Below the pieces are notes generated by a model. That model was not told the DNA's origin. It worked only from the letters and a program-made list of their open reading frames with translations, and ran no database searches. The translations under genes were made by a program, and so were the position numbers. A stretch of 64,000 nucleotides of DNA. Origin: Blattamonas nauphoetae. Its lineage: Eukaryota; Preaxostyla; Oxymonadida. How positions within the stretch are numbered: the stretch's first letter is position 1; each line of letters starts with the position of its first letter. Of the stretch, positions 1-64,000 are shown one piece after another. The stretch is from positions 62,001 to 126,000 of the forward strand of contig JARBJD010000042.1 in the NCBI GenBank assembly GCA_033064195.1, given 5' to 3'.

Positions 1-888
1 GAAGAGCGGCAGAGGTTCCAGTTCCTTGGCCAACCCCTCTTTCCTTCTCTCCTCTCGCACAGCTTCCATCAGGTCTTGGATGAACGAAACGTGGCTGTTG
101 TTTGAGTTATCGAGGTCCAGAATCTTGTGAACAATTTCGATGATGGGGGAGTGAGTTTTGATTGGCAAAATTGCAAATTCTGACTGTGTTCCATCAGGAG
201 CAGTGACGAGATGGAAATTATCCTTCAATGTTGGTTTTTGTGGGAAGGGATCAAACGTTGGGTGTTTGAGATAGAAAAGAAGAAATGGACGGAGTTGGTT
301 GATCATTGAGATGAAGAGACTTTCGTCAAATGGAATAGTTGTGCGATTTCGCATGTCCATCACGTAAAGATCGAAGATGTTGTGAAAGAGTGTCAGGAGA
401 GCTGGGTGAATGGGATCAGAAAGGGGGGTTGAGAAGAGTGTTTGTTCGTCGAGAACTGTCAGGAGTATGGGAATGAAGTCCGATTGAACCAATCCAAAGA
501 CATCAAGAACGATGATCTTTGAGATTTCAGTTGCGAGGACTTTGATAACACTGACTCTCAGTTGAGGAATGTTTGTGGAGAGGAGGACACGCCAGGAAGA
601 GTCATCGCCAGTTAGAAACGCAGCGCGAAGGTCTGTGCGGGAGAAAAGCAACCATTTGTGTGGAGAGAATTGAGGATGTTTTAAAATGCGTTGTTCGTAT
701 TGAGAAAAGAGCTCACATGTCCGGTCTAGAAGAGACGGTGTGAGTGGATGGCCATTGCGAATATAAGTCGTCAGTGAGACAATAAAGCGTTCAATTTCTG
801 CGTCCGATGGATACGTGAGTCCGATTTCAATGGGGAAGAAGGAGGGAATTTCGGGAGTTTCATGCGACTGAAAATCCACAACTTTCAT
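1..888 (-). CDS. Hypothetical helical protein, 3' end outside window
   Basis: The reverse strand is open from an ATG at 886-888 to the window edge, giving 296 residues starting MKVVDFQSHETPEIPSFF. An in-frame TAG lies six codons upstream of the ATG, which supports this start. The protein is rich in Leu, Ile and Phe in amphipathic stretches (for example RVLLSTNIPQLRVSVIKVL and ALLTLFHNIFDLYVMDMR) and has no signal peptide or obvious membrane segment. That pattern suggests a HEAT/ARM-like alpha-helical protein, but I recognise no named family. It resembles in style, not in sequence, the helical protein encoded at 40338-43299. No intron is needed in the visible part. The C-terminus is missing because the gene runs off the window. 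Confidence 0.8.
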   Translation of the reverse strand, partial: MKVVDFQSHETPEIPSFFPIEIGLTYPSDAEIERFIVSLTTYIRNGHPLTPSLLDRTCELFSQYEQRILKHPQFSPHKWLLFSRTDLRAAFLTGDDSSWRVLLSTNIPQLRVSVIKVLATEISKIIVLDVFGLVQSDFIPILLTVLDEQTLFSTPLSDPIHPALLTLFHNIFDLYVMDMRNRTTIPFDESLFISMINQLRPFLLFYLKHPTFDPFPQKPTLKDNFHLVTAPDGTQSEFAILPIKTHSPIIEIVHKILDLDNSNNSHVSFIQDLMEAVREERRKEGLAKELEPLPLF

Positions 889-1023
889 GGGAAGTTGATT
901 CTGTTGCTACGAGACCAGAACTTGAAACAAACAGACCCATAACAACCGACCAAAATTTAAATCTAAAGAAATCACGCTTTACGACTGTGAGAGTGACTTG
1001 GATGTACGAAACTGCCGATGATT

Positions 1024-1208
1024 CAGCTATCAATGCTCGATATTCTCATTTGAACAGCAATCAATGCAAATGTGAAGTGGTTCTGTGAAAATATTGTTAA
1101 ATCAGAAGAACACGATAAACTAGAAGCAGTTAATGCCTTTGTTCCTCATTGGAACAAAAATAAAAGCGAATGTGAAGTGCGACTGTGAAACTACAGTTAA
1201 ATGAGAAG
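1024..1208. repeat. Imperfect tandem repeat, two units of about 82-85 bp
   Basis: Two related units, 1024-1108 and 1127-1208, share blocks such as AATGTGAAGTG, CTGTGAAA and GTTAAAT.AGAAG in the same order and spacing. They lie between the start of the 1-888 gene and the 3' end of the 1231-2256 gene, the only structure seen in 889-1230. Divergence between units suggests an old duplication. They could carry a regulatory site for the leftward gene; that is inference. Confidence 0.6.
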
Positions 1209-1230
1209 TACATTGGCTGAATGCTCATTC

Positions 1231-2256
1231 TCAACCAGTTTTCGAAAACTTCTCTTCCCACAACTGGACGAACGCCGCAATCGAGTCCCTTGTTCTCTCG
1301 ATCAATACTGTCACAGAGCGGGTGAGAGTCTTTCTCACAAGTTCTTCATGTTCCTGCTTGTGTTCCTTGGGAACATCGTCTCGGAGCAGAAGACTCGCCC
1401 GATCTGAAAACGTCAACCCGGTCAGACCAGGTGCCGGTGGGTCCTTCAGATCAACGTCCCCTTTCAAGTCCTCCTTGAAGTCGATGCGGACGAGAGCATA
1501 CGAAGTCTGAGAAGTGGCTTCGGGATTGATCATCTGACAGTTCTGACGAGCGATGATGTTGTACGGACGAGCGATGAATGATCGAGTAACGCGAGGTCGA
1601 TCCCACGACTTAGCTTTTGGATGAAGGGCAACGAGGGGCTCTGGGGGATTAAATAACGCTAGAATGCCTGGGAGGTCCTCACTAGACTTGAGCAGAGTGT
1701 CGCCCACTTCGATTCGGAACCTGTTCTGGCTCACCCGAAGAAATGATGTTTTCTTGTCAACTTCAAAAAACGGGCCACCGTCCACCGAAATCGCGCGGAC
1801 ACCACCAACGCCTGGATTTGTGCCCTGTTTCTGCGTGGTGCTCACTGGGGACGGCTTATTTCTGTCTTCGACGTTTTCGGAACACGTGCGACGAATCACA
1901 GCGAGCGGGGAGAAGTTTCTTTCGTAAGTTGTTAAGGGAGGGGAGGAAGGAGCTGATTGGATTGAGTCTGCTGTCGTTCTTGTATAAAAGCGACTGACAA
2001 ACCCAACTGATTGGGAGGGTGGACGAGGAGAGAGGGAAGAGAGGGATGATGGGGAGGCTGTGACGGAGGTTGGAGTGGGGGAGGTGGAGTGGCGGTAGCA
2101 GAGGGAGTTCGATAGCGGTGGTGACACCGATCTTGATTTATGAGGCGAGCCACAGCTGGGAATGCCATCCCAGTTGTCACATACGCCGCCTGAGTAATGT
2201 GGTGATGATCCCTGATCGGAGAATGGTGATGAAGAGAGATCAACAAACTTGTCGAT
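1231..2256 (-). CDS. Hypothetical protein with Ser/Pro-rich N-terminal half
   Basis: One reverse frame stays open from about 2256 to a stop at 1231, about 340 codons. Visible residues include SGGVCDNWDGIPSCG near the N-terminal end, then a Ser/Pro/Thr-rich stretch, then a more ordered half (GPFFEVDKKTSFLRVSQNRF, and RSFIARPYNIIARQNCQMI) ending EEKFSKTG. There is no in-frame ATG at the upstream end and a TAA sits just above, so the start is probably in an upstream exon or the first codons are spliced on. The even amino-acid composition of the second half supports real coding. I do not recognise the family. Opposite-strand frames here look like shadows. Confidence 0.5.
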   Translation of the reverse strand: MDKFVDLSSSPFSDQGSSPHYSGGVCDNWDGIPSCGSPHKSRSVSPPLSNSLCYRHSTSPTPTSVTASPSSLSSLSPRPPSQSVGFVSRFYTRTTADSIQSAPSSPPLTTYERNFSPLAVIRRTCSENVEDRNKPSPVSTTQKQGTNPGVGGVRAISVDGGPFFEVDKKTSFLRVSQNRFRIEVGDTLLKSSEDLPGILALFNPPEPLVALHPKAKSWDRPRVTRSFIARPYNIIARQNCQMINPEATSQTSYALVRIDFKEDLKGDVDLKDPPAPGLTGLTFSDRASLLLRDDVPKEHKQEHEELVRKTLTRSVTVLIERTRDSIAAFVQLWEEKFSKTG

Positions 2257-3550
2257 TTAAAGAGGATAATAGTGGAGACTCAGACACTGTTGTATCCATT
2301 TCAGATGATATGAAATGTGTAGGAATGTCTGAGTCTGCACGGAACATGATATGATATTTCGTCTTTGTCAATATTTGATCTGACCCGTTTAAAGTTCGCT
2401 CATCTGACGCAAAAATTTAATTTTTGCATAAGTTCCCATTTTGAAAGTCAATGCTATGATGGCGTTCAAGATATTTCGATGATCAAGAATAACGACAGGA
2501 ATGTCTGAGACGAGAGTGGATGTTTGGTTGAGAGTGCGAATGTTGGGAGAAACTGACGGTCGAGACAGTTTCAATGATTGAGACGCGCGGGGTATCCACA
2601 ATTATGAGGTGGGCTTTCCAGTTCAGAGTAGAAGACAGGCAAACGATTGAGAATGAGGGGAATGCGATGGTGTCGATGAGGATGATGATTGTTACTTGGC
2701 ATGGAAATAAAATGCTATTTAGTGTGCGTAAACCAAATATATTGTTATGAAGGAGCTATTGTGGGAAATTGATCCAATTTGATCCATTATTGGAGAAAGT
2801 CGCTGATGTCGAGGAAAGGCGATTGAATGGTCCATTCGGAAGAGTATTCCTCAGATCAAAGCGGTATACTGAATAGAAGCTGAATAAATAAGGTCACGTA
2901 CTTTAATTCTTCGTAGAATGGGAAGTCCAGTCTGAAAAAATTGCCAATCCTGTGTGTACATTGAACGGGACAGTTCTACACATTCCAATCTTGAGAAAGA
3001 TCATCCTCACACAATCACTTTCAGTTCAAATAGAATGACAAGCTCCGTGAGGAGATGTACGTTCTGGTTGAGAGTTCTGACTAAGTGATGAAGGTCTGTA
3101 CAAGAAGAAGAGATAAATGAAGGCGAGGAAATTAGGCCAAAATGAATAGATAGTGAAATTTAACTCCGGAAGTCTTGTAGATCCTGAAATGGAGTTCAAA
3201 CCGTGATGCACGAGTCGAGAGTGAAGTGGTCCGAGAAATTGATGGACATGGGAGGTACTCAGGAAGAAACGATCACCATCAATGTACATTGGTGGATACA
3301 CTGTCGAACAGGTCGAGATCTGTGGAGTTGAAGCGTCTTGAGTTCGAGAGAGTCGATCGACCCACACTCAATTTGTTAGGAATATCTGGTTCTCGTCCAC
3401 AATATTGAACAGAACTTAACACATTCATCACGCTCAAACAATTCTTTCTTCTGCTTGCCAGCGTGTCGGCCTGCTTGATCTCTTTGGGTTATCCTGTTCA
3501 CTGAAAAATGGGTTCAGTATTCCATTTCCGTTTTCTTATCCTCTAAGCCA
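2257..3550. other. Intergenic region with faint coding-like patches
   Basis: No intact gene is visible. On the reverse strand a frame of about 100 codons (roughly 2776-2480) without an ATG, and another around 3026-3367, have hydrophobic beta-rich composition reminiscent of the beta-helix genes nearby. They have no start codon or convincing splice sites and may be relics. The last 150 bp precede the 3551 gene and should include its promoter, but I see no recognisable motif. Confidence 0.35.
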
Positions 3551-5803
3551 ATGATCCACTCATTCTTTCTTTTCTGCCTGTATTTACCACTGACGTATTC
3601 AGTGATGCTCACTTCAACAAACATCAAACTTCACACAACCCAACCAAACTTCATTACTCCCAACTCTGTTTTTGATGACACCTTCCAATTCAACGGAATG
3701 AACACACCACTAATCGTCCATAATTCATATCTTCCACTCTTCACTGTGACAAATTCCACTTTTGATCTTTTGGATTCGAATCTTCACGCCGAAGTAACGT
3801 TTTCATCGATCGTGGAAGCGCAAAACCATTCACGGGTACTCGTAACCAACCTGTGCCTTGATGGACTATTTGGTACCTCGTCTCCTTTCGTTATTTCTGA
3901 GGGAACAATTCGTATGGACAGACTGAGACTAAAGAATCATCGAAACGTCTTCACGCCTTCTACTCTTGTTCAATGCTCGGACAATTCCAGTTCAGTCTCA
4001 CTTTCAGATTGCAACTTCTCAAATTTCGTTCTTTTTGGATCAGAACCACTTCTATCGTCGTCCTCAACACTTTTGTTCTCAGCGAAGTCAATTCTCACCT
4101 CGAATATCACATTCCCCTCGTCATCAGCGTCCCTCCAGCGACCAGTCCATCCCTCGCACGATTGGATGATCTCTGAAAGCTCAATCAGCGATTGTCGCGG
4201 AGCCACGTCAGGAATTGTGTTTGCTGACCAAAACTGGGCCAATTCGTTCACCTGCCTCAACAGCACCTTTCTGGACTCCCCATCGATGCTTACAACAAGA
4301 AATGATGCGTCTTCCTCAACTGTGAGTTATCTGTTAGCCGTTATCATCAACACACGAAAAGTGATGCAAGATCCCGCATGTATCACCATATTAGGGCCAT
4401 CTCTTCATGTCTCTCAAAGCAATATATCGTCCACTACGACATCTCACAACAAGCATGCTGACAACCGTGGAATCTCCTTCGACAGTCCGAATGGTCTTCT
4501 TATCGTTGCGTACACTTTGATCCACAATTTTTCGTGTCGAACGTCGGGAGCAGGACTTCTTGTTGGGAAATCAGAACAAATCAATCTGCATCATTCTTAT
4601 CTGTATCGATTATACTGCGGAGGAAATGGAGCATCAGTTGCGATCGTTGGCAAAATGCAGCAGATGATCTGTCACAACAACGTCTTCGATAAATGTCTTG
4701 CCACTGGGTCATCGCGAGTGAATGCTGGGGGGATCTTTCTTCAAACAGAATCAGCCTATAGCTTCTCTCTGGAGAGCACAACAATGACTCGCCAATCGTC
4801 GAATGGAATTGGCGGCGGCGTGGCATTTGTGGGAATTCGGCCATTCACAACGATTGAGATCCACCATTCGTGGTTTGTGAAGAACATTGGACAGAAATCA
4901 AGGAAAATGGAAGCGAACGGAGGAAGTCTTGTTTTTGGAGAACTGAACGACCCGACTGGGATCAAAGTGGCAATCGAGACGTGCCGATTCAATGCGAGCT
5001 CAACGGGTGGACGCGGTCGAGATATCTTTTGCGAGAAAGGGTGGGAAACCATCGTGACGAAAGAAGCGTTGTCTTGCTCAGTTGCTCGCTCGTCGAAATG
5101 GAGCATTTATGTTGAAGGAGTGACAGGACCCTCCGACGATTTCTGGATGGGCCTGGACACACCACCTGGATGCACATTCATCCCATACCGTCCGCAATAC
5201 CTTATCACGCCAACCGACAGATTTCCGGTCATATTCTGGCCCATCTTCGGAGCATATTTGTTCTTCGGCCTGTTTTACGTATATCTCATCTGCGGCAGAC
5301 AACTCTGGCGCGTACGCTGCCCCAGGGTTTTCAGGGTCCTCATGATCATATTTGCATGGCCGTGCCTTTTGTGCTTGAAGGTTGCGCAATTGAGGACGAA
5401 TTTCAAAAGTGGAAGATATGCTCGAAATGGGATTAGGACTGACGAAGAAGCTTCGGATGTGTTGTTTCGGGGACAATGCACGAGTATTTACGATCTCAAC
5501 GGTCTCGTCAAGAAATTCGCGAAGTTTCATCAAAAACAAATGAAAAGGAAGTCAAAGCCGCTGGTTGTCAAGAAAGTTCCTGTTCGACGAATGGAAACTG
5601 TGGAGAGGACACCGTTGTTGAAGGAGGATGAGAGTAAGGCGTCGAGAAGAAAGACAGAGCGGCTGAATGATGGTGAGGACTCGTCTGTTCTGAATGCACT
5701 CCACCAGATGGACTGCCATCGGAGGATTCTGGCCATCTTGTGTGCCTCTCCGAATGAGCCGACGCGAGAGATGAGTCTGAAACTGATGACTGAACTTGAG
5801 TAG
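3551..5803 (+). CDS. Secreted-side beta-helix protein with two membrane segments
   Basis: A single uninterrupted 750-codon frame from ATG 3551 to TAG. The first 17 residues (MIHSFFLFCLYLPLTYS) form a signal peptide. Residues of about 30-540 are Ser/Thr/Asn-rich short strands with many N-glycosylation sequons, the look of a right-handed beta-helix (pectin-lyase fold), for example SCRTSGAGLLVGKSEQINLH. Two hydrophobic segments follow at about 557-580 and 592-613, then a basic cytosolic tail of about 135 residues with KRKSKPLVVKK and a Glu/Lys-rich end. Unlike the giant receptors here it has no kinase-like domain. Predicted to be a cell-surface or endomembrane protein with an extracellular beta-helix; the ligand is unknown. 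The ATG was chosen because it directly precedes the signal peptide. Confidence 0.85.
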   Translation: MIHSFFLFCLYLPLTYSVMLTSTNIKLHTTQPNFITPNSVFDDTFQFNGMNTPLIVHNSYLPLFTVTNSTFDLLDSNLHAEVTFSSIVEAQNHSRVLVTNLCLDGLFGTSSPFVISEGTIRMDRLRLKNHRNVFTPSTLVQCSDNSSSVSLSDCNFSNFVLFGSEPLLSSSSTLLFSAKSILTSNITFPSSSASLQRPVHPSHDWMISESSISDCRGATSGIVFADQNWANSFTCLNSTFLDSPSMLTTRNDASSSTVSYLLAVIINTRKVMQDPACITILGPSLHVSQSNISSTTTSHNKHADNRGISFDSPNGLLIVAYTLIHNFSCRTSGAGLLVGKSEQINLHHSYLYRLYCGGNGASVAIVGKMQQMICHNNVFDKCLATGSSRVNAGGIFLQTESAYSFSLESTTMTRQSSNGIGGGVAFVGIRPFTTIEIHHSWFVKNIGQKSRKMEANGGSLVFGELNDPTGIKVAIETCRFNASSTGGRGRDIFCEKGWETIVTKEALSCSVARSSKWSIYVEGVTGPSDDFWMGLDTPPGCTFIPYRPQYLITPTDRFPVIFWPIFGAYLFFGLFYVYLICGRQLWRVRCPRVFRVLMIIFAWPCLLCLKVAQLRTNFKSGRYARNGIRTDEEASDVLFRGQCTSIYDLNGLVKKFAKFHQKQMKRKSKPLVVKKVPVRRMETVERTPLLKEDESKASRRKTERLNDGEDSSVLNALHQMDCHRRILAILCASPNEPTREMSLKLMTELE

Positions 5804-5978
5804 GATGGTTTCAAGGTGACATTTGGACAAAGTGTGTTTGATGGTGTCATCTGATCGATGTTTGAAGTCTCTGTGAACTTCGTCGTCGTTGCAATGCTCT
5901 CGATATTCCTTGAGAGCAGTTGCCTTTGGAAGCACAACACGATCGCCTCTGCTGGCAACAAGAGAAGCAACGATGCCA

Positions 5979-6090
5979 AAGAGGAATGGAGCAACACTGT
6001 GAGATTGTGACGATTCTGTGTGCTTCTGTGGATGAACCGACTCGCAAGAAGAGTGCGACACTACTGGGAATAATGGAGTTGGACAACCTT
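5979..6090 (+). pseudogene. Relic copy of the C-terminal tail of the 3551-5803 gene
   Basis: Just downstream of the 750-residue gene, the forward strand encodes HCEIVTILCASVDEPTRKK, closely matching HRRILAILCASPNEPTREM in the last 30 codons of that gene. The similarity extends roughly from 5979 to 6090 with no start codon and no preceding gene body. It is best read as the remnant of a tandem duplication, or of an ancestral second copy deleted except for its tail. Confidence 0.6.
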
Positions 6091-6096
6091 CACGTG

Positions 6097-6778
6097 AAAG
6101 ATAAGACAATAAATTGTTTCATGGTGCACCATTTATCATCTTTTCATGATGTTTATTGTGACTCAAATACGAGAGTGACGTGTGGATGAGTGAAAGGGAA
6201 CACAAATGGGTGAGTACAGATGATAGCTTATAGACTGTTGTCAAGTCGAGAGTGTCCAAAGTGAATTCACCAATCCATCTTTCAATGAACCAGTAGGACG
6301 GCGAGGAGCACAACTCAGAGTGGAAACCAAATCAATCGTGCCTGTTCGCAATCAAGAACACAAAGAACGACGAAAACAAGATGGCACGATGAGAGAGAAG
6401 AAGAGAGTGGCTGATGGGCAAAGAAGAGATCAGCTTGCACACTCCAAGAGAGGAGGGAGAGCGAGCATGACCTCATTCCCAATCGAGATTCAGATTCTCT
6501 TCGCAGATGAAGTGCTAATGTTGAAGTGGCTTCCGAAGAACCCACTCAAAAGAGGAGGGCAAGAGAATTTGAGGTTGTGGAGTGAAGTGGTGAAGTGAAT
6601 GTGTCAAATCATGAAAGGATTCTTTCGTCAGGTGAGATGGATCGATTTGTGAAGTGTCGATTAGTTGTGTGAAAAAGAAGATGAAATGACATGATTGACG
6701 AAAGTCTGGAGATATCGAAGAGAGTTGAAGTGATTGAATGCCTTCTCGGATGGCAATGAGAAGAGTGGGAGAGCCGAG
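6097..6778. other. Intergenic spacer between convergent genes
   Basis: About 680 bp between the tail relic and the 3' end of the giant reverse-strand receptor gene. Short frames on both strands have no start context or recognisable protein character. I see no repeat, RNA gene or transposon end. It presumably holds 3' untranslated sequence of the reverse-strand gene. Confidence 0.4.
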
Positions 6779-9700
6779 TCAAGCGAAGAAGATGAATTGG
6801 TTGTTCACAATGTTCTTCTGATCCGTGTGCAGTCGTTGACCCTGCCCATCCACATCTTGTCCGACATCATCTGGTGTCTTGTGAGGGTGTTTCGACTTCT
6901 CCCAGATCGAGTTCAGTGTCACCAGAACTGTGTTCAGGTCTGGACGATCTGACGGATTCAGTTCAAGACACTCCAAAATCAGACTCTCCAGATCCTCGTT
7001 CATCCCTTCCATGTTCGGATGTGTTCCTGTCCCCGCCATCCGATGAGCGTTGATCCCATCCACCTCTCCAAACGGAACTTGGCCTGTGTCCACCTCGGCT
7101 AGCAGAAGACCCAAGCTAAAAACTGACGCTGCTGGCCCATCCACCTCTCCCTCATGCTTCTCGTCTGTTTCTGGTGCTTGCCATCGCTGCTCGTCTTCGC
7201 GTCGACGCGATGCTTCTTCCGCTGTGAACTTCCCGAAGTGTTCTTGTCCTCGCATCGTGTTGTGAACATCAAATCGAATCTCGCCCTTGTCATTCAGCAG
7301 AATTGCGTGTGGTGACAGACGAGTGAAGATCGCATGTGCTGGTTGCGATTCTGCCAACTCCTTCAGAGCTGTCACAATCTGAAACACAATCTTCTGCTTC
7401 TCTGTCATCGTCGATGTCCCGTTTCCATGAAGCTTCTCATACAGACTCACATACTTCGGAGCTGACGACACCTGCACTCCCTCGTTCATTCGAATCAAAA
7501 CATCTTCGCCAAAACTCGGCCCTGATCGCGCGTTGTCATCGCAGATGTCTTTCCCATCCCTCTGCTCTCTCGTTTCACCTTTCATCAGGTTGAGGTTTTT
7601 GTCGGATTCTTCGAACACGAATGCTGCTGTTCCGAGTGAGTGTTCAGGCAAGATGTCTTCTTTCACAATCTCTTCTTCGTTCAGTTCCTGGTTCGTCAGA
7701 AGTCCTTCGCTTTTCTTCTTCTTCTCGTTTCTTCGTCGACGAGCCAGCAACACAATCACCAACACCAAAATCAATCCCAACACAACCACTCCACAGATCA
7801 GAGGAAGAAGCCATTTCATCATCGCTGCTCCTTGAGCTTTCTTCTCATCCACCAAACTCTTCTTCAGCACAAACGACGATGAACGAACTCCATCCCCAAA
7901 CACCAAACATCCACTCTGTTCCGAGTCCACGTTCAGAGTCTTGTTCAGTTCAGAGTGAGAAAGTGCCAGGTTGATTTCTGTTTCGGAGAAGGAGAGTGTG
8001 CTGGATGGAGTGAGTGAGACGAGGAGAGGTGTCTTGTTCAGTTTGGACGAGTTTGTTTCTGACACTTCAAGGAAGAGCGAGCAAGGAATGAAGAGCGAGC
8101 CAGCGAGTGTGATCGACATCGATTTGTTCTTGTTCATCACCACCGAACTCTTCGAAGCATCCAAAGAAGGAATGAAGTGAGCTGCTTCCACTTTCGTTTC
8201 GTTCCGACGAACAACACAATTCTCATTCGACATCCAAAGCGATGGCGACTCAAACCCGTCTCCTCCACTCAGACTCCCGATCCTCACTTCTCCGTCCACA
8301 CACCGCAAGTTCCGCCGAGCTGAGGGGAACGACGTGTTGTGGGGAGTGTTGTATTCAAAAGTGGATGTGTGAATGGACACATTGGAGTTTTGAACGATGA
8401 GTGCACCGTTCATCAGGTGAGCGAACATGGAAGAGAGGATTCTGGCTGTTGTGTCGGTAAGTTGAATCGTTCCTGTTGTCCATGCACACATATCATTCTT
8501 GTCTTCCTGCTCATCGTCGTTTGATGAGGACGGAGGAGATTGAGACGGGCCTTCGAATGTGCAGCCAACCATCTGAAAGTCTGATCCGTTCGAGATCGAG
8601 ACGAGCTGGTCAATCGAGATGTTCTTCGCGGTGATCTCTTTAAAGTGAACGGAATCGAAGTGAGAGGCGATGAAGGGGGTTTGGGAGAAGGAGAGTGAGG
8701 AGAGCTGGATGTCAGTGAGTGTCGCGATGCCTCCTTCACATTCCACAATCGTTCCCAACTTAAACGTCGTTTCCGAGAATCGGATCATTTGGAGAGAGAG
8801 TTGAGAAGAAAGAGATTTGAAGAGCGAGATTGCGGATGAACCAATCACTTTCAGTTCAACGTTGCTCACATTCATGTGCCCACTTGTCACGCTGAACGGA
8901 GAGAGCGTTCGTTCTTCCGTCTCAATCTCAAACAGAAGACTCTCAAAGTGCACTGTGTCCCCTCCAACTTCACTGAACCATCCTGTCTTCCTCATTCGCA
9001 CTCGAGACATCAGCGGCTTCCCTTTCATCCTCATCTCGTTCCAAAGATCCACACCAATCGACACTTCCGCTGATCCCATCACATTCATCTGAGACGCTCC
9101 CATCTCTTCTCCTCGACTCATCGCCTGACTCATCGACCAGCACCACAGAGAGAAGTACCCACAACGAGGATGGTCTCGTCCACTTTCCGAAATCCCAATC
9201 GGCCCACTTCCTGTTTTCAGATAGAATACCAGCGACGTCGACAGTTCTTCCGACTTGTCCACACTCCACAGCCACTCCTCGTCCACTCCAACTCCATACG
9301 ACCCAGCAACGCGAGAATCATTGTTCACAATCCAACTCGACAGATCCTTCCCTTCAATCCACACAAAACGAGGCACAGTGTTCGTTTGTGTTGTGAGTGA
9401 GTATTTCAGGTTGGTGAGAGTGAACTCGGGAATCTTCGAAGGAGAAGAGATCGAAGTGAACGACACGAACAAGCCATCTCCCAATCCATTCCACACAGAA
9501 ACTGATTTCAGCAACACAGAATCGACAAGCAGTTTCATCCATTCCTTCATCTCACTTTCGAGAACTCCCCCATTTCCTTCCTTTCGTCTGATCGACGAGA
9601 AATTGGACGATGCGAGCTTGAGAGTGCCAGCAGAGTGCGAGATCAGAGCAGACGAGGAGAGGACAAATGAGGAGAACGAGCATTGCGTGACATCTGTTGA

Positions 9701-11670
9701 TCCTGATTCTGAGATTGTGATCAGCGACAATGAACGAGCTGTCGAATCGCTCTGAAAGACAAGTTTGGTGATTGTGAGCTGAGATTGGTGAACAATAAAT
9801 CCACCACTTGATTCCACAGAAACGAAGGCAGAATCAGCAAACGGAGAGATGGTGAGGTCGTGAGATCTGATTGAGATTGACGAGGCGAGTGAGGATTCGG
9901 AGTTGATGACGAGTGAGTGGGTTCCAACTCCGTCGAGATGTGAGTGAGCCAAGTCAAGTCCGAAACATCTCCGATTTGGATCACCACAGCCAGACACATC
10001 TTTTCCACCTGATCCAACTGAGATGGCATCACTTTTGTATTCTGCGAGGAAAGCGAGCAGACTCACTGAACGATAATCAGACGACGACTTCTCAGAAAGG
10101 TCTGTTCCCCAAAGAAGAGAATCGTGTGTTGGTGTGGAGAGAGAATCAGTTGTTGTCTGCCAGTTCGAAGTTGTGATGAGAGAGGAGAGCGAGTGACCTT
10201 CCACAAACACCCAACTTCCCTTTTCCGACGATCCACACGAACAAGCACTGTCAAAAGTAGATCTGACGATCAGAGAGGAGGATGGAACAGCTGCAGCACA
10301 AGAAACGAATACCACTCCTCCCTTTCCACCCGATGAACACAATGAGAACGAACCGCCTTCAATCAGGAGACTGTCTGTTGTTGAGGCGAGTGTTGAGTGG
10401 ATCACACTTCCATCACCTGTCACTTTCGACACATTCGCGATTTCACATCCTGTCATTTCCAGCTTCCCTCCCATCTGTTCGATCACACTCGACGATTCCA
10501 GCTCAAAGAGATGATCGAAGAGCATGTTTGTGTCTGTCAGAGTGAGTGATCCAGAAGAGACTGAGAAGAGCGATGCTGTTGAGCGCGTTGTGCCAGCGGT
10601 GTTCTGAATGTCGAGAGAGGAGAGGGAGAGCGATCCAGTTGAAACAAGAAAGACTGTTTTGGTGATTGCATCAGGAAGAGACACGACAAGAGAGGTCAAA
10701 GACAGTGATGTTGAAAGTGGAACTTTGAACTGAGCAACAGCTGTCAGAGTGAGTTTGGCAGGTGAATCTGAGGATGAAGATGAGATTTCAGAGCCTGTCG
10801 ATTTGGCGGTGACTATGCCTGAGAGCTCGACATCTGAGTGAAGAACGATGTTCTGGTCCTGTTCGGTCAGCTTGTTGTGAGCGGCGTGGAGAGACGAGCA
10901 GGGCAGCTGTTCAATTCCACAGTTCGGATGATCCCAGAAATCGGTGTTGATGTGAACAGCACCTGCCGAGTGTCCAAATATCAAATATGCAATCGGAACA
11001 CTCAGCGACGAGTCTTCTTTGTTTTCAAACCAATTCTCCACAATCGTGCTGAGTGTCAACTTCGATGCGTCTGATCCAACAAATGATTTCCAATCCGAAC
11101 AAGCTGCTGACTCCAGTGATGTCCCTTCAATGAAGATCTCGTGTTCGCCTGACGACGTTCGTTGCGTGACAGTAACATCACTCAAGTGCAGGTTGTTCGA
11201 TGCGAACGCATCGGGACGAGAGATGAACAGACTCCGACCCTTCCCAGACGAGCCACATCTGCTTCCATTCAGTTTCACACAGACCAGAGAAAGACGCCCA
11301 GACGAAGAAAAGTGAAGAACTGCTCCCGATCCAGAATTCTCAATCGAGTCAAAGTCAACATCACAAACACTCAGCGATCCACTTCCAGAAACAGAGATCA
11401 AACTGCTCGATGACGAGAGTGTGATTGGTGGGATCGTCGTCGAGGTCAGACTCGCTGATCCACCCGAGATCCACAAAAGTGGTGCTGTGCGAGATGAGGC
11501 AGGATGAGTAATTGTGCACGATTCTTCAACAATCAGCGACCCAGACTCCGTCGAGAAGAGCGGAGTGGTCGGTGACACAAGATTCATCGTTGTCCCACCA
11601 ATCGTCAGACTCCCTCCACACACTCTTCCAACTGAGATCCCAATTTCACTCAACCCATCTCCAATCTCAC
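6779..11670 (-). pseudogene. 3' part of giant beta-helix receptor pseudokinase gene, cut by DIRS insertion
   Basis: The reverse frame is open from the edge of the DIRS element (about 11670) to a TGA at 6779, about 1630 codons. Beta-helix modules open with paired-cysteine motifs: CGIEQLPCSS near 10920, CGDPNRRC near 9990, CGYFSLWCWS near 9160. A transmembrane helix (LLPLICGVVVLGLILVLVIV, about 7825-7750) is followed by RRRR. The cytosolic part holds a kinase-like C-lobe: LSPHAILL where HRD should be, FDV for DFG, RWQAPE for the APE motif, ASVFSLGLLLAEV for subdomain IX and RPDLNTVL for XI. No glycine loop or VAIK lysine is visible, so it is a predicted pseudokinase. This half has no start of its own; its first codons come from the element's terminal repeat. 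It is the continuation of 16365-22173 and reads in the same frame. Confidence 0.85.
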
Positions 11671-11753
11671 AGGCTCCAGCTGAAGCGATGAGCCTGTTAT
11701 CCACACAGGGCTCTCGCTCAGCATGAGAGAGTGTTGACGTGTTAAGGGTCGGT
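11669..11753 (+). repeat. Left terminal repeat of the DIRS element
   Basis: Begins at the AC shared with the right junction. Bases from about 11701 onward (CCACACAGGGCTCTCGCTCA and the following 33 bases) are the reverse complement of the right end, with about one mismatch. The first 30 bases are unique to this end and recur in inverted form in the internal complementary region. Confidence 0.85.
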
Positions 11754-11769
11754 AGATCAAACACCTCGA

Positions 11770-12774
11770 ATGAATCACGAATTCACAAACAAATCATTGC
11801 AACAAACCGGAAACGACAGCCGGACAACCCCCGCTGAGGACCCACCAGCCTGGGTTGGCCCCGCCGTCGAACATTTTGCAGCCACATTTGCAACAGTTTT
11901 GCACAGTATTGTTGGAGAAAATAAGGAAAAGACTGAACCCAGGCATCAAAACAGAAGGAATGAACGAGAAAGGCTCATCGATTCCGACTCCAACTCCGAT
12001 AGCTCAGATGAGAAGACATCACAACTTCTGTTGGAGAAACGAAAGCGTCTCCCTCCGAAGCCCACACAGATTCAAAAGAAAGTAAAACACAAAAGAAAGG
12101 CCGATGGATCAACACAGATCGATTACAACAGTGACTTTTCGGAGTCGGACACTCGCTTGCAGCTTGTCCCATCTCAACCACATCAGAATCTACGCAGCTT
12201 CGCCTTAACGTCGCAGAAATTGATTCAGATGTACATCCCAAAGTTTTCTCTCGATTGGCTATCATCGACACTCCCAGCAGAAGTCCTAGATGAAGTCAGA
12301 GGATCAACTGAGTATCTCCGCCCGGCATTCAAAATCGCCAGCAAGACAAAAGACGCCCTTCGCCCCAACGACATGCCTGGAAAGATTGACACTATTGCTA
12401 AGTCGGCAGTAGACAGCCTTCTCGTCGCCCTCTCAGCCTTGTCTGAATTGCTCGTTAGCATGAAAAGAATAGAAGTACCTGATGAACTACTACGACAATG
12501 GACGCAAGTCACGTGCTGTGTCGCAGATGCTGCTACAAAAGTTCAGGCTCAGCGATATCTGCGGAATAAGAACTGGACGGATGTTGCCCAAGCACTTGAG
12601 ATCCAAACCGAAGTTGGAGAGCCGCAAGTACTCACGAGTGTGCGCCACGACACTGACTTTTTTCGAGGGGAGGGGATGGAAGACAACCAAGCCAACTTCC
12701 ATCCCCGGCCCAACCGAAGCTACAGATCATATCGTCCCCTCAACAAGCCACCTGGGAGTCGCAAACCACAGTAG
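11770..12774 (+). mobile_element. Gag-like ORF1 of the DIRS element
   Basis: A 334-codon frame immediately inside the left terminal repeat. The product has a charged, Ser/Glu/Lys-rich N-terminal third with a basic stretch (KKVKHKRKADG), a helical middle and a C-terminus rich in Arg and Pro (RPNRSYRSYRP). Position, size and composition match the ORF1/Gag-like protein of DIRS elements, which is poorly conserved between lineages. I see no zinc knuckle. Function (packaging element RNA) is assigned from the family. Confidence 0.65.
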
Positions 12775-12797
12775 TCGTTCCAACCCAACGCCTTCCA

Positions 12798-14700
12798 ATG
12801 ATGAAACACAGACTGAAGACACAGTTGGAACGATGGCGAGCAATCGGTGGCGACAAGAGAGTTACAAAAGGAATGTTTGGGGAGTGGAAGACGCCGAACA
12901 GCGAGACGAGGCTCATCGGGACAGCTTCACCTCATCCATTCTCAGCGTCATCCCGTCTAGAACATCTGTTCAGCCAAGAATTGAAGAAGGAGATGCAGAC
13001 AGCCGTTGTCAGGGAAGCCACCACCGGAGAAGTTCTGTGGTGGAACAAGACGTTTATGATACCGAAGAAGGACGGAACGTACCGCAAAATTCTCGATTGT
13101 TCGCAACTAAACGAGGAAATCAAAGATCGGAGTTTTCGCTTCGAGGACTTCTCAACGCTGAGACAGATGATACAAGCAAACGACTTTGCCACTGTGATCG
13201 ACATCAAACAAGCCTTTCATCACGTGGATGTTCAGCCGGAATTTCAACGCTTCCTGGGTTTCAGATTTCAGAACAGAGATTATCTCTATCAGACGATGCC
13301 TTTTGGAGTCAAGCATGCCCCGCGCGTGTTCACCAAAATCCTCCGTCCAGCAATAGTCCACATCCGTCAACAGTGGAACCTGCGAGTTTTGGCATACATG
13401 GACGACATCATCCTTCTCCACCAGAACCCCACACACCTCAGTGCTGTCACGTTGGAAGTGTTGCAGTTCTTGAAAGACTTGGGTTGGTTGGTGGCAGAGG
13501 ACAAGTTGATTCTGAAACCAACCCAACAGCTAGACTACCTGGGATGGAGTCTCGACTTGAAGGAGAGCACCTTCAGAACACCACCAGCAAAACAATCAGC
13601 GTATATCAAAGCTACTTCCAAAGACTGTGTCCCTCGCACTCGGACGGAAGAAGGTGACAAACCGATCGCTCGCCAAACTAATCGGGAAACTGAATTCACT
13701 TCACCCACAACACAATCAGTCCTCTCTGTATCTGGGGGCATTACATCGAACACTTCAGAGAGGACTAAGACTGACGGGATGGAACGGATCCTGTCGTCTG
13801 AACCCGTCAGTCTTGGGAGATCTTTCATTCTGGACCACAGCACTCAAGCGGAACAGACCACAGCTAATAGTACCACCATCACATCAAGCCTGCCTGACAA
13901 CAGATGCCTCAGAGAAGGGGTAGTGCTCGAGTGGAAGAATCACTCGGTTCCGATGTTCGGTCAATGGTCAACCAAGACACTCCCACACTCAATCAACGTA
14001 AAGGAGACAATGGCGGTGGAGCGAGCGGTCAAGATGTCAAGACACATTCTGAAGAGAGAGAACATATCCAATCTGAAAGTGCGAACAGACAATACAACAA
14101 CAAAGTTCAACTTGCAGAAGTGGAAGGCAGGAAGGAACCTCCTCTCGCCGACAACAGCAGTTTGGTCGCGTTGCGCGAAGACAGGAATATCGATAGTGGA
14201 GGTGGAACACGTAAAGGAGTGAACAACGTCGTGGCAGACTCTCTCAGTCGCCTCCACCCGTTGGGAGAGTACCAGATCCTCCCAGCGATCTTCCATCAGC
14301 TAGTCTCCGAGCTGGAATGGAGACCAGAAGTGGACGCATTTGCGTCCCGAGAGACCCGCCTTCTCGAAGTGTACTGGTCGCTCAACAGCGAGCCAGAAGC
14401 GACAGCGACAGACGCACTGGTTCAGGACTGGGAGGGAAAGAAACTGTGGATCCACCCTCCCATCCGACTCATCGGCAAGGTCCTCCGGAAGCTGCAACAC
14501 TCATCATGCCAAGCGGTGCTCGTTGTTCCCAGTTGGGAAGGCCAGTCCTGGACACACCTGTTCCACCAGCTGTGCCCGACTCGCCGAACGCTCGGATCGT
14601 ACGAGACGATAATGAGGATGACAGGTCAGAACTCGACTCCAGAAGACTCAGAGGAAGGAAGACAAAGACTCCCACCAGGACTGGTGGGAGTCGGTTTCCA
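12798..14700 (+). mobile_element. Reverse transcriptase, RNase H and DIRS-tail region
   Basis: Reverse-transcriptase motifs are clear: IPKKDGTYRKILDCS, IDIKQAFHHVDV and the catalytic AYMDDIILL, followed by LDYLGWSLD of the thumb/connection. An RNase H signature (TTDASEKG) lies further on. After it comes the DIRS-typical segment with DAFASRETRLL and LVVPSWEGQSW (about 14280-14570). In the family these copy the element's RNA into DNA. Overlapping frames are usual in DIRS elements. The region is not whole here and is treated as a fossil. Confidence 0.85.
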
Positions 14701-14719
14701 TCAGATCAGAACGAAGCCG

Positions 14720-15843
14720 GAGAACACTTCTTTTGTCAACTCAGAGTTGTAGCCAAGATAGACGAGAAGGCAGCAGACAGATTCCTTCCACAATCCCGCG
14801 ACGCTCGAAGGAAGTGGAGGAGAGCGTTCACGTTGTTAGACGAGTTTGCGGACGAACGGGGAATCTCTGACGAGGAGTTCGTTCACGGCGAAGGAGTCGA
14901 AGCTCACATGTTAAACTTCACGAACTGGTTGTTCGATCAGTTCGGAGAGAAGAAGTCCACAATGGACATCGCTACAACTGTTCGCTCCACTTTGTGTCTC
15001 CTCAACCCAAAGACTATTCGCGAAGACTCTCCCACATGGAAGAAATGTCAGAAGGAAATCAACAAGAGGACCACAGCTCCACCAAAAAGGAAATATGACA
15101 TCATGTGGGACGTCGAATTACTGTTCAAATGGGCTGGTGAGAGCAGATGGCAATCTGAGGTGGATTTTGTTCAACAGCAGAGGAGAACTCTTGCCTTGGT
15201 CATGGCATTCACTTGCTTACGACAGGCTGAGCTGCAGAGACTCACGTGGGGAGCAGTGACGTGGAAGCTGGATGTGGAGCCACCAAGAGCTGAACTCCTC
15301 GTCTCAGTGAAACAAAATATCCAGATGAAAGTCCACCGAACCGTGACATCCATTCGTCAGACATCGATCTCGCCGTTCCATGCACTCCAAGAGCATCAAC
15401 AACGGGTCCTCTCCATTTTCAATTCAAAAGCGAACTGCCAGCATGACTCACTCCCGCCAACAATGCCAGTCTGGGTTGAGGCAGCGACTCTTCAAGGGCT
15501 TTCCATTCAGCGAATTCGAGAAGAGACAAAATCAATCCTGCAAGAGTTGGGACTCCCAGCGATCTATGGAGGCTATACTATCAAACACGCAATGATTTCA
15601 TATCTCAGATCCGTTCAGGAGATGGACTGGGCCGACATCAACGCTTTGGTTGGGTGGAATATCAACTCAACCGCCGCACAGACGTGGTACAACATCCGAG
15701 TCGCGGACAGAGCGAACATACAGACTCGGATAGCTGACCAACTGAAGCTGCCGAACCCGGACGACACGGTAGGCCCTGGCAAGCAAGACAAGCAATTCCC
15801 GACTTGTGATCCTCATGCTGAGGCGAGAGCCCTGTGTGGATAA
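14720..15843 (+). mobile_element. Tyrosine recombinase of the DIRS element
   Basis: The last coding part of the element, ending at a TAA inside the internal complementary region. The catalytic fold is marked by CLRQAELQRLTW (first catalytic Arg), the YTIKHAMISYLRSV block (Lys/His/Arg region) and QTWYNI near the C-terminus with the probable nucleophilic Tyr. In DIRS elements this enzyme integrates a circular DNA intermediate without making a target duplication, matching the junctions seen here. Confidence 0.85.
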
Positions 15844-15896
15844 CAGGCTCATCGCTTCAGCTGGAGCCTGTATTACCACACAGTGCTCTCGCTCAG
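15812..15896 (+). repeat. Internal complementary region of the DIRS element
   Basis: Its first 60 bases are the reverse complement of the left end (GCCCTGTGTGGATAACAGGC and onward). Its last 26 bases are the reverse complement of the right end (ATTACCACACAGTGCTCTCG and onward). It therefore spells the joined ends of the circular intermediate, the diagnostic feature of DIRS replication. Confidence 0.85.
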
Positions 15897-15899
15897 AGT

Positions 15900-16307
15900 A
15901 GCCATCAGCTTCTCTGGCGTCGGGTCGACTCCACCCAAAAACCAGCTCATCGTCGACTGTCTTCTTGTCTTCTCACATCCCATCTTTCTCTTTTCTTTAA
16001 ACAACCAACCAGTTTCAGTCTTCATTTCTTCTGATTCCTTGAACCGTTCGATTTCTCTTTAATTCTCGCTCTAGCCAGGCAATGCCTCCTCCAGTCTGGT
16101 ATCCTCGGATCCACTGGAGCTGCCTTGAATTTCCTCCGCGAGAGCACTCAGTGTTGTCTCCTTCAAGAGAGAACATCCTTGGAGCAGAGAACATCAGTGC
16201 TAAGCCTAGGAGTCAACGCACTGATCTGATGAGACCATCTCCTGAACGAGGGAGACTCTCATAACATAATTTGATTCATTCGATTGCTTCTTTCTCGGTG
16301 TCAATCC
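15900..16307. other. Non-coding segment of the DIRS element before the right repeat
   Basis: About 400 bp between the internal complementary region and the right terminal repeat. No frame of note and no recognised motif; probably untranslated element sequence. Confidence 0.5.
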
Positions 16308-16364
16308 ACCGACCCTTAACACGTCAACACTCTCTCATGCTGAGCGAGAGCACTGTGTGGTAAT
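16308..16364 (-). repeat. Right terminal repeat of the DIRS element
   Basis: Inverted copy of the inner part of the left terminal repeat, ending GTGTGGTAAT immediately before the AC shared at both host junctions. Confidence 0.85.
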
Positions 16365-19300
16365 ACACAACGACAGAATCATCCATCCTTCTTCAATCAA
16401 CATCACTGCGCTTGTTCGACCTTCACTCATCGTCCCAAACTTCATCGTCATTCCAGACAGTGTCAGTTTCGATGGTGTGCTTTCTGAAATCGTCAGTTGT
16501 CCTTCTTCCTCAATCCAAAGAGAGCCACCACTCGACTGAGTCAGAGTCCATTCCGTCGTCGTCGACACCAACTCACGAGACAACACTGATTTTGTGTCCA
16601 GAGTCATCAACTTCAGTTCGCCCTTCAGTTTCCTCTGAGATTCCACAATCGACGAGCAAGGAAGCTGAGCGGTTCCACAATTCGGATGATCTTGTCCAGC
16701 TGTGTTGATGTGCACTGATCCACTTGTGTGGGGATGCCAGAAATACAGAAGACTCCACTCGTCCGATCCTTCTCTTCCGAAGAAGCGATTCTTCTCAGTT
16801 TCTGAGAAGATAGTGTTCGTTGGAAGAGGAATCGTTGAGTTGAAATCAAGAAGCGGTGAGGATGTGGCTGTCTGGCTGAGACTGTCAGAATAAACAAAGA
16901 TGAGCGATCCTGTCCCGTTTGACGCAATTCTGTCGAAGATCGACGAAGAATCTGTGACGAATGTTGCACCCTTTTCGAGAAGAATCGTTGTTCCGTGATT
17001 GGGAATGGTGAACTGGAGAGTTTTGATCGACGAATCTGTCAGTCGCAACGTTCCAGTGCCGAGCACTTTGATGAGAGTTGTCACGTCAGAATGGAGGAGA
17101 GCGAGGGAATCTGATCCGATTTGACATGATGAGAGGTGCAGTTCGCCATTCGAAACCAGAAAGACAGGAGATGATGAACATGTTGGATCAATCGGAATCT
17201 CAAGTGATGAAAGAAGAAGGATGGCCGAGTCATCGTCGACTTCAAACTGGGCTGCCGATTGGAGAGAGAGAACATGTTTTCCAGTTTGAGATTGGATCGT
17301 AAGCGATGATTCAGCGACGAATGGCGATTCCAGGAGACTTGGCTGGGCGAGGACGATGGAGTCGATGGAGTGATTTGTGGAGGAGCGAAGAGAGGCTTCG
17401 AAAGTCGAGCAGGGCAGAGCAGACGATCCACAGTTGATGTGAGGACTGGAATGCGATGTCGGCGAAACAAGGACGGTGTCGGACGGACCATCCCCCAACA
17501 TCAACAGAAGAGACACCTCGAACAGGCCAGAAGTGGAAGCAAGAGAGCGATCCTGTCCGTAGAACCAGCTCGGCTCCACTCCTTCCACAACACTTCCACT
17601 CCAACGCTCTTTCGTGATCGACTCGTCCAGATTCGATGTTTTCACAAGAATTACTTTTCCGTTCATTTCTGAAGAACATGAACACGACGAGAAGAGTGTG
17701 TCCAGAACGGAAATCAGTCCATCGGTGTCGATCTTAACAATCATCCTTGTCGACGTGAACGACGAAATCCTGACTGAGCGAAGAGTGATGGCTGCCGACG
17801 GAACAACATCGGCAGAAGGAGGGACGAGCTGGATGAGTGGATGGGTGAGCGTCGCTGGTCCACCATTCGACGTGTTGAACGTGCACGAATCAATCGAAAC
17901 TGGACGGCCACTCAATTTGATCAACGCCTTCGAATATTCTGTCCCATCTGAGCACACCACACCAACATCAGACAAAGTCAGACAATCTCCATCCGACTCT
18001 AAATCAAACAACCCACACTTCGCAATCGGTCGAAGATCGAGTCCAGAGACTGACAGTTTCGAATGGTTCTTGATTGTGAAGAGTGACGATGCTGTTGTCG
18101 ATTCCACAATCTCCACAATCGTTCGAAGAACTTTCGCTTCTGAAGGAGTCTTCGCTGTTGTCCCACTCACAGACACATCCTGATTGTTCACAACCACTTC
18201 TGTCTCGTTGTACGTCATGTTCCACACAAATTGGATCGACTGCGGGAAAAGCTCGCCTGTTGAATACTTCTTCGTCAGATGCTTCATTCCATACCCGAGT
18301 GTCGCACAGAATGTCGATGTCCATTTGCAGCTCTCATTGTCTTGTCCACTCTTTCCAGTCATGATTTCTGTGACTGATCCATTCACGGACACTTTCGGTG
18401 TTGGGATCAGCAGACCAATCCACTCCCAATCAGACGATGGTCGGCCTTCGATCGCAACGTGGTCATCAGCACTCATCGAACCACCGCGGAATGAATCGAT
18501 CGCATCTGTTTCTTTTCCATTGAACAGATCAGACGTGATGAAGAGATCCATTCCCAGCGATGCGACGTTTCCTTCGAATCGAGCGTGGTTGGTCGACGAG
18601 CTGTTGAAGAGGATGGGTGTCGAGTGAGTCGATGTCCCAGAAACGAACAATGCTCCTCCTCTTCCCAGCGAGTTCGATCCGCCTGAACTGTCTCCAACTG
18701 CCTCACATTCTGAGAATGTTGTCGCAAAGGCTGATGTGCTTTCGTGTGTGATCACAATCGTCTTCGAGCCAGAAAGCTCAATCGCCATTGCTCCTCCATT
18801 TCTCGCTCGGCATTTCTTGAACGACGAGCTCTCACTTTTGAATGAGCAGTTTGTTGCGTGGAACACCGCTCCGTCTCGGTCAGATGTCACATTCTCGATC
18901 GACGAAGCCAGAAACTCGATGCTCGTTGCTGAGCATTCTATCAACGAACAACCACCCAGATTCAAACCAGAAGATGTGGAGAAGGTCACTCGGTCGACAA
19001 AAAGAATTCCTCCGTCGCACTGGACGAACGGGACATTCTGCTGAGATCCTGAGAAGGTGATGGAGAGAGCTTGGAAATTGAGTCTGACCGCTGTTGGAGC
19101 AACAACAAACGGAGTGAAAGTCGGAGCGTTCGAGAATGTCATTGAAGCACCCGTAAATCGCAGATATCCTGACTCCCCGACAAACGCAAGCCTTCGATCG
19201 TAGAATTGGATGGTGAGTCCACACCAAATGGCGACATACTTTTTGGCGACTTCGAATGGAGTGAATGGCTGAGGATCTGAAATGCGGAGTTGGACTTCAG

Positions 19301-22173
19301 CGGTAGATTCCATCAGAGCATCAATCTCCTGTTTGAATCCTTTGAACCACGACAGTGGAACTCCCCGCTCAAAGTCGGTCGCGAAGGGATGGTCGATTCC
19401 ATCGGTAGTGAAGAAACGGGAAGCACAAACAAGGCTTGATGGAGATGTTTCGTTGACAAGAATGTGTGGGAGAGTGCTGAGTGATCGGCAGTTCGAGATG
19501 GTGCTGATTTTGGATGGAACAAAGTCGGTGTGAGCGATGTCATTCCCGAAAAGCGAGAGAAAAGATTTGACTGTGTTCTTTGTGAAGAGAAGTGAAGAAA
19601 AAGTGACTTGGCTTGTCGATGACGAAGCGACGAGATCCAAACAGCCAGCACGACCAGAAGATGAACAATGAGCCATGTTCGTCTGGATGAACGAGATCAC
19701 TCCAGATGTCGAAGAATCAATGCAACTCCCTCCATTCCCGCTCACACGAGTCATTTCCATGAACCACGCTGCGTGGAATGTGACTGATGCGCTTCCTGTG
19801 ATTTCGATGGCTGCATGATTCTCCATCATGATCGAACTCAACCAGCTGCTGTGGACTGTCGAGGTGCCAGACGAGAACGAGAGGAGAGGGGCGAGATGGC
19901 CAGAAATGCATTCGATCTTCACATTCGACAGGAACGACTGGCTTGTCGACTGCATCGCAAAGATCGTCGAACTCGAATCCGTTGGTTTCAGCGAGAGTGA
20001 CATCAGAGTCACATTTCCACCACCAGACACAACACACGACGTTTTCAGAGTGGTGAACGTGGATGTGTTCACAAAGAAGCCGAGGCCTCGCAGTTCAACT
20101 GGTTTGGAGATGTCCAGAGAGCCTTCTTCGAAGATCCCATTTCCGAGGTTGATGAGAGACGGATCTGTGCTGAGTTCAGAAAGAGCTGCGCTAACATTTC
20201 CACACAGATTGTCCTCCGAACAAGTTTCACTCTCTCCTGCGTCCACGAAGAAGACATTTGGGAAGCTCGAGCCAGACGGGGAAGGGAAGAGGATGTCGTC
20301 TTGTGGATGAACTCCATTTTGTAGATTGTCATAATAGAATCCATACTTGGGCGTGTCTGACGTCGATGTGCATCCAAACACTGTTGTCGCATCAATTCCA
20401 TTCCAAGAATTAGAAAAAGCGAAGATGTCGTTGCCTCGATAATGTGCAAGTTGTGTTTGGTCGTTCTCGTACTTCCACGATGCCTGATTGTCAACAAAAT
20501 GGCAATCAAACATTCTCAATCGCACGAGATAGCTCGAATAGATCGCTCCTCCCCATTTCGTCGCTTCATTTCTCGCGAAAGTGCAGGATGACATGAAATG
20601 CCAACGCGATGCGGTGTAGATTGCTCCGCCGTTGAGGGCCTTGTTCCCTTCGAAGTGGCAGTGGAAGAAGCGGATGATCGAAAATGGGAGTGAGAGAGCT
20701 CCTCCACTTCCAGATGAGGTCTGTCGGGTGAACGATGTGTTGGAGAAGAACAGGAAGGAAATCGGGTTGGAGGTGACGATTGCGCGTGCGGTGGAGAAGT
20801 TGGAGGATGGAGGGGAGAAGGTCGACGAGACAATGCTGATCTCTTGAAAGTTGTACAGGCTGATTTGACTGCTTCCTGTTGATGTTTCTGTCTCTCTCCA
20901 AAACTTGAATGTGCAGGTGTCAATAAGAAAATTCACTTTGTTGTCTCGGACAGCTGTTGCTGAGATCAGAGTGTTGTGAACAGCGTTGCATTCCACATCA
21001 AATGAACATCCAACGAATTCCACATTTCCTGCAATTGGGTTGAGTGTGATGATAACAAATGATGTTGTCATGTTGGTTGCTTTGATTGTGCATCCTCGGA
21101 AGGCGTAGTGTGTGAATTCTGATCCATGTTCGATTCTTTGGGCTGATGATGTGATTTCTGGAATCGAATCATATGATTTGGTTGTTTCGATCACTTCCTC
21201 GTTCACACATTCCAACAAACTGCTGTTCTGCATCAAGAATTCACTTTGCGTTCCCAGTCTTGTCGTCAGCGTTCCTTCCAGACTCTTCACCACACTTCTC
21301 ATTTCACATCCAACAATTTTCTCTCGAAGCCAACGAAAACTGCGAGATGATGGATGGGCAGGGTTGGAGGAGAGATTGAAGAACTGGCAATCACTCACAA
21401 CGGATTGGATCTGGTAATCATTCGTGAGGCCATATTCCGACGGGGATGACGAAAATGACAGTCCGCTGTTGGAAGTGAGCAACTGTGTGTCCAGCTGGAA
21501 GGATGAAATCGACATGGAGATTGATTCTGTCGGAGGCAGGGCATTGTCAATCTCCAAAAATGATCCGATCGGGCTTCCACTATTCTTGAGCATGCAAAGT
21601 GAAACTGTGAGAGAGCAGGCGGATTCCGAGCCAAAAGTGGACGGGACAAGTTTGAACGGCGAGACAGCTGCATCCACATGGAAGACCACCGATTTGGCCA
21701 AAACATGAGAATTCCAGCTCAGAGAGCACACATGCCAAGAATCCTGGTTTTGAGTTCCTGAAAGGAAGGATGATAAAAACAAAAAAGCCGATACCAGAAA
21801 TGAGATCAAAGGTGAGCGAGGCCAACGAGAGTGTTGTGTTGTGAATGCTGAAGACCGATGACAAAGCGCAATTCGCTGATGAACCTGAATCACATTGGTC
21901 TCTGTGATTGTCTGCAAGTTGTTTTCCGGAAATGGTGGTGATTGTCGTCTGCTCGGATCCAATCACAGTGACTACTTTCGAAGTGAGGCGAATTGTCGAT
22001 GACGTCCATGTTGAAGTCGAAAGATGAATGCAATTTGATGAAGAGGTCAGAGAAAGGTCAGTGATTGAATTGAGGAGATGGTAGTTCAGTGATGGTCCAA
22101 CATTTTCTTCGAATGTTCTTGGATGACTTATGCAGACGATGGTGAGCAAAACAACCGTTAATATCGCATTCAT
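16365..22173 (-). pseudogene. 5' part of giant beta-helix receptor gene, cut by DIRS insertion
   Basis: Starts at ATG 22171-22173 with signal peptide MNAILTVVLLTIVCIS. A 37-nt intron at 21758-21794 (GTATCG...TTTCAG) joins exon 1 (ending SLTFDLIS) to exon 2 (starting GTQNQDSWH). Exon 2 stays open to the DIRS element. It is Ser/Thr-rich beta-helix throughout, with module-opening cysteine pairs near 20210 (CSEDNLCG), 18330 (CKWTSTFC), 17430 (CGSSALPC) and 16675 (CGTAQLPC). Past 16365 the frame reads a few codons of the element repeat and stops, so the protein would lose its membrane anchor and pseudokinase. Together with 6779-11670 the ancestral protein was about 3550 residues, the same size class as the 28266-39321 locus, to which it is paralogous (both contain RFVWNMTY...E near the middle). 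Confidence 0.85.
21758..21794 (-). other. 37-nt intron of the giant receptor gene
   Basis: Donor GTATCG, acceptor CCTTTCAG, pyrimidine-rich between. Removing it joins two frames, each with strong beta-helix character, in phase 1. Without splicing the signal-peptide frame hits hydrophobic nonsense. Confidence 0.8.
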
Positions 22174-22597
22174 TAATGTTTCCTTCTCACCCAAAACTTT
22201 GTTTCTTGCGTTAGTTTCAAGGTTTCTGTCATAATAGTTGAAATTGTCAGAGGAAGAGAGTTAATAAAGGGTTTATATTCGGATTCAGGCTAGAGGTTTC
22301 GCTCAAATCATCCATGAAATGAAATAAAAGATGTGAATGAGAGGCCTGTACGAATTCGATGATTTGACACGATGAATCATGTCGACCTAGGTCACTATCA
22401 GTGAATTTGAAATTGAAGAATATCAAATCGTCAAGCTAGGGTTTCAAGACTCGAGAACCCCAAAAGATGAGAGGGAGAAGGAATAGAGGGAGTGTGATAC
22501 GTGTCAGAGGGGACAAGGTTCAACAGAATCTTGTGAAAAGGAGGAGAGAATGAAAACGTGTGAAGTGAAGGCGAGTGTGAAGAGAGAAGAACTCCGA
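22174..22597. other. Intergenic region, probable promoter of the receptor gene
   Basis: About 420 bp between the receptor start codon and the 3' end of the SPRY-like gene. AT-rich around 22190-22330. No frame or repeat of note. Confidence 0.4.
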
Positions 22598-22798
22598 CTA
22601 GTCCATAACCACTTCCAAACTCCCTCCAACCATCTCGTCCTCTCTCAACACTTCTGATGACACAATCTCGACTGAAGCGTTCTTCTCATCGAAGAGCACA
22701 GCGAATCGGAAGGGAACAGGAATGTTGGAGAAGAAGACAGGCTGTGTCTCTCCATCTTGTGATATTGTCAATTGTCTCTTGCCTTCTCGTCCATCTGC

Positions 22799-25100
22799 AG
22801 ACCTTTGAGATTGATCTCATCGATCTCAGCTTTTTCGATCTCAGAAAATAACTAGTGTTCAAATTCTCATAAAACTCGAAATATCGAAGTAAAAGACCCG
22901 CTATCCGTGTAGAATTTTGTTTATAAGCACTTTCATTGAAATCTCGAGATGAATCGTCCCACAATAATTCTTCATCCCGATCCGATTGAAGAACTGGATG
23001 AATCACGCTTGTTTATCCAATAATTTATTAATTCCACCGCGACGGATCTCCTCTACCATTTCTCGACGATTATTTCTCTCTTAGAGTGATTTATTCTGCA
23101 GCTTACCATTCGTTGTTTAATTGTATATTAGTCTTCGAGATTTCTTCTCTTTATCACGATTTTCAGTCCTATTTAGACTTGGTTAATCTGTCCTTTCCAA
23201 AATTTATCTCTTTATTTCCATCTCTCTCAGATAATCTGTCAGTGACCAGTGAGATCTCAAATGACACTTCGAAGCCGCCTCTCGAATGACCCCAACTCGT
23301 TTCTGCGGACTCTCCTCGTATGTTGGGAATGCGCTGATTGCTGGTGCAGGCGAACAGATTCTGAAATCACCTCCAATTGTCCAGAAATGGTTTGCTCTTT
23401 TGGGTTCGTCGTTCTCAACGCGGCTGTCTTTGACTGTCCCATCGTCAACCGTCCTCTCCAAACAATTCCTGGTGTCCCTGAACAACACATTGTGACCAGA
23501 TTATCTTTCCCATTCTCGACTTTTCAACCATCTCTGAAACACTTCTCGTTTTACTTGTCGAAATGGGATGCATTCCGCATTCCCGCCATTCTACAGCCAC
23601 CTCCGATCTGTTTCATGATCATCCAGTCCGTTGACTATCCACTCAGTCTTATATCTCGTTCCTGCAACCAAGCCCAAACAGCCATCCGAAATCAAAGAAT
23701 ACAAACAACTCCAGACAACTCCGTTGGTCAACACAAGGTTAGCTCTGCAACTAACATCGTCAGAGATGGAACAACTTGTTGCGCAACATGTTTCGGCCGT
23801 TCAACAGCGAGCTCACATTCCGAAGCGAATAGGATTGTCATCAGGTCCATCAAACACCTCTCTGATGCCGATTCTGGACAATACCCAAGTTTGACCATCA
23901 ATGACCGGAAAGCAAGGATCGGAAGCAATCCACGAGGAGATGTTAAGATGACACTTTTGAAGGCTGAATGATCCCTCCGATTTCTCGTCCTTTGGACTGT
24001 GCATGCGTTGAATCACATTTACCGACGATTAGGAACTCCATCACGCCAACACTCCTCCAAACGAGCTCTCTTCTCAACACTGTCGTCGCTCTCTTCATAT
24101 AGCCGTCCATTTCACTCCAAACGACAGAATGGAGCCCCAACTCAGGTTGTCACTGTGCCGTCCTTGAACAACCCCACCTTCACCCTCGATAAGCAGCACA
24201 GCGACAACGAAGTTCCACCGAATTCTGTCAGAATCAGCATTTCAAGAACAGGATGGACAAGGTGGATGAGGTCGACAAAGGGACGAGGGCAGCTGAAGAG
24301 AACCAGCGACACATCGAAACCGAAGTGCTCGACGAACTCGCAGTCGACGCTGTCGACACATCTGTCGCCTTCGAGCAGCAACTGCGGGAGAGCTCCTTGC
24401 GAGACGTGGTGCTGAAGATGAAGCAGTTTCTGAAGCAGTCGTCGATTCTCATGCCGACACTCCCCAAAAGCGACGCTCCTCAGCCGTTCCTTCTCCTCGC
24501 TCGGCCGAAGTTAGAGTCGATGCTCTCGTCAACCACCAATCTGGAGAAGACACTCCCTCAGAAGAGTGCAACCACAACGAGGCCGACCACAGCGATCGAA
24601 GCCGCAGTTCCAGCAGACGATGGAAGAAAGGCCGAGAAACAGACCAGCGACTCACACGATAAGCTGAAGCTGAGCAGGCAAACGCAGAAATTGCGCAAAG
24701 AGGAAGTCAAGTAGGTGGAACATGCGAATGATGCCGAGAGCGAATACTGGGGGATGGAACAGGAAGATGAGGAGGAGAGGCTGCACGGAATCGACGAAAG
24801 CCATCTGATGAACACCAGGAATTCAGCAACGATGCAGTGGAATGCCGAGATCATGACGTAGCATTGGCCAACACGACAGACAATCTAAAGCAAAAGTTGA
24901 GTGGGTTTTCCTCTTTTCAGTGTTTATTCTATCACACTACAACCATTTCGCTTTTTCAAGATTCTTATTTTGACTATTTGACACAACATTGAGACAATTA
25001 TAGATACGCTTAATTAAGTCATTGATCTCAGTCCCAAAAACCGGAACTGAGATCGATCGATCTCAGTTTCTGCTTGATTGATCTCATGTATCAAAGGTCT
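22799..25100. mobile_element. DNA transposon with terminal inverted repeats and 10-bp target duplication
   Basis: The ends are perfect inverted repeats over 10 bp (AGACCTTTGA at 22799; TCAAAGGTCT at 25091-25100). They are flanked by direct copies of GTCCATCTGC (22789-22798 and 25101-25110). Just inside both ends lie clusters of GAGATC/GATCTCAG motifs, probably transposase sites: GATCTCATCGATCTCAG at the left, CTGAGATCGATCGATCTCAG at the right. It interrupts the last exon of the SPRY-like gene, whose frame resumes perfectly if the element and one target copy are left out. A 9-11-bp target duplication fits Mutator-like elements, but I recognise no transposase inside, so it may be non-autonomous or decayed. 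Confidence 0.85.
23250..24861 (+). pseudogene. Decayed coding sequence inside the transposon
   Basis: Several forward-strand stretches look coding but lie in different frames: SSEMEQLVAQHVSAVQQRAH near 23760, a Glu/Asp/Lys-rich coiled coil from 24253 (MDKVDEVDKGTRAAEENQRH), and LKLSRQTQKLRKEEVK up to a TAG at 24714. The same frame continues past that stop with VEHANDAESEYWGMEQEDEEE to 24861. No complete frame runs through, so it is a broken gene, either an unrecognised transposase-associated protein or a captured host fragment. No DDE or zinc-finger signature was seen. Confidence 0.45.
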
Positions 25101-25333
25101 GTCCATCTGCCTCCATCACCACTCGCTGTCCGACTGCTCCTGCCTTGCATGCTGTTCCTGTGAGTGAGTTTATGTCGTTCTGTCTCGCATTCCGAGAATT
25201 CGCACCACAATTCCATCCACCTCCTCCCGTCATGTTCCTGAACCCAGTCTGTGCGGTCTTCGCCTGTTCTGTCAGATTGGTTGAAATCAATCCAAAATAC
25301 AAGAAGCTGTTGATGGCTCGATCAAATGTCATA

Positions 25334-25873
25334 CTTATTCATCGTTTCATAATGAATTATATTGTGGGGAGGTGAAAAAAACTGATGAATGCCAATGAAG
25401 TGAGAAAAATGAGACGAGATCTTCTTGGATAATGGTTTGTCACTCTCGTTCGATTTATGATCGATATCAAGAAAGATTCCAACTATCTGAATCTCTTATA
25501 ACCATATGAATCCGTATCTACTCGAAGTAGAGCATCATCACCTCGATCCACCACAGTATCAGATCGTCCATTTTTTCTCCAACTATCATCAAACTCGTTT
25601 CAATTTCTCCTCACAATCTCATTCTAGCTCCTCTGAACATGATCAATAACAAAATATCCTCAGAAAAAGCAGATTAAGCTTGTGAAATAGAAAGAAACAA
25701 AAAGGAATCCAAATGATCAATAACTTTCCAGCTACATTTCCAACTGACTCTTCTCCCCGTGATGGTATGTATTGATGCCCTTTCTTCATTTTGCATATCT
25801 GGCTGTTGTATAATCTGATAGTGATGTTGCGTCAGATGGGCTTGACATACATACCGAATCTTGACATACATAC
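25334..25873 (-). other. Probable 540-nt intron with duplicated donor
   Basis: The exon frame ...TSTQSEAYIR meets GTATGTATGTCAAG, a strong donor. A 19-bp tandem duplication repeats the donor (GTATGTATGTCAAG again, starting at 25854). The acceptor ...AATAAG before 25333 restores the frame into MTFDRAINSFLYF. The interior is AT-rich with no coding character. It is far longer than the other introns in the window, so an insertion inside a short intron is possible. Confidence 0.55.
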
Positions 25874-27689
25874 CGAATGTATGCCTCGGATTGTGTTGAA
25901 GTCAACACATTTCCAATGAGAGTGATCTTGTGTTGGTTGAACACTTCGATTGCTGCTGCTACTTCCTTCAAATTCCTCTGTCGTCCTTCTTCAATCCATT
26001 TCTCGTTCGTCTTCTTCATCTCTTCCATCTCTCTCATCTTTCTCGAGTACTCTCTCTGTCTCTCTTCTTCTGCTTTTCTTGTGGTTTCTTTCTCCTTCTC
26101 TCGTTCTTTCTGTCTTTCCTCTTCTACCTTCCTTGCGGCTATCTCTCTTTCCTTCTCTCGCATCTCCATCTCTCTTTTCTCCTTCTCTCTTTCTTGTCGG
26201 ATCATTATTCGTTCTTCTTCCATCTCCCTCCGAACAGCTGCCAAGTCAATCCCAATCGATCCAGTCTCTTTCTGAGACGAGTGGATCGACGATCGGAAAT
26301 GACGAACAATCATTCCTCCAATCTTTTCTTGGATGGTTTGTGTCTTCCCGTAGCAATCCATTTGTCCTCCAACTGTCTTTTCCAGTATCAGAACTGCCTG
26401 TTCAATTCGAGACAGCGCGAATCCACACCGACGAGTCAGCGAAAACTGGTTTCTGTTTGGTTCCGAAAGCTGTTCTGTATCGATGTGAGATCGAAGGCAT
26501 TTGCACAATCTGTCCAAAACATGAAGTGTTTGGAGAAGATCCACTTCGCTTGATTCACTTTCAATTCGAGTGCACAGTATCTCAATGATTCCTGAACTCA
26601 AAACTCCCTCCATTTCCAATGACGAAAGGCTTCCTCCACAGAGAAGACTTTTGACAGAAACCAAAGAAAGTGCGTTAATACATGATAGAAAAGAGTGATG
26701 AGAAGAGAGAAAAGAATGATGAAGAAGAGAGAAGAGATCAGACCCAATTGAATGAAGAAATGAAGAAAGAGAGGAACAGACGGAGGAAAGGGAAAGGAGA
26801 GAAGGAATCAGGTCACTCCGAAGTCGCTGTTTTCCATCTGATGCCGATATCACCATCACTCCGATTACACTCGATAGAAGTGCCTGAATACAACAATCCA
26901 TCGTAAAATCCATCAAAAGGAGAATCACAAAAAGAATCGCAAATATCATCATATCGAAAGAAGAAGAGAGACAGACAGAAAGTGGGCATGCACAGTTCGA
27001 AGAAAGGCGTTCCGAAAATCTCTCCAACAACCCACTCCGAATCCCAATCTCACTTCGTTCTTTCATTTTCGAGGCTTCTGAAATATCACAAAAAGGAAGA
27101 AATCAACAATTCAAATTAGAAGAATTTGTTTGCAAATCAACAAAAAATCATGAGGCAATCATGTGAAAGACCTGATGAGAGAATGGTGAACACAGAATGA
27201 GCAATCTTGAATTGGACAGTTTCATCGCCATTCTTGAACTCACTTTCATATCTCCGGAATTCCTCCATCTGAAAATAAATCATTGGAAGATTGGTGGTGA
27301 TGATTGAAAAGAGGCTGAAAGTCAATGCAAGGACGACAAAATGAAGGAGAATGAATCACGAGAAGGAGTCCCGTGGGACGACTGAAAAGTGACAGGATAG
27401 ATCCAGACCAGTCCATCAGAAGTGTGAACAGTTCCATGTGTGTTTGAAATGGTTGATTGTGTTTGTGTTGGAAGCATCGGTTCGAAGCAAAATGATTGGG
27501 TTGGATCGATGATTCCATCATGGTTATCTCGGATTATGCTGAATCAGATCACTTCAGTGACTCATATTCCCCTTTTTCGATGAATTCAGCTCCCAACTCG
27601 TTTTCAAAAGAGAATAAAAACTCCAAACGATCATCAGCAGTTCCGTCGTGCCTGGCCAATGTTCGCCACATGAATGATTCATAGACCGA

Positions 27690-28265
27690 CTACACTACCT
27701 TCTTCTATTGCATCTTCCCAATTCTCACTTGATAGCTTGAACTTTATTCACTTACGAGGCTTATCAACTTTTCGCTCCAACCTTCCCTGTAAAGGATATC
27801 CAAAATGAAAGTCCAAGAATTCATGCCCTCATGATGAAGTAATCACATTTTAGCATAGATTGAACACATTCAATCGTCCACTCGTATATTCATGCCCGAT
27901 CTCTGGATCGAGCGCCAATCGTCTTCTATGAGTCCTTTTTCTGTTCAACAAGCCCCCCGTTGCATTCTTCTTGCTCTTTTCTCCTCATCTATCACTGTCC
28001 AATGAGATCCCGAATCTTATGAATTGAGACCCTGGCTGCTCCAGAACACAAATAATGAAACAGAAATCTCTCAAAAATGTCCTCCAAGTCTATCCGACGG
28101 TCATAGTCCAGTCTTCACTCCAATCATGCCCTCAACTTGTCAGAATCTCAAGTTTTCAATGATGATCCTCTCTCACTTCACTACACACCTCCATCACTTC
28201 AAAATTGAAGAATTTGGGTTGGATCGGATTATCGTTCATCCGAAACCCGACAGACGAGAGCGATC
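27690..28265. other. Intergenic region between divergent genes
   Basis: About 575 bp separating the SPRY-like gene (leftward) from the second giant receptor gene (rightward). It must hold the promoter of the latter. No repeat, RNA gene or convincing frame seen. Confidence 0.4.
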
Positions 28266-31200
28266 ATGCCACAATTCGCATTTTTCTCGCTCTTCCTCCT
28301 ACTCTCAGCGGGAATAAGCACATCTCTCCCAACTCTATTTAAACATATCACGAACGAAATCCGACTTCCGAAAGCAGACTTCCATTGCGATGGATATCTG
28401 TTCGAATCGACAAGAATTTCAGTGAATGGAGAGAATGGCACAGTGATCAAGATGACAGACTCAAAGTCGACACAACACACTCCTAGCAAGCTGTCCAATG
28501 AGGCGACAAGACATCCTCCGTTCATGTTCAGACTTGTCAACTCAACGGCATCGTTCGGTTCCCTCAAGTTTTCTTTGGAATCACAGAATGCTCAATTTGA
28601 CGGAAACATGAACAAAGACCAGCCAACTGGAACAAGGACAACTGGTCGTCCACGCTGTGCCCTCATCGAATCATCAACAGTAATCCTCACACATATCGAG
28701 TTCCAGCTCGAAGCAATCATTTCCCCGCTTTTGATCACATCCACAGACTCATCACCTGATGCCAGTTCGTTCGTCACGCTGGTCAGCTGTGTCATCCAAA
28801 CAGGCACGCCCCTCATCCCGTCCTTCACCGAAATCATGTCCGAACAACCATCATCCACTGCAGCTGTTGTGACTGTCGCTTCGGCGTCGATCTCGTCTCT
28901 CTCGCTCCTCGGGGAGAGTGGCATTGCTTCAACCGTCAACTCCAAATCGTCCTCTCCACGCCTCTCAACAATCGTCACAACATCGCATTTCCACAATCTG
29001 ACAGCGACACCACTTCCTCACTCTCAACCTCGTCATCGTCCAACACAGGTTTTGGCAGGAAACGAGATGGTCAGAGTGGACGATGCTTTGTACGGGACAG
29101 TGGCATCCATTCTGGGCCACTCGCAGTCGTTCGACCTCATCAACTCAACACTGCTCGAATGTGAGAATCCCCGAACAACAAGGAACGAGGATGACGCGAC
29201 AATCAAGAACATCACAGGAACACACACATTCACGTCATGGACAGGATCTTTCAGAAATGAGACGGGATTCACACATTATCACTTCACAAGCTGCATCATC
29301 ACTTCGACTGAACAAACACAGGCGTTCAACATCATCTTAATTGCAGGTCTTTCAGGAGCTGTGAAACTGACAAACTGTTCTTTCACAATTGATTGCAAAA
29401 GCTACGATGTTACATTGATGAACTTGAGAGGAGTGACAGAAGGAAAACAGTCGCTCTCAATCGATTCATGTTCTGTGAAATTCGACAAGAATGAAACACT
29501 TCCGCAAACAAGCACTCAGATCCAGACGTACTATTCAATCATGACAGACATCACTCATTCCACCTTCGAATCACCAAAAGGAGATTCTCGAACAAGAACG
29601 TTCGTTGCTTTCGACTCTGTTGCGTTCATTCAGACGAACAATTGCCTATTCAAAGGCCAGACCACCTCCTCATCTGGATCTGTGTTCTTGCATTCCAACG
29701 CATACCAAATCCTTCTTCTCTCCGATTCGCTCTTCGAAGGAAACAAGGCTGGAGGTCATGGAGGCAGCCTGGCAACGAATTACGCTCATCAATCATTCTC
29801 CCGCTGTGTCTTCAGAAAGAACGAGGCAGACATGAGAGGAGGAGCTCTTTACATGCATTACCCGCAACATCTCTTCCTCGAAGACACACACTTCGACAAC
29901 AACAAAGCGAAGGAGAAGTTGACAACGACCAACGATTATGCACACTACAGAGGAAACGACATCCATCTGACTACACACAACATCTCGTTCTTCTCAACGG
30001 TAAATGTGATTGGTTGCACGTCATCGACTCCTTCCAACAAGATCGGGTTTTACCACACTGCTGTCAACAACGCTGATTTTGCTGATCAAAAAAAGTTCTT
30101 CCCAGCTCCGATTGAAACAAAGGCTAAGCAGCTCTTTGTAGAAACAGGAAGAACAGGAGAGGATTGTGATGAGTCCAATCCCTGCTCGTTCGTCTCCGCA
30201 GCCATCTCGAAAGCCGAGTCGATCTTCACACAAATCCACGTCGCTGTTGGCGATTACTCGCTCAGCGATGAAACGATCACAAAATCGATCCAGATCGTCG
30301 GGCAGGGATGGATGGTGAACTCGACAAAGTCAACAATACTCAAGATGGGCGAAGTGTGTGTTGGGAGCAATGGAAACCTGACACTCACTTCACTCTCCCT
30401 CAAGCCACTCAACACCTCGTCTGTCATTCTCAGCCATTCTGCAGCCACAGCGACCAGTCTCGTGAAAGACGTCAGGATCGAAAATGTGGCACAACACACC
30501 GTCCCTCTCTTCTCGTTCTCACAAGGAAAAGCGACACTCCGAGTGTGCACATTCAACACAATCGCACTGACGACTTCGGCTGCAGTGTCTGTGTCTGGAT
30601 CAGCATCCCTCACCCTGTACCAAGTCTGGTTCATGCACATCTCGTCACTCAGCACGACAGGAGGAAGCTGTCTGGATGTGAATACAAGTGCTTCTGTGTC
30701 GATTGAGATGAGTGACGCTTCGCGCTGCTCATCGAATGGTCCAGCTGGTGCTTTCTTCATCACGAAAGTGGGAAGCTCGACACTCACTCTGAAGAGTCTC
30801 ATCTTCACCGAAAACAAAGCCTCGTTGTCTCTCTCTCAAATCGGGAACGACATCGTTCTGTCAGGCTTTCTGCCCTCGTTCGTGTCGATCAGCAGTCCAA
30901 TCAGTTCTGTGAGCAACAAACCGCATTGTCTGGTTAGGGACAACCTGTTGGATTGTCAGATTCAGAACTTTCAGATTCCGAACTTCGGGTACCACGAATA
31001 CGGGATCCACCATCCAATCAACACTCGCTTCTATTTCGGCCTTCCCATGTCACAGTTCAAAGGCGTGTCTCAGACAGTCAACAATCTCGTCTCGCCTGGA
31101 ACGCAGGTCGACATCAGAATCAAGAATACAGACACAATCATCATGGAAGACACAACCTTCACAAATCGGAAAGCTGATCTTCGATTGTTGGTCATTCAAC

Positions 31201-34200
31201 ACAATTCTACCTCACCCACTTCTCGGTATCTGCTTCGAGAAGATGTCACACTCAGATTAATTAGTGGACAAATCCAGCTCCCTGCCGATCCTCTTACAAC
31301 ACCGTTCATCGTGGATGGATCCAATTCTCTACTTCTACTTGGAAGCACAACGATCACCCTCCCTCCCATCCTCTCCCGCCCTTTCATCATCAACAAAGCC
31401 GGAACCACCCACATGAATGGTGCTGGCTTCAACTCACATCTCTCCCTTCAAGGCTGCTCATTCATTGAGTCGCTCAGTGGGACAGTGAATGTCGATTATC
31501 GAACAATTTCGAACGTCCATTCAGACGTCGACGGAAGCTATCTGAATGCGAAGAACACATCACTCCAGTTCCAACGATTCGAATTTGTGAACTGTTCAGC
31601 CAAAAATGGTGGAGCTTTGTTTGCTGTGTTGGATGGATCAAACTTCATCCAGTTCCAATTCTATGCTCCCTACACCACTTCCTTCCGTGATTGTCGAGCA
31701 ACAGCGTTGGACGAGAATGGGGTGTTGGTTGGGAAAGGCGGGGCGATTTATGTGAAAGGGACTTCGACAGACGCGAGGCCGATCCGATTCAACACGACAG
31801 CACTGAACCACGCGAGATTCGAGAACAACACAGCCGGCAGAGGCAATGACATCTTCATCGAATCCTCTCTTTTCGCGGGGAAGACAGTGGATCAGATTCC
31901 AGTCTTCGGAGGAGGGTCGCTGAGCAGCATGTATCGAGTGGCGATTGAGGGACGAGACAGCGAGGAGGACAAAGAGACCATCCATTACTTCCTTCCCTCA
32001 CCTTCGATTTCTGTGAATGGGAGTGTGATTGAACCTATTTCAGGAGTGAGTGGAAAAGACGACGACAACTGCAAGTGGGTCGACACTCCATGTGCGACAC
32101 TGGAATTTGGAGTGAAGCATCTAAAACAGAAATACGAGGACGGCAGACACTTCCCGCAGCAGATCCGATTTGTGTGGAACATGACATACACAGAGAAGGC
32201 GATTGTGATCACGGAACAGGACATCACAGTGTCAGGCACAACAACGACGAATGCAAAGACAGCAAAAGTGTTGAGGTCGATTTTGGAGGTGGACAAAGAC
32301 GCTGTGGAAGGGTCGTTTATCTTTACAATCAACAACACAGCACAGCTCGCTGTGACGAACCTGGACATCCATCCAATCGCGAAGTGTGGGCTGTTTGATC
32401 TGAAGGACGATGCACATTCGCTGAAGTTGGACGGTGTTGGTGTGATCTGCTCGGACTCCGAATCGTATCGTCATCCTTTCATCAAATCCACAAAGCACCC
32501 AGTCACCCTTCAGAACTGTCATTTCAACACAACAGACGAGTCGAGAGGTCCAGCGATCTGTGCAGTGCCTCTCGTCTCGTTCTCGTCGACTGAGCATTCT
32601 TTCTCCATCAAGTCGTCGTCGTTCAAATCCTTTTCTGTGTCTGGACACGCTCTGCTCGCCATCACAACCGAACAGCCGATCTCGTTCGTTTCTGTGAAGT
32701 TCGACGACATCACACAGACAGTTTCTGGGAAAGCTCGATGTATTCACGTGACCTCGTCCTCTCTCGGCACAGTCGTGACTGCTTCACTTTGGACAGGATC
32801 GTTCTCGCCAACACAGCATCTTTTGGACTTCGTTGGATGCGACAGCTCTCTCACCTCTGACCACCCATTCTTCGAATCATCGCTGCTGTTCCATCTCCTC
32901 CCTCCCACAGGAACAGTCGTGGCTGGTCAGACACCAGACAATGAAGAGAGCGAGCATCCAGAATGTGGGACAGACCGACTCCGCTGCTCCACTCTCAACT
33001 CAGCCCTCTCGTCAGCGCTCTCGCATTCACTCTCAACACACATCGACGTTGCTGGACAGGTCAACTTGTCGTCTCCTCTCGAAGTGACCACCACAGCGAC
33101 ATTTTCATCGTCCTCCGGAAAACAGACAGTCGCTCAATCTTCGGCAGGAACAGTGACGATGAACAAGATCGGCGACACTCTCTCTTTCGTCTCGTTGATG
33201 TTCTCGCTCGATCATTCCAGTCTCATTTCGAGTCTCTTCCATGTCTCCACAGGAACTCTCTCGCTGACAGCATGTGACATCGGGACGCCAACCATGACCA
33301 CTCTCAACGAGATATGCCTCTCGCTGGCTGATGTCGCGGATGGTGCCTCACTCAGTCTGACAGGATCGGTGTTCCAGAACGTGAAGTTCTCTCATCCTTC
33401 ACTCGGCACAGCCATCGTTCTCAGACTCGGCTCGTCCTTTTCATCCGACACTGCCTCGCTCTTCTCGTCTGTCTCTTCAAACGCAGCTGGTTCACTTGTC
33501 TTCGTCGAATCAGCCGACATCTCGTCGACGGCCCAGTTGCCATCCTTCATCCTCCTCAAAACAACAATGGAGCCTCTTCCAAGCCGCCTCTTCACAGACG
33601 AAGAGAAGAAACGGTTTGTTGGGAAAGTTGATGGAAAGGACGCAGAGAGTCTCCTCTTCTTCTGGTTCCCGCACTCCGCGAATGATGCGACGTTGGATGT
33701 CGATGGGAATGGAGAAGACCATCCGAATTGTGGACTCCCGCAGCTTCCTTGTCGGACACTGGAAACAGGCTTTACCTCGCTCAAAGCTACGAAATCTGCC
33801 CTCTTTCTGAACAGCCCAGACCGAATCAAAACTGTGTTGGCAACAGCCTTCGCCGAACAGACAATCAAATCGAAGAATGAGAAGCACGAAGTCACAATCG
33901 AGTGCATGGGAGGTCTTACTGTGTCGACGAACCAGCAACTCATCCTGTACACCATCGCGTTTGTTTTTGAAGCGGGCAAACGAACCTCTCCGTTTGCTTC
34001 TGTGTCAGCCGGCTCACTCCAACTCATGTCTTGCTCATTCGGCACCGACACTCCAACTGCCCTCGGTTCGTCCCTTCTCCATGTGAAAGGAAGTGTAGAG
34101 GTTGAGAGTTCATCTTTTTCGAAGCTGAGCACGACTGACGAGAAGGGATTGATTTGGATGGAGCAGGCTAATCAGAACATTGTTTCGTTCGTCTCAACAA

Positions 34201-35267
34201 CAATCGCTTGTTGCACATCGTCATCCGCTCCTCTCATCTCGCTGACCCTTTCAAGCACCAGTCGGCAGGACAGTTGGGATTTTGATTTCAGCGGAATCTC
34301 GTTCACCGAACCGTCGTCCAACGATGCACCAACTGGGACACTCGTCTTCATCTCTGGCTCCTCCTTCGCCACACAGATTGTTCCGTCCCGCTTTCCACTC
34401 ATCAACTCTGAGACAGATGAGAACAAGTTTTGGGGATTCGATTCATTGACTTCAGTTGATTCGTCGTTGCTTGTTTATTTGGTCGAGATTGGGAGTGAGG
34501 TTGATGTGGATGGGAAGAAAGGGAAGGACATCGCCTACTGCGGTCATTTTGGAGTTGCTTGTCAAACGATTGGAAAGGGGATTGGAAGAGGAACAGCTGA
34601 ACACGCCTCGAAACAGATCAACATTCAAGACGCGACGAAGATGGACGAAAGGATCACTCCGAACTCAATCACTCTCTCGATTGTGGGTGAGACTGGACAA
34701 CAACCAATCTCGGTGTTGGAGGAGGGACAATTCGAAATCAAAAATGGAAAACTCGTCCTCTCATCGCTCTCCTTCGAAACAGATGTTGCCTCTTTCGCTC
34801 GCTCTCTGATCGCTCTCCACACAGCTGGCTCACTCACAATCACATCCTGCTCCTTCACATCGTTCTCCTCATCCACATCTCCCTCTGTCCTTTCCGCCAC
34901 CATCCAACCCACCCAGTCAGTCACTCTCTCCAACACATCCTTCATCTCCTGCAACTCCACAGCTTCCACACGCTCTGGTGTTCTTGATGTGACTCTCTCT
35001 GAAGGAAGCACGTTCACACTCACCCACTCCACCAAACCGTTCGCTTCCTGCTCGTCTCCGAAAGCGACAGCCAATCAGATCTTCATCTCGTCCCCGTCTC
35101 TGTCACCATCAGTGATCTCGTCGTGTCTTCAGTTCGTTTGGACAAAGACATCAACTTCGTTGGCAGACTTTGCTGGGAAAGGAAGGAGATCATCCTGTTC
35201 CTGTCCCACTCTTCCTCTATTTCTCGTCGCTCGGGGAAGAAGTGTTCATCTCGAACGATTCATGTGA
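28266..35267 (+). CDS. Giant beta-helix receptor, N-terminal 2333 codons (frame 1)
   Basis: ATG 28266 opens with signal peptide MPQFAFFSLFLLLSAGIS. The rest is continuous beta-helix, Ser/Thr-rich with many N-glycosylation sequons. Module-opening cysteine pairs occur at about 30170 (CDESNPC), 32070 (CKWVDTPC), 32965 (CGTDRLRC), 33735 (CGLPQLPC) and 34545 (CGHFGVAC). Each is followed by a short capping helix, as in pectate-lyase-like repeats (family knowledge). The frame leaves beta-helix character at about 35180 (STSLADFAGK) and runs on in nonsense to a TGA at 35265. The true continuation is in the overlapping frame starting near 35170. A single one-base slip in the GA-rich stretch 35172-35190 would explain this: assembly error, mutation or programmed shift. 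No intron is seen. Confidence 0.8.
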   Translation: MPQFAFFSLFLLLSAGISTSLPTLFKHITNEIRLPKADFHCDGYLFESTRISVNGENGTVIKMTDSKSTQHTPSKLSNEATRHPPFMFRLVNSTASFGSLKFSLESQNAQFDGNMNKDQPTGTRTTGRPRCALIESSTVILTHIEFQLEAIISPLLITSTDSSPDASSFVTLVSCVIQTGTPLIPSFTEIMSEQPSSTAAVVTVASASISSLSLLGESGIASTVNSKSSSPRLSTIVTTSHFHNLTATPLPHSQPRHRPTQVLAGNEMVRVDDALYGTVASILGHSQSFDLINSTLLECENPRTTRNEDDATIKNITGTHTFTSWTGSFRNETGFTHYHFTSCIITSTEQTQAFNIILIAGLSGAVKLTNCSFTIDCKSYDVTLMNLRGVTEGKQSLSIDSCSVKFDKNETLPQTSTQIQTYYSIMTDITHSTFESPKGDSRTRTFVAFDSVAFIQTNNCLFKGQTTSSSGSVFLHSNAYQILLLSDSLFEGNKAGGHGGSLATNYAHQSFSRCVFRKNEADMRGGALYMHYPQHLFLEDTHFDNNKAKEKLTTTNDYAHYRGNDIHLTTHNISFFSTVNVIGCTSSTPSNKIGFYHTAVNNADFADQKKFFPAPIETKAKQLFVETGRTGEDCDESNPCSFVSAAISKAESIFTQIHVAVGDYSLSDETITKSIQIVGQGWMVNSTKSTILKMGEVCVGSNGNLTLTSLSLKPLNTSSVILSHSAATATSLVKDVRIENVAQHTVPLFSFSQGKATLRVCTFNTIALTTSAAVSVSGSASLTLYQVWFMHISSLSTTGGSCLDVNTSASVSIEMSDASRCSSNGPAGAFFITKVGSSTLTLKSLIFTENKASLSLSQIGNDIVLSGFLPSFVSISSPISSVSNKPHCLVRDNLLDCQIQNFQIPNFGYHEYGIHHPINTRFYFGLPMSQFKGVSQTVNNLVSPGTQVDIRIKNTDTIIMEDTTFTNRKADLRLLVIQHNSTSPTSRYLLREDVTLRLISGQIQLPADPLTTPFIVDGSNSLLLLGSTTITLPPILSRPFIINKAGTTHMNGAGFNSHLSLQGCSFIESLSGTVNVDYRTISNVHSDVDGSYLNAKNTSLQFQRFEFVNCSAKNGGALFAVLDGSNFIQFQFYAPYTTSFRDCRATALDENGVLVGKGGAIYVKGTSTDARPIRFNTTALNHARFENNTAGRGNDIFIESSLFAGKTVDQIPVFGGGSLSSMYRVAIEGRDSEEDKETIHYFLPSPSISVNGSVIEPISGVSGKDDDNCKWVDTPCATLEFGVKHLKQKYEDGRHFPQQIRFVWNMTYTEKAIVITEQDITVSGTTTTNAKTAKVLRSILEVDKDAVEGSFIFTINNTAQLAVTNLDIHPIAKCGLFDLKDDAHSLKLDGVGVICSDSESYRHPFIKSTKHPVTLQNCHFNTTDESRGPAICAVPLVSFSSTEHSFSIKSSSFKSFSVSGHALLAITTEQPISFVSVKFDDITQTVSGKARCIHVTSSSLGTVVTASLWTGSFSPTQHLLDFVGCDSSLTSDHPFFESSLLFHLLPPTGTVVAGQTPDNEESEHPECGTDRLRCSTLNSALSSALSHSLSTHIDVAGQVNLSSPLEVTTTATFSSSSGKQTVAQSSAGTVTMNKIGDTLSFVSLMFSLDHSSLISSLFHVSTGTLSLTACDIGTPTMTTLNEICLSLADVADGASLSLTGSVFQNVKFSHPSLGTAIVLRLGSSFSSDTASLFSSVSSNAAGSLVFVESADISSTAQLPSFILLKTTMEPLPSRLFTDEEKKRFVGKVDGKDAESLLFFWFPHSANDATLDVDGNGEDHPNCGLPQLPCRTLETGFTSLKATKSALFLNSPDRIKTVLATAFAEQTIKSKNEKHEVTIECMGGLTVSTNQQLILYTIAFVFEAGKRTSPFASVSAGSLQLMSCSFGTDTPTALGSSLLHVKGSVEVESSSFSKLSTTDEKGLIWMEQANQNIVSFVSTTIACCTSSSAPLISLTLSSTSRQDSWDFDFSGISFTEPSSNDAPTGTLVFISGSSFATQIVPSRFPLINSETDENKFWGFDSLTSVDSSLLVYLVEIGSEVDVDGKKGKDIAYCGHFGVACQTIGKGIGRGTAEHASKQINIQDATKMDERITPNSITLSIVGETGQQPISVLEEGQFEIKNGKLVLSSLSFETDVASFARSLIALHTAGSLTITSCSFTSFSSSTSPSVLSATIQPTQSVTLSNTSFISCNSTASTRSGVLDVTLSEGSTFTLTHSTKPFASCSSPKATANQIFISSPSLSPSVISSCLQFVWTKTSTSLADFAGKGRRSSCSCPTLPLFLVARGRSVHLERFM

Positions 35268-38200
35268 TGTGTCGGTTTGTGGATTCTCGGAGTATCCATG
35301 TGCTTCCCTCGCTGCTCTTCACTCGAGAATCGAAGACACACCAGACACAACAGTAACATTCAGAACATCCATCGACCATTCAGCCGAACTGACATTCACC
35401 GAAGACACGACACTCGCTGGAAATGAGCAACATCTTGTCATCAAAGAAACATCGACATCGGAAACTCCCAACAGCCTGTTCACGATCAGAGCGAACATGT
35501 CAATTGAGCAGCTGTTCGTCGAAATTCCTTCCACATTCCAGCATTCCTCTCTTCTGCAATGCCAATCAGGTTCACTTGAAATGTCGAACTGTTCTCTCAC
35601 CCAAAAAGGCTCCACACCCATCCCATCCACTCTGATCCAGATTCTCGCAGGTTCGAGTCTCAGCGTGAGCAAGACATTCTTCACTCGTGTCATCTCCTCG
35701 AACGAGAAGGCAGGTGTGATTTCTGCGATCATCACAGAATCCACATATTTCCTTCTCAACAACAACACATTCGCGTCCTGTTCCTGTTCAGGCCAAGCGA
35801 ACGCGATCTTCCTCGAACTTGAGAACACAACCACAGTTCACGCCGACAGCTTCGATTATCTGATGACAGACCTCGTGCTCGACTCTTCTTCCTCCAACTC
35901 CGACACAGAAATCGAGATCGACGTGTTTGTTGTTGGGAACAATCTGGACAAGACGATGACATCAACGAAATGGGAGAACAGCTTCTCTCGTGAGAAGGGA
36001 TCGTCGCTTTGGGGAGAGGACACAGCAACAGGCCTCAACATCTCTCTGCTCCCTTATCTGGTGGCTCTGGAAGGACCAGTTGAGATTGACGACGATGGAA
36101 AGGGATTTGAGAAGTGTGGGCACTTCTTCCTGTTCTGCAACTCGCTCGAGCTGGGACTGCGTCGAATGAAGGAAGCGTCAGTCGCCACAATGAAAGTGAT
36201 GGAGAAGATCACTACAACGACTCTGCTCGAACCGAAGTGTGATCTGTGCATTTATGGGAACGAAGAATCGTCAACACTGTCCTTCTCGTTGGATGGCTGC
36301 TTCGTCAATTCTCCGAAAGATGCCACTCCGTCCAGTCTGTCCTTCTCGTCTCTCGCCATCATCGTCCCATCCGAATCGAATCACCAGTCTCTGTTCTCGT
36401 CACTCTCTGGCACGCTCTCGTTCACTTCCTGCACCGTCACTGGATCCTTCTCCAACCCCATCATCTTCTCTCTAATCACTCTCACAACAGGTGACCTTCT
36501 CTTCTCCTTCACACACTCGAAATCAATTGCCCTCCAATCAACACCTCTGATCGCCTCTTCTGGGTCGATCACGATGACCAACTGCAACTTCACATCGATC
36601 AGTCGAGTGGATGGGTTGGGATGTGTTTTGGAGGCAGATTCGTCGGGATCGATTCTGGTTCAGCACTGCCTCTTCGTTTCGTGCATATCGAACAGCACAA
36701 CCAATTGGATCCATCTTCTCGGAGCTGACACTCACACACTGAACAAAGAGAACTGGGAAGGAACATTGAATACATCCTCTCTCCGTTCGAGTGTCCTTCT
36801 CTCCACATCGCTGCTGTCAGCTTCATCAATCTCCGGCGCCGACCCCTTCGATCCTCACTCTCTCCTGTACGAATTCTATCCTCGCACGACTCCACGGATT
36901 GTTGTTCAGAAGGATGAGAAGAATGAAGACCATCCACTCTGTGGAAGTGGCGAGCTTCCTTGCTTATCTGTGGACACTTCGGTTGACTTGACGAAAGTTC
37001 GAACAGTGGAGATCAACGGAGAAGGAGAAGTGAAGACGCAGATGAAGATGGATGGAGACTTCCTGACGATTGAGGGACACAAGAAACGCGGAGTGGTGAA
37101 GATTGTTGGGAAGGGACAGATTGTGAACAATGTGTTCGACGATCCAGACACACTCCTCCTCTCGTTCGTCAGTCTCGATCTGTCGCAGTCGACACTGGAA
37201 GAAGGAGGGATTGTTGTGAACGAGAACGGAGAAGTGAAACTGGACTCGAACATTGTCTCCTCCCTCTCCACCATCCGATCATCTCTCATTCAGCTGACAG
37301 GCGGCCAAGCTGTTGTTGTCAACCTGACTCTGACTGATCTCTCGTTCTCGCCAACCGTGTTCGATTTCTCGTCCTTTGATTCTGTCTCGTTGTCGGAAAT
37401 CTCAACAACGAACTGTTCGATTGGCAAGTTTGTGAAGGCCTCAGAAGGAACGCGCTTCTCTCTCAAATCGAGCTCGTTCGTCGGAAGCACCACCACTCCC
37501 TCAGAAAATGAAGAGCAAGAGGAAGACTTGCAGGAGAATGTCTGCGACTGGCCAGACTCGTTCATGTCTCTAATCAACACCACCTCAACCATTGAGATGT
37601 CAAAGTTCTCACATCTCCAAATTGGAGCAGTTGAAATGGATGGTGGCTCACTGACAATTGATGGGAGCATCTTCCACGACAACGCTGTTGACAACTCGTC
37701 CTTCCCTTCAGTGCGTCGGAACATCCACTGTCTGGCTGGGAGACTTACGATGGAAACACTGAGTGGAGGAGATGGACAGCTAGCTGGTTCGTCAGCGTGG
37801 ATTGCTGTTGAGGAAGGATGCCAATTCTCGTCGCTGATTGTCGATGCACACGCTCCTCTCTTCATCCCAACACTCCTTCCCTCTCTGAGCAAGGTTGAGA
37901 CAAACAAGAAGACAGCACAAAAGACGGTGAAACTTGCTGGCAAACTGTTGATTCCGTGTGGTCTCTCACTGGAGGTGTTCGAGTGGAACGAGAAATCCAA
38001 AACAGCAACAGACAAATCGACTGAAATCTCACTCGTGACTGCCAACATCCAAAACTGGAACGAGACATCACTGGAACTCATTCTGAACGAATCGTCTCTC
38101 TCCAACACACTCAACGTCGAACACGAATGGCGTCTGCGTCTCGTCTTCGGCGATGGTGTGGCTGGAGTGGAATGGATCACTTTGAAGCAAAGCCGAGCAG

Positions 38201-39321
38201 CAGAGAAGAAAGCTCAAACGACTCAAGCGATGAAAGTTCTGCTTCCCATCGTGATCTCTGTCATCGCTGCACTTGCTCTCTTCACAATCATCGTGTGCGT
38301 GGTGTGTTGTCGTCGGAAAGCAAAACAGTCGGAAGAGAAGCAGAATCTGCTGAATCAACAAGAGTTGGACCACGTCGAGGTGAAAGTGGATGTCGAAGAG
38401 TCGATGAACATGATGGCCGACAGATTCTCCAACAACTTCCCTCCCAAGACTCTCAGCGAGTCAAAACTCGAAGGAGCAGGGTTCACTGGGAACGTCGAGC
38501 TCACCAAAAAAGAAGACGAGGAAGGAGAGGAAGAGCCACACACGACAGCAAAGTTCCTGTGCGAGGCAATGAGATGTGATGGATCGTTTGAGATGTGTGT
38601 TGTGGACACGCGCCACTCGCTCCACACTCGAATCCACAAACCGGCTCCGAATGCCCCTCCTCTGCCTCGCTTCCAGATTGCGTTTGAGATTATTGAGGGT
38701 CTGAAGCGGATGTCGAAGGAGGACACTCTTCAACGATTCCTGAGCAAGTTGAATCCGCACCGGATCTTGCTCGGAACAGAGGACCAAGTTTTTCTGAAGG
38801 TGGAAGAGACAGCCGCTGTGCCTCCCGACAAACAACAACTCCACCCGCCCAACGCGAACGACCCCCACCCAACACCACATCCCCATCACCTTGACGCAAT
38901 CAGTTCGTACGACAACGACAATCTGCAGCGATGGGTGGCGCCTGAACTGGGCGAGACAGACAAGACGAGAGACACTGCGGAAGGGAGGAGCAAGGAGGAT
39001 CTTGTGAAAGCGTCGGTTTTTAGCTTGGGCCTTGTCCTGTTGGAGATGGAGACTGGGATCGTTCCGTTTGGAGAGATCGATGGGATCAACGCGCAACGTC
39101 AGCTGGGAACAGGAACAAGGCCAAACATGACAGACGTTGGAGCAGAAATGAAGGATCTGATTTCGGAATGTCTCGACGTAGACAAGACAGCTCGGCCAAC
39201 ACTCTCGACAGTTGAAGAAAGGCTGATTGAGATCGGGCAGAAAACAGAACAGCTGACAAGTGGTGAGGCTGAGTCGATTCAGGACCAGCTGAAGAAGAGG
39301 ACAGCAGCTGCTCCGATTTGA
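35170..39321 (+). CDS. Giant beta-helix receptor, C-terminal part with membrane helix and pseudokinase (frame 2)
   Basis: This 1383-codon frame has no ATG at its 5' end (first codon TTG) and begins in mid-module (DHPVPVPLFLYFSSLGEEVF), so it continues the frame ending at 35267, which it overlaps by 98 bp. Cysteine-pair modules start near 35280 (CGFSEYPC), 36120 (CGHFFLFC) and 36945 (CGSGELPC). A transmembrane helix (LLPIVISVIAALALFTIIVC, about 38240-38300) is followed by CCRRK. The cytosolic kinase-like domain (about 38640-39230) has LNPHRILL for HRD, no DFG, RWVAPELG for APE, ASVFSLGLVLLEMETG and ARPTLSTV. The glycine loop and catalytic Asp are absent, so it should not phosphorylate. Full locus about 3680 residues, paralogous to 6779-22173. 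Confidence 0.8.
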   Translation: MLGKEGDHPVPVPLFLYFSSLGEEVFISNDSCDVSVCGFSEYPCASLAALHSRIEDTPDTTVTFRTSIDHSAELTFTEDTTLAGNEQHLVIKETSTSETPNSLFTIRANMSIEQLFVEIPSTFQHSSLLQCQSGSLEMSNCSLTQKGSTPIPSTLIQILAGSSLSVSKTFFTRVISSNEKAGVISAIITESTYFLLNNNTFASCSCSGQANAIFLELENTTTVHADSFDYLMTDLVLDSSSSNSDTEIEIDVFVVGNNLDKTMTSTKWENSFSREKGSSLWGEDTATGLNISLLPYLVALEGPVEIDDDGKGFEKCGHFFLFCNSLELGLRRMKEASVATMKVMEKITTTTLLEPKCDLCIYGNEESSTLSFSLDGCFVNSPKDATPSSLSFSSLAIIVPSESNHQSLFSSLSGTLSFTSCTVTGSFSNPIIFSLITLTTGDLLFSFTHSKSIALQSTPLIASSGSITMTNCNFTSISRVDGLGCVLEADSSGSILVQHCLFVSCISNSTTNWIHLLGADTHTLNKENWEGTLNTSSLRSSVLLSTSLLSASSISGADPFDPHSLLYEFYPRTTPRIVVQKDEKNEDHPLCGSGELPCLSVDTSVDLTKVRTVEINGEGEVKTQMKMDGDFLTIEGHKKRGVVKIVGKGQIVNNVFDDPDTLLLSFVSLDLSQSTLEEGGIVVNENGEVKLDSNIVSSLSTIRSSLIQLTGGQAVVVNLTLTDLSFSPTVFDFSSFDSVSLSEISTTNCSIGKFVKASEGTRFSLKSSSFVGSTTTPSENEEQEEDLQENVCDWPDSFMSLINTTSTIEMSKFSHLQIGAVEMDGGSLTIDGSIFHDNAVDNSSFPSVRRNIHCLAGRLTMETLSGGDGQLAGSSAWIAVEEGCQFSSLIVDAHAPLFIPTLLPSLSKVETNKKTAQKTVKLAGKLLIPCGLSLEVFEWNEKSKTATDKSTEISLVTANIQNWNETSLELILNESSLSNTLNVEHEWRLRLVFGDGVAGVEWITLKQSRAAEKKAQTTQAMKVLLPIVISVIAALALFTIIVCVVCCRRKAKQSEEKQNLLNQQELDHVEVKVDVEESMNMMADRFSNNFPPKTLSESKLEGAGFTGNVELTKKEDEEGEEEPHTTAKFLCEAMRCDGSFEMCVVDTRHSLHTRIHKPAPNAPPLPRFQIAFEIIEGLKRMSKEDTLQRFLSKLNPHRILLGTEDQVFLKVEETAAVPPDKQQLHPPNANDPHPTPHPHHLDAISSYDNDNLQRWVAPELGETDKTRDTAEGRSKEDLVKASVFSLGLVLLEMETGIVPFGEIDGINAQRQLGTGTRPNMTDVGAEMKDLISECLDVDKTARPTLSTVEERLIEIGQKTEQLTSGEAESIQDQLKKRTAAAPI

Positions 39322-40337
39322 CCGCGTTCATCGAACTGTCACAGCGATGATTCACAGATGGACGAATCAGATCCTCGCCTTCTCGCTGGTGTCGCTGAAA
39401 AAACACGAATCTGGTCCATCACACACATCAACCAGCCTCGTCCTATTCAGAGCTTCCTCTCTCTTGCTTGCAGATCGATTTCAGTCGTTCCACACGTCAT
39501 GAACTTTTTTTACGTTCTTCGCACGTCAAGTATCAAATCTTCATTTTTTTCTGATTAACTATCTTTCGTTCTCATCGCCTCATTAACCCTCACTATGAAG
39601 TCTTCGTTTCCCAATATTTCCCTTTTTCGTTCTCTTTTCCGCACCGAAGAGCTTCCTGCCCATCAAATCAGACACTCAACGAACACATTGTCTGCTTGTT
39701 CTGTCGAACACTACCTTTCGGTCAACCATTTCATCACTCTTCTGTTTTCTTCCACCAACCTCATCTTCACAACAGTTCTCGTCCACATTCTCTTCGCTGG
39801 CTGTGTTCCTCTCTCCTCGTCTCGGGAAGAGAGTGGCGTGGTCCGATGTGAGCATGTCTCGGCTAAACCTGTCTTGTGTTGCTTCTGGTTCTCTTCAACT
39901 GATTCAGTCTGTCTCTCCAGTTCAACACACATCATTCCTTTCATCATCTCTTCACGCAACACACATCTCATCTACATCTCGGAAACCAACATATCACTCA
40001 TCTCTCATTTCGTCGCAGTCTTTCCATCAGTTCTTTTTCTTTTAGCTCCACTTCGCATCACGTTTTTTTTCTTTCGATGCTTTTCTTTCGATTGGAGGAT
40101 TGTTCTGTTGTGAATCGATAGTCTCTTGGAATACAAGAGACTCAGAACCATATCACGGACTTAATTCAGTGAAGCACATCAAACTTAGAGAGTGAGTATC
40201 ACCTTGTTGCTTCAATCTCGATGAAAATCTGTTTATTGTGATCGACCCACAATTTCCATTTTCTCCGTCTCGTTCGTCAATACTACAATCATTCGTGATT
40301 GAGACTGTTGGAGACGACCATTCAACTCGAATTCCCC
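39322..40337. other. Intergenic region
   Basis: About 1 kb between two same-strand genes. A 172-codon forward frame (39595-40113) is Ser/Phe-rich without domain character and looks fortuitous in pyrimidine-rich DNA. Nothing else supported; the 3' end of the receptor and the promoter of the next gene must lie here. Confidence 0.4.
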
Positions 40338-43299
40338 ATGTTAACCACGTCAAGCTCACTCAGTCTGCCAAATGATAAGAATGAAGCTGAAGTCGAAATT
40401 GTCTGTTCCATCTCTGAAAGTCACTCCTCTTCATCTGTGATTCATTGAACTCCTACAGATCAGTCTTCTGGAATCCCTTGTTGTCAGGATCTCAACAGAT
40501 CAATTGAATGACAACTCAACTCCACAAACTACACCGAATTGTTCTGATTCTAATGACGATTTTGACGACATTTTATCCCGTGTCAGCGATGCTAGCATAT
40601 CACAGGATGTGAGATGTCAGGTTTGATTTTTGTTTATTGAATTTTTGAAGGTTTTACGCAGACTTGGCGAAATCCTTCAATCGAACCAGTCATCTATGCA
40701 TATTTCAATGTCAACATTCATCAACTTGCCCTATGATGGCATGATGTTCTCCATTGTGGAGGATAGTGAGATGATAGTGAGTACTCCTGTTGCTGACTCG
40801 AAACTGATTTTGGCTCGTGACGAACCGTCTCTACTGGTGTTCCTCCAGTTTTTGGATGCTCTTCACGATGCTTATCTTTCTCAACGACATGCGGACACAA
40901 AACTTGCTTTTCTTCCCTTCATTCCTTGCCTTCCCCAATTGGCACTTCTGACACTTTGCTCAAACTCTGAAATGGCGAAATCGGCTCAATCATTACTTCA
41001 GAAAGTGACAACATTGGATGAGAATGAACTGCATGACATTCTCTTTCGCACTGGAGTGAAGGCACATCTGGCGGAAATGTCGATGAATTGGTTGGCGGAT
41101 CTGGACGACGACACATGTTTTGTTGAAGCATGTCAACTTATTCTGGACAAGTTCAAGATTGCTTTGAGGAGGAGTGAGCGGGATAGAAAGCAGAACAACC
41201 GATCTTGCCATTCTGCGTTCCTCCGAGATCTTCTCCACGCAAAACTCTCCCTCCTCCTCATCTCGTCACTTTCAGCTCATCTGGACCAACAAACCCTTTC
41301 ATTGACACCATCTGCCTCTCTTTCACTTCCCTCCAAAGCACACTTGCTCGACGCGATGATGGTGGCCCTCCACAGTGCCCAGCGCATGTTCAGCCATTCA
41401 TCCGTCAAACCACATCACCTCCACACTGTCACACCCATTCTCAATCAATTGTGGACATTCATCCTTCGCTATTACCCACTCTTCCCACAACAAGGACAGG
41501 TGTCGCTGGCCAACAATCTCTCGCATCCATTCAACTTGGGCGGTGGACATTACCGTCCCATCGACACCGAAATGATGAATGCCTTCTTCGACACATTCCT
41601 TTTCAAAAGTGTGGACACTCCGATTTGGTTGGCACAGAAGATTCAGAGAATCATGATGGGTCCTCTCGCTCATGCGGATTATGTATATATCCGAGCTGAC
41701 GACCTCGATCCGAAGATGCAAGTCCAGTCGTTAGTGGACCAATGGCTTGGAGAATTTAGTGTTTCGAAGGATTCTAAGCGGGAAAACGGATGTCTTGTTC
41801 GATTGTGGGCACTCTCGACATGTGGAACGCTGATGTACTTCCGCCAACGGCTTCACACTCTGAAAATGGGACAAATGCTGACCGACGCCACCAAATCAAA
41901 CACTCGCTGGTTCATTTGCAATATGATCTATGAGCTGTTCGATCCAGCCAACACCGATTATGAACCTTTCAACCATGATCTCTTCTTCACCGATCAGGCT
42001 GAACCACTTTGGAATATTGTGACTGATCTAACACATCCTGAACTCTCCCAACAAGCGATAAGGGCGTTCTATCAATTTCTGAGACATTCCAAAAAAGATA
42101 GAGGACAAAATCGGATTTTGACAAACCCTTTGTTTAGGAACATGGCTGAAGGATTGCCGATGCTGCTGGCGTCAGTGTTTGTGAACGCGAAGGACGAACA
42201 GAAGGGGGAAGGAAGAGAAGAAGTGAAGTTTGACGAAAAGAAGTTGTGGGGCGGGTGTTTTGTGGATGTGAGCCGCCTTGTGATCATCATGACGAGATAT
42301 CTGGTCGACATCGACGCTGCTGTTCTCCTCCTCGCTCTCTTCAAGCTGATCAAGTCCTTTCGTTCACCATCACTCGAATACACATACAAACGCTCCGATT
42401 GGGACACATCTCAATCGCCGAACGACATCAGCCCACTTTTCACAACCATCCCTCTCGCTCTGACGGAGCTGGCTGAGATTCCACCAACGATCACCGACTT
42501 GATGGACTTCTTTGTCGAGTCACACGTATTCTCCATTCTCCACTTCACTGACCATCGCTACGACTATCCGATGTCGGAATACTTTCTGGAACTGCTTCCA
42601 TTGACGATTGCTGTGAACATCAAACTGAACGCGTGGTTCTCGTGTCTCCCACAGTTCGCAACGATTCAGATCATGAAGACAGAAATGTCGGAGATGGTGG
42701 AAATGGAGAACGTGTCCATCCTCCGATCTCTGTCAAATCGATTCCCTGCTGTTGTCGGAATGGGACTGATTGTGGTTCTGACTTTACTTCACAAAATGAA
42801 ACCGAGAAAGAGATATGGACCACCTTGGCTCCTCTCGGTGTTCAATGTGGTGGATAGGTCTGCTGATCTGACTAATGTTGTTGCTTCGCATTCTTCATCA
42901 GCAGAAGTTATGTGGTTTTGTGCACATCTCGCTGTTCACCTACTGGAACAAAATGCTCAACAGGAATTTTGGCTGATCCTTGATTCAAACACACAAGCCC
43001 CCATCACTCCCCAAATCCCGAAACGAATCCATGAAATGGGATTACTATCGACAACAGCGGAGTGGATACACGCACTGATTGAGGAAGGGGTGGAAGATGT
43101 GAGCGAGACCCACAAGTCTAAAAGTGCAGTGTCGATGCGAATGGAATTCGGAGTGAACAGTTCGTTCCAGTTCAGGTCTTCGTATCCATCTCGTCATTCA
43201 CATCGGTCTCGTCCTCCGATAGATCTTCGTCCTTCGATCGATCCGGGATTCATAGATGAAGATGACAATGTGTTTATTGACTCTTTGTTTGATTTCTGA
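40338..43299 (+). CDS. Three-exon helical repeat-like protein, about 958 residues
   Basis: Proposed exons: 40338-40400 (ATG, MLTTSSSLSLPNDKNEAEVE...), 40459-40620 and 40651-43299. Introns of 58 nt (40401-40458, donor GTCTGTTCC, acceptor CCTACAG) and 30 nt (40621-40650, GTTTGA...TTGAAG) join the frame in phase 0. The 30-nt intron contains an in-frame TGA, and the long frame has no ATG near its start, so splicing is required. The body is leucine-rich and helical (FIPCLPQLALLTLCSNSEMA, CFVEACQLILDKFKIALRR, ELSQQAIRAFYQFLRHSKKD), suggesting a HEAT/ARM-like solenoid, with a disordered Ser/Arg/Pro tail ending in an acidic patch. No signal peptide. Probably a cytosolic scaffold; I recognise no specific family. 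Confidence 0.75.
40621..40650 (+). other. 30-nt intron
   Basis: GT...AG segment between TGTCAG and GTTTTACGC. Its length is a multiple of three but it holds an in-frame TGA, so it cannot be read through as coding. Among the shortest spliceosomal introns I would expect. Confidence 0.7.
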
Positions 43300-43506
43300 T
43301 TGTGAAAGGGTGTTTGTGCCTCTTTCCTCAGGTTTCTGACCAATTATCGTTCAAATGAATGAGTTGATCTCCCCACAGACAACATCTCATTCAGAAGGAA
43401 GCATTGGTTGTCCCTTTTTTCAAAGCACAAGAATAAAGAGTAAACACGAAATGAAAATTGAATTAAGAAAGAGATACAGAAACCAAAATAGCACAGAAAG
43501 ATAAAA

Positions 43507-46500
43507 TTAGAGTTCGTCTTGTGAATTCTGGTGAGTTGAGCTTTGCTGTTTGATTTCAGAAAGAATGACAGTGCACCGCTGGAACACTGTTCGTCGACGA
43601 ATCACGATTGGAAGACCTGCCCAATATTCAATCAGCACGCCTCCATTTGTGCTTGTCCCCGAAGACTCCGAGAAGAGAGAATCCTCAAACAGAACACACG
43701 CGTGGGGAGAGTGGAGAGAGAAATGAATGAAAGAAGAGGGGAGGGATGCTGATTGGGAAGAAAGAAACTTGCATCGGACGATGTGGATTGCGCTGACAGA
43801 GTGAGAAGGGTGGGTGAAGACGGTGACATGAATAATCGATGTTTTGGATGAGCTTGGGATCATCCAACACTCTTCGAAAGTCGTGTCTTTCATCGACAGC
43901 TCGGTCTGTGTCGTGGATATCGCCACAAGCGATCCAGCTGATTCTGATTGTGTTCCACGCTGAGTATTTGTTGAGTGTGAGAATAAGCAGTCGAGGATTT
44001 GGCATTGGGACAACGGCGAGGATGAGGAGAAGACGAGCAGAGCGGAATTCTTGGTTGATGTTCGAGTGATCTCACTCTCAACAATCGAACAGAGAAGTGG
44101 CTTCGTCTCAGACACGGCAACGATCAGACCAACATCTTCAGACTGCTCAATTTGCGAAATGCGAACTTGTTCCAACGACAACGACCCACCAACAATCCAG
44201 CAGAGTCCCAGATCCACACTTTGCGTCGACGATTGCGAAACGAGAATGTTGGAAAAGAGGACAGTGCCAGATCCGAATATCAGCGAGACAGGACGAACAG
44301 CGGTCATCGAAGAAGCGAAGGTTGGGAGGAGGAGAGTCAGATCGGAGAGCGTCACACTTCCTTCCTCAACATTCACAACACCAGACCCATCCATGTCTTT
44401 CTCCAAGTCGTCCTCAACCACAAGTCGAGTCCTTCCGATGCCAGCTGTGATCAGCAGAGACTCACTCCCCACCCAAACACATCCTCCGAATCCAGCTTGG
44501 TCAATCAATGACACTGCAACTGTCTCTGACGAATCTTTGCGAATCAGTCCAACTTCGAATCCGATTGAGATTGTTCGACACGGGGCAGACTCGGCTCCGC
44601 ACGACGTCAGATCGTCGATTCCTCTGCCTCCAACAAACACGTTCGAAGAGACGGCAGGAGGGAACAGGATGTCGATGAGAGGGACCAGTTCAAGATAGTC
44701 CGAATCTGCGACCATCACTCCACTCCGATCCGACGAGCGAGACAATGTCCCTTCCCACGACGACACTTCGCTCGCCATCGTGTTCACACCTTTCAACAGA
44801 ATCCAAGTCGAGGTCGACTCGCTTCGGCAGTTCTCGAATGTCGTGTGGAGGATCTTGATCACAGTGGAGACGGAGATGTTCGCTTCGATCACACTTCCCA
44901 ATCCTGTCGAGCGAGAGATCGATCGGAAACGGCAGCCATCCACCAAAACATCACTCCACGACTCGATCAGAGCAACTCCAGAGAGAGACGCAGAAGAGAC
45001 ATTCACGTTCGTCAGCGAGAGAGGAGCAGTGGAGTGGATCAGCTGTGATGAGAACACGTTCCCTGCATCGGATGACACGAAGGAGAGAGAGGAGAGAGTG
45101 AGTGATCCTTCTGCGATGGCGAAGAGAGAGGCTGAGGAGAGAGCTGATGGGAGGCTGGTGACGAGTGATGACAATTCCAGCTTCACCTCGTCGGTCTCGA
45201 TTTCGAATAGTGCGTCCTCTCCAACCACTAGTTGTGACGATGCTGTGAGTCCAGAAATGATGGCAGAGAATGTGAAGGCGATCGTTGTGTTGATCTCGAC
45301 TCGTTCCTGAACAATCACTGTTGACGATCCAGACATGGGAAGTTTCGCGAGGGCAAAATGAAGAGAAAGACACCAAACAGAATGATATCCACATTTCGTG
45401 ATTTCATACCCGCTCTCATCAACTCCAATCGCTCCGATTCCAGGAATCAGATAGAACAGAAGAGAGGCATTCAGTGAAATGACATGGTCAACAGTCCACA
45501 GCCACTCATTCGACATTCCAGTTTCGTACGATCCAGTGAAGCGATCATCACCATACGCAATCCATTCGTCCAGATCGTTTCCTTCAATCCAAACAAATGC
45601 TCCTTCTGAGGTTGACGACGATGAGCTGGAATACTTCAGATTGTGGAGAGAGAAGGCGGGAATCTTTGACTGATCAGTGATTTTGGTGAATGAGATGAAG
45701 AATCCATTCGCATCTCCATTATTGGTTGTTACATCACTCAGCTCAACATCATCCACCTCCAACTCCATCCCTTCCACCATCTCGACCTCCAACACACTCC
45801 CATCTCCATCTGAACGTGCGATCTGATGGAACTTGGTCGATCTAAGTGAGAGAGAGCCAGCAGTGAAGTCGATGAGAGCGGTTGGGAGAGTGAAAGACGA
45901 GAAAGAGCAATCGCCAATGAGAACGACACTGGAGGCGAATGAGAGTGAGATGAAAGAAGTTCGAGACGATCCTGTCAAGGAGAGATCGAGGAGAGTTAGA
46001 GATATTTGGCCAACGGTGATGGAAGCTGCGGATGTCGATGTGATTGTCTGTTTCGAAGTGGTCGAGGTCAAAATCGTATCAGCAGTGATGGTCAATCCTT
46101 CCTCCAGTGCCATTGCAGAGTCAACGACGAACTTGCAGTTTGTGTTTCGTTGAGAAAGCGTTCTGTTGAACGACGAGCAGGGAAGTGATTCTCGTCCACA
46201 AAGAGCATGGTCTTCTCCATCAGCGTGGATGTGAGTCGATTGTGCAGCCGATGTGTGAGGATACCAGTAGAACAGAAGCGATCCGTCTGAGGATGTCAGA
46301 GTGTCAACTCCAAACCATTTCTTCTTCTCCAAGTTCGAATATGGCGATGTCTGTGGCGATGGTTTGAGAGAAGCGAGAGATGAGGAGAGGAATGTCACAA
46401 GATCAGCTGAAGTGATTGTGATCCAGTTCCCTTCGTTCTGAGTGCTCGAACATGTTTCAAAACTGATTGGTGCTGTCATCGAGAATGACCCACCATTCAA

Positions 46501-49449
46501 TGACATTGCCAACACACCTCCTCTCCCACTCGACGAACAGGATGAGAAGGTCGTGTTGTCGAAGGTGAGAGAGTTCCCCGAATTCAGAGAGGAGGAGAAG
46601 ATCGATCCATCCCCGTCTTTCACGAATGAGGAAAACGAGCATCCACTCACAACAATCCATCCACTTCCAGTGATCTCCAGAAGAGAAGATGAGCGCTCAA
46701 CGGATTGCCCGTCGAACGAGATGGATGTGAGTGTGAGTGTGAATGCTGAGATAGCGAGTCTGCCTCCAGTTCCAGTTGTGATCGACGCTGTTGCTTCATT
46801 CGGGCAGATTTCGATCGCATTTGTCGAAAACGAGAGATGTGTTGTGAGTGTGGTCGACGTTGCCACAATCAGCTTGTGCGAACCTGCTCCTGACAGATGA
46901 GATGCTCCCACCTCGAGTGATTTGCATTCCCATTCCGATCGTCCACATCCATCCTCATCTCGTCCCTCCGAGCTCGAATGGATTGTCACATGTCTGAAGG
47001 GAAGGAGATAGTACAGAAGAGTCATCGAACGATATTTCGACCCTTCCAGCTCTGACTTGTCTGTCCCCCACAACAAGTTGTCGTCGGTTGGTGTGGCCAG
47101 CGAGGACACTGTCGACAGCCAGTTTGCTCTTTCGAGGAGGGTGAGGAAGGACGATCCCTCCACAAACACCCACTGCCCTTTCTGCCCAGATCCACAGGTG
47201 CACGAGGTGAATGTTGAATTGACCACGAGGGATGAGGGAGGAACTCCAGCTGCACATGACACAGAAATCGCACCTCCATTCCCACCCGATGAGCAAGAAG
47301 AGAAAACACAATCTTCCACAGACAGTGTTGAATCGGTTGTGAGCGTCGCAAGAACAACTCCTCCATTTCCAGCTGAGCTCAGAGAGGTGAACATGGTCGA
47401 GGAGATTGATGTGTGTTGAGCGGCTGAGCCATCCATCACAAGGAAGGATCTACCAGATCCACTCGTCTGAGCAAAATTCGAGAAGGTTGATTGAGACACG
47501 ACGAGTGACGACTCCCCAGTCATTCTGATGAAACAGAAAGAGCCAACAGGAAGCGAGTCGAGTGTAATCTTGTCGACGATGAGCGAGGCTGTGGAGAGAG
47601 AAATGAAGTCTGTGCTCAGAGTCGTCGTGTTTGGAGTGATCTGAATGTTCTCGATGATCACTTTCCCGTTTCCTGAGAATGCTCCGAAGCTGACTGCTTT
47701 GGCTGAAAAGTCGAACTTCCGCCGCGACAGGAAGAGCGTGGTGGCGCGGCTGAACTGAACGTACGGCGAAGGGCTGTCGACATCTGCTTTGTATGTATCT
47801 TTAAACGACTGATCTGCATTCACTGAACCATAAATAATGACATTTGCGGTTTCGAGAGGAGTGATAGGAGTGTCAGACTGGGCAGATGAAGGGTAGAAGA
47901 TTTGTTCTGCGTTGACAGCTGGGAAGAGGACCTGTTCTGTCTGTCGCCAGAAGGGAAAGCCAATATCACTTGAAATTGTGCCGTTGCAGGTCGTGGCGGT
48001 AAAAGTACCATCTTCGAACTTGTTTGCATACATCGAAAGAGACTTTGGAACGTCCGTTAACACCTCCAGAGTGCTGCGGCATTTTTCGGGATGGGTATGA
48101 GTATTGCCCTTAAAAAGGTTGTGGCTGATCTCTCCTTCGTGCACACAAACGGTTAAGCACGCTCTTTCTGACGCTTCATTGTTTTCGAAGCAGTTTCCTG
48201 AAAAGACTTGAGATAAAATGGAGAAGTCGGTGGTGACTGTTGGTTCACGTTCCGCAACACCACCAGTGCAATTATTGCTGCAGAACGAGAGAGTATTCTC
48301 GTGTGGATGGAACCCAGCCGCTGCCCCAAGGTAACTTCGTGAATCTTTAAACAATGTGTCGGAGATGGACGATGCAACATCGATGAGGAAGACGGCTCCA
48401 CCTGCACCACTCATCATAGAACAACTGCATGACGTGAAAGATGAATGTGTGATTGTGATTTTTTGACCGGCTTGATCTGAAAAGATCGCGCCGCCCCAGC
48501 CTGTTGACGATTCGCAGTTTTTGAAGTGGCAATTGTGGAAGAGGACATCGGCTTCTGAAGGAAGGATTTGGGATCCATAGTCTCCCTCGGGGTATGTGTA
48601 AACGGTGTTGGAGCGATCGGTGTTGGCGAAGGAGTTGTTTGTGAAGAGGAACGAACCAGGGCCGTTGATGGGCGAGGTGATTGTTCCGTCATGCACAGAA
48701 TGCACTGACTCTGTTCTGCATCCAATTATTCGTGTTTTTCCGACGGTGTTGATGAGTAGCCGAGTTTTCACGTTGGTTGGAATAGAAATGTTTGAAAACG
48801 AACTCCAAGTAATCTGAGTCGATGGAGTGCATAAAGAGGCGACCAGTGGCTCAGAAGACCCCAAAATACCGTTGTTGAGGGACGATGAGGCCAATATCAC
48901 GGACCCAGAGTTGTCTTCGCTCCGAACAAGACTAACAATCGTTGAATGTGATGTCCGGTGCTTGAATGTGATAGAGGAGAGAGCGACATGGGAGTTAAGC
49001 GAGATGACGAGGGATTCCGAGATGTGACTTGCTATCGTTACGAATTCGAGATGAATGATGGAATTCACAGCGCGTGCAACTTCCTTGTGTGGCATCAGGG
49101 TTGCGGACTCGATGATCAGGGTTGTATTGGAGACTTGGAACATTTCTTGAGGAATGACATCGATTGGGGAAATCAGCTGGCTGTTCTTCGCTCCTACGAT
49201 TTGAAGTGGTGACAGCACATCAATGCAACCACATGTGTAAATCTGTTCGTTCAAAAACATGGGTGTTGATCTCTGGATGTTCGTTGTCTGTTCCAAAATG
49301 ATATTTAGACTTGGAGCAGAGTGAACGAAAGCAAAATCCTCATATTGATTTGTGGATGAAGTGTTTGCTTGCGACTCAACGAATGTTTGTGCGTGTAGTT
49401 GGTGTGAAATGAATGAGGAAAAAAGCTTGATAAGGACGAGAAAGTGCAT
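43507..49449 (-). CDS. Secreted beta-helix protein, 1980 residues, ending QDEL (copy A)
   Basis: A complete single-exon frame from ATG 49447-49449 with signal peptide MHFLVLIKLFSSFISHQLHA to a TAA at 43507. The whole protein is Ser/Thr-rich beta-helix. Cysteine-pair modules start near residues 833 (CGRSEWECKS), 1083 (CGRESLPCSS), 1350 (CGYHSVWCLS) and 1613 (CGAESAPCRT). Unlike the receptors it has no transmembrane helix and no kinase-like tail. The last residues are NSQDEL, resembling an ER-retrieval signal. So it is predicted to be a soluble luminal or secreted protein. It is tandemly followed by a truncated copy (49643-54254), and a 495-bp tract is identical between them. Confidence 0.85.
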   Translation of the reverse strand: MHFLVLIKLFSSFISHQLHAQTFVESQANTSSTNQYEDFAFVHSAPSLNIILEQTTNIQRSTPMFLNEQIYTCGCIDVLSPLQIVGAKNSQLISPIDVIPQEMFQVSNTTLIIESATLMPHKEVARAVNSIIHLEFVTIASHISESLVISLNSHVALSSITFKHRTSHSTIVSLVRSEDNSGSVILASSSLNNGILGSSEPLVASLCTPSTQITWSSFSNISIPTNVKTRLLINTVGKTRIIGCRTESVHSVHDGTITSPINGPGSFLFTNNSFANTDRSNTVYTYPEGDYGSQILPSEADVLFHNCHFKNCESSTGWGGAIFSDQAGQKITITHSSFTSCSCSMMSGAGGAVFLIDVASSISDTLFKDSRSYLGAAAGFHPHENTLSFCSNNCTGGVAEREPTVTTDFSILSQVFSGNCFENNEASERACLTVCVHEGEISHNLFKGNTHTHPEKCRSTLEVLTDVPKSLSMYANKFEDGTFTATTCNGTISSDIGFPFWRQTEQVLFPAVNAEQIFYPSSAQSDTPITPLETANVIIYGSVNADQSFKDTYKADVDSPSPYVQFSRATTLFLSRRKFDFSAKAVSFGAFSGNGKVIIENIQITPNTTTLSTDFISLSTASLIVDKITLDSLPVGSFCFIRMTGESSLVVSQSTFSNFAQTSGSGRSFLVMDGSAAQHTSISSTMFTSLSSAGNGGVVLATLTTDSTLSVEDCVFSSCSSGGNGGAISVSCAAGVPPSSLVVNSTFTSCTCGSGQKGQWVFVEGSSFLTLLERANWLSTVSSLATPTDDNLLWGTDKSELEGSKYRSMTLLYYLLPFRHVTIHSSSEGRDEDGCGRSEWECKSLEVGASHLSGAGSHKLIVATSTTLTTHLSFSTNAIEICPNEATASITTGTGGRLAISAFTLTLTSISFDGQSVERSSSLLEITGSGWIVVSGCSFSSFVKDGDGSIFSSSLNSGNSLTFDNTTFSSCSSSGRGGVLAMSLNGGSFSMTAPISFETCSSTQNEGNWITITSADLVTFLSSSLASLKPSPQTSPYSNLEKKKWFGVDTLTSSDGSLLFYWYPHTSAAQSTHIHADGEDHALCGRESLPCSSFNRTLSQRNTNCKFVVDSAMALEEGLTITADTILTSTTSKQTITSTSAASITVGQISLTLLDLSLTGSSRTSFISLSFASSVVLIGDCSFSSFTLPTALIDFTAGSLSLRSTKFHQIARSDGDGSVLEVEMVEGMELEVDDVELSDVTTNNGDANGFFISFTKITDQSKIPAFSLHNLKYSSSSSSTSEGAFVWIEGNDLDEWIAYGDDRFTGSYETGMSNEWLWTVDHVISLNASLLFYLIPGIGAIGVDESGYEITKCGYHSVWCLSLHFALAKLPMSGSSTVIVQERVEINTTIAFTFSAIISGLTASSQLVVGEDALFEIETDEVKLELSSLVTSLPSALSSASLFAIAEGSLTLSSLSFVSSDAGNVFSSQLIHSTAPLSLTNVNVSSASLSGVALIESWSDVLVDGCRFRSISRSTGLGSVIEANISVSTVIKILHTTFENCRSESTSTWILLKGVNTMASEVSSWEGTLSRSSDRSGVMVADSDYLELVPLIDILFPPAVSSNVFVGGRGIDDLTSCGAESAPCRTISIGFEVGLIRKDSSETVAVSLIDQAGFGGCVWVGSESLLITAGIGRTRLVVEDDLEKDMDGSGVVNVEEGSVTLSDLTLLLPTFASSMTAVRPVSLIFGSGTVLFSNILVSQSSTQSVDLGLCWIVGGSLSLEQVRISQIEQSEDVGLIVAVSETKPLLCSIVESEITRTSTKNSALLVFSSSSPLSQCQILDCLFSHSTNTQRGTQSESAGSLVAISTTQTELSMKDTTFEECWMIPSSSKTSIIHVTVFTHPSHSVSAIHIVRCKFLSSQSASLPSSFIHFSLHSPHACVLFEDSLFSESSGTSTNGGVLIEYWAGLPIVIRRRTVFQRCTVILSEIKQQSSTHQNSQDEL
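45886..46380 (-). repeat. Tract identical to 52013-52507
   Basis: Reading both copies line by line over 495 bp I found no difference, with a constant offset of 6127. The surrounding paralogous sequence differs every few tens of bases. Mismatches begin sharply at both edges. Confidence 0.85.
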
Positions 49450-49642
49450 CGTTGAAAAATGTTCCTCGGATCCAGAAAAAAAACCGAAGTGAGGGATGAT
49501 CTTCCACTACAAAGATGGTGTGATTACTTTTCAAGAGGTTATCCAGATATTGTGCCACAATCACAACAAAAAATGATCACACGAAATGAAAAGTGAATTC
49601 AGATAGTGATACGTCAACCGAAATAGCACAGAAAGAAAAAAA
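49450..49642. other. Spacer between the tandem beta-helix copies
   Basis: The side next to copy B (from about 49576) is homologous to the 3' flank of copy A (about 43443-43506), including ACACGAAATGAAAA and AAATAGCACAGAAAGA. So the duplication unit includes about 65 bp of 3' flank. The rest should hold the promoter of copy A. Confidence 0.55.
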
Positions 49643-52600
49643 TCAGAGTTCGTCATGTAAATTCTTGTGATTCGAGCTTTGTGCTTGGATTTCAGAAAGA
49701 ATGACAGTGCAGCGCTTGAACACTGTTCGTCGACGAATCACGATTGGAAGACCTGTCCCATATTCAATCAGCACGCCTCCATTTGTGTTCGTCTTGGAAG
49801 ATTCAAAGAAGAGAGAGTCCTCAAACAGAACACACGCGTGGGGAGAGTGGAGAGAGAAGAGGATGAAAGAAGAAGGGAGGGATGCTGATTGGGAAGAAAG
49901 AAACTTGCATCGGATGACGCGGACTGTGCTGACAGAGTGAGAAGGGTGGGTGAAAACGGTGACATGAAGAATCGACGCTGCGGATGAACTTGGGATCATC
50001 CAACACTCTTCGAAAGTCGTGTCTTCCATCGACAGATCGGCCTGTTTCGTGGAGATCGTCAGAAGCGATCCAGCTGATTCTGATTGCGTCCTACGCTGAG
50101 TATTTGTTGAGTGTGAGAATAAGCAGTCGAGGATTTGGCAGTGAGACAACGGCGAGGATGAGGAGAAGACGAGGAGAGCGGAATTCGTGGTTGATGTCCG
50201 AGTGATCTCACTCTCAACAATCGAACAGAGAAGTGGCTTCGTCTCAGACACGGCAACGATCAGACAAACATCTTCAGACATCTCAATTTGCGAAATGCGA
50301 ATCTGTTCCAACGACAACGACCCACCAACAATCCAGCAGAGTCCCAGATCCACACTTTGCGTCGACGATTGCGAAACGAGAATGTTGGAAAAGAGGACAG
50401 TGCCAGATCCGAAGATCAGCGAGACAGGACGAACAGCGGTCGTCGGAGAAGCGAAGGTTGGGAGGAGGAGAGTCAGATCGGAGAGCGTCACACTTCCTTC
50501 CTCAACATTCACAACACCAGATCCATCCATGTCTTTCTCCAAGTCGTCCTCAACCACAAGTCGAGGCCTTCCGATGACAGCTGTGATCAGCAGAGACTCA
50601 CTCCCAACCCAAACACATCTTCCGATCCCAGCTTGGTCAATCAAGGACACTGCTACTGTTTCTGACGAATCTTTGCGAATCAGTCCAACTTCGAATCCGA
50701 ACGAGATCGTTCGACACGGGGCAGACTCGTCTCCACACGACGTCAGATCGTCGATTCCTCTGCCTCCGACAAACACGTTCGAGACGGCAGGAGGGAAGAG
50801 GATGTCGATGAGCGAATAAAGATTTGATTCGTCCGAATCTGCGACCATCACTCCATTCCGATCCGACGATCGAGACAATGTCCCTTCCCACGACGACACT
50901 TCGCTCGCCATCGTGTTCACTCCTTTCAACAGAATCCAAGTCGAGGTCGACTCGCTTCGGCAGTTCTCGAATGTCGTGTGGAGGATCTTGATGACAGTGG
51001 AGACGGAGATGTTCGCTTCGATCACACTTCCCAATCCTGTCGAGCGAGAGATCGATCGGAAACGGCAGCCATCCACCAAAACATCACTCCACGACTCGAT
51101 CAGAGCAACTCCGGAAAGAGAGACAGAAGAGACATTCACATTTGTCAGAGAGATTGGAGCAGTGGAGTGGATCAGCTGAGACGAGAGCACGTTCGCTGTA
51201 TTGGATGACACGAAGGAGAGAGAGGAGAGAGTGAGAGATCCACTCGTTACACAGAACACAGGCTGTGTTCGTCCTTCCGTCTCAATCTCAAACAGAAGAC
51301 TTTCAAACTGAACCGTGTCCCCTGTCTCTTCACGCAGGCATCCCGACGAGGACAGCACAATCGACGACATCACAGGCAATCCCTTCACCGTCACTCCTCC
51401 CATCTCAACTGAATTCTCGACTGACACTTCACGCATCACGTGAAGTGTGGTTGTCAGAACTGTCGATGCTCGATTCAGAGAATGCTCGAGTGATCGACAC
51501 CAAACGGAGTTGTGCCCACATTTCTCCAAATCAAGTCCTTCAGTCGCAACTCCAATCGCCCCACTCCCAGCAATCAGATAGAACAGAAGAGAGACATTGA
51601 GTGAAGTGGCGTGGTCAACAGTCCACAGCCACTCATTCGACATTCCAGTGTCGTACGATCCAGTGAAGCGAGCATCACCATACGCAATCCATTCGTCCAG
51701 ATCGTTTCCTTCAATCCAAACAAATGCTCCTTCTGAGTTTGACGACGATGAGCTGGAATACTTCAGATTGTGGAGAGAGAAGGCGGGGATCGTTGAGTGA
51801 TCAGTGATTTTGATGAAAGAAATGAAGAATCCATTCGCTGCTCCATTCTGTGTCGTCACATCACTCAGCTCAACATCATCCACCTCCAACTCCATCCCTT
51901 CGATCATCTCGACCTCCAACACACTTCCATCTCCATCTGAACGTGCGATCTGATGGAACTTGGTTGAGGAGAGTGAGAGAGAGCCAGCAGTGAAGTCGAT
52001 GAGTGCGGCTGAGAGAGTGAAAGACGAGAAAGAGCAATCGCCAATGAGAACGACACTGGAGGCGAATGAGAGTGAGATGAAAGAAGTTCGAGACGATCCT
52101 GTCAAGGAGAGATCGAGGAGAGTTAGAGATATTTGGCCAACGGTGATGGAAGCTGCGGATGTCGATGTGATTGTCTGTTTCGAAGTGGTCGAGGTCAAAA
52201 TCGTATCAGCAGTGATGGTCAATCCTTCCTCCAGTGCCATTGCAGAGTCAACGACGAACTTGCAGTTTGTGTTTCGTTGAGAAAGCGTTCTGTTGAACGA
52301 CGAGCAGGGAAGTGATTCTCGTCCACAAAGAGCATGGTCTTCTCCATCAGCGTGGATGTGAGTCGATTGTGCAGCCGATGTGTGAGGATACCAGTAGAAC
52401 AGAAGCGATCCGTCTGAGGATGTCAGAGTGTCAACTCCAAACCATTTCTTCTTCTCCAAGTTCGAATATGGCGATGTCTGTGGCGATGGTTTGAGAGAAG
52501 CGAGAGAAGAGGCGAGGAATGACACAAGATCAGCTGAAGTGATTGAGATCCAGTCACCTTCGTTCTGACTGCTCGAACATGAGACGAACGAACATCCGGA

Positions 52601-54254
52601 CACTTCCAGTCCACCTCCAACATCCCCAGAAATCACAGATCCTTTCACAGTTGATGAGAATCCAGTGAATGAACATTCAGACAGCGACAGTGAACCAACT
52701 CCACTCAGAACGAACAAGGTGTCATCGAACGATTCTGATGCGTTCACAAACGCCAACGATGACACAGTCAACGATCCTCCACAAATCCATAAATACTTTC
52801 CTGATCCCACGGACAAAGTCTCAACTTCGCCCGTTGATGTCATCGTGACTGTTTTGTCGGTCGTGGTGATGGTGGCATCAAGAGACACTCCTCCTCGCAC
52901 AAGAAGTCTTCCATCCGTCTCGCCATGCTTCTTCACAAAAGAATATCCAGTGGAGAGTGAGGAGCAGGGGAGGAACGAGTGACCACAAAGCGAGTGAGTG
53001 ATCGCAGACGATTCATCAACTGTCAGGTCCCCTCCATCGTAGCTGAACACCACAAACAACAGCGACCCAATCGCAGACACAACTCCGCTCGACTTCTCTC
53101 CAAACTCGATTCTGTTCATTTCTGATGAGCTGAAGAATCCTGCGTCGTTCGCTGGTTTCAGAGGCAGAACTGATGCAAAAATGTGTTTCAGTGTTGGTCT
53201 TTGGGTTGGAAGAGATACAACATAAACGTTCTGTCCCAGTTTCCCGGATCCACACAAATTCGCCTCGTCAGTCCCAGCTTCCCCGAATGACACTGATGAA
53301 AGAACCAAATTGGACGGAGTTGTCAGATCGCAGACGTCAACAGCAATCACTCCTCCATTTCCAGCTGACTTGCACTTCTCAAAAGTACAGTCGGAAATCT
53401 CAAGTTTCGCTGTTGATCCAAGCACTCCTGAGAGAACCGATCCATCGTTGAAAGTGTTTGAGAACGACGAGAACGAACAGCTGTTTAGGATGAGTGATCC
53501 CGAAGAGGAGAGCGAGAGGAAGGGAGCCGTTCGAGAAGAACCAATTAAAGAGAGATCGAGGAGAGTGAAAGAGTTTTGGCCAATGGCGATGGAAGCAGCG
53601 GATGTCGTTGTGATCGTCTGTTTGGAAGCGGTTGAGGTCAGGATTGTGTCAGCAGTGATGGTCAATCCTTCCTTCAGTGTCATTGCAGTGTCAATCATGA
53701 ATTTGTTGTTTGCGTTTGGATGAGAAAGCGTTCTGTTGAATGACGAGCAGGGGAGTGATTCTCGTCCACAAAGAGCATGGTCTTCTCCATCAGCGTGGAT
53801 GTGAGTCGATTGTTCAGCCGATGTGTGAGGATACCAGTAGAACAGAAGCGACCCTTCTGATGACGTCAACGTGTCAACTCCAAACCATTTCTTCTTTTCC
53901 AAGCTCGAATATGGCGATGTCTGTGGCGATGGTTTGAGAGAAGCGAGAGAAGAGGAGAGGAATAACACAAGATCAGCTGAAGAGATTGAGATCCAGTCAC
54001 CTTTGTCTAGAGTGCTCGAACATGTTTCAAAACTGATTGGTGTTGTCATCGAGAACGATCCACCATTCAATATCACTGTCAACGCGCCTCCTATCCCACT
54101 CGACGAGCATTTCAAAAAGCGAGTGGAGATGATGCTGAGAGAGTTCCCCGAATTCAGAGAGGAGGAGAAGATCGATCCATCCCCTTCCAGTGATCTCCAG
54201 AAGAGAAGATGAGCGCTCAACGGATTGCCCGTCGAACGAGAGAGATGTGAGTGT
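49643..54254 (-). pseudogene. 5'-truncated tandem copy of the beta-helix gene, ending HDEL (copy B)
   Basis: Homologous to the C-terminal 60% of copy A but lacking any signal peptide or upstream gene body; similarity begins abruptly at about 54254. The first codons (SFDGQSVERSSSLLEITG) are out of frame with the long 1525-codon frame. Copy A carries about 50 extra bases there, between two ATCCATCC repeats; copy B has lost them. After that the frame is open to TGA at 49643. Copy B also carries an extra block (about 52.6-53.5 kb, with CGHSFLPCSS) absent from A, so the module containing CGRESLPCSS occurs twice. The C-terminus reads KNLHDEL. Without promoter and signal sequence it is unlikely to make a secreted protein. 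Confidence 0.8.
52013..52507 (-). repeat. Tract identical to 45886-46380
   Basis: Second member of the 495-bp identical pair, inside the second CGRESLPCSS module of copy B. The first such module in copy B (about 53.7-54.0 kb) is clearly more diverged. Confidence 0.85.
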
Positions 54255-57200
54255 CATTACACGTCACAGCTGTGTCACAGAAAAGACAGAAATTAATTAA
54301 GTGTCGATGATTGGCCTTGAAAGTGGAGATCAACGGTCTGTGTTGGTCGTTGAGATGGGCGAGGAAGTGCTGAGGCGATGAGAATGAGTTGTCGTCATCG
54401 TCCTCATTCCGAACGCAAAGCGGGCAAACGTAGGCCGCTTTCCTCATCCGGCTTCGTGTGCACCTCAACACAAGATGTGAAATGAAATCCGACTTCGGAA
54501 CTTGGTCTGGGCAGAACGGGCAGCGAACTTGTTCCTCATCCAAGGCAGCATCATGTCTTCTCTCCTCATCCCTCTCTTCTCGTCGCTGAGGTCTCTTCAC
54601 GGGAGGTGGAGGAGCGAACATCACAGCGTTCAGTGAGACCATTTTTGGTACGACCATTCGTGTTGGGACCATTTGTGGTGGGACAACATCTGACGAGTGA
54701 TTCTGCGCGATGGGTTGCGGGTCGATCAGCTGAGGCGTGATTTGAAGAGGACCAACCGGATTCCTCCTCTCTTCTTCTCTTCTTTGTCTCTCGTTTTGTC
54801 TCTGTCTCTCTTCTTCTTCTCTCTCTTTTCTCCGTCTCTCTTCTTCTTCCCTCTTCCTCTTCTCTTCCTCTCTCTTCGCCCTTCTTTCCTCCGCCTGTCT
54901 TTCCTTCAAATATTGCTCCTCTTTCATGTATCTGATCTGTTCCCCGTGCATCTTCTCAACGTGGCTATCCATCTCCACAGATGAAAAAACACATTTACAA
55001 TACTCGCATGTGAAGATGTGAGGTGTATTGTCACTGTTCTTCGATTTTCGGCTAAAACGGTTGCTCCGGGCTGTTGCAGGACTCTGATTTGGTGTCGGCT
55101 GAGGCAAGATCGTTTCCGGAGAAAATAAGTGTATTGAAATAATGGTTGGGTTTGGAGGGTTGTTTGAGGTGATTGATCGGGTCGAATTTGTGACGGATAT
55201 CGAGGGATTCGGATTGTGGGTGACTTGTTCTTGACGTGGTCTGGAAATCATGCCACAGAGATTTGTGAACCCATAAGTAGGTTCAGTCGGATTAATTATG
55301 CGAAATTCATGCGGAGTGAGCAATGCCGTCTCATTTGTGAGGACAGGGTCGCATTCGGAGAAATAGGGATGCGAGAGGACATCTTCCTCGAGGGTGTCGA
55401 GTCGAGTCTCCTGATCTTGGTCCAACATGCTTTTCAGAAGATTTTCGAGATGGTGGTTTTGATTGAAGAGTTGTTGGAGGATCGGGTGTGAGAAATCGAA
55501 TGGTGATGCATGAGCTCTTGAAAATAGTGAAAACGGGAAGAACAAACTCTGAAAGCTGATACATATTTGAATGTGGAAATGCTTTTCTGATGGGAAAAAT
55601 ATAAAAGGTGAAGAGACAAGGGGAGACTGTCTTGTTAGCATTTCGTAGAAGACGCACCCGCACGACCAGACATCGGCGCGATGATCATACTGTCTGCCAA
55701 ACACGACTTCAGGTGCCTACAAAACGAGAGATGGTGAATGGATGAGGAGAGGATGCGGGATATCAGAAATGTTGTGGAGTGTGGAATCAGAGCTGTATAA
55801 GAAGCGAAAAACCGGTCAAATGGACCTCATACACTATAACTTGGGGTTCTGATCCAGAAAAAAATGTTGAAAATGTACGAAAATGACAGACCCGCAAACA
55901 GTCTGTTGGAGTACGAAATTTGGTGAATCCTTGTCTATCATTCTTTTCGCCATGGAAAAATCGGAAATGGCAAGACGGATGCATCCTTGAGGCGGTGAGG
56001 AGATCAAAAATAGATTGCTTGGTTTGATGTCTCTGAGATTGGGAAGACTTATAGTGAGAGGCTGAAAAACCTGTGAATGAATTTCATGCGATGAAATTCG
56101 GATATTCCTGAAACTATAAGAGATGGATTGACAGAAAGCATAACATGGAGTGAATGATTTGGTGAATTACGAAGATAGAAACAGACGGAGCATGAAGACG
56201 AATTTCCTGGCAATGATCTCTGGAATCGGTTGTCTACAGGGATATGGAATCAACTGTGAAAGGGTCTGAGGACCGGGTATGAATAAAAAAAGTGGTATTA
56301 AAGGCGATTCAAAGAGATAAACTTGACGATCAGCATATTCAAGGAACAACACTCGGAATTCAGGGCTGTGAAGAGGTAGAAGTTGGTATGCGGTAATTAG
56401 AAAGGGATTTGGTCCATTTGGAGAGATATAGCTGATGGGAGAGTGAGTGAAAATGCGAAACCAAAACAGAATGACTGAGAAAAATGCAGAAACAGACTTT
56501 TGCTGCGATTGAAGATTGGTGATCTCATATTCTGTCATCTGCAGTTGTTCTGGAGACAAAAGCACTTTCACAGCAAGATGAACGCCATCATTTGTGAACA
56601 CAGAATAGAACCTGAGAGAATAGGCTGATATAAATTGTAGAAACCTTCCAGTTTGACCTTCCTCTGGATAAAAGAGTGAGAGAGCAAAGAATAAAGTGAC
56701 TTAGAGAAGTAGAAGACTGAGAAAAGTGTTGTTCTGTAGAGAATAATGAAGACAAGGAAAAATCCAACAATTAATCCATATGCTCCGAGACTGGAAAGGT
56801 ATCTATATTCGTCACCCATGAATGAACGAAAAGTCGACTCTGCTTTAGACTTTGAAATGAAATGTTGGGTTGATCGAAGTTTCATCACACAATTCTCTGA
56901 AAGAGAATCTCTCAAATCAGTATTTGAATGAAAGGAAGTGAAATAACTCCAAACAAATTCTCACAACGTTCAAAATATTCCACAAACTCAGAGAAAAGAA
57001 AGAGGCAATCATGATGTGCGAAATCGGTCTTATGTGTCATGGACAAATGCCTCCCGTCAATACAGATCGAAGCACAGAGAGATCCTGCCATGCTCCATCC
57101 ACGAAAGACACTGTCTGAGGTCAAGTGAGTGTTGTGATGGTGATGTGGGAGATGGATCTGATGAAGAACGCTGATACGTGAAATGCGAAGTGACAATCGT

Positions 57201-57446
57201 CGACGATTGTTCAATGGTTCCGAAACCAAGATGCCTCCCATTCCACGTGGTGTGCAGTTCAGACTTGGCCAAGCAAGTCAGAAATGATGGGAATGGAGAG
57301 GGTTGAGATGAACAAAAGAAGAGTGTGGAGTGATGTGACTGCAACTCAGCAGAGTGTCTCGATAAACCATCCAAATGACGTGCAATAAGGTGAATGAGAG
57401 TTGGAGTGAGATTGAGTGCGAGTGTTGTCTTTCTGGGCTCTTCCAT
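54217..57446 (-). CDS. Intron-rich Ser/Thr protein kinase with coiled-coil and zinc-finger tail
   Basis: The kinase domain is reconstructed over short introns at 56432-56497, 56266-56322, 56108-56186, 56033-56070, 55849-55891, 55717-55832 and 55517-55627. Motifs in order: LGAYG (loop), LAVKVLL (ATP lysine), EYEITNL (alpha-C Glu), FIHRDIKPSNLF, ISDFSMAK (DFS, not DFG), CGTPSYSAPEVVFG, HRADVWSCGCVFYEMLT, then LDTLEEDVLSHPYF. The catalytic residues are present, so it is probably active. The tail has a C2H2 finger (CEYCKCVFSSVEMDSHVEKMH), a charged coiled coil (KREEEKRKREEEERRRKE), then CPFCPD...H...C and CPLC...H...H fingers. The N-terminus is uncertain: a frame MEEPRKTTLALNLT starts at 57446, but one or two junctions above the glycine loop are unresolved. 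The last 12 codons come from the edge of the neighbouring duplication, so the native C-terminus is lost. Confidence 0.7.
55833..55848 (-). other. 16-nt microexon in the kinase activation segment
   Basis: Between introns 55849-55891 (donor GTCTGTC) and 55717-55832 (donor GTATGAG) lies a 16-nt exon. Joined to TGCGG upstream and GCACCTGAA downstream it gives CGTPSYSAPE, the conserved activation-segment motif. Skipping it would remove the TPSY part and shift the frame. Confidence 0.75.
56033..56070 (-). other. 38-nt intron splitting the HRD motif
   Basis: GTTTTTC...CAATCTCAG. Exons ATTCACAG and AGACATCAAA join to IHRDIK, so the intron falls inside the catalytic Arg codon. Confidence 0.8.
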
Positions 57447-57685
57447 CTTCTCGTCTGTTCCGATTGTACGGCTTCATTCAGTCGGATAACGGTTTAGCCA
57501 AGAAGATGTCAGAAACTGCAGAATCGTTGGTGGTTGGGTGATGGGAGCAACCGACACCAACAACAACCTCAGACTCCAAATTTGTGATGTGGATGAATGG
57601 TTCGTCTGAGACACAAACAAAGACAGTGATGAATCAATCAAGATCGTCCTAAACTTTATGCGAAGAAGGCGTTTGAGATGAGGTA

Positions 57686-58416
57686 TAGGGGGTGAACTAA
57701 TTATGTCCCCTCAGGTTTTCTGACTATTCAGTGAATGAGGACGAAGATCAATACCAGACAGAGGCTTACACAGAGCCAGCGGATAGCTTACTGTTCAAGT
57801 TTCACCTTTTTTAAGCTTTTTTCGTGATTTTCTGCCATTTTCGGAATCAATACGTCTTTTTCACTTCACTTTGCACCTTATTTCATGTATACATTTAAAA
57901 TACTGATTTCACAAATAAAAATCGTCCGATTTCAGGAATAGTGAGTGATAATCGTTCAACGATGAGACGAGCGGAGGGTGACCATCACGATGAGTGGGAA
58001 CACAATATAAATGAGGCTTATCATCTGATACATTCTGAATTTATCAGTTGAATCATTGTACGATTGATTTCGGGTGGGAGTCAGTCCATATGTGTGAAAT
58101 CTTTTGTGATACGCTTTCCTTTCATGATCGCACATCCGATCTTTGGTCTGGAGATGAAGATGTGTTCAGTTTGGATGAAATTGATGACATCAAACGAAGA
58201 TGGGCAAGGTGGCATCTAAACAGTCCACATTGTTAACGAGACCAACGATGAAATGACAGTTCAGTATCGAGTAGAAAATCCCTTGAATAACACAATGGAA
58301 ACGATGAAATCGAGAAGATCAAACACAAACTGATTGGATACGGGATTCTTGTTCGATGGATTTGTCCTAGTCCAGATGGAAGCCATTGAATAGATTGATC
58401 AAACCCCACATCAGCA
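57686..58416. other. Long 5' leader of the mariner element
   Basis: About 730 bp from the left end to the transposase ATG. It holds a 62-codon frame without ATG (58048-58236, acidic middle DLWSGDEDVFSLDEIDD) and a 28-codon ATG frame at 57962. Either could be part of a spliced second gene or chance. Confidence 0.4.
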
Positions 58417-59493
58417 ATGGTGACCGCTGAGTACAGAATTAGGGACCGTTCTTATGTACAGAGCTGCCACAGAAAGGGGTGGGATGTAGCAAGATGTATT
58501 CGTGAAGCTCGAGACCACCTCCAATTTCCTCCATGTCCTAAAACAATCCGTAAACACTGGCGCAACCTTGAAGCCAACACATTCAGTCTTAAGTCAAGGT
58601 CACCACCTGGAAGACCGCCAAATTTGGTGAAACGTCGGCGGATCGTGAACAGAATTGTGCGTGAGCCAAAAATTAGCACCAAGAAAGCTGCCAAAGTATG
58701 TCGGACATCACAACAAACTGTAAAAAAGTCAACAAAGGCAGCTGGATATACAAAACTTTCATCGCAAGCAGTCCCACACGTCCTCACAGAAGCAGACAAG
58801 GCTCAGCGTGTTCGATGTGCCCGCCAGATGCTTGACATTCTTCGAGCTAGACAAAGAAATCTGTGGTCAAACATTTTCACAGGGGATGAGTCCCAATTCT
58901 ACTACTCTTATCCGGTGAAACATGTATGGGGGAGAAGAGGCGAGGATCGTCCAGAAGTTCAAGATCCTCGCCACTTCCAGCAGAAGGTTATGTTTACCAT
59001 TTTTTTCGGCATTAATCACACTCCTGTGATCGAACCACTTGATCAGCACCAGACAATTAATGGAAGGTATTTCCGCGACAACATTATTCAACCACTAGAT
59101 CGCTATTTAACCAATCAAGACGATCTCAATGGACCTATCATTCTCCACTTTGACAATGCTGCACCACATCGTGCAGCACAAGTCAACAGGTATTTGCAAG
59201 AAAACAACATAGAAGTGATGCCACACCCAGCCTATTCGCCTGATATTAGTCCTTGTGACTTTGCAATCTTTGGAACTTTAAAAGATCGTCTCAGGGGTCG
59301 GACGTTTGAGAATATTGAAGAATTGTCAAGGGGGTTGAACCAGGAGATGTCAAGATTCACGCGACACCATCGAATACGCATTTATCGGAACTGGATGAAG
59401 AGACTCGAACATGTTGTCCGAAATCAGGGGAATTTCTACGACAAAAGTCTGTTTTCTTCGTTTTCATACTCCTTTCTTATTATTAGAGGCTGA
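58417..59493 (+). CDS. mariner transposase (DD34D)
   Basis: Intact 358-codon frame from ATG to TGA, close to the usual length of about 345 for the family. The N-terminal third is a paired-type helix-turn-helix DNA-binding region (KKAAKVCRTSQQTVKKSTKA). The catalytic triad is visible: FTGDESQF (first Asp), LHFDNAAPH (second Asp) and YSPDISPCDFAIFG (third Asp), with 34 residues between the last two, the mariner spacing. The C-terminal motif KDRLRGRTFENIEEL is family-typical. It cuts and pastes the element at TA sites (family knowledge). No stop or frameshift is present, so the copy could be young or active. Confidence 0.93.
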   Translation: MVTAEYRIRDRSYVQSCHRKGWDVARCIREARDHLQFPPCPKTIRKHWRNLEANTFSLKSRSPPGRPPNLVKRRRIVNRIVREPKISTKKAAKVCRTSQQTVKKSTKAAGYTKLSSQAVPHVLTEADKAQRVRCARQMLDILRARQRNLWSNIFTGDESQFYYSYPVKHVWGRRGEDRPEVQDPRHFQQKVMFTIFFGINHTPVIEPLDQHQTINGRYFRDNIIQPLDRYLTNQDDLNGPIILHFDNAAPHRAAQVNRYLQENNIEVMPHPAYSPDISPCDFAIFGTLKDRLRGRTFENIEELSRGLNQEMSRFTRHHRIRIYRNWMKRLEHVVRNQGNFYDKSLFSSFSYSFLIIRG

Positions 59494-60111
59494 ACTGCGC
59501 TATGCACAAGACCAGGCTCGCCTGGTCGACCATTAGGGGAGAATGTTCGTGCTGTCCTCATTCCGCTACATCTATCGATACATGACTTCTTTTGACCAAA
59601 TTTGTTCAAATCACAAAAAATGAGTTTGAAAGAACAACTGTTGAGAGATACACGCACTTATTGTGTTTAATTGGAGTCAAAATCACCGAATCAAATTGAG
59701 AATTGTTTGATGTGAGCGTTCCAAGAAACAAAAAGATGAAAAACGAGGTTCGAACATGAGTTGGCTCTGTGTAAGACTCTCGAAAAAATGATAGTGTTCT
59801 ATACCTTTCCGATAATGAGAAAACTTGAGGGGACATAATTAGTTCACCCCCTATATGAGTGACTGGCTAAACGACGAGTAGCGCCCATGCCGATTCGTCA
59901 GACTGTGTGGGAGTCATCGATCGCGTTTTGTGAGATAGTGTGAGGTGAGTTAGTCCTTGCGCCTTCTCAGGAATTGAGCTGTTTGTGAGAAGTTAGGAAA
60001 GATATGTGCGCATGATTGTGTATGAATTGTGGGATGAAAAATGAAGGGTGAATGAAGAGTGGGTGACCAAAACAAGATGTGATCGAAATGAGTGGGAGAT
60101 TTTCAGATGGA

Positions 60112-60791
60112 TCAGTTTGATTTGAACATCTCAAATGCATCCTCCTCATCGACGCCAATGGAGTCGATTCTCTCCAAAACACTTCCAAGTGTCGGACGAT
60201 CATCAACTGAGATCTTCAGACAGTCGCAGATCAGCGTCTTCATTTCTGAGCTGCGCACTCCATCCAGAGGAGGCAGCATCCCCGAACACAGCTGCCGAGA
60301 TGCGTTCATCGCATCCGTCTCTCCAAACGGAACAACACCAGTCTCTATTTCATACAAGATCAGGCCAAGCCGAAAAACCGACGCTTTTCCATGGTCAATC
60401 TCGTCATCTGACGTCTTCGTTCCTTCTTTCTCCTCTTCTCCCTTCTCCTTCTCTCCAATCGCTTCTTCAGGCGATCGCCATCGAATCTCTTCATGTGCTT
60501 TTCCTTCTCCAACATTCGTTCCAAAACTCGCTTTCGTTGTGTTCAACTCCTCGTCTTTCAGTTTGAATGTCAGCTCAGCTCCATCAATGAACACTCTGTG
60601 TGGTGTCAGTTTCGACAAATCACAAACAGCGTGTGGTGAGTTGGACAGTTTCATCAACCCACGAACAAGCTTCTGTTCCGTCGATCGGCGAGGGAGCGGA
60701 TGAACGTCTTTCTTGTGGAACGCATCATACAGGGACATGCGGACAGGGATCCAAAAACACAAATCGGACATCTCATCGATATCATCATGTT
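60112..60791 (-). pseudogene. Pseudokinase tail of third beta-helix receptor locus
   Basis: The reverse frame encodes a kinase-like C-lobe close to those of the other receptors: SLYDAFHKKDVHPLP, then LTPHRVFI where HRD would be, FKLKDEEL for DFG, IRWRSPEEA for APE, ASVFRLGLILYEIETG and DRPTLGSVLERI, ending MFKSN. The ATG at 60769-60771 has no signal peptide or membrane helix. Instead the sequence continues upstream, after an acceptor-like AG at 60792, into the membrane-anchored frame at 61643-63641. So this is the last exon or a separated tail of that gene. Confidence 0.75.
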
Positions 60792-61642
60792 CTGTTCAAA
60801 CTTCCGTCATTATTGAGTTGTTTAGAAGCTGTTTTGATAAAATATAACAATTTCAAAGGCTAGGTGTGCTGAAACAACCACAAGAAAAACAAACTGCAAA
60901 ATGTCATCTAGATAATGATTGAGAAAGGATAGATTGCTGAAAGCATAAACATCTGGTTCGTTAATGTCGACAGCGGTAATTGGATGGACTGAAGAACTGA
61001 ATATCATTCATTCAGTCATCCAGAACAATTTCGGTTGTTTTCTGAACTCTTTCCAAATAAAACTTCCTCTTGACGGAGAAAAATGATTGAATGCGATAAG
61101 AAGATCCAGATGAGCCAGTTTACGGAAGCTGAAAACACAGAATACAGAGTCGAGCAGCACGATCCTGATTGTGACAGTATGAGCAGGTGTCGCGAATAAT
61201 TTTGGAGTTGAAACACAAAAAAATCAGATTTTCCGACCATTTCGGGAATTGAAATCAATGAGAGCAATGATAAGATCGGATAGCGGAAAGATAGAGAATT
61301 GAACAGCCAACTGCTTTGGACAGTCTTTATTGAATATTTTGGAAAACTTGAATTAAAATGTTGATAGAGACACACCAGTGATGAAAGGGCACTATTTGTA
61401 GGAATGTTGGATGGACAGGAAGAAAGATGAAGTCGTGATCTGAACCATATCACCAAAATGTCCCAAATCTCTTGATCATATTATGACGTTCTAATTGACT
61501 ATTGTTCAATGAAAAAGCCTTCCGGCAACGATTTGAGTGTTTAGAATGAACAAGAATAAGTTTGTGCACTAATGACAAATTGACAAATTGAAAACAAAAT
61601 GAGAAACAAATCGAGAATGGGTTCAATTTGCTTTTTTCAAAC
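60792..61642 (-). other. 851-nt intervening sequence, long intron or insertion
   Basis: It lies exactly between the juxtamembrane part and the pseudokinase part of one receptor. Donor-like GTTTGA (61642 leftward) and acceptor ...TTTGAACAG (ending 60792) would join MQ and EHDDIDEM in frame. The interior is AT-rich with no recognised coding or terminal repeat. The two other receptor loci have no intron at this place, so it is either a gained intron or an inserted sequence. Confidence 0.5.
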
Positions 61643-63641
61643 CCTGCATGCGGACCACATCCGCTTTCGCAACAATCTTGTCTTCACACACAATCACATC
61701 GAGAATCTTTTCTTCAACTGGTGGCATGGCCTCGCTCTGGTTATTTTCTCCAATCAAATCAGTTCGCTTCACACGTGACAATGATCCATCTTTCACGTTT
61801 TCTGCTGAGGATGCCACAATTGATCCTCTGAGTGTGTCATGGTCTTCCACAACATCCATCTTCTCGATGTCGTCTTGATAAACAAGTTCTTCCGCGGTTG
61901 ATGTTTGAGATTTCTGTTCTTTCTCTTTTCGGCGGCGACAGCACAACAAAACAATCACAATCAATCCCAACAATCCCAATCCAGCCACAATCGCAACTGG
62001 AAGCCACCATTTCATGTTTTCTTGAAACGATTGAGAGAGACGATCGGACGAACTCTTTTGGATCAAAAATGACTCACTCGATCCCAAGTTCTTTCCGAAT
62101 CTTAATCGACCTCTCCATTCCAGTGATTGTGAGAGCGATGACAGTGACGACAGTGCAATCGAGAGAGCAATTTCAGTTTCGCTGAAAGACGATGTTGTGT
62201 TCAGATTCAGTTCCAGTTCTTTCTGCTCTCCTTCCGATTCGTTCTTGTTCACTTCAAACACTTCCAATGACAGTCCACAAGGAATCAGCGTCGACCCACG
62301 AATCACAACTGAGAATGACTTCGCTTTTTTGTCCAAGTTGGAAGAAGAGTTGGTGGAGAGCGTTGGGATGAAGAAGGGCGAGTGAGAAATTGCATCTTTC
62401 GCAGTGAGCGAACAATCATTCACTGAAATCCACGCTGACGGTGTCTCCATTCCATCTCCTCCGTTCAGACTCCCAACCTCGATCGATCCATTTTCTGAAC
62501 AGTGGATGTTTCGTCGGGTTGGGAAAGATGAGATTGCGGGAATGTTGTCGTGGAAGATCCCTCCTTCGATCGTTAAGCTTCCTCCGTTCATGTTGATTGC
62601 CCCTTGCGACAGATTCGAAAGAACAGAAAATGAGAGTTTTGTTGAGGAGTTTTCGATTTGCAGAATCCCACTCAACCAACAGCAGACATCTTTCTCTTTT
62701 TTCTCGTCATCGTTCGTGATTGGTGAGTTCGCTGATGGATGTCCAGAAAACGAGCCATCTTTCACCAGAATCGTCGAGTCGATCGCTGAAAGGAAGACGA
62801 AGGATGAGACAGTCGATTCAATCACAACATCAACATCATCAATGTCAAGTGTTGCGTCCCTCACAACAACCATCCCTTTCCTATCTCCCATCGATGCTGA
62901 TGATGTGATTCTCAGTGTTGGTTCTTTGTTCCCTCCATTCGAGAAAAGAACAATCATCTTCTCTGAAATCGTGATTGGCGCGTTGAGTGAAGCAGCGTCG
63001 ATGATGGAAAGTGTTGCTCGTTTCACATCAATCCCTTTCACAATCACCCACGCTGCATCAAACGATGAACATGGTCGACTCTTCTCTCCACAGAAGCGTG
63101 TCGAGTCGGTTGAAAGAGAGTTCACAAACAATGTCAGCTCGGTTGGTTTTGGTGGAGTGTCGAACGATATGTCAGGGTTCACAGAGATGGGTGAGGTGGG
63201 AGAAGATGTGGATGTGATGGACGATGGCGAGAACGAGGTATTGAAGGGAAGACCATCTGACCAGCCAAGCAGGATTTCAGAGGATGTGGTTCGTGTGGCG
63301 CTTGTAGCAGTGACAACGAAGGAGAAGCTCGAGTTCAGTGTCACAGCATACGAGCCAGCCAAGTTCGAGCCAGAGAAGGAGACGACAATTGTCGTTCCGA
63401 GTGTGTTGGGAGAGACACTGATTGATTCAAAATGCGATGGAGTTGGCACGAAGAAGGTGAGAGACGACGGAATGGAAACAACGATGTCTGAGTTCGACAT
63501 CCCAACGATTTCATAAGAGTGTCCATATTTCAGTTTCTTGGCATCCCCAACTGATTCACGAATCTCAGAGGTTGTGTCGGACACAGATAGAATGATAAGT
63601 GTCAGCTCGAGGGACTGACTATAGTTCATCAGCAATCCCAA
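61643..63641 (-). pseudogene. Beta-helix and membrane segment of third receptor locus, 5'-truncated
   Basis: About 670 codons. The N-terminal edge (near 63630) has no signal peptide; the frame starts in mid-protein beside a small direct repeat (GCTGATGAACT twice, 63603-63660). It continues with a beta-rich region containing SEIRESVGDAKKLKYGHSY, a cysteine-pair module (CGEKSRPCSS near 63090), then the conserved block found before the membrane in all three receptors (INMNGGSLTIEGGIFHDN; RRNIHC; SLNGGDGMETPSAW). The transmembrane helix LPVAIVAGLGLLGLIVIVLL (about 62005-61940) is followed by CCRRRKEK. Most of the ectodomain is missing, so it is a truncated copy. Its cytosolic part continues in 60112-60791. 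Confidence 0.75.
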
Positions 63642-63660
63642 CTAAAGTTCATCAGCATCC

Positions 63661-64000
63661 CACAATTGGAAAACTTGAAGATAGGTATTTGTTTTTTCGT
63701 TTAACATTGGAGATATTGCAATTCATAGTAGAAGAACTAAGAGGGAGGTATTTATCTGTTTGATTGATGGAGAATGGTGAAGAGTGGAAAAACTGTTTCT
63801 GATTCAGAAATTCACCGGGAAGTCCACTACAATGAGCTCTACACAGCAAAGACAACTTTATTGAAGAGGGGAGAAGGAGATTGTGCTCCGAGAACGGATA
63901 TATAGTGCAGAACGTCTAAAGGAGGATGAGATCAAACATAACAATTTGATCAGAGTCGGGAAAAGAGGAGTTAAGGAATATATCCAGTCAAATGATCATT
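63661..64000. other. AT-rich region at window end
   Basis: No gene or recognisable repeat seen. Expected upstream ectodomain sequence of the third receptor is absent, so the truncation point lies at about 63640-63660. Confidence 0.4.

Follow-up and report, generated by a model that had tools for sequence, protein, structure and literature searches.

The window, a 64-kb stretch of Blattamonas nauphoetae DNA, contains three loci of one family of giant membrane proteins: locus 1 (6779-22194, minus strand), locus 2 (28266-39321, plus strand) and locus 3 (60112-63641, minus strand). The span 6779..39321 given in the initial annotation encloses the first two and leaves the third outside. Locus 1 had been read as one gene at 6779-22173. 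Its parts are present, and they do not form one uninterrupted gene. A possible first exon, recognised by eye from a methionine and a signal-peptide-like start, lies at 21580..22194 in a frame that differs from the rest. The N-terminal part of the ectodomain is encoded by an ORF of 1875 amino acids (16335..21962) in which homology to a paralog stops at 16365, and the C-terminal ectodomain, membrane passage and cytosolic domain are encoded at 6779..11782, with gene homology from 11671. This last part includes the membrane helix, located by eye at 7742..7813 and followed by RRRR, and a kinase-like C-lobe with approximate ends at 6899..7510, placed by its profile match and an F-helix signature.

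Between the two parts of locus 1, on the opposite strand, is a DIRS-like retrotransposon at 11669..16367. Its inverted ends are 57 nt long (11701-11757 and 16304-16360), a stretch in its interior is complementary to each of them, and a reverse transcriptase and a tyrosine recombinase were recognised by eye. A paralog on contig C206 is uninterrupted and forms a single frame of 3489 amino acids. Its residues 1-1860 correspond to 21941-16365 of locus 1 and its residues 1860-3489 to 11671-6782, at 87-88% identity, and its signal-peptide-like stretch is likewise in another frame. An apparent end of the same DIRS-like element was seen by eye beside another family copy (L023).

Locus 2 consists of two overlapping plus-strand frames. 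The first, of 2333 amino acids (28266..35267), carries a signal-peptide-like start, identified by eye, and ectodomain; the second (35116..39321) encodes the remaining ectodomain, the membrane helix and the cytosolic domain. The frame changes near 35180; the gene model of P0001, a protein 90-92% identical to locus 2, continues at this point, and the change may reflect a sequencing error, an intron or a mutation. From the second frame come a beta-helix region (36889..37860), a membrane-proximal beta-sandwich stem (37891..38187) assigned from AF2 secondary structure and weak immunoglobulin-like Foldseek matches, a membrane helix (38236..38310; residues 568-607 of the AF2 model) and a C-lobe-only kinase domain with beta4-beta5 and alphaD to alphaI (38557..39249), assigned from AF2, Foldseek and the F-helix signature.

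Locus 3, on the minus strand, comprises the end of an ectodomain, a membrane helix at about 61938-62009 and a juxtamembrane part (61623..63641), and a C-lobe kinase-like domain at 60112..60743 placed by profile match and signature. These parts are separated by a minus-strand, 903-bp non-autonomous element (60744..61646) with CAGGG termini and 8-bp target duplications (60736-60743 and 61647-61654), which we take to be of the hAT type. A query with its internal part finds 29 genome matches, 19 of them full length and the window copy included, in two similarity groups of 94-96% and 78-79%.

All three loci encode a putatively secreted beta-helix ectodomain, one membrane helix and a cytosolic domain with APE-like and C-lobe motifs, as had been proposed, the ectodomain fold being modelled for locus 2 and assigned by homology for loci 1 and 3. 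By sequence rule and AF2 model this is the architecture of a receptor (pseudo)kinase. In the AF2 model, the last 608 residues on the ectodomain side of locus 2 form the beta-helix, the stem and the membrane helix. This model covers the C-terminal part of the ectodomain; nearer the N-terminus, loci 1 and 2 match the Chlam_PMP repeat of Pfam at E 2.5e-5 for the protein as a whole, which passes the cut-off, with no single stretch doing so. A Foldseek search with the ectodomain gives just one match at E 0.001. The predicted fold resembles lyases, a resemblance that is no demonstration of glycan binding. Of 137 family proteins, 122 have a membrane helix by a strict rule that misses the other 15, and a crude signal-peptide rule picks out 44 of 171 gene models.

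The membrane helix is followed by a basic stop and about 75 juxtamembrane residues that are predicted to be disordered. About 10-30 columns past the membrane, the aligned domains show an LL...E(M/L)...EK pattern, in which, among sequences that have a residue at the position, a fraction of 0.98 carry the glutamate and 0.92 the lysine (139 domains). This is possibly a sorting or docking motif.

In Pfam, the match of the cytosolic end of locus 1 to Pkinase begins at position 84 of the profile (E 1.3e-7), that of locus 2 to Pkinase at position 163 (E 4.5e-6, scoring below the curated cut-off) and that of locus 3 to PK_Tyr_Ser-Thr at position 141 (E 7.7e-5, scoring just below the cut-off). In all 7 family proteins with a kinase match the alignment starts at position 84 or later, and kinase models are therefore matched from the C-lobe side only. 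The F-helix signature, with at most one mismatch, occurs in the window at 7083-7123 (minus), 39016-39056 (plus) and 60338-60378 (minus), and nowhere in 100 shuffles. In the AF2 model of the cytosolic part of locus 2, residues 1-75 are disordered and structure begins at beta4. Of the N-lobe the model contains only beta4-beta5, with beta1-beta3 and alphaC absent, and it does not form a bilobal kinase fold; the C-lobe fold from alphaD to alphaI, the APE glutamate and the alphaI arginine are all present. Structure prediction and Foldseek thus return a C-lobe-only kinase fold rather than an unrelated one. Among the best PDB sequence matches are MLKL and KSR2, and among the best Foldseek matches is ILK. 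In a search of BFVD structures, the significant named matches were ordinary viral kinases. We describe the cytosolic part as a TKL-like kinase domain that is predicted to be reduced to beta4-beta5 and the C-lobe, without an ATP site.

The same state is found throughout the family. An alignment of 139 domains was made from 136 proteins and the three window domains, leaving out P0136, which lacks the TLYxxLH motif; the protein set came from searches in which family members themselves were the queries, and intact distant relatives could escape these. The HRD histidine, the HRD aspartate, the loop lysine, a DFG-like motif and the F-helix aspartate are each found in 0 of the 139 domains. Residual catalytic-site residues are the HRD arginine (10 domains) and the loop asparagine (15), and stray DFG (P0067) and HRD (P0151) strings lie away from the catalytic positions. 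The segment aligned to HRDLKPxN mostly reads LT[RK]LS[PS]HW, and the old catalytic loop has acquired a conserved histidine (126/139) and a basic residue at the aspartate position (90/139). Elsewhere conservation is nearly complete: the arginine of RW, the APE glutamate, the phenylalanine of VF and a proline are kept in all 139 domains, the tryptophan in 138, an aspartate in 138 of 138 and the final arginine in 137 of 138. Median pairwise identity of the aligned domains is 36%. Among 137 proteins, RWx[APS]PE, with either R or K accepted in first place, occurs in 134, VFxLGL or IFxLGL in 134 and the TLYxxLH type in 136, and all 34 proteins found later (P0138-P0171) carry both RWx[APS]PE and VFxLGL.

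Kinase homology combined with loss of catalytic motifs makes these domains pseudokinases. The absence of the glycine loop, the ATP (beta3) lysine, HRD and DFG at all three loci, as reported in the initial annotation, is borne out by the shared losses in the alignment and by the missing N-lobe of the model. Its further claim that these motifs were lost convergently in three genes does not hold. The three genes share one degenerate state, including replacements such as LT[RK]LS[PS]HW, and because this state is common to the whole set examined, they represent three copies rather than three events.

Six protein queries against the genome (88.3 Mb, 837 contigs) identify at least 505 distinct family loci on 221 contigs. 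For each query, 134-150 of 1166-1353 first-look candidates were scored and places less than 1200 bases apart were merged; the place lists omit second pieces of one match (three rows in each of two and one in another). The count is a lower bound, since locus 2 is listed only with itself as query and locus 3 never, and it rests on match scores, the catalytic residues having been tabulated in the 139 domains. A Chao2 estimate gives 983 loci and can serve only as a rough guide, the six queries not having been drawn at random. The listed matches of protein searches are all from B. nauphoetae (42 of 42, 120 listed of 132, and 39 of 39), in searches that miss relatives sharing few words and in a database that may hold no other oxymonad proteins. 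Many of the family's database entries are labelled 'protein kinase domain-containing'.

An intact ancestor, a beta-helix receptor kinase, was not found among 15 kinase loci examined, most with long frames, from 150 and 146 listed genome matches. Two of these loci (L045 and L043) encode membrane kinases that keep HRD or DFG. Their ectodomains differ from those of the family and show no beta-helix by Pfam, which is weak on the window beta-helices too. It is possible that such kinases are active partners of the receptors.

MLKL, KSR2 and ILK are TKL-type pseudokinases that likewise combine a related C-lobe with lost catalytic residues. They have non-catalytic roles and a complete N-lobe. Unlike the Blattamonas family, which lacks a predicted beta1-beta3 and alphaC, they are not beta-helix receptors. 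Giardia, also a metamonad, has a massive lineage-specific expansion of Nek kinases, in which 139 of 195 lack one or more key catalytic residues, and it is suggested to have no receptor kinases (PMC3218828); these are Nek-family proteins with ankyrin repeats, whereas the Blattamonas proteins are TKL-like and membrane-spanning, with catalytic HRD in 0 of 139. The 90 putative TMK proteins of Entamoeba join an ectodomain through a single membrane helix to a tyrosine-kinase-like domain, but their ectodomains are CXXC-rich, and in the B1 family 13 of 28 kinase domains are complete and the others broken by truncation or stops (PMC2880585). Trichomonas Pmp-like proteins have Pmp-type domains, possibly in common with this family, and 90% of those from T. 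vaginalis have a membrane helix, but their cytoplasmic tails carry endocytic motifs and the word 'kinase' is absent from the main text of the paper (PMC6701047). The plant BRASSIKINs also lack the glycine loop, VAIK, HRD and DFG; they differ in having no ectodomain or membrane helix and in numbering 2-3 genes in most genomes and at most 9 in diploid Brassica (PMC6907349). The text of the genome paper (88,537,989 bp, 879 contigs, 25,221 genes) uses 'kinase' twice and 'beta-helix' nowhere (PMC10703272). No description of the family was recognised in the literature searched, with subscription journals mostly outside it, in agreement with the earlier view of an undescribed system. Receptor pseudokinases and protist kinase expansions are already known; to our knowledge, a C-lobe-only receptor family this large is not.

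Nei-Gojobori estimates for 28 domains give a median core dN/dS of 0.28 (pairs with core dS 0.05-1.2; pairs share members and so are not independent). Over all listed pairs the core values range from 0.08 to 0.61, the higher ones (0.4-0.6) mainly from distant pairs. Outside the core, the juxtamembrane part has a median of 0.26 (60 pairs) and the stem one of 0.32 (72 pairs). Core values this far below 1 indicate purifying selection on the cytosolic domain. Core dS is frequently lower than flanking dS. Gene conversion may add to the similarity of close pairs, but it is unable to explain near-invariant residues between copies 36% alike. For locus 1 and its C206 paralog, the core has a dN/dS of 0.32, and the five ectodomain blocks that could be used give 0.30-0.34, two of seven having been dropped for dS near 2 and indel misregistration in the ungapped comparison. 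Constraint thus acts on both regions and does not set the core apart.

Probably, these hundreds of giant membrane proteins with a conserved non-catalytic kinase C-lobe sense or grip something extracellular and work through docking, not phosphorylation. On balance we favour a joint reading in which a family so far known only from Blattamonas consists of type I beta-helix membrane proteins, with surface ligands outside and, inside, a C-lobe under purifying selection that serves in docking. Topology, fold, catalytic residue loss and constraint come from computation, and from them we infer ligand binding and docking. The ectodomains would recognise a variety of surface ligands, most likely bacterial or gut glycans, and the near-invariant residues around APE, in helix F and in the F-G region (RWxAPE, VFxLGLxLWExETGxVPFxExDxxNAxR) would dock a common cytosolic partner. 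Many receptors would then converge on a single non-catalytic output, for instance adhesion, uptake or the recruiting of an active kinase. Retention of the APE glutamate and the final arginine alongside loss of HRD and the F-helix aspartate fits a C-lobe kept as a scaffold. ILK and KSR function by binding partners and are the nearest working analogies. Docking through the C-lobe is plausible. Against this explanation stand the interruption of loci 1 and 3, the frame change of locus 2 and a locus 1 core dN/dS no lower than that of its ectodomain. A bolder version, which we advance only tentatively and hold to be doubtful, is that perhaps a thousand beta-helix receptors share one minimal docking module, a C-lobe without an N-lobe, for repertoire-type recognition of bacterial or gut glycans, with the C-lobe alone kept for signalling, unlike known receptor kinases.

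The strongest alternative, although we think it unlikely, is a diversified adhesin or antigenic coat in which the C-lobe is a folded anchor or sorting handle for trafficking, endocytosis or cytoskeletal attachment and passes no signal. This would suit the weak Chlam_PMP matches, the conserved juxtamembrane pattern and the clustering of the family, in which 193 of the 505 loci counted lie no more than 20 kb from a sister, as in variant surface families; Trichomonas Pmp proteins increase adhesion and have tails with endocytic motifs (PMC6701047). However, a simple sorting motif would not need some 230 residues, of which about a dozen are near-invariant.

It is very improbable that the family is functionless and dying, spread by duplication. 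The mobile elements in loci 1 and 3 and the frame change in locus 2 would fit such a fate, but the range of core dN/dS, the near-invariant motifs at 36% median identity, the frames of more than 2000 amino acids in over 50 of 137 listed matches of one family query and the uninterrupted locus 1 paralog argue against it. The initial annotation's preference for a conserved role rather than decay therefore stands for the family and fails for the window copies. Least probable of all is an unusual enzymatic activity, as reported for the pseudokinase SidJ (PMC6858067), since the new conserved catalytic-loop residues that might suggest one are set against an unpredicted nucleotide-binding N-lobe and profile matches that begin beyond it.

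Under the docking explanation, the family would give a natural variant library for mapping a docking face, and it could help to show how a gut-dwelling, amitochondriate endobiont perceives its environment or holds on to it. Accounts of pseudokinase function usually invoke both lobes of the fold and an ATP site turned to a new use, and so many loci without N-lobe or ATP site, yet with near-invariant C-lobe residues, would part docking from nucleotide switching. The current database labels would mislead a kinome count for B. nauphoetae.

An alternative genetic code (table 6) was tried and rejected, as it barely altered the reading frames, and no RNA family reaches gathering level within the window. 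Two adjoining, similar giant ORFs at 43507-49506 and 49643-54253 (minus strand) look beta-helix-like by eye and have no Pfam kinase match. Their C-termini, QDEL and HDEL, resemble ER-retention signals, by which the two could be ER-resident relatives of the receptors. An open DDE transposase ORF (58399-59493, plus strand; DDE_3 E 3.4e-12) is probably of mariner/Tc1 type. At 3479-5803 (plus strand) there is a shorter protein that by eye looks secreted, with a membrane segment and a short tail, without the C-lobe and with no Pfam match at E 0.01. Finally, the ORF at 54217-55716 (minus strand) encodes an ordinary-looking kinase C-lobe followed by a zf-Di19 zinc finger.
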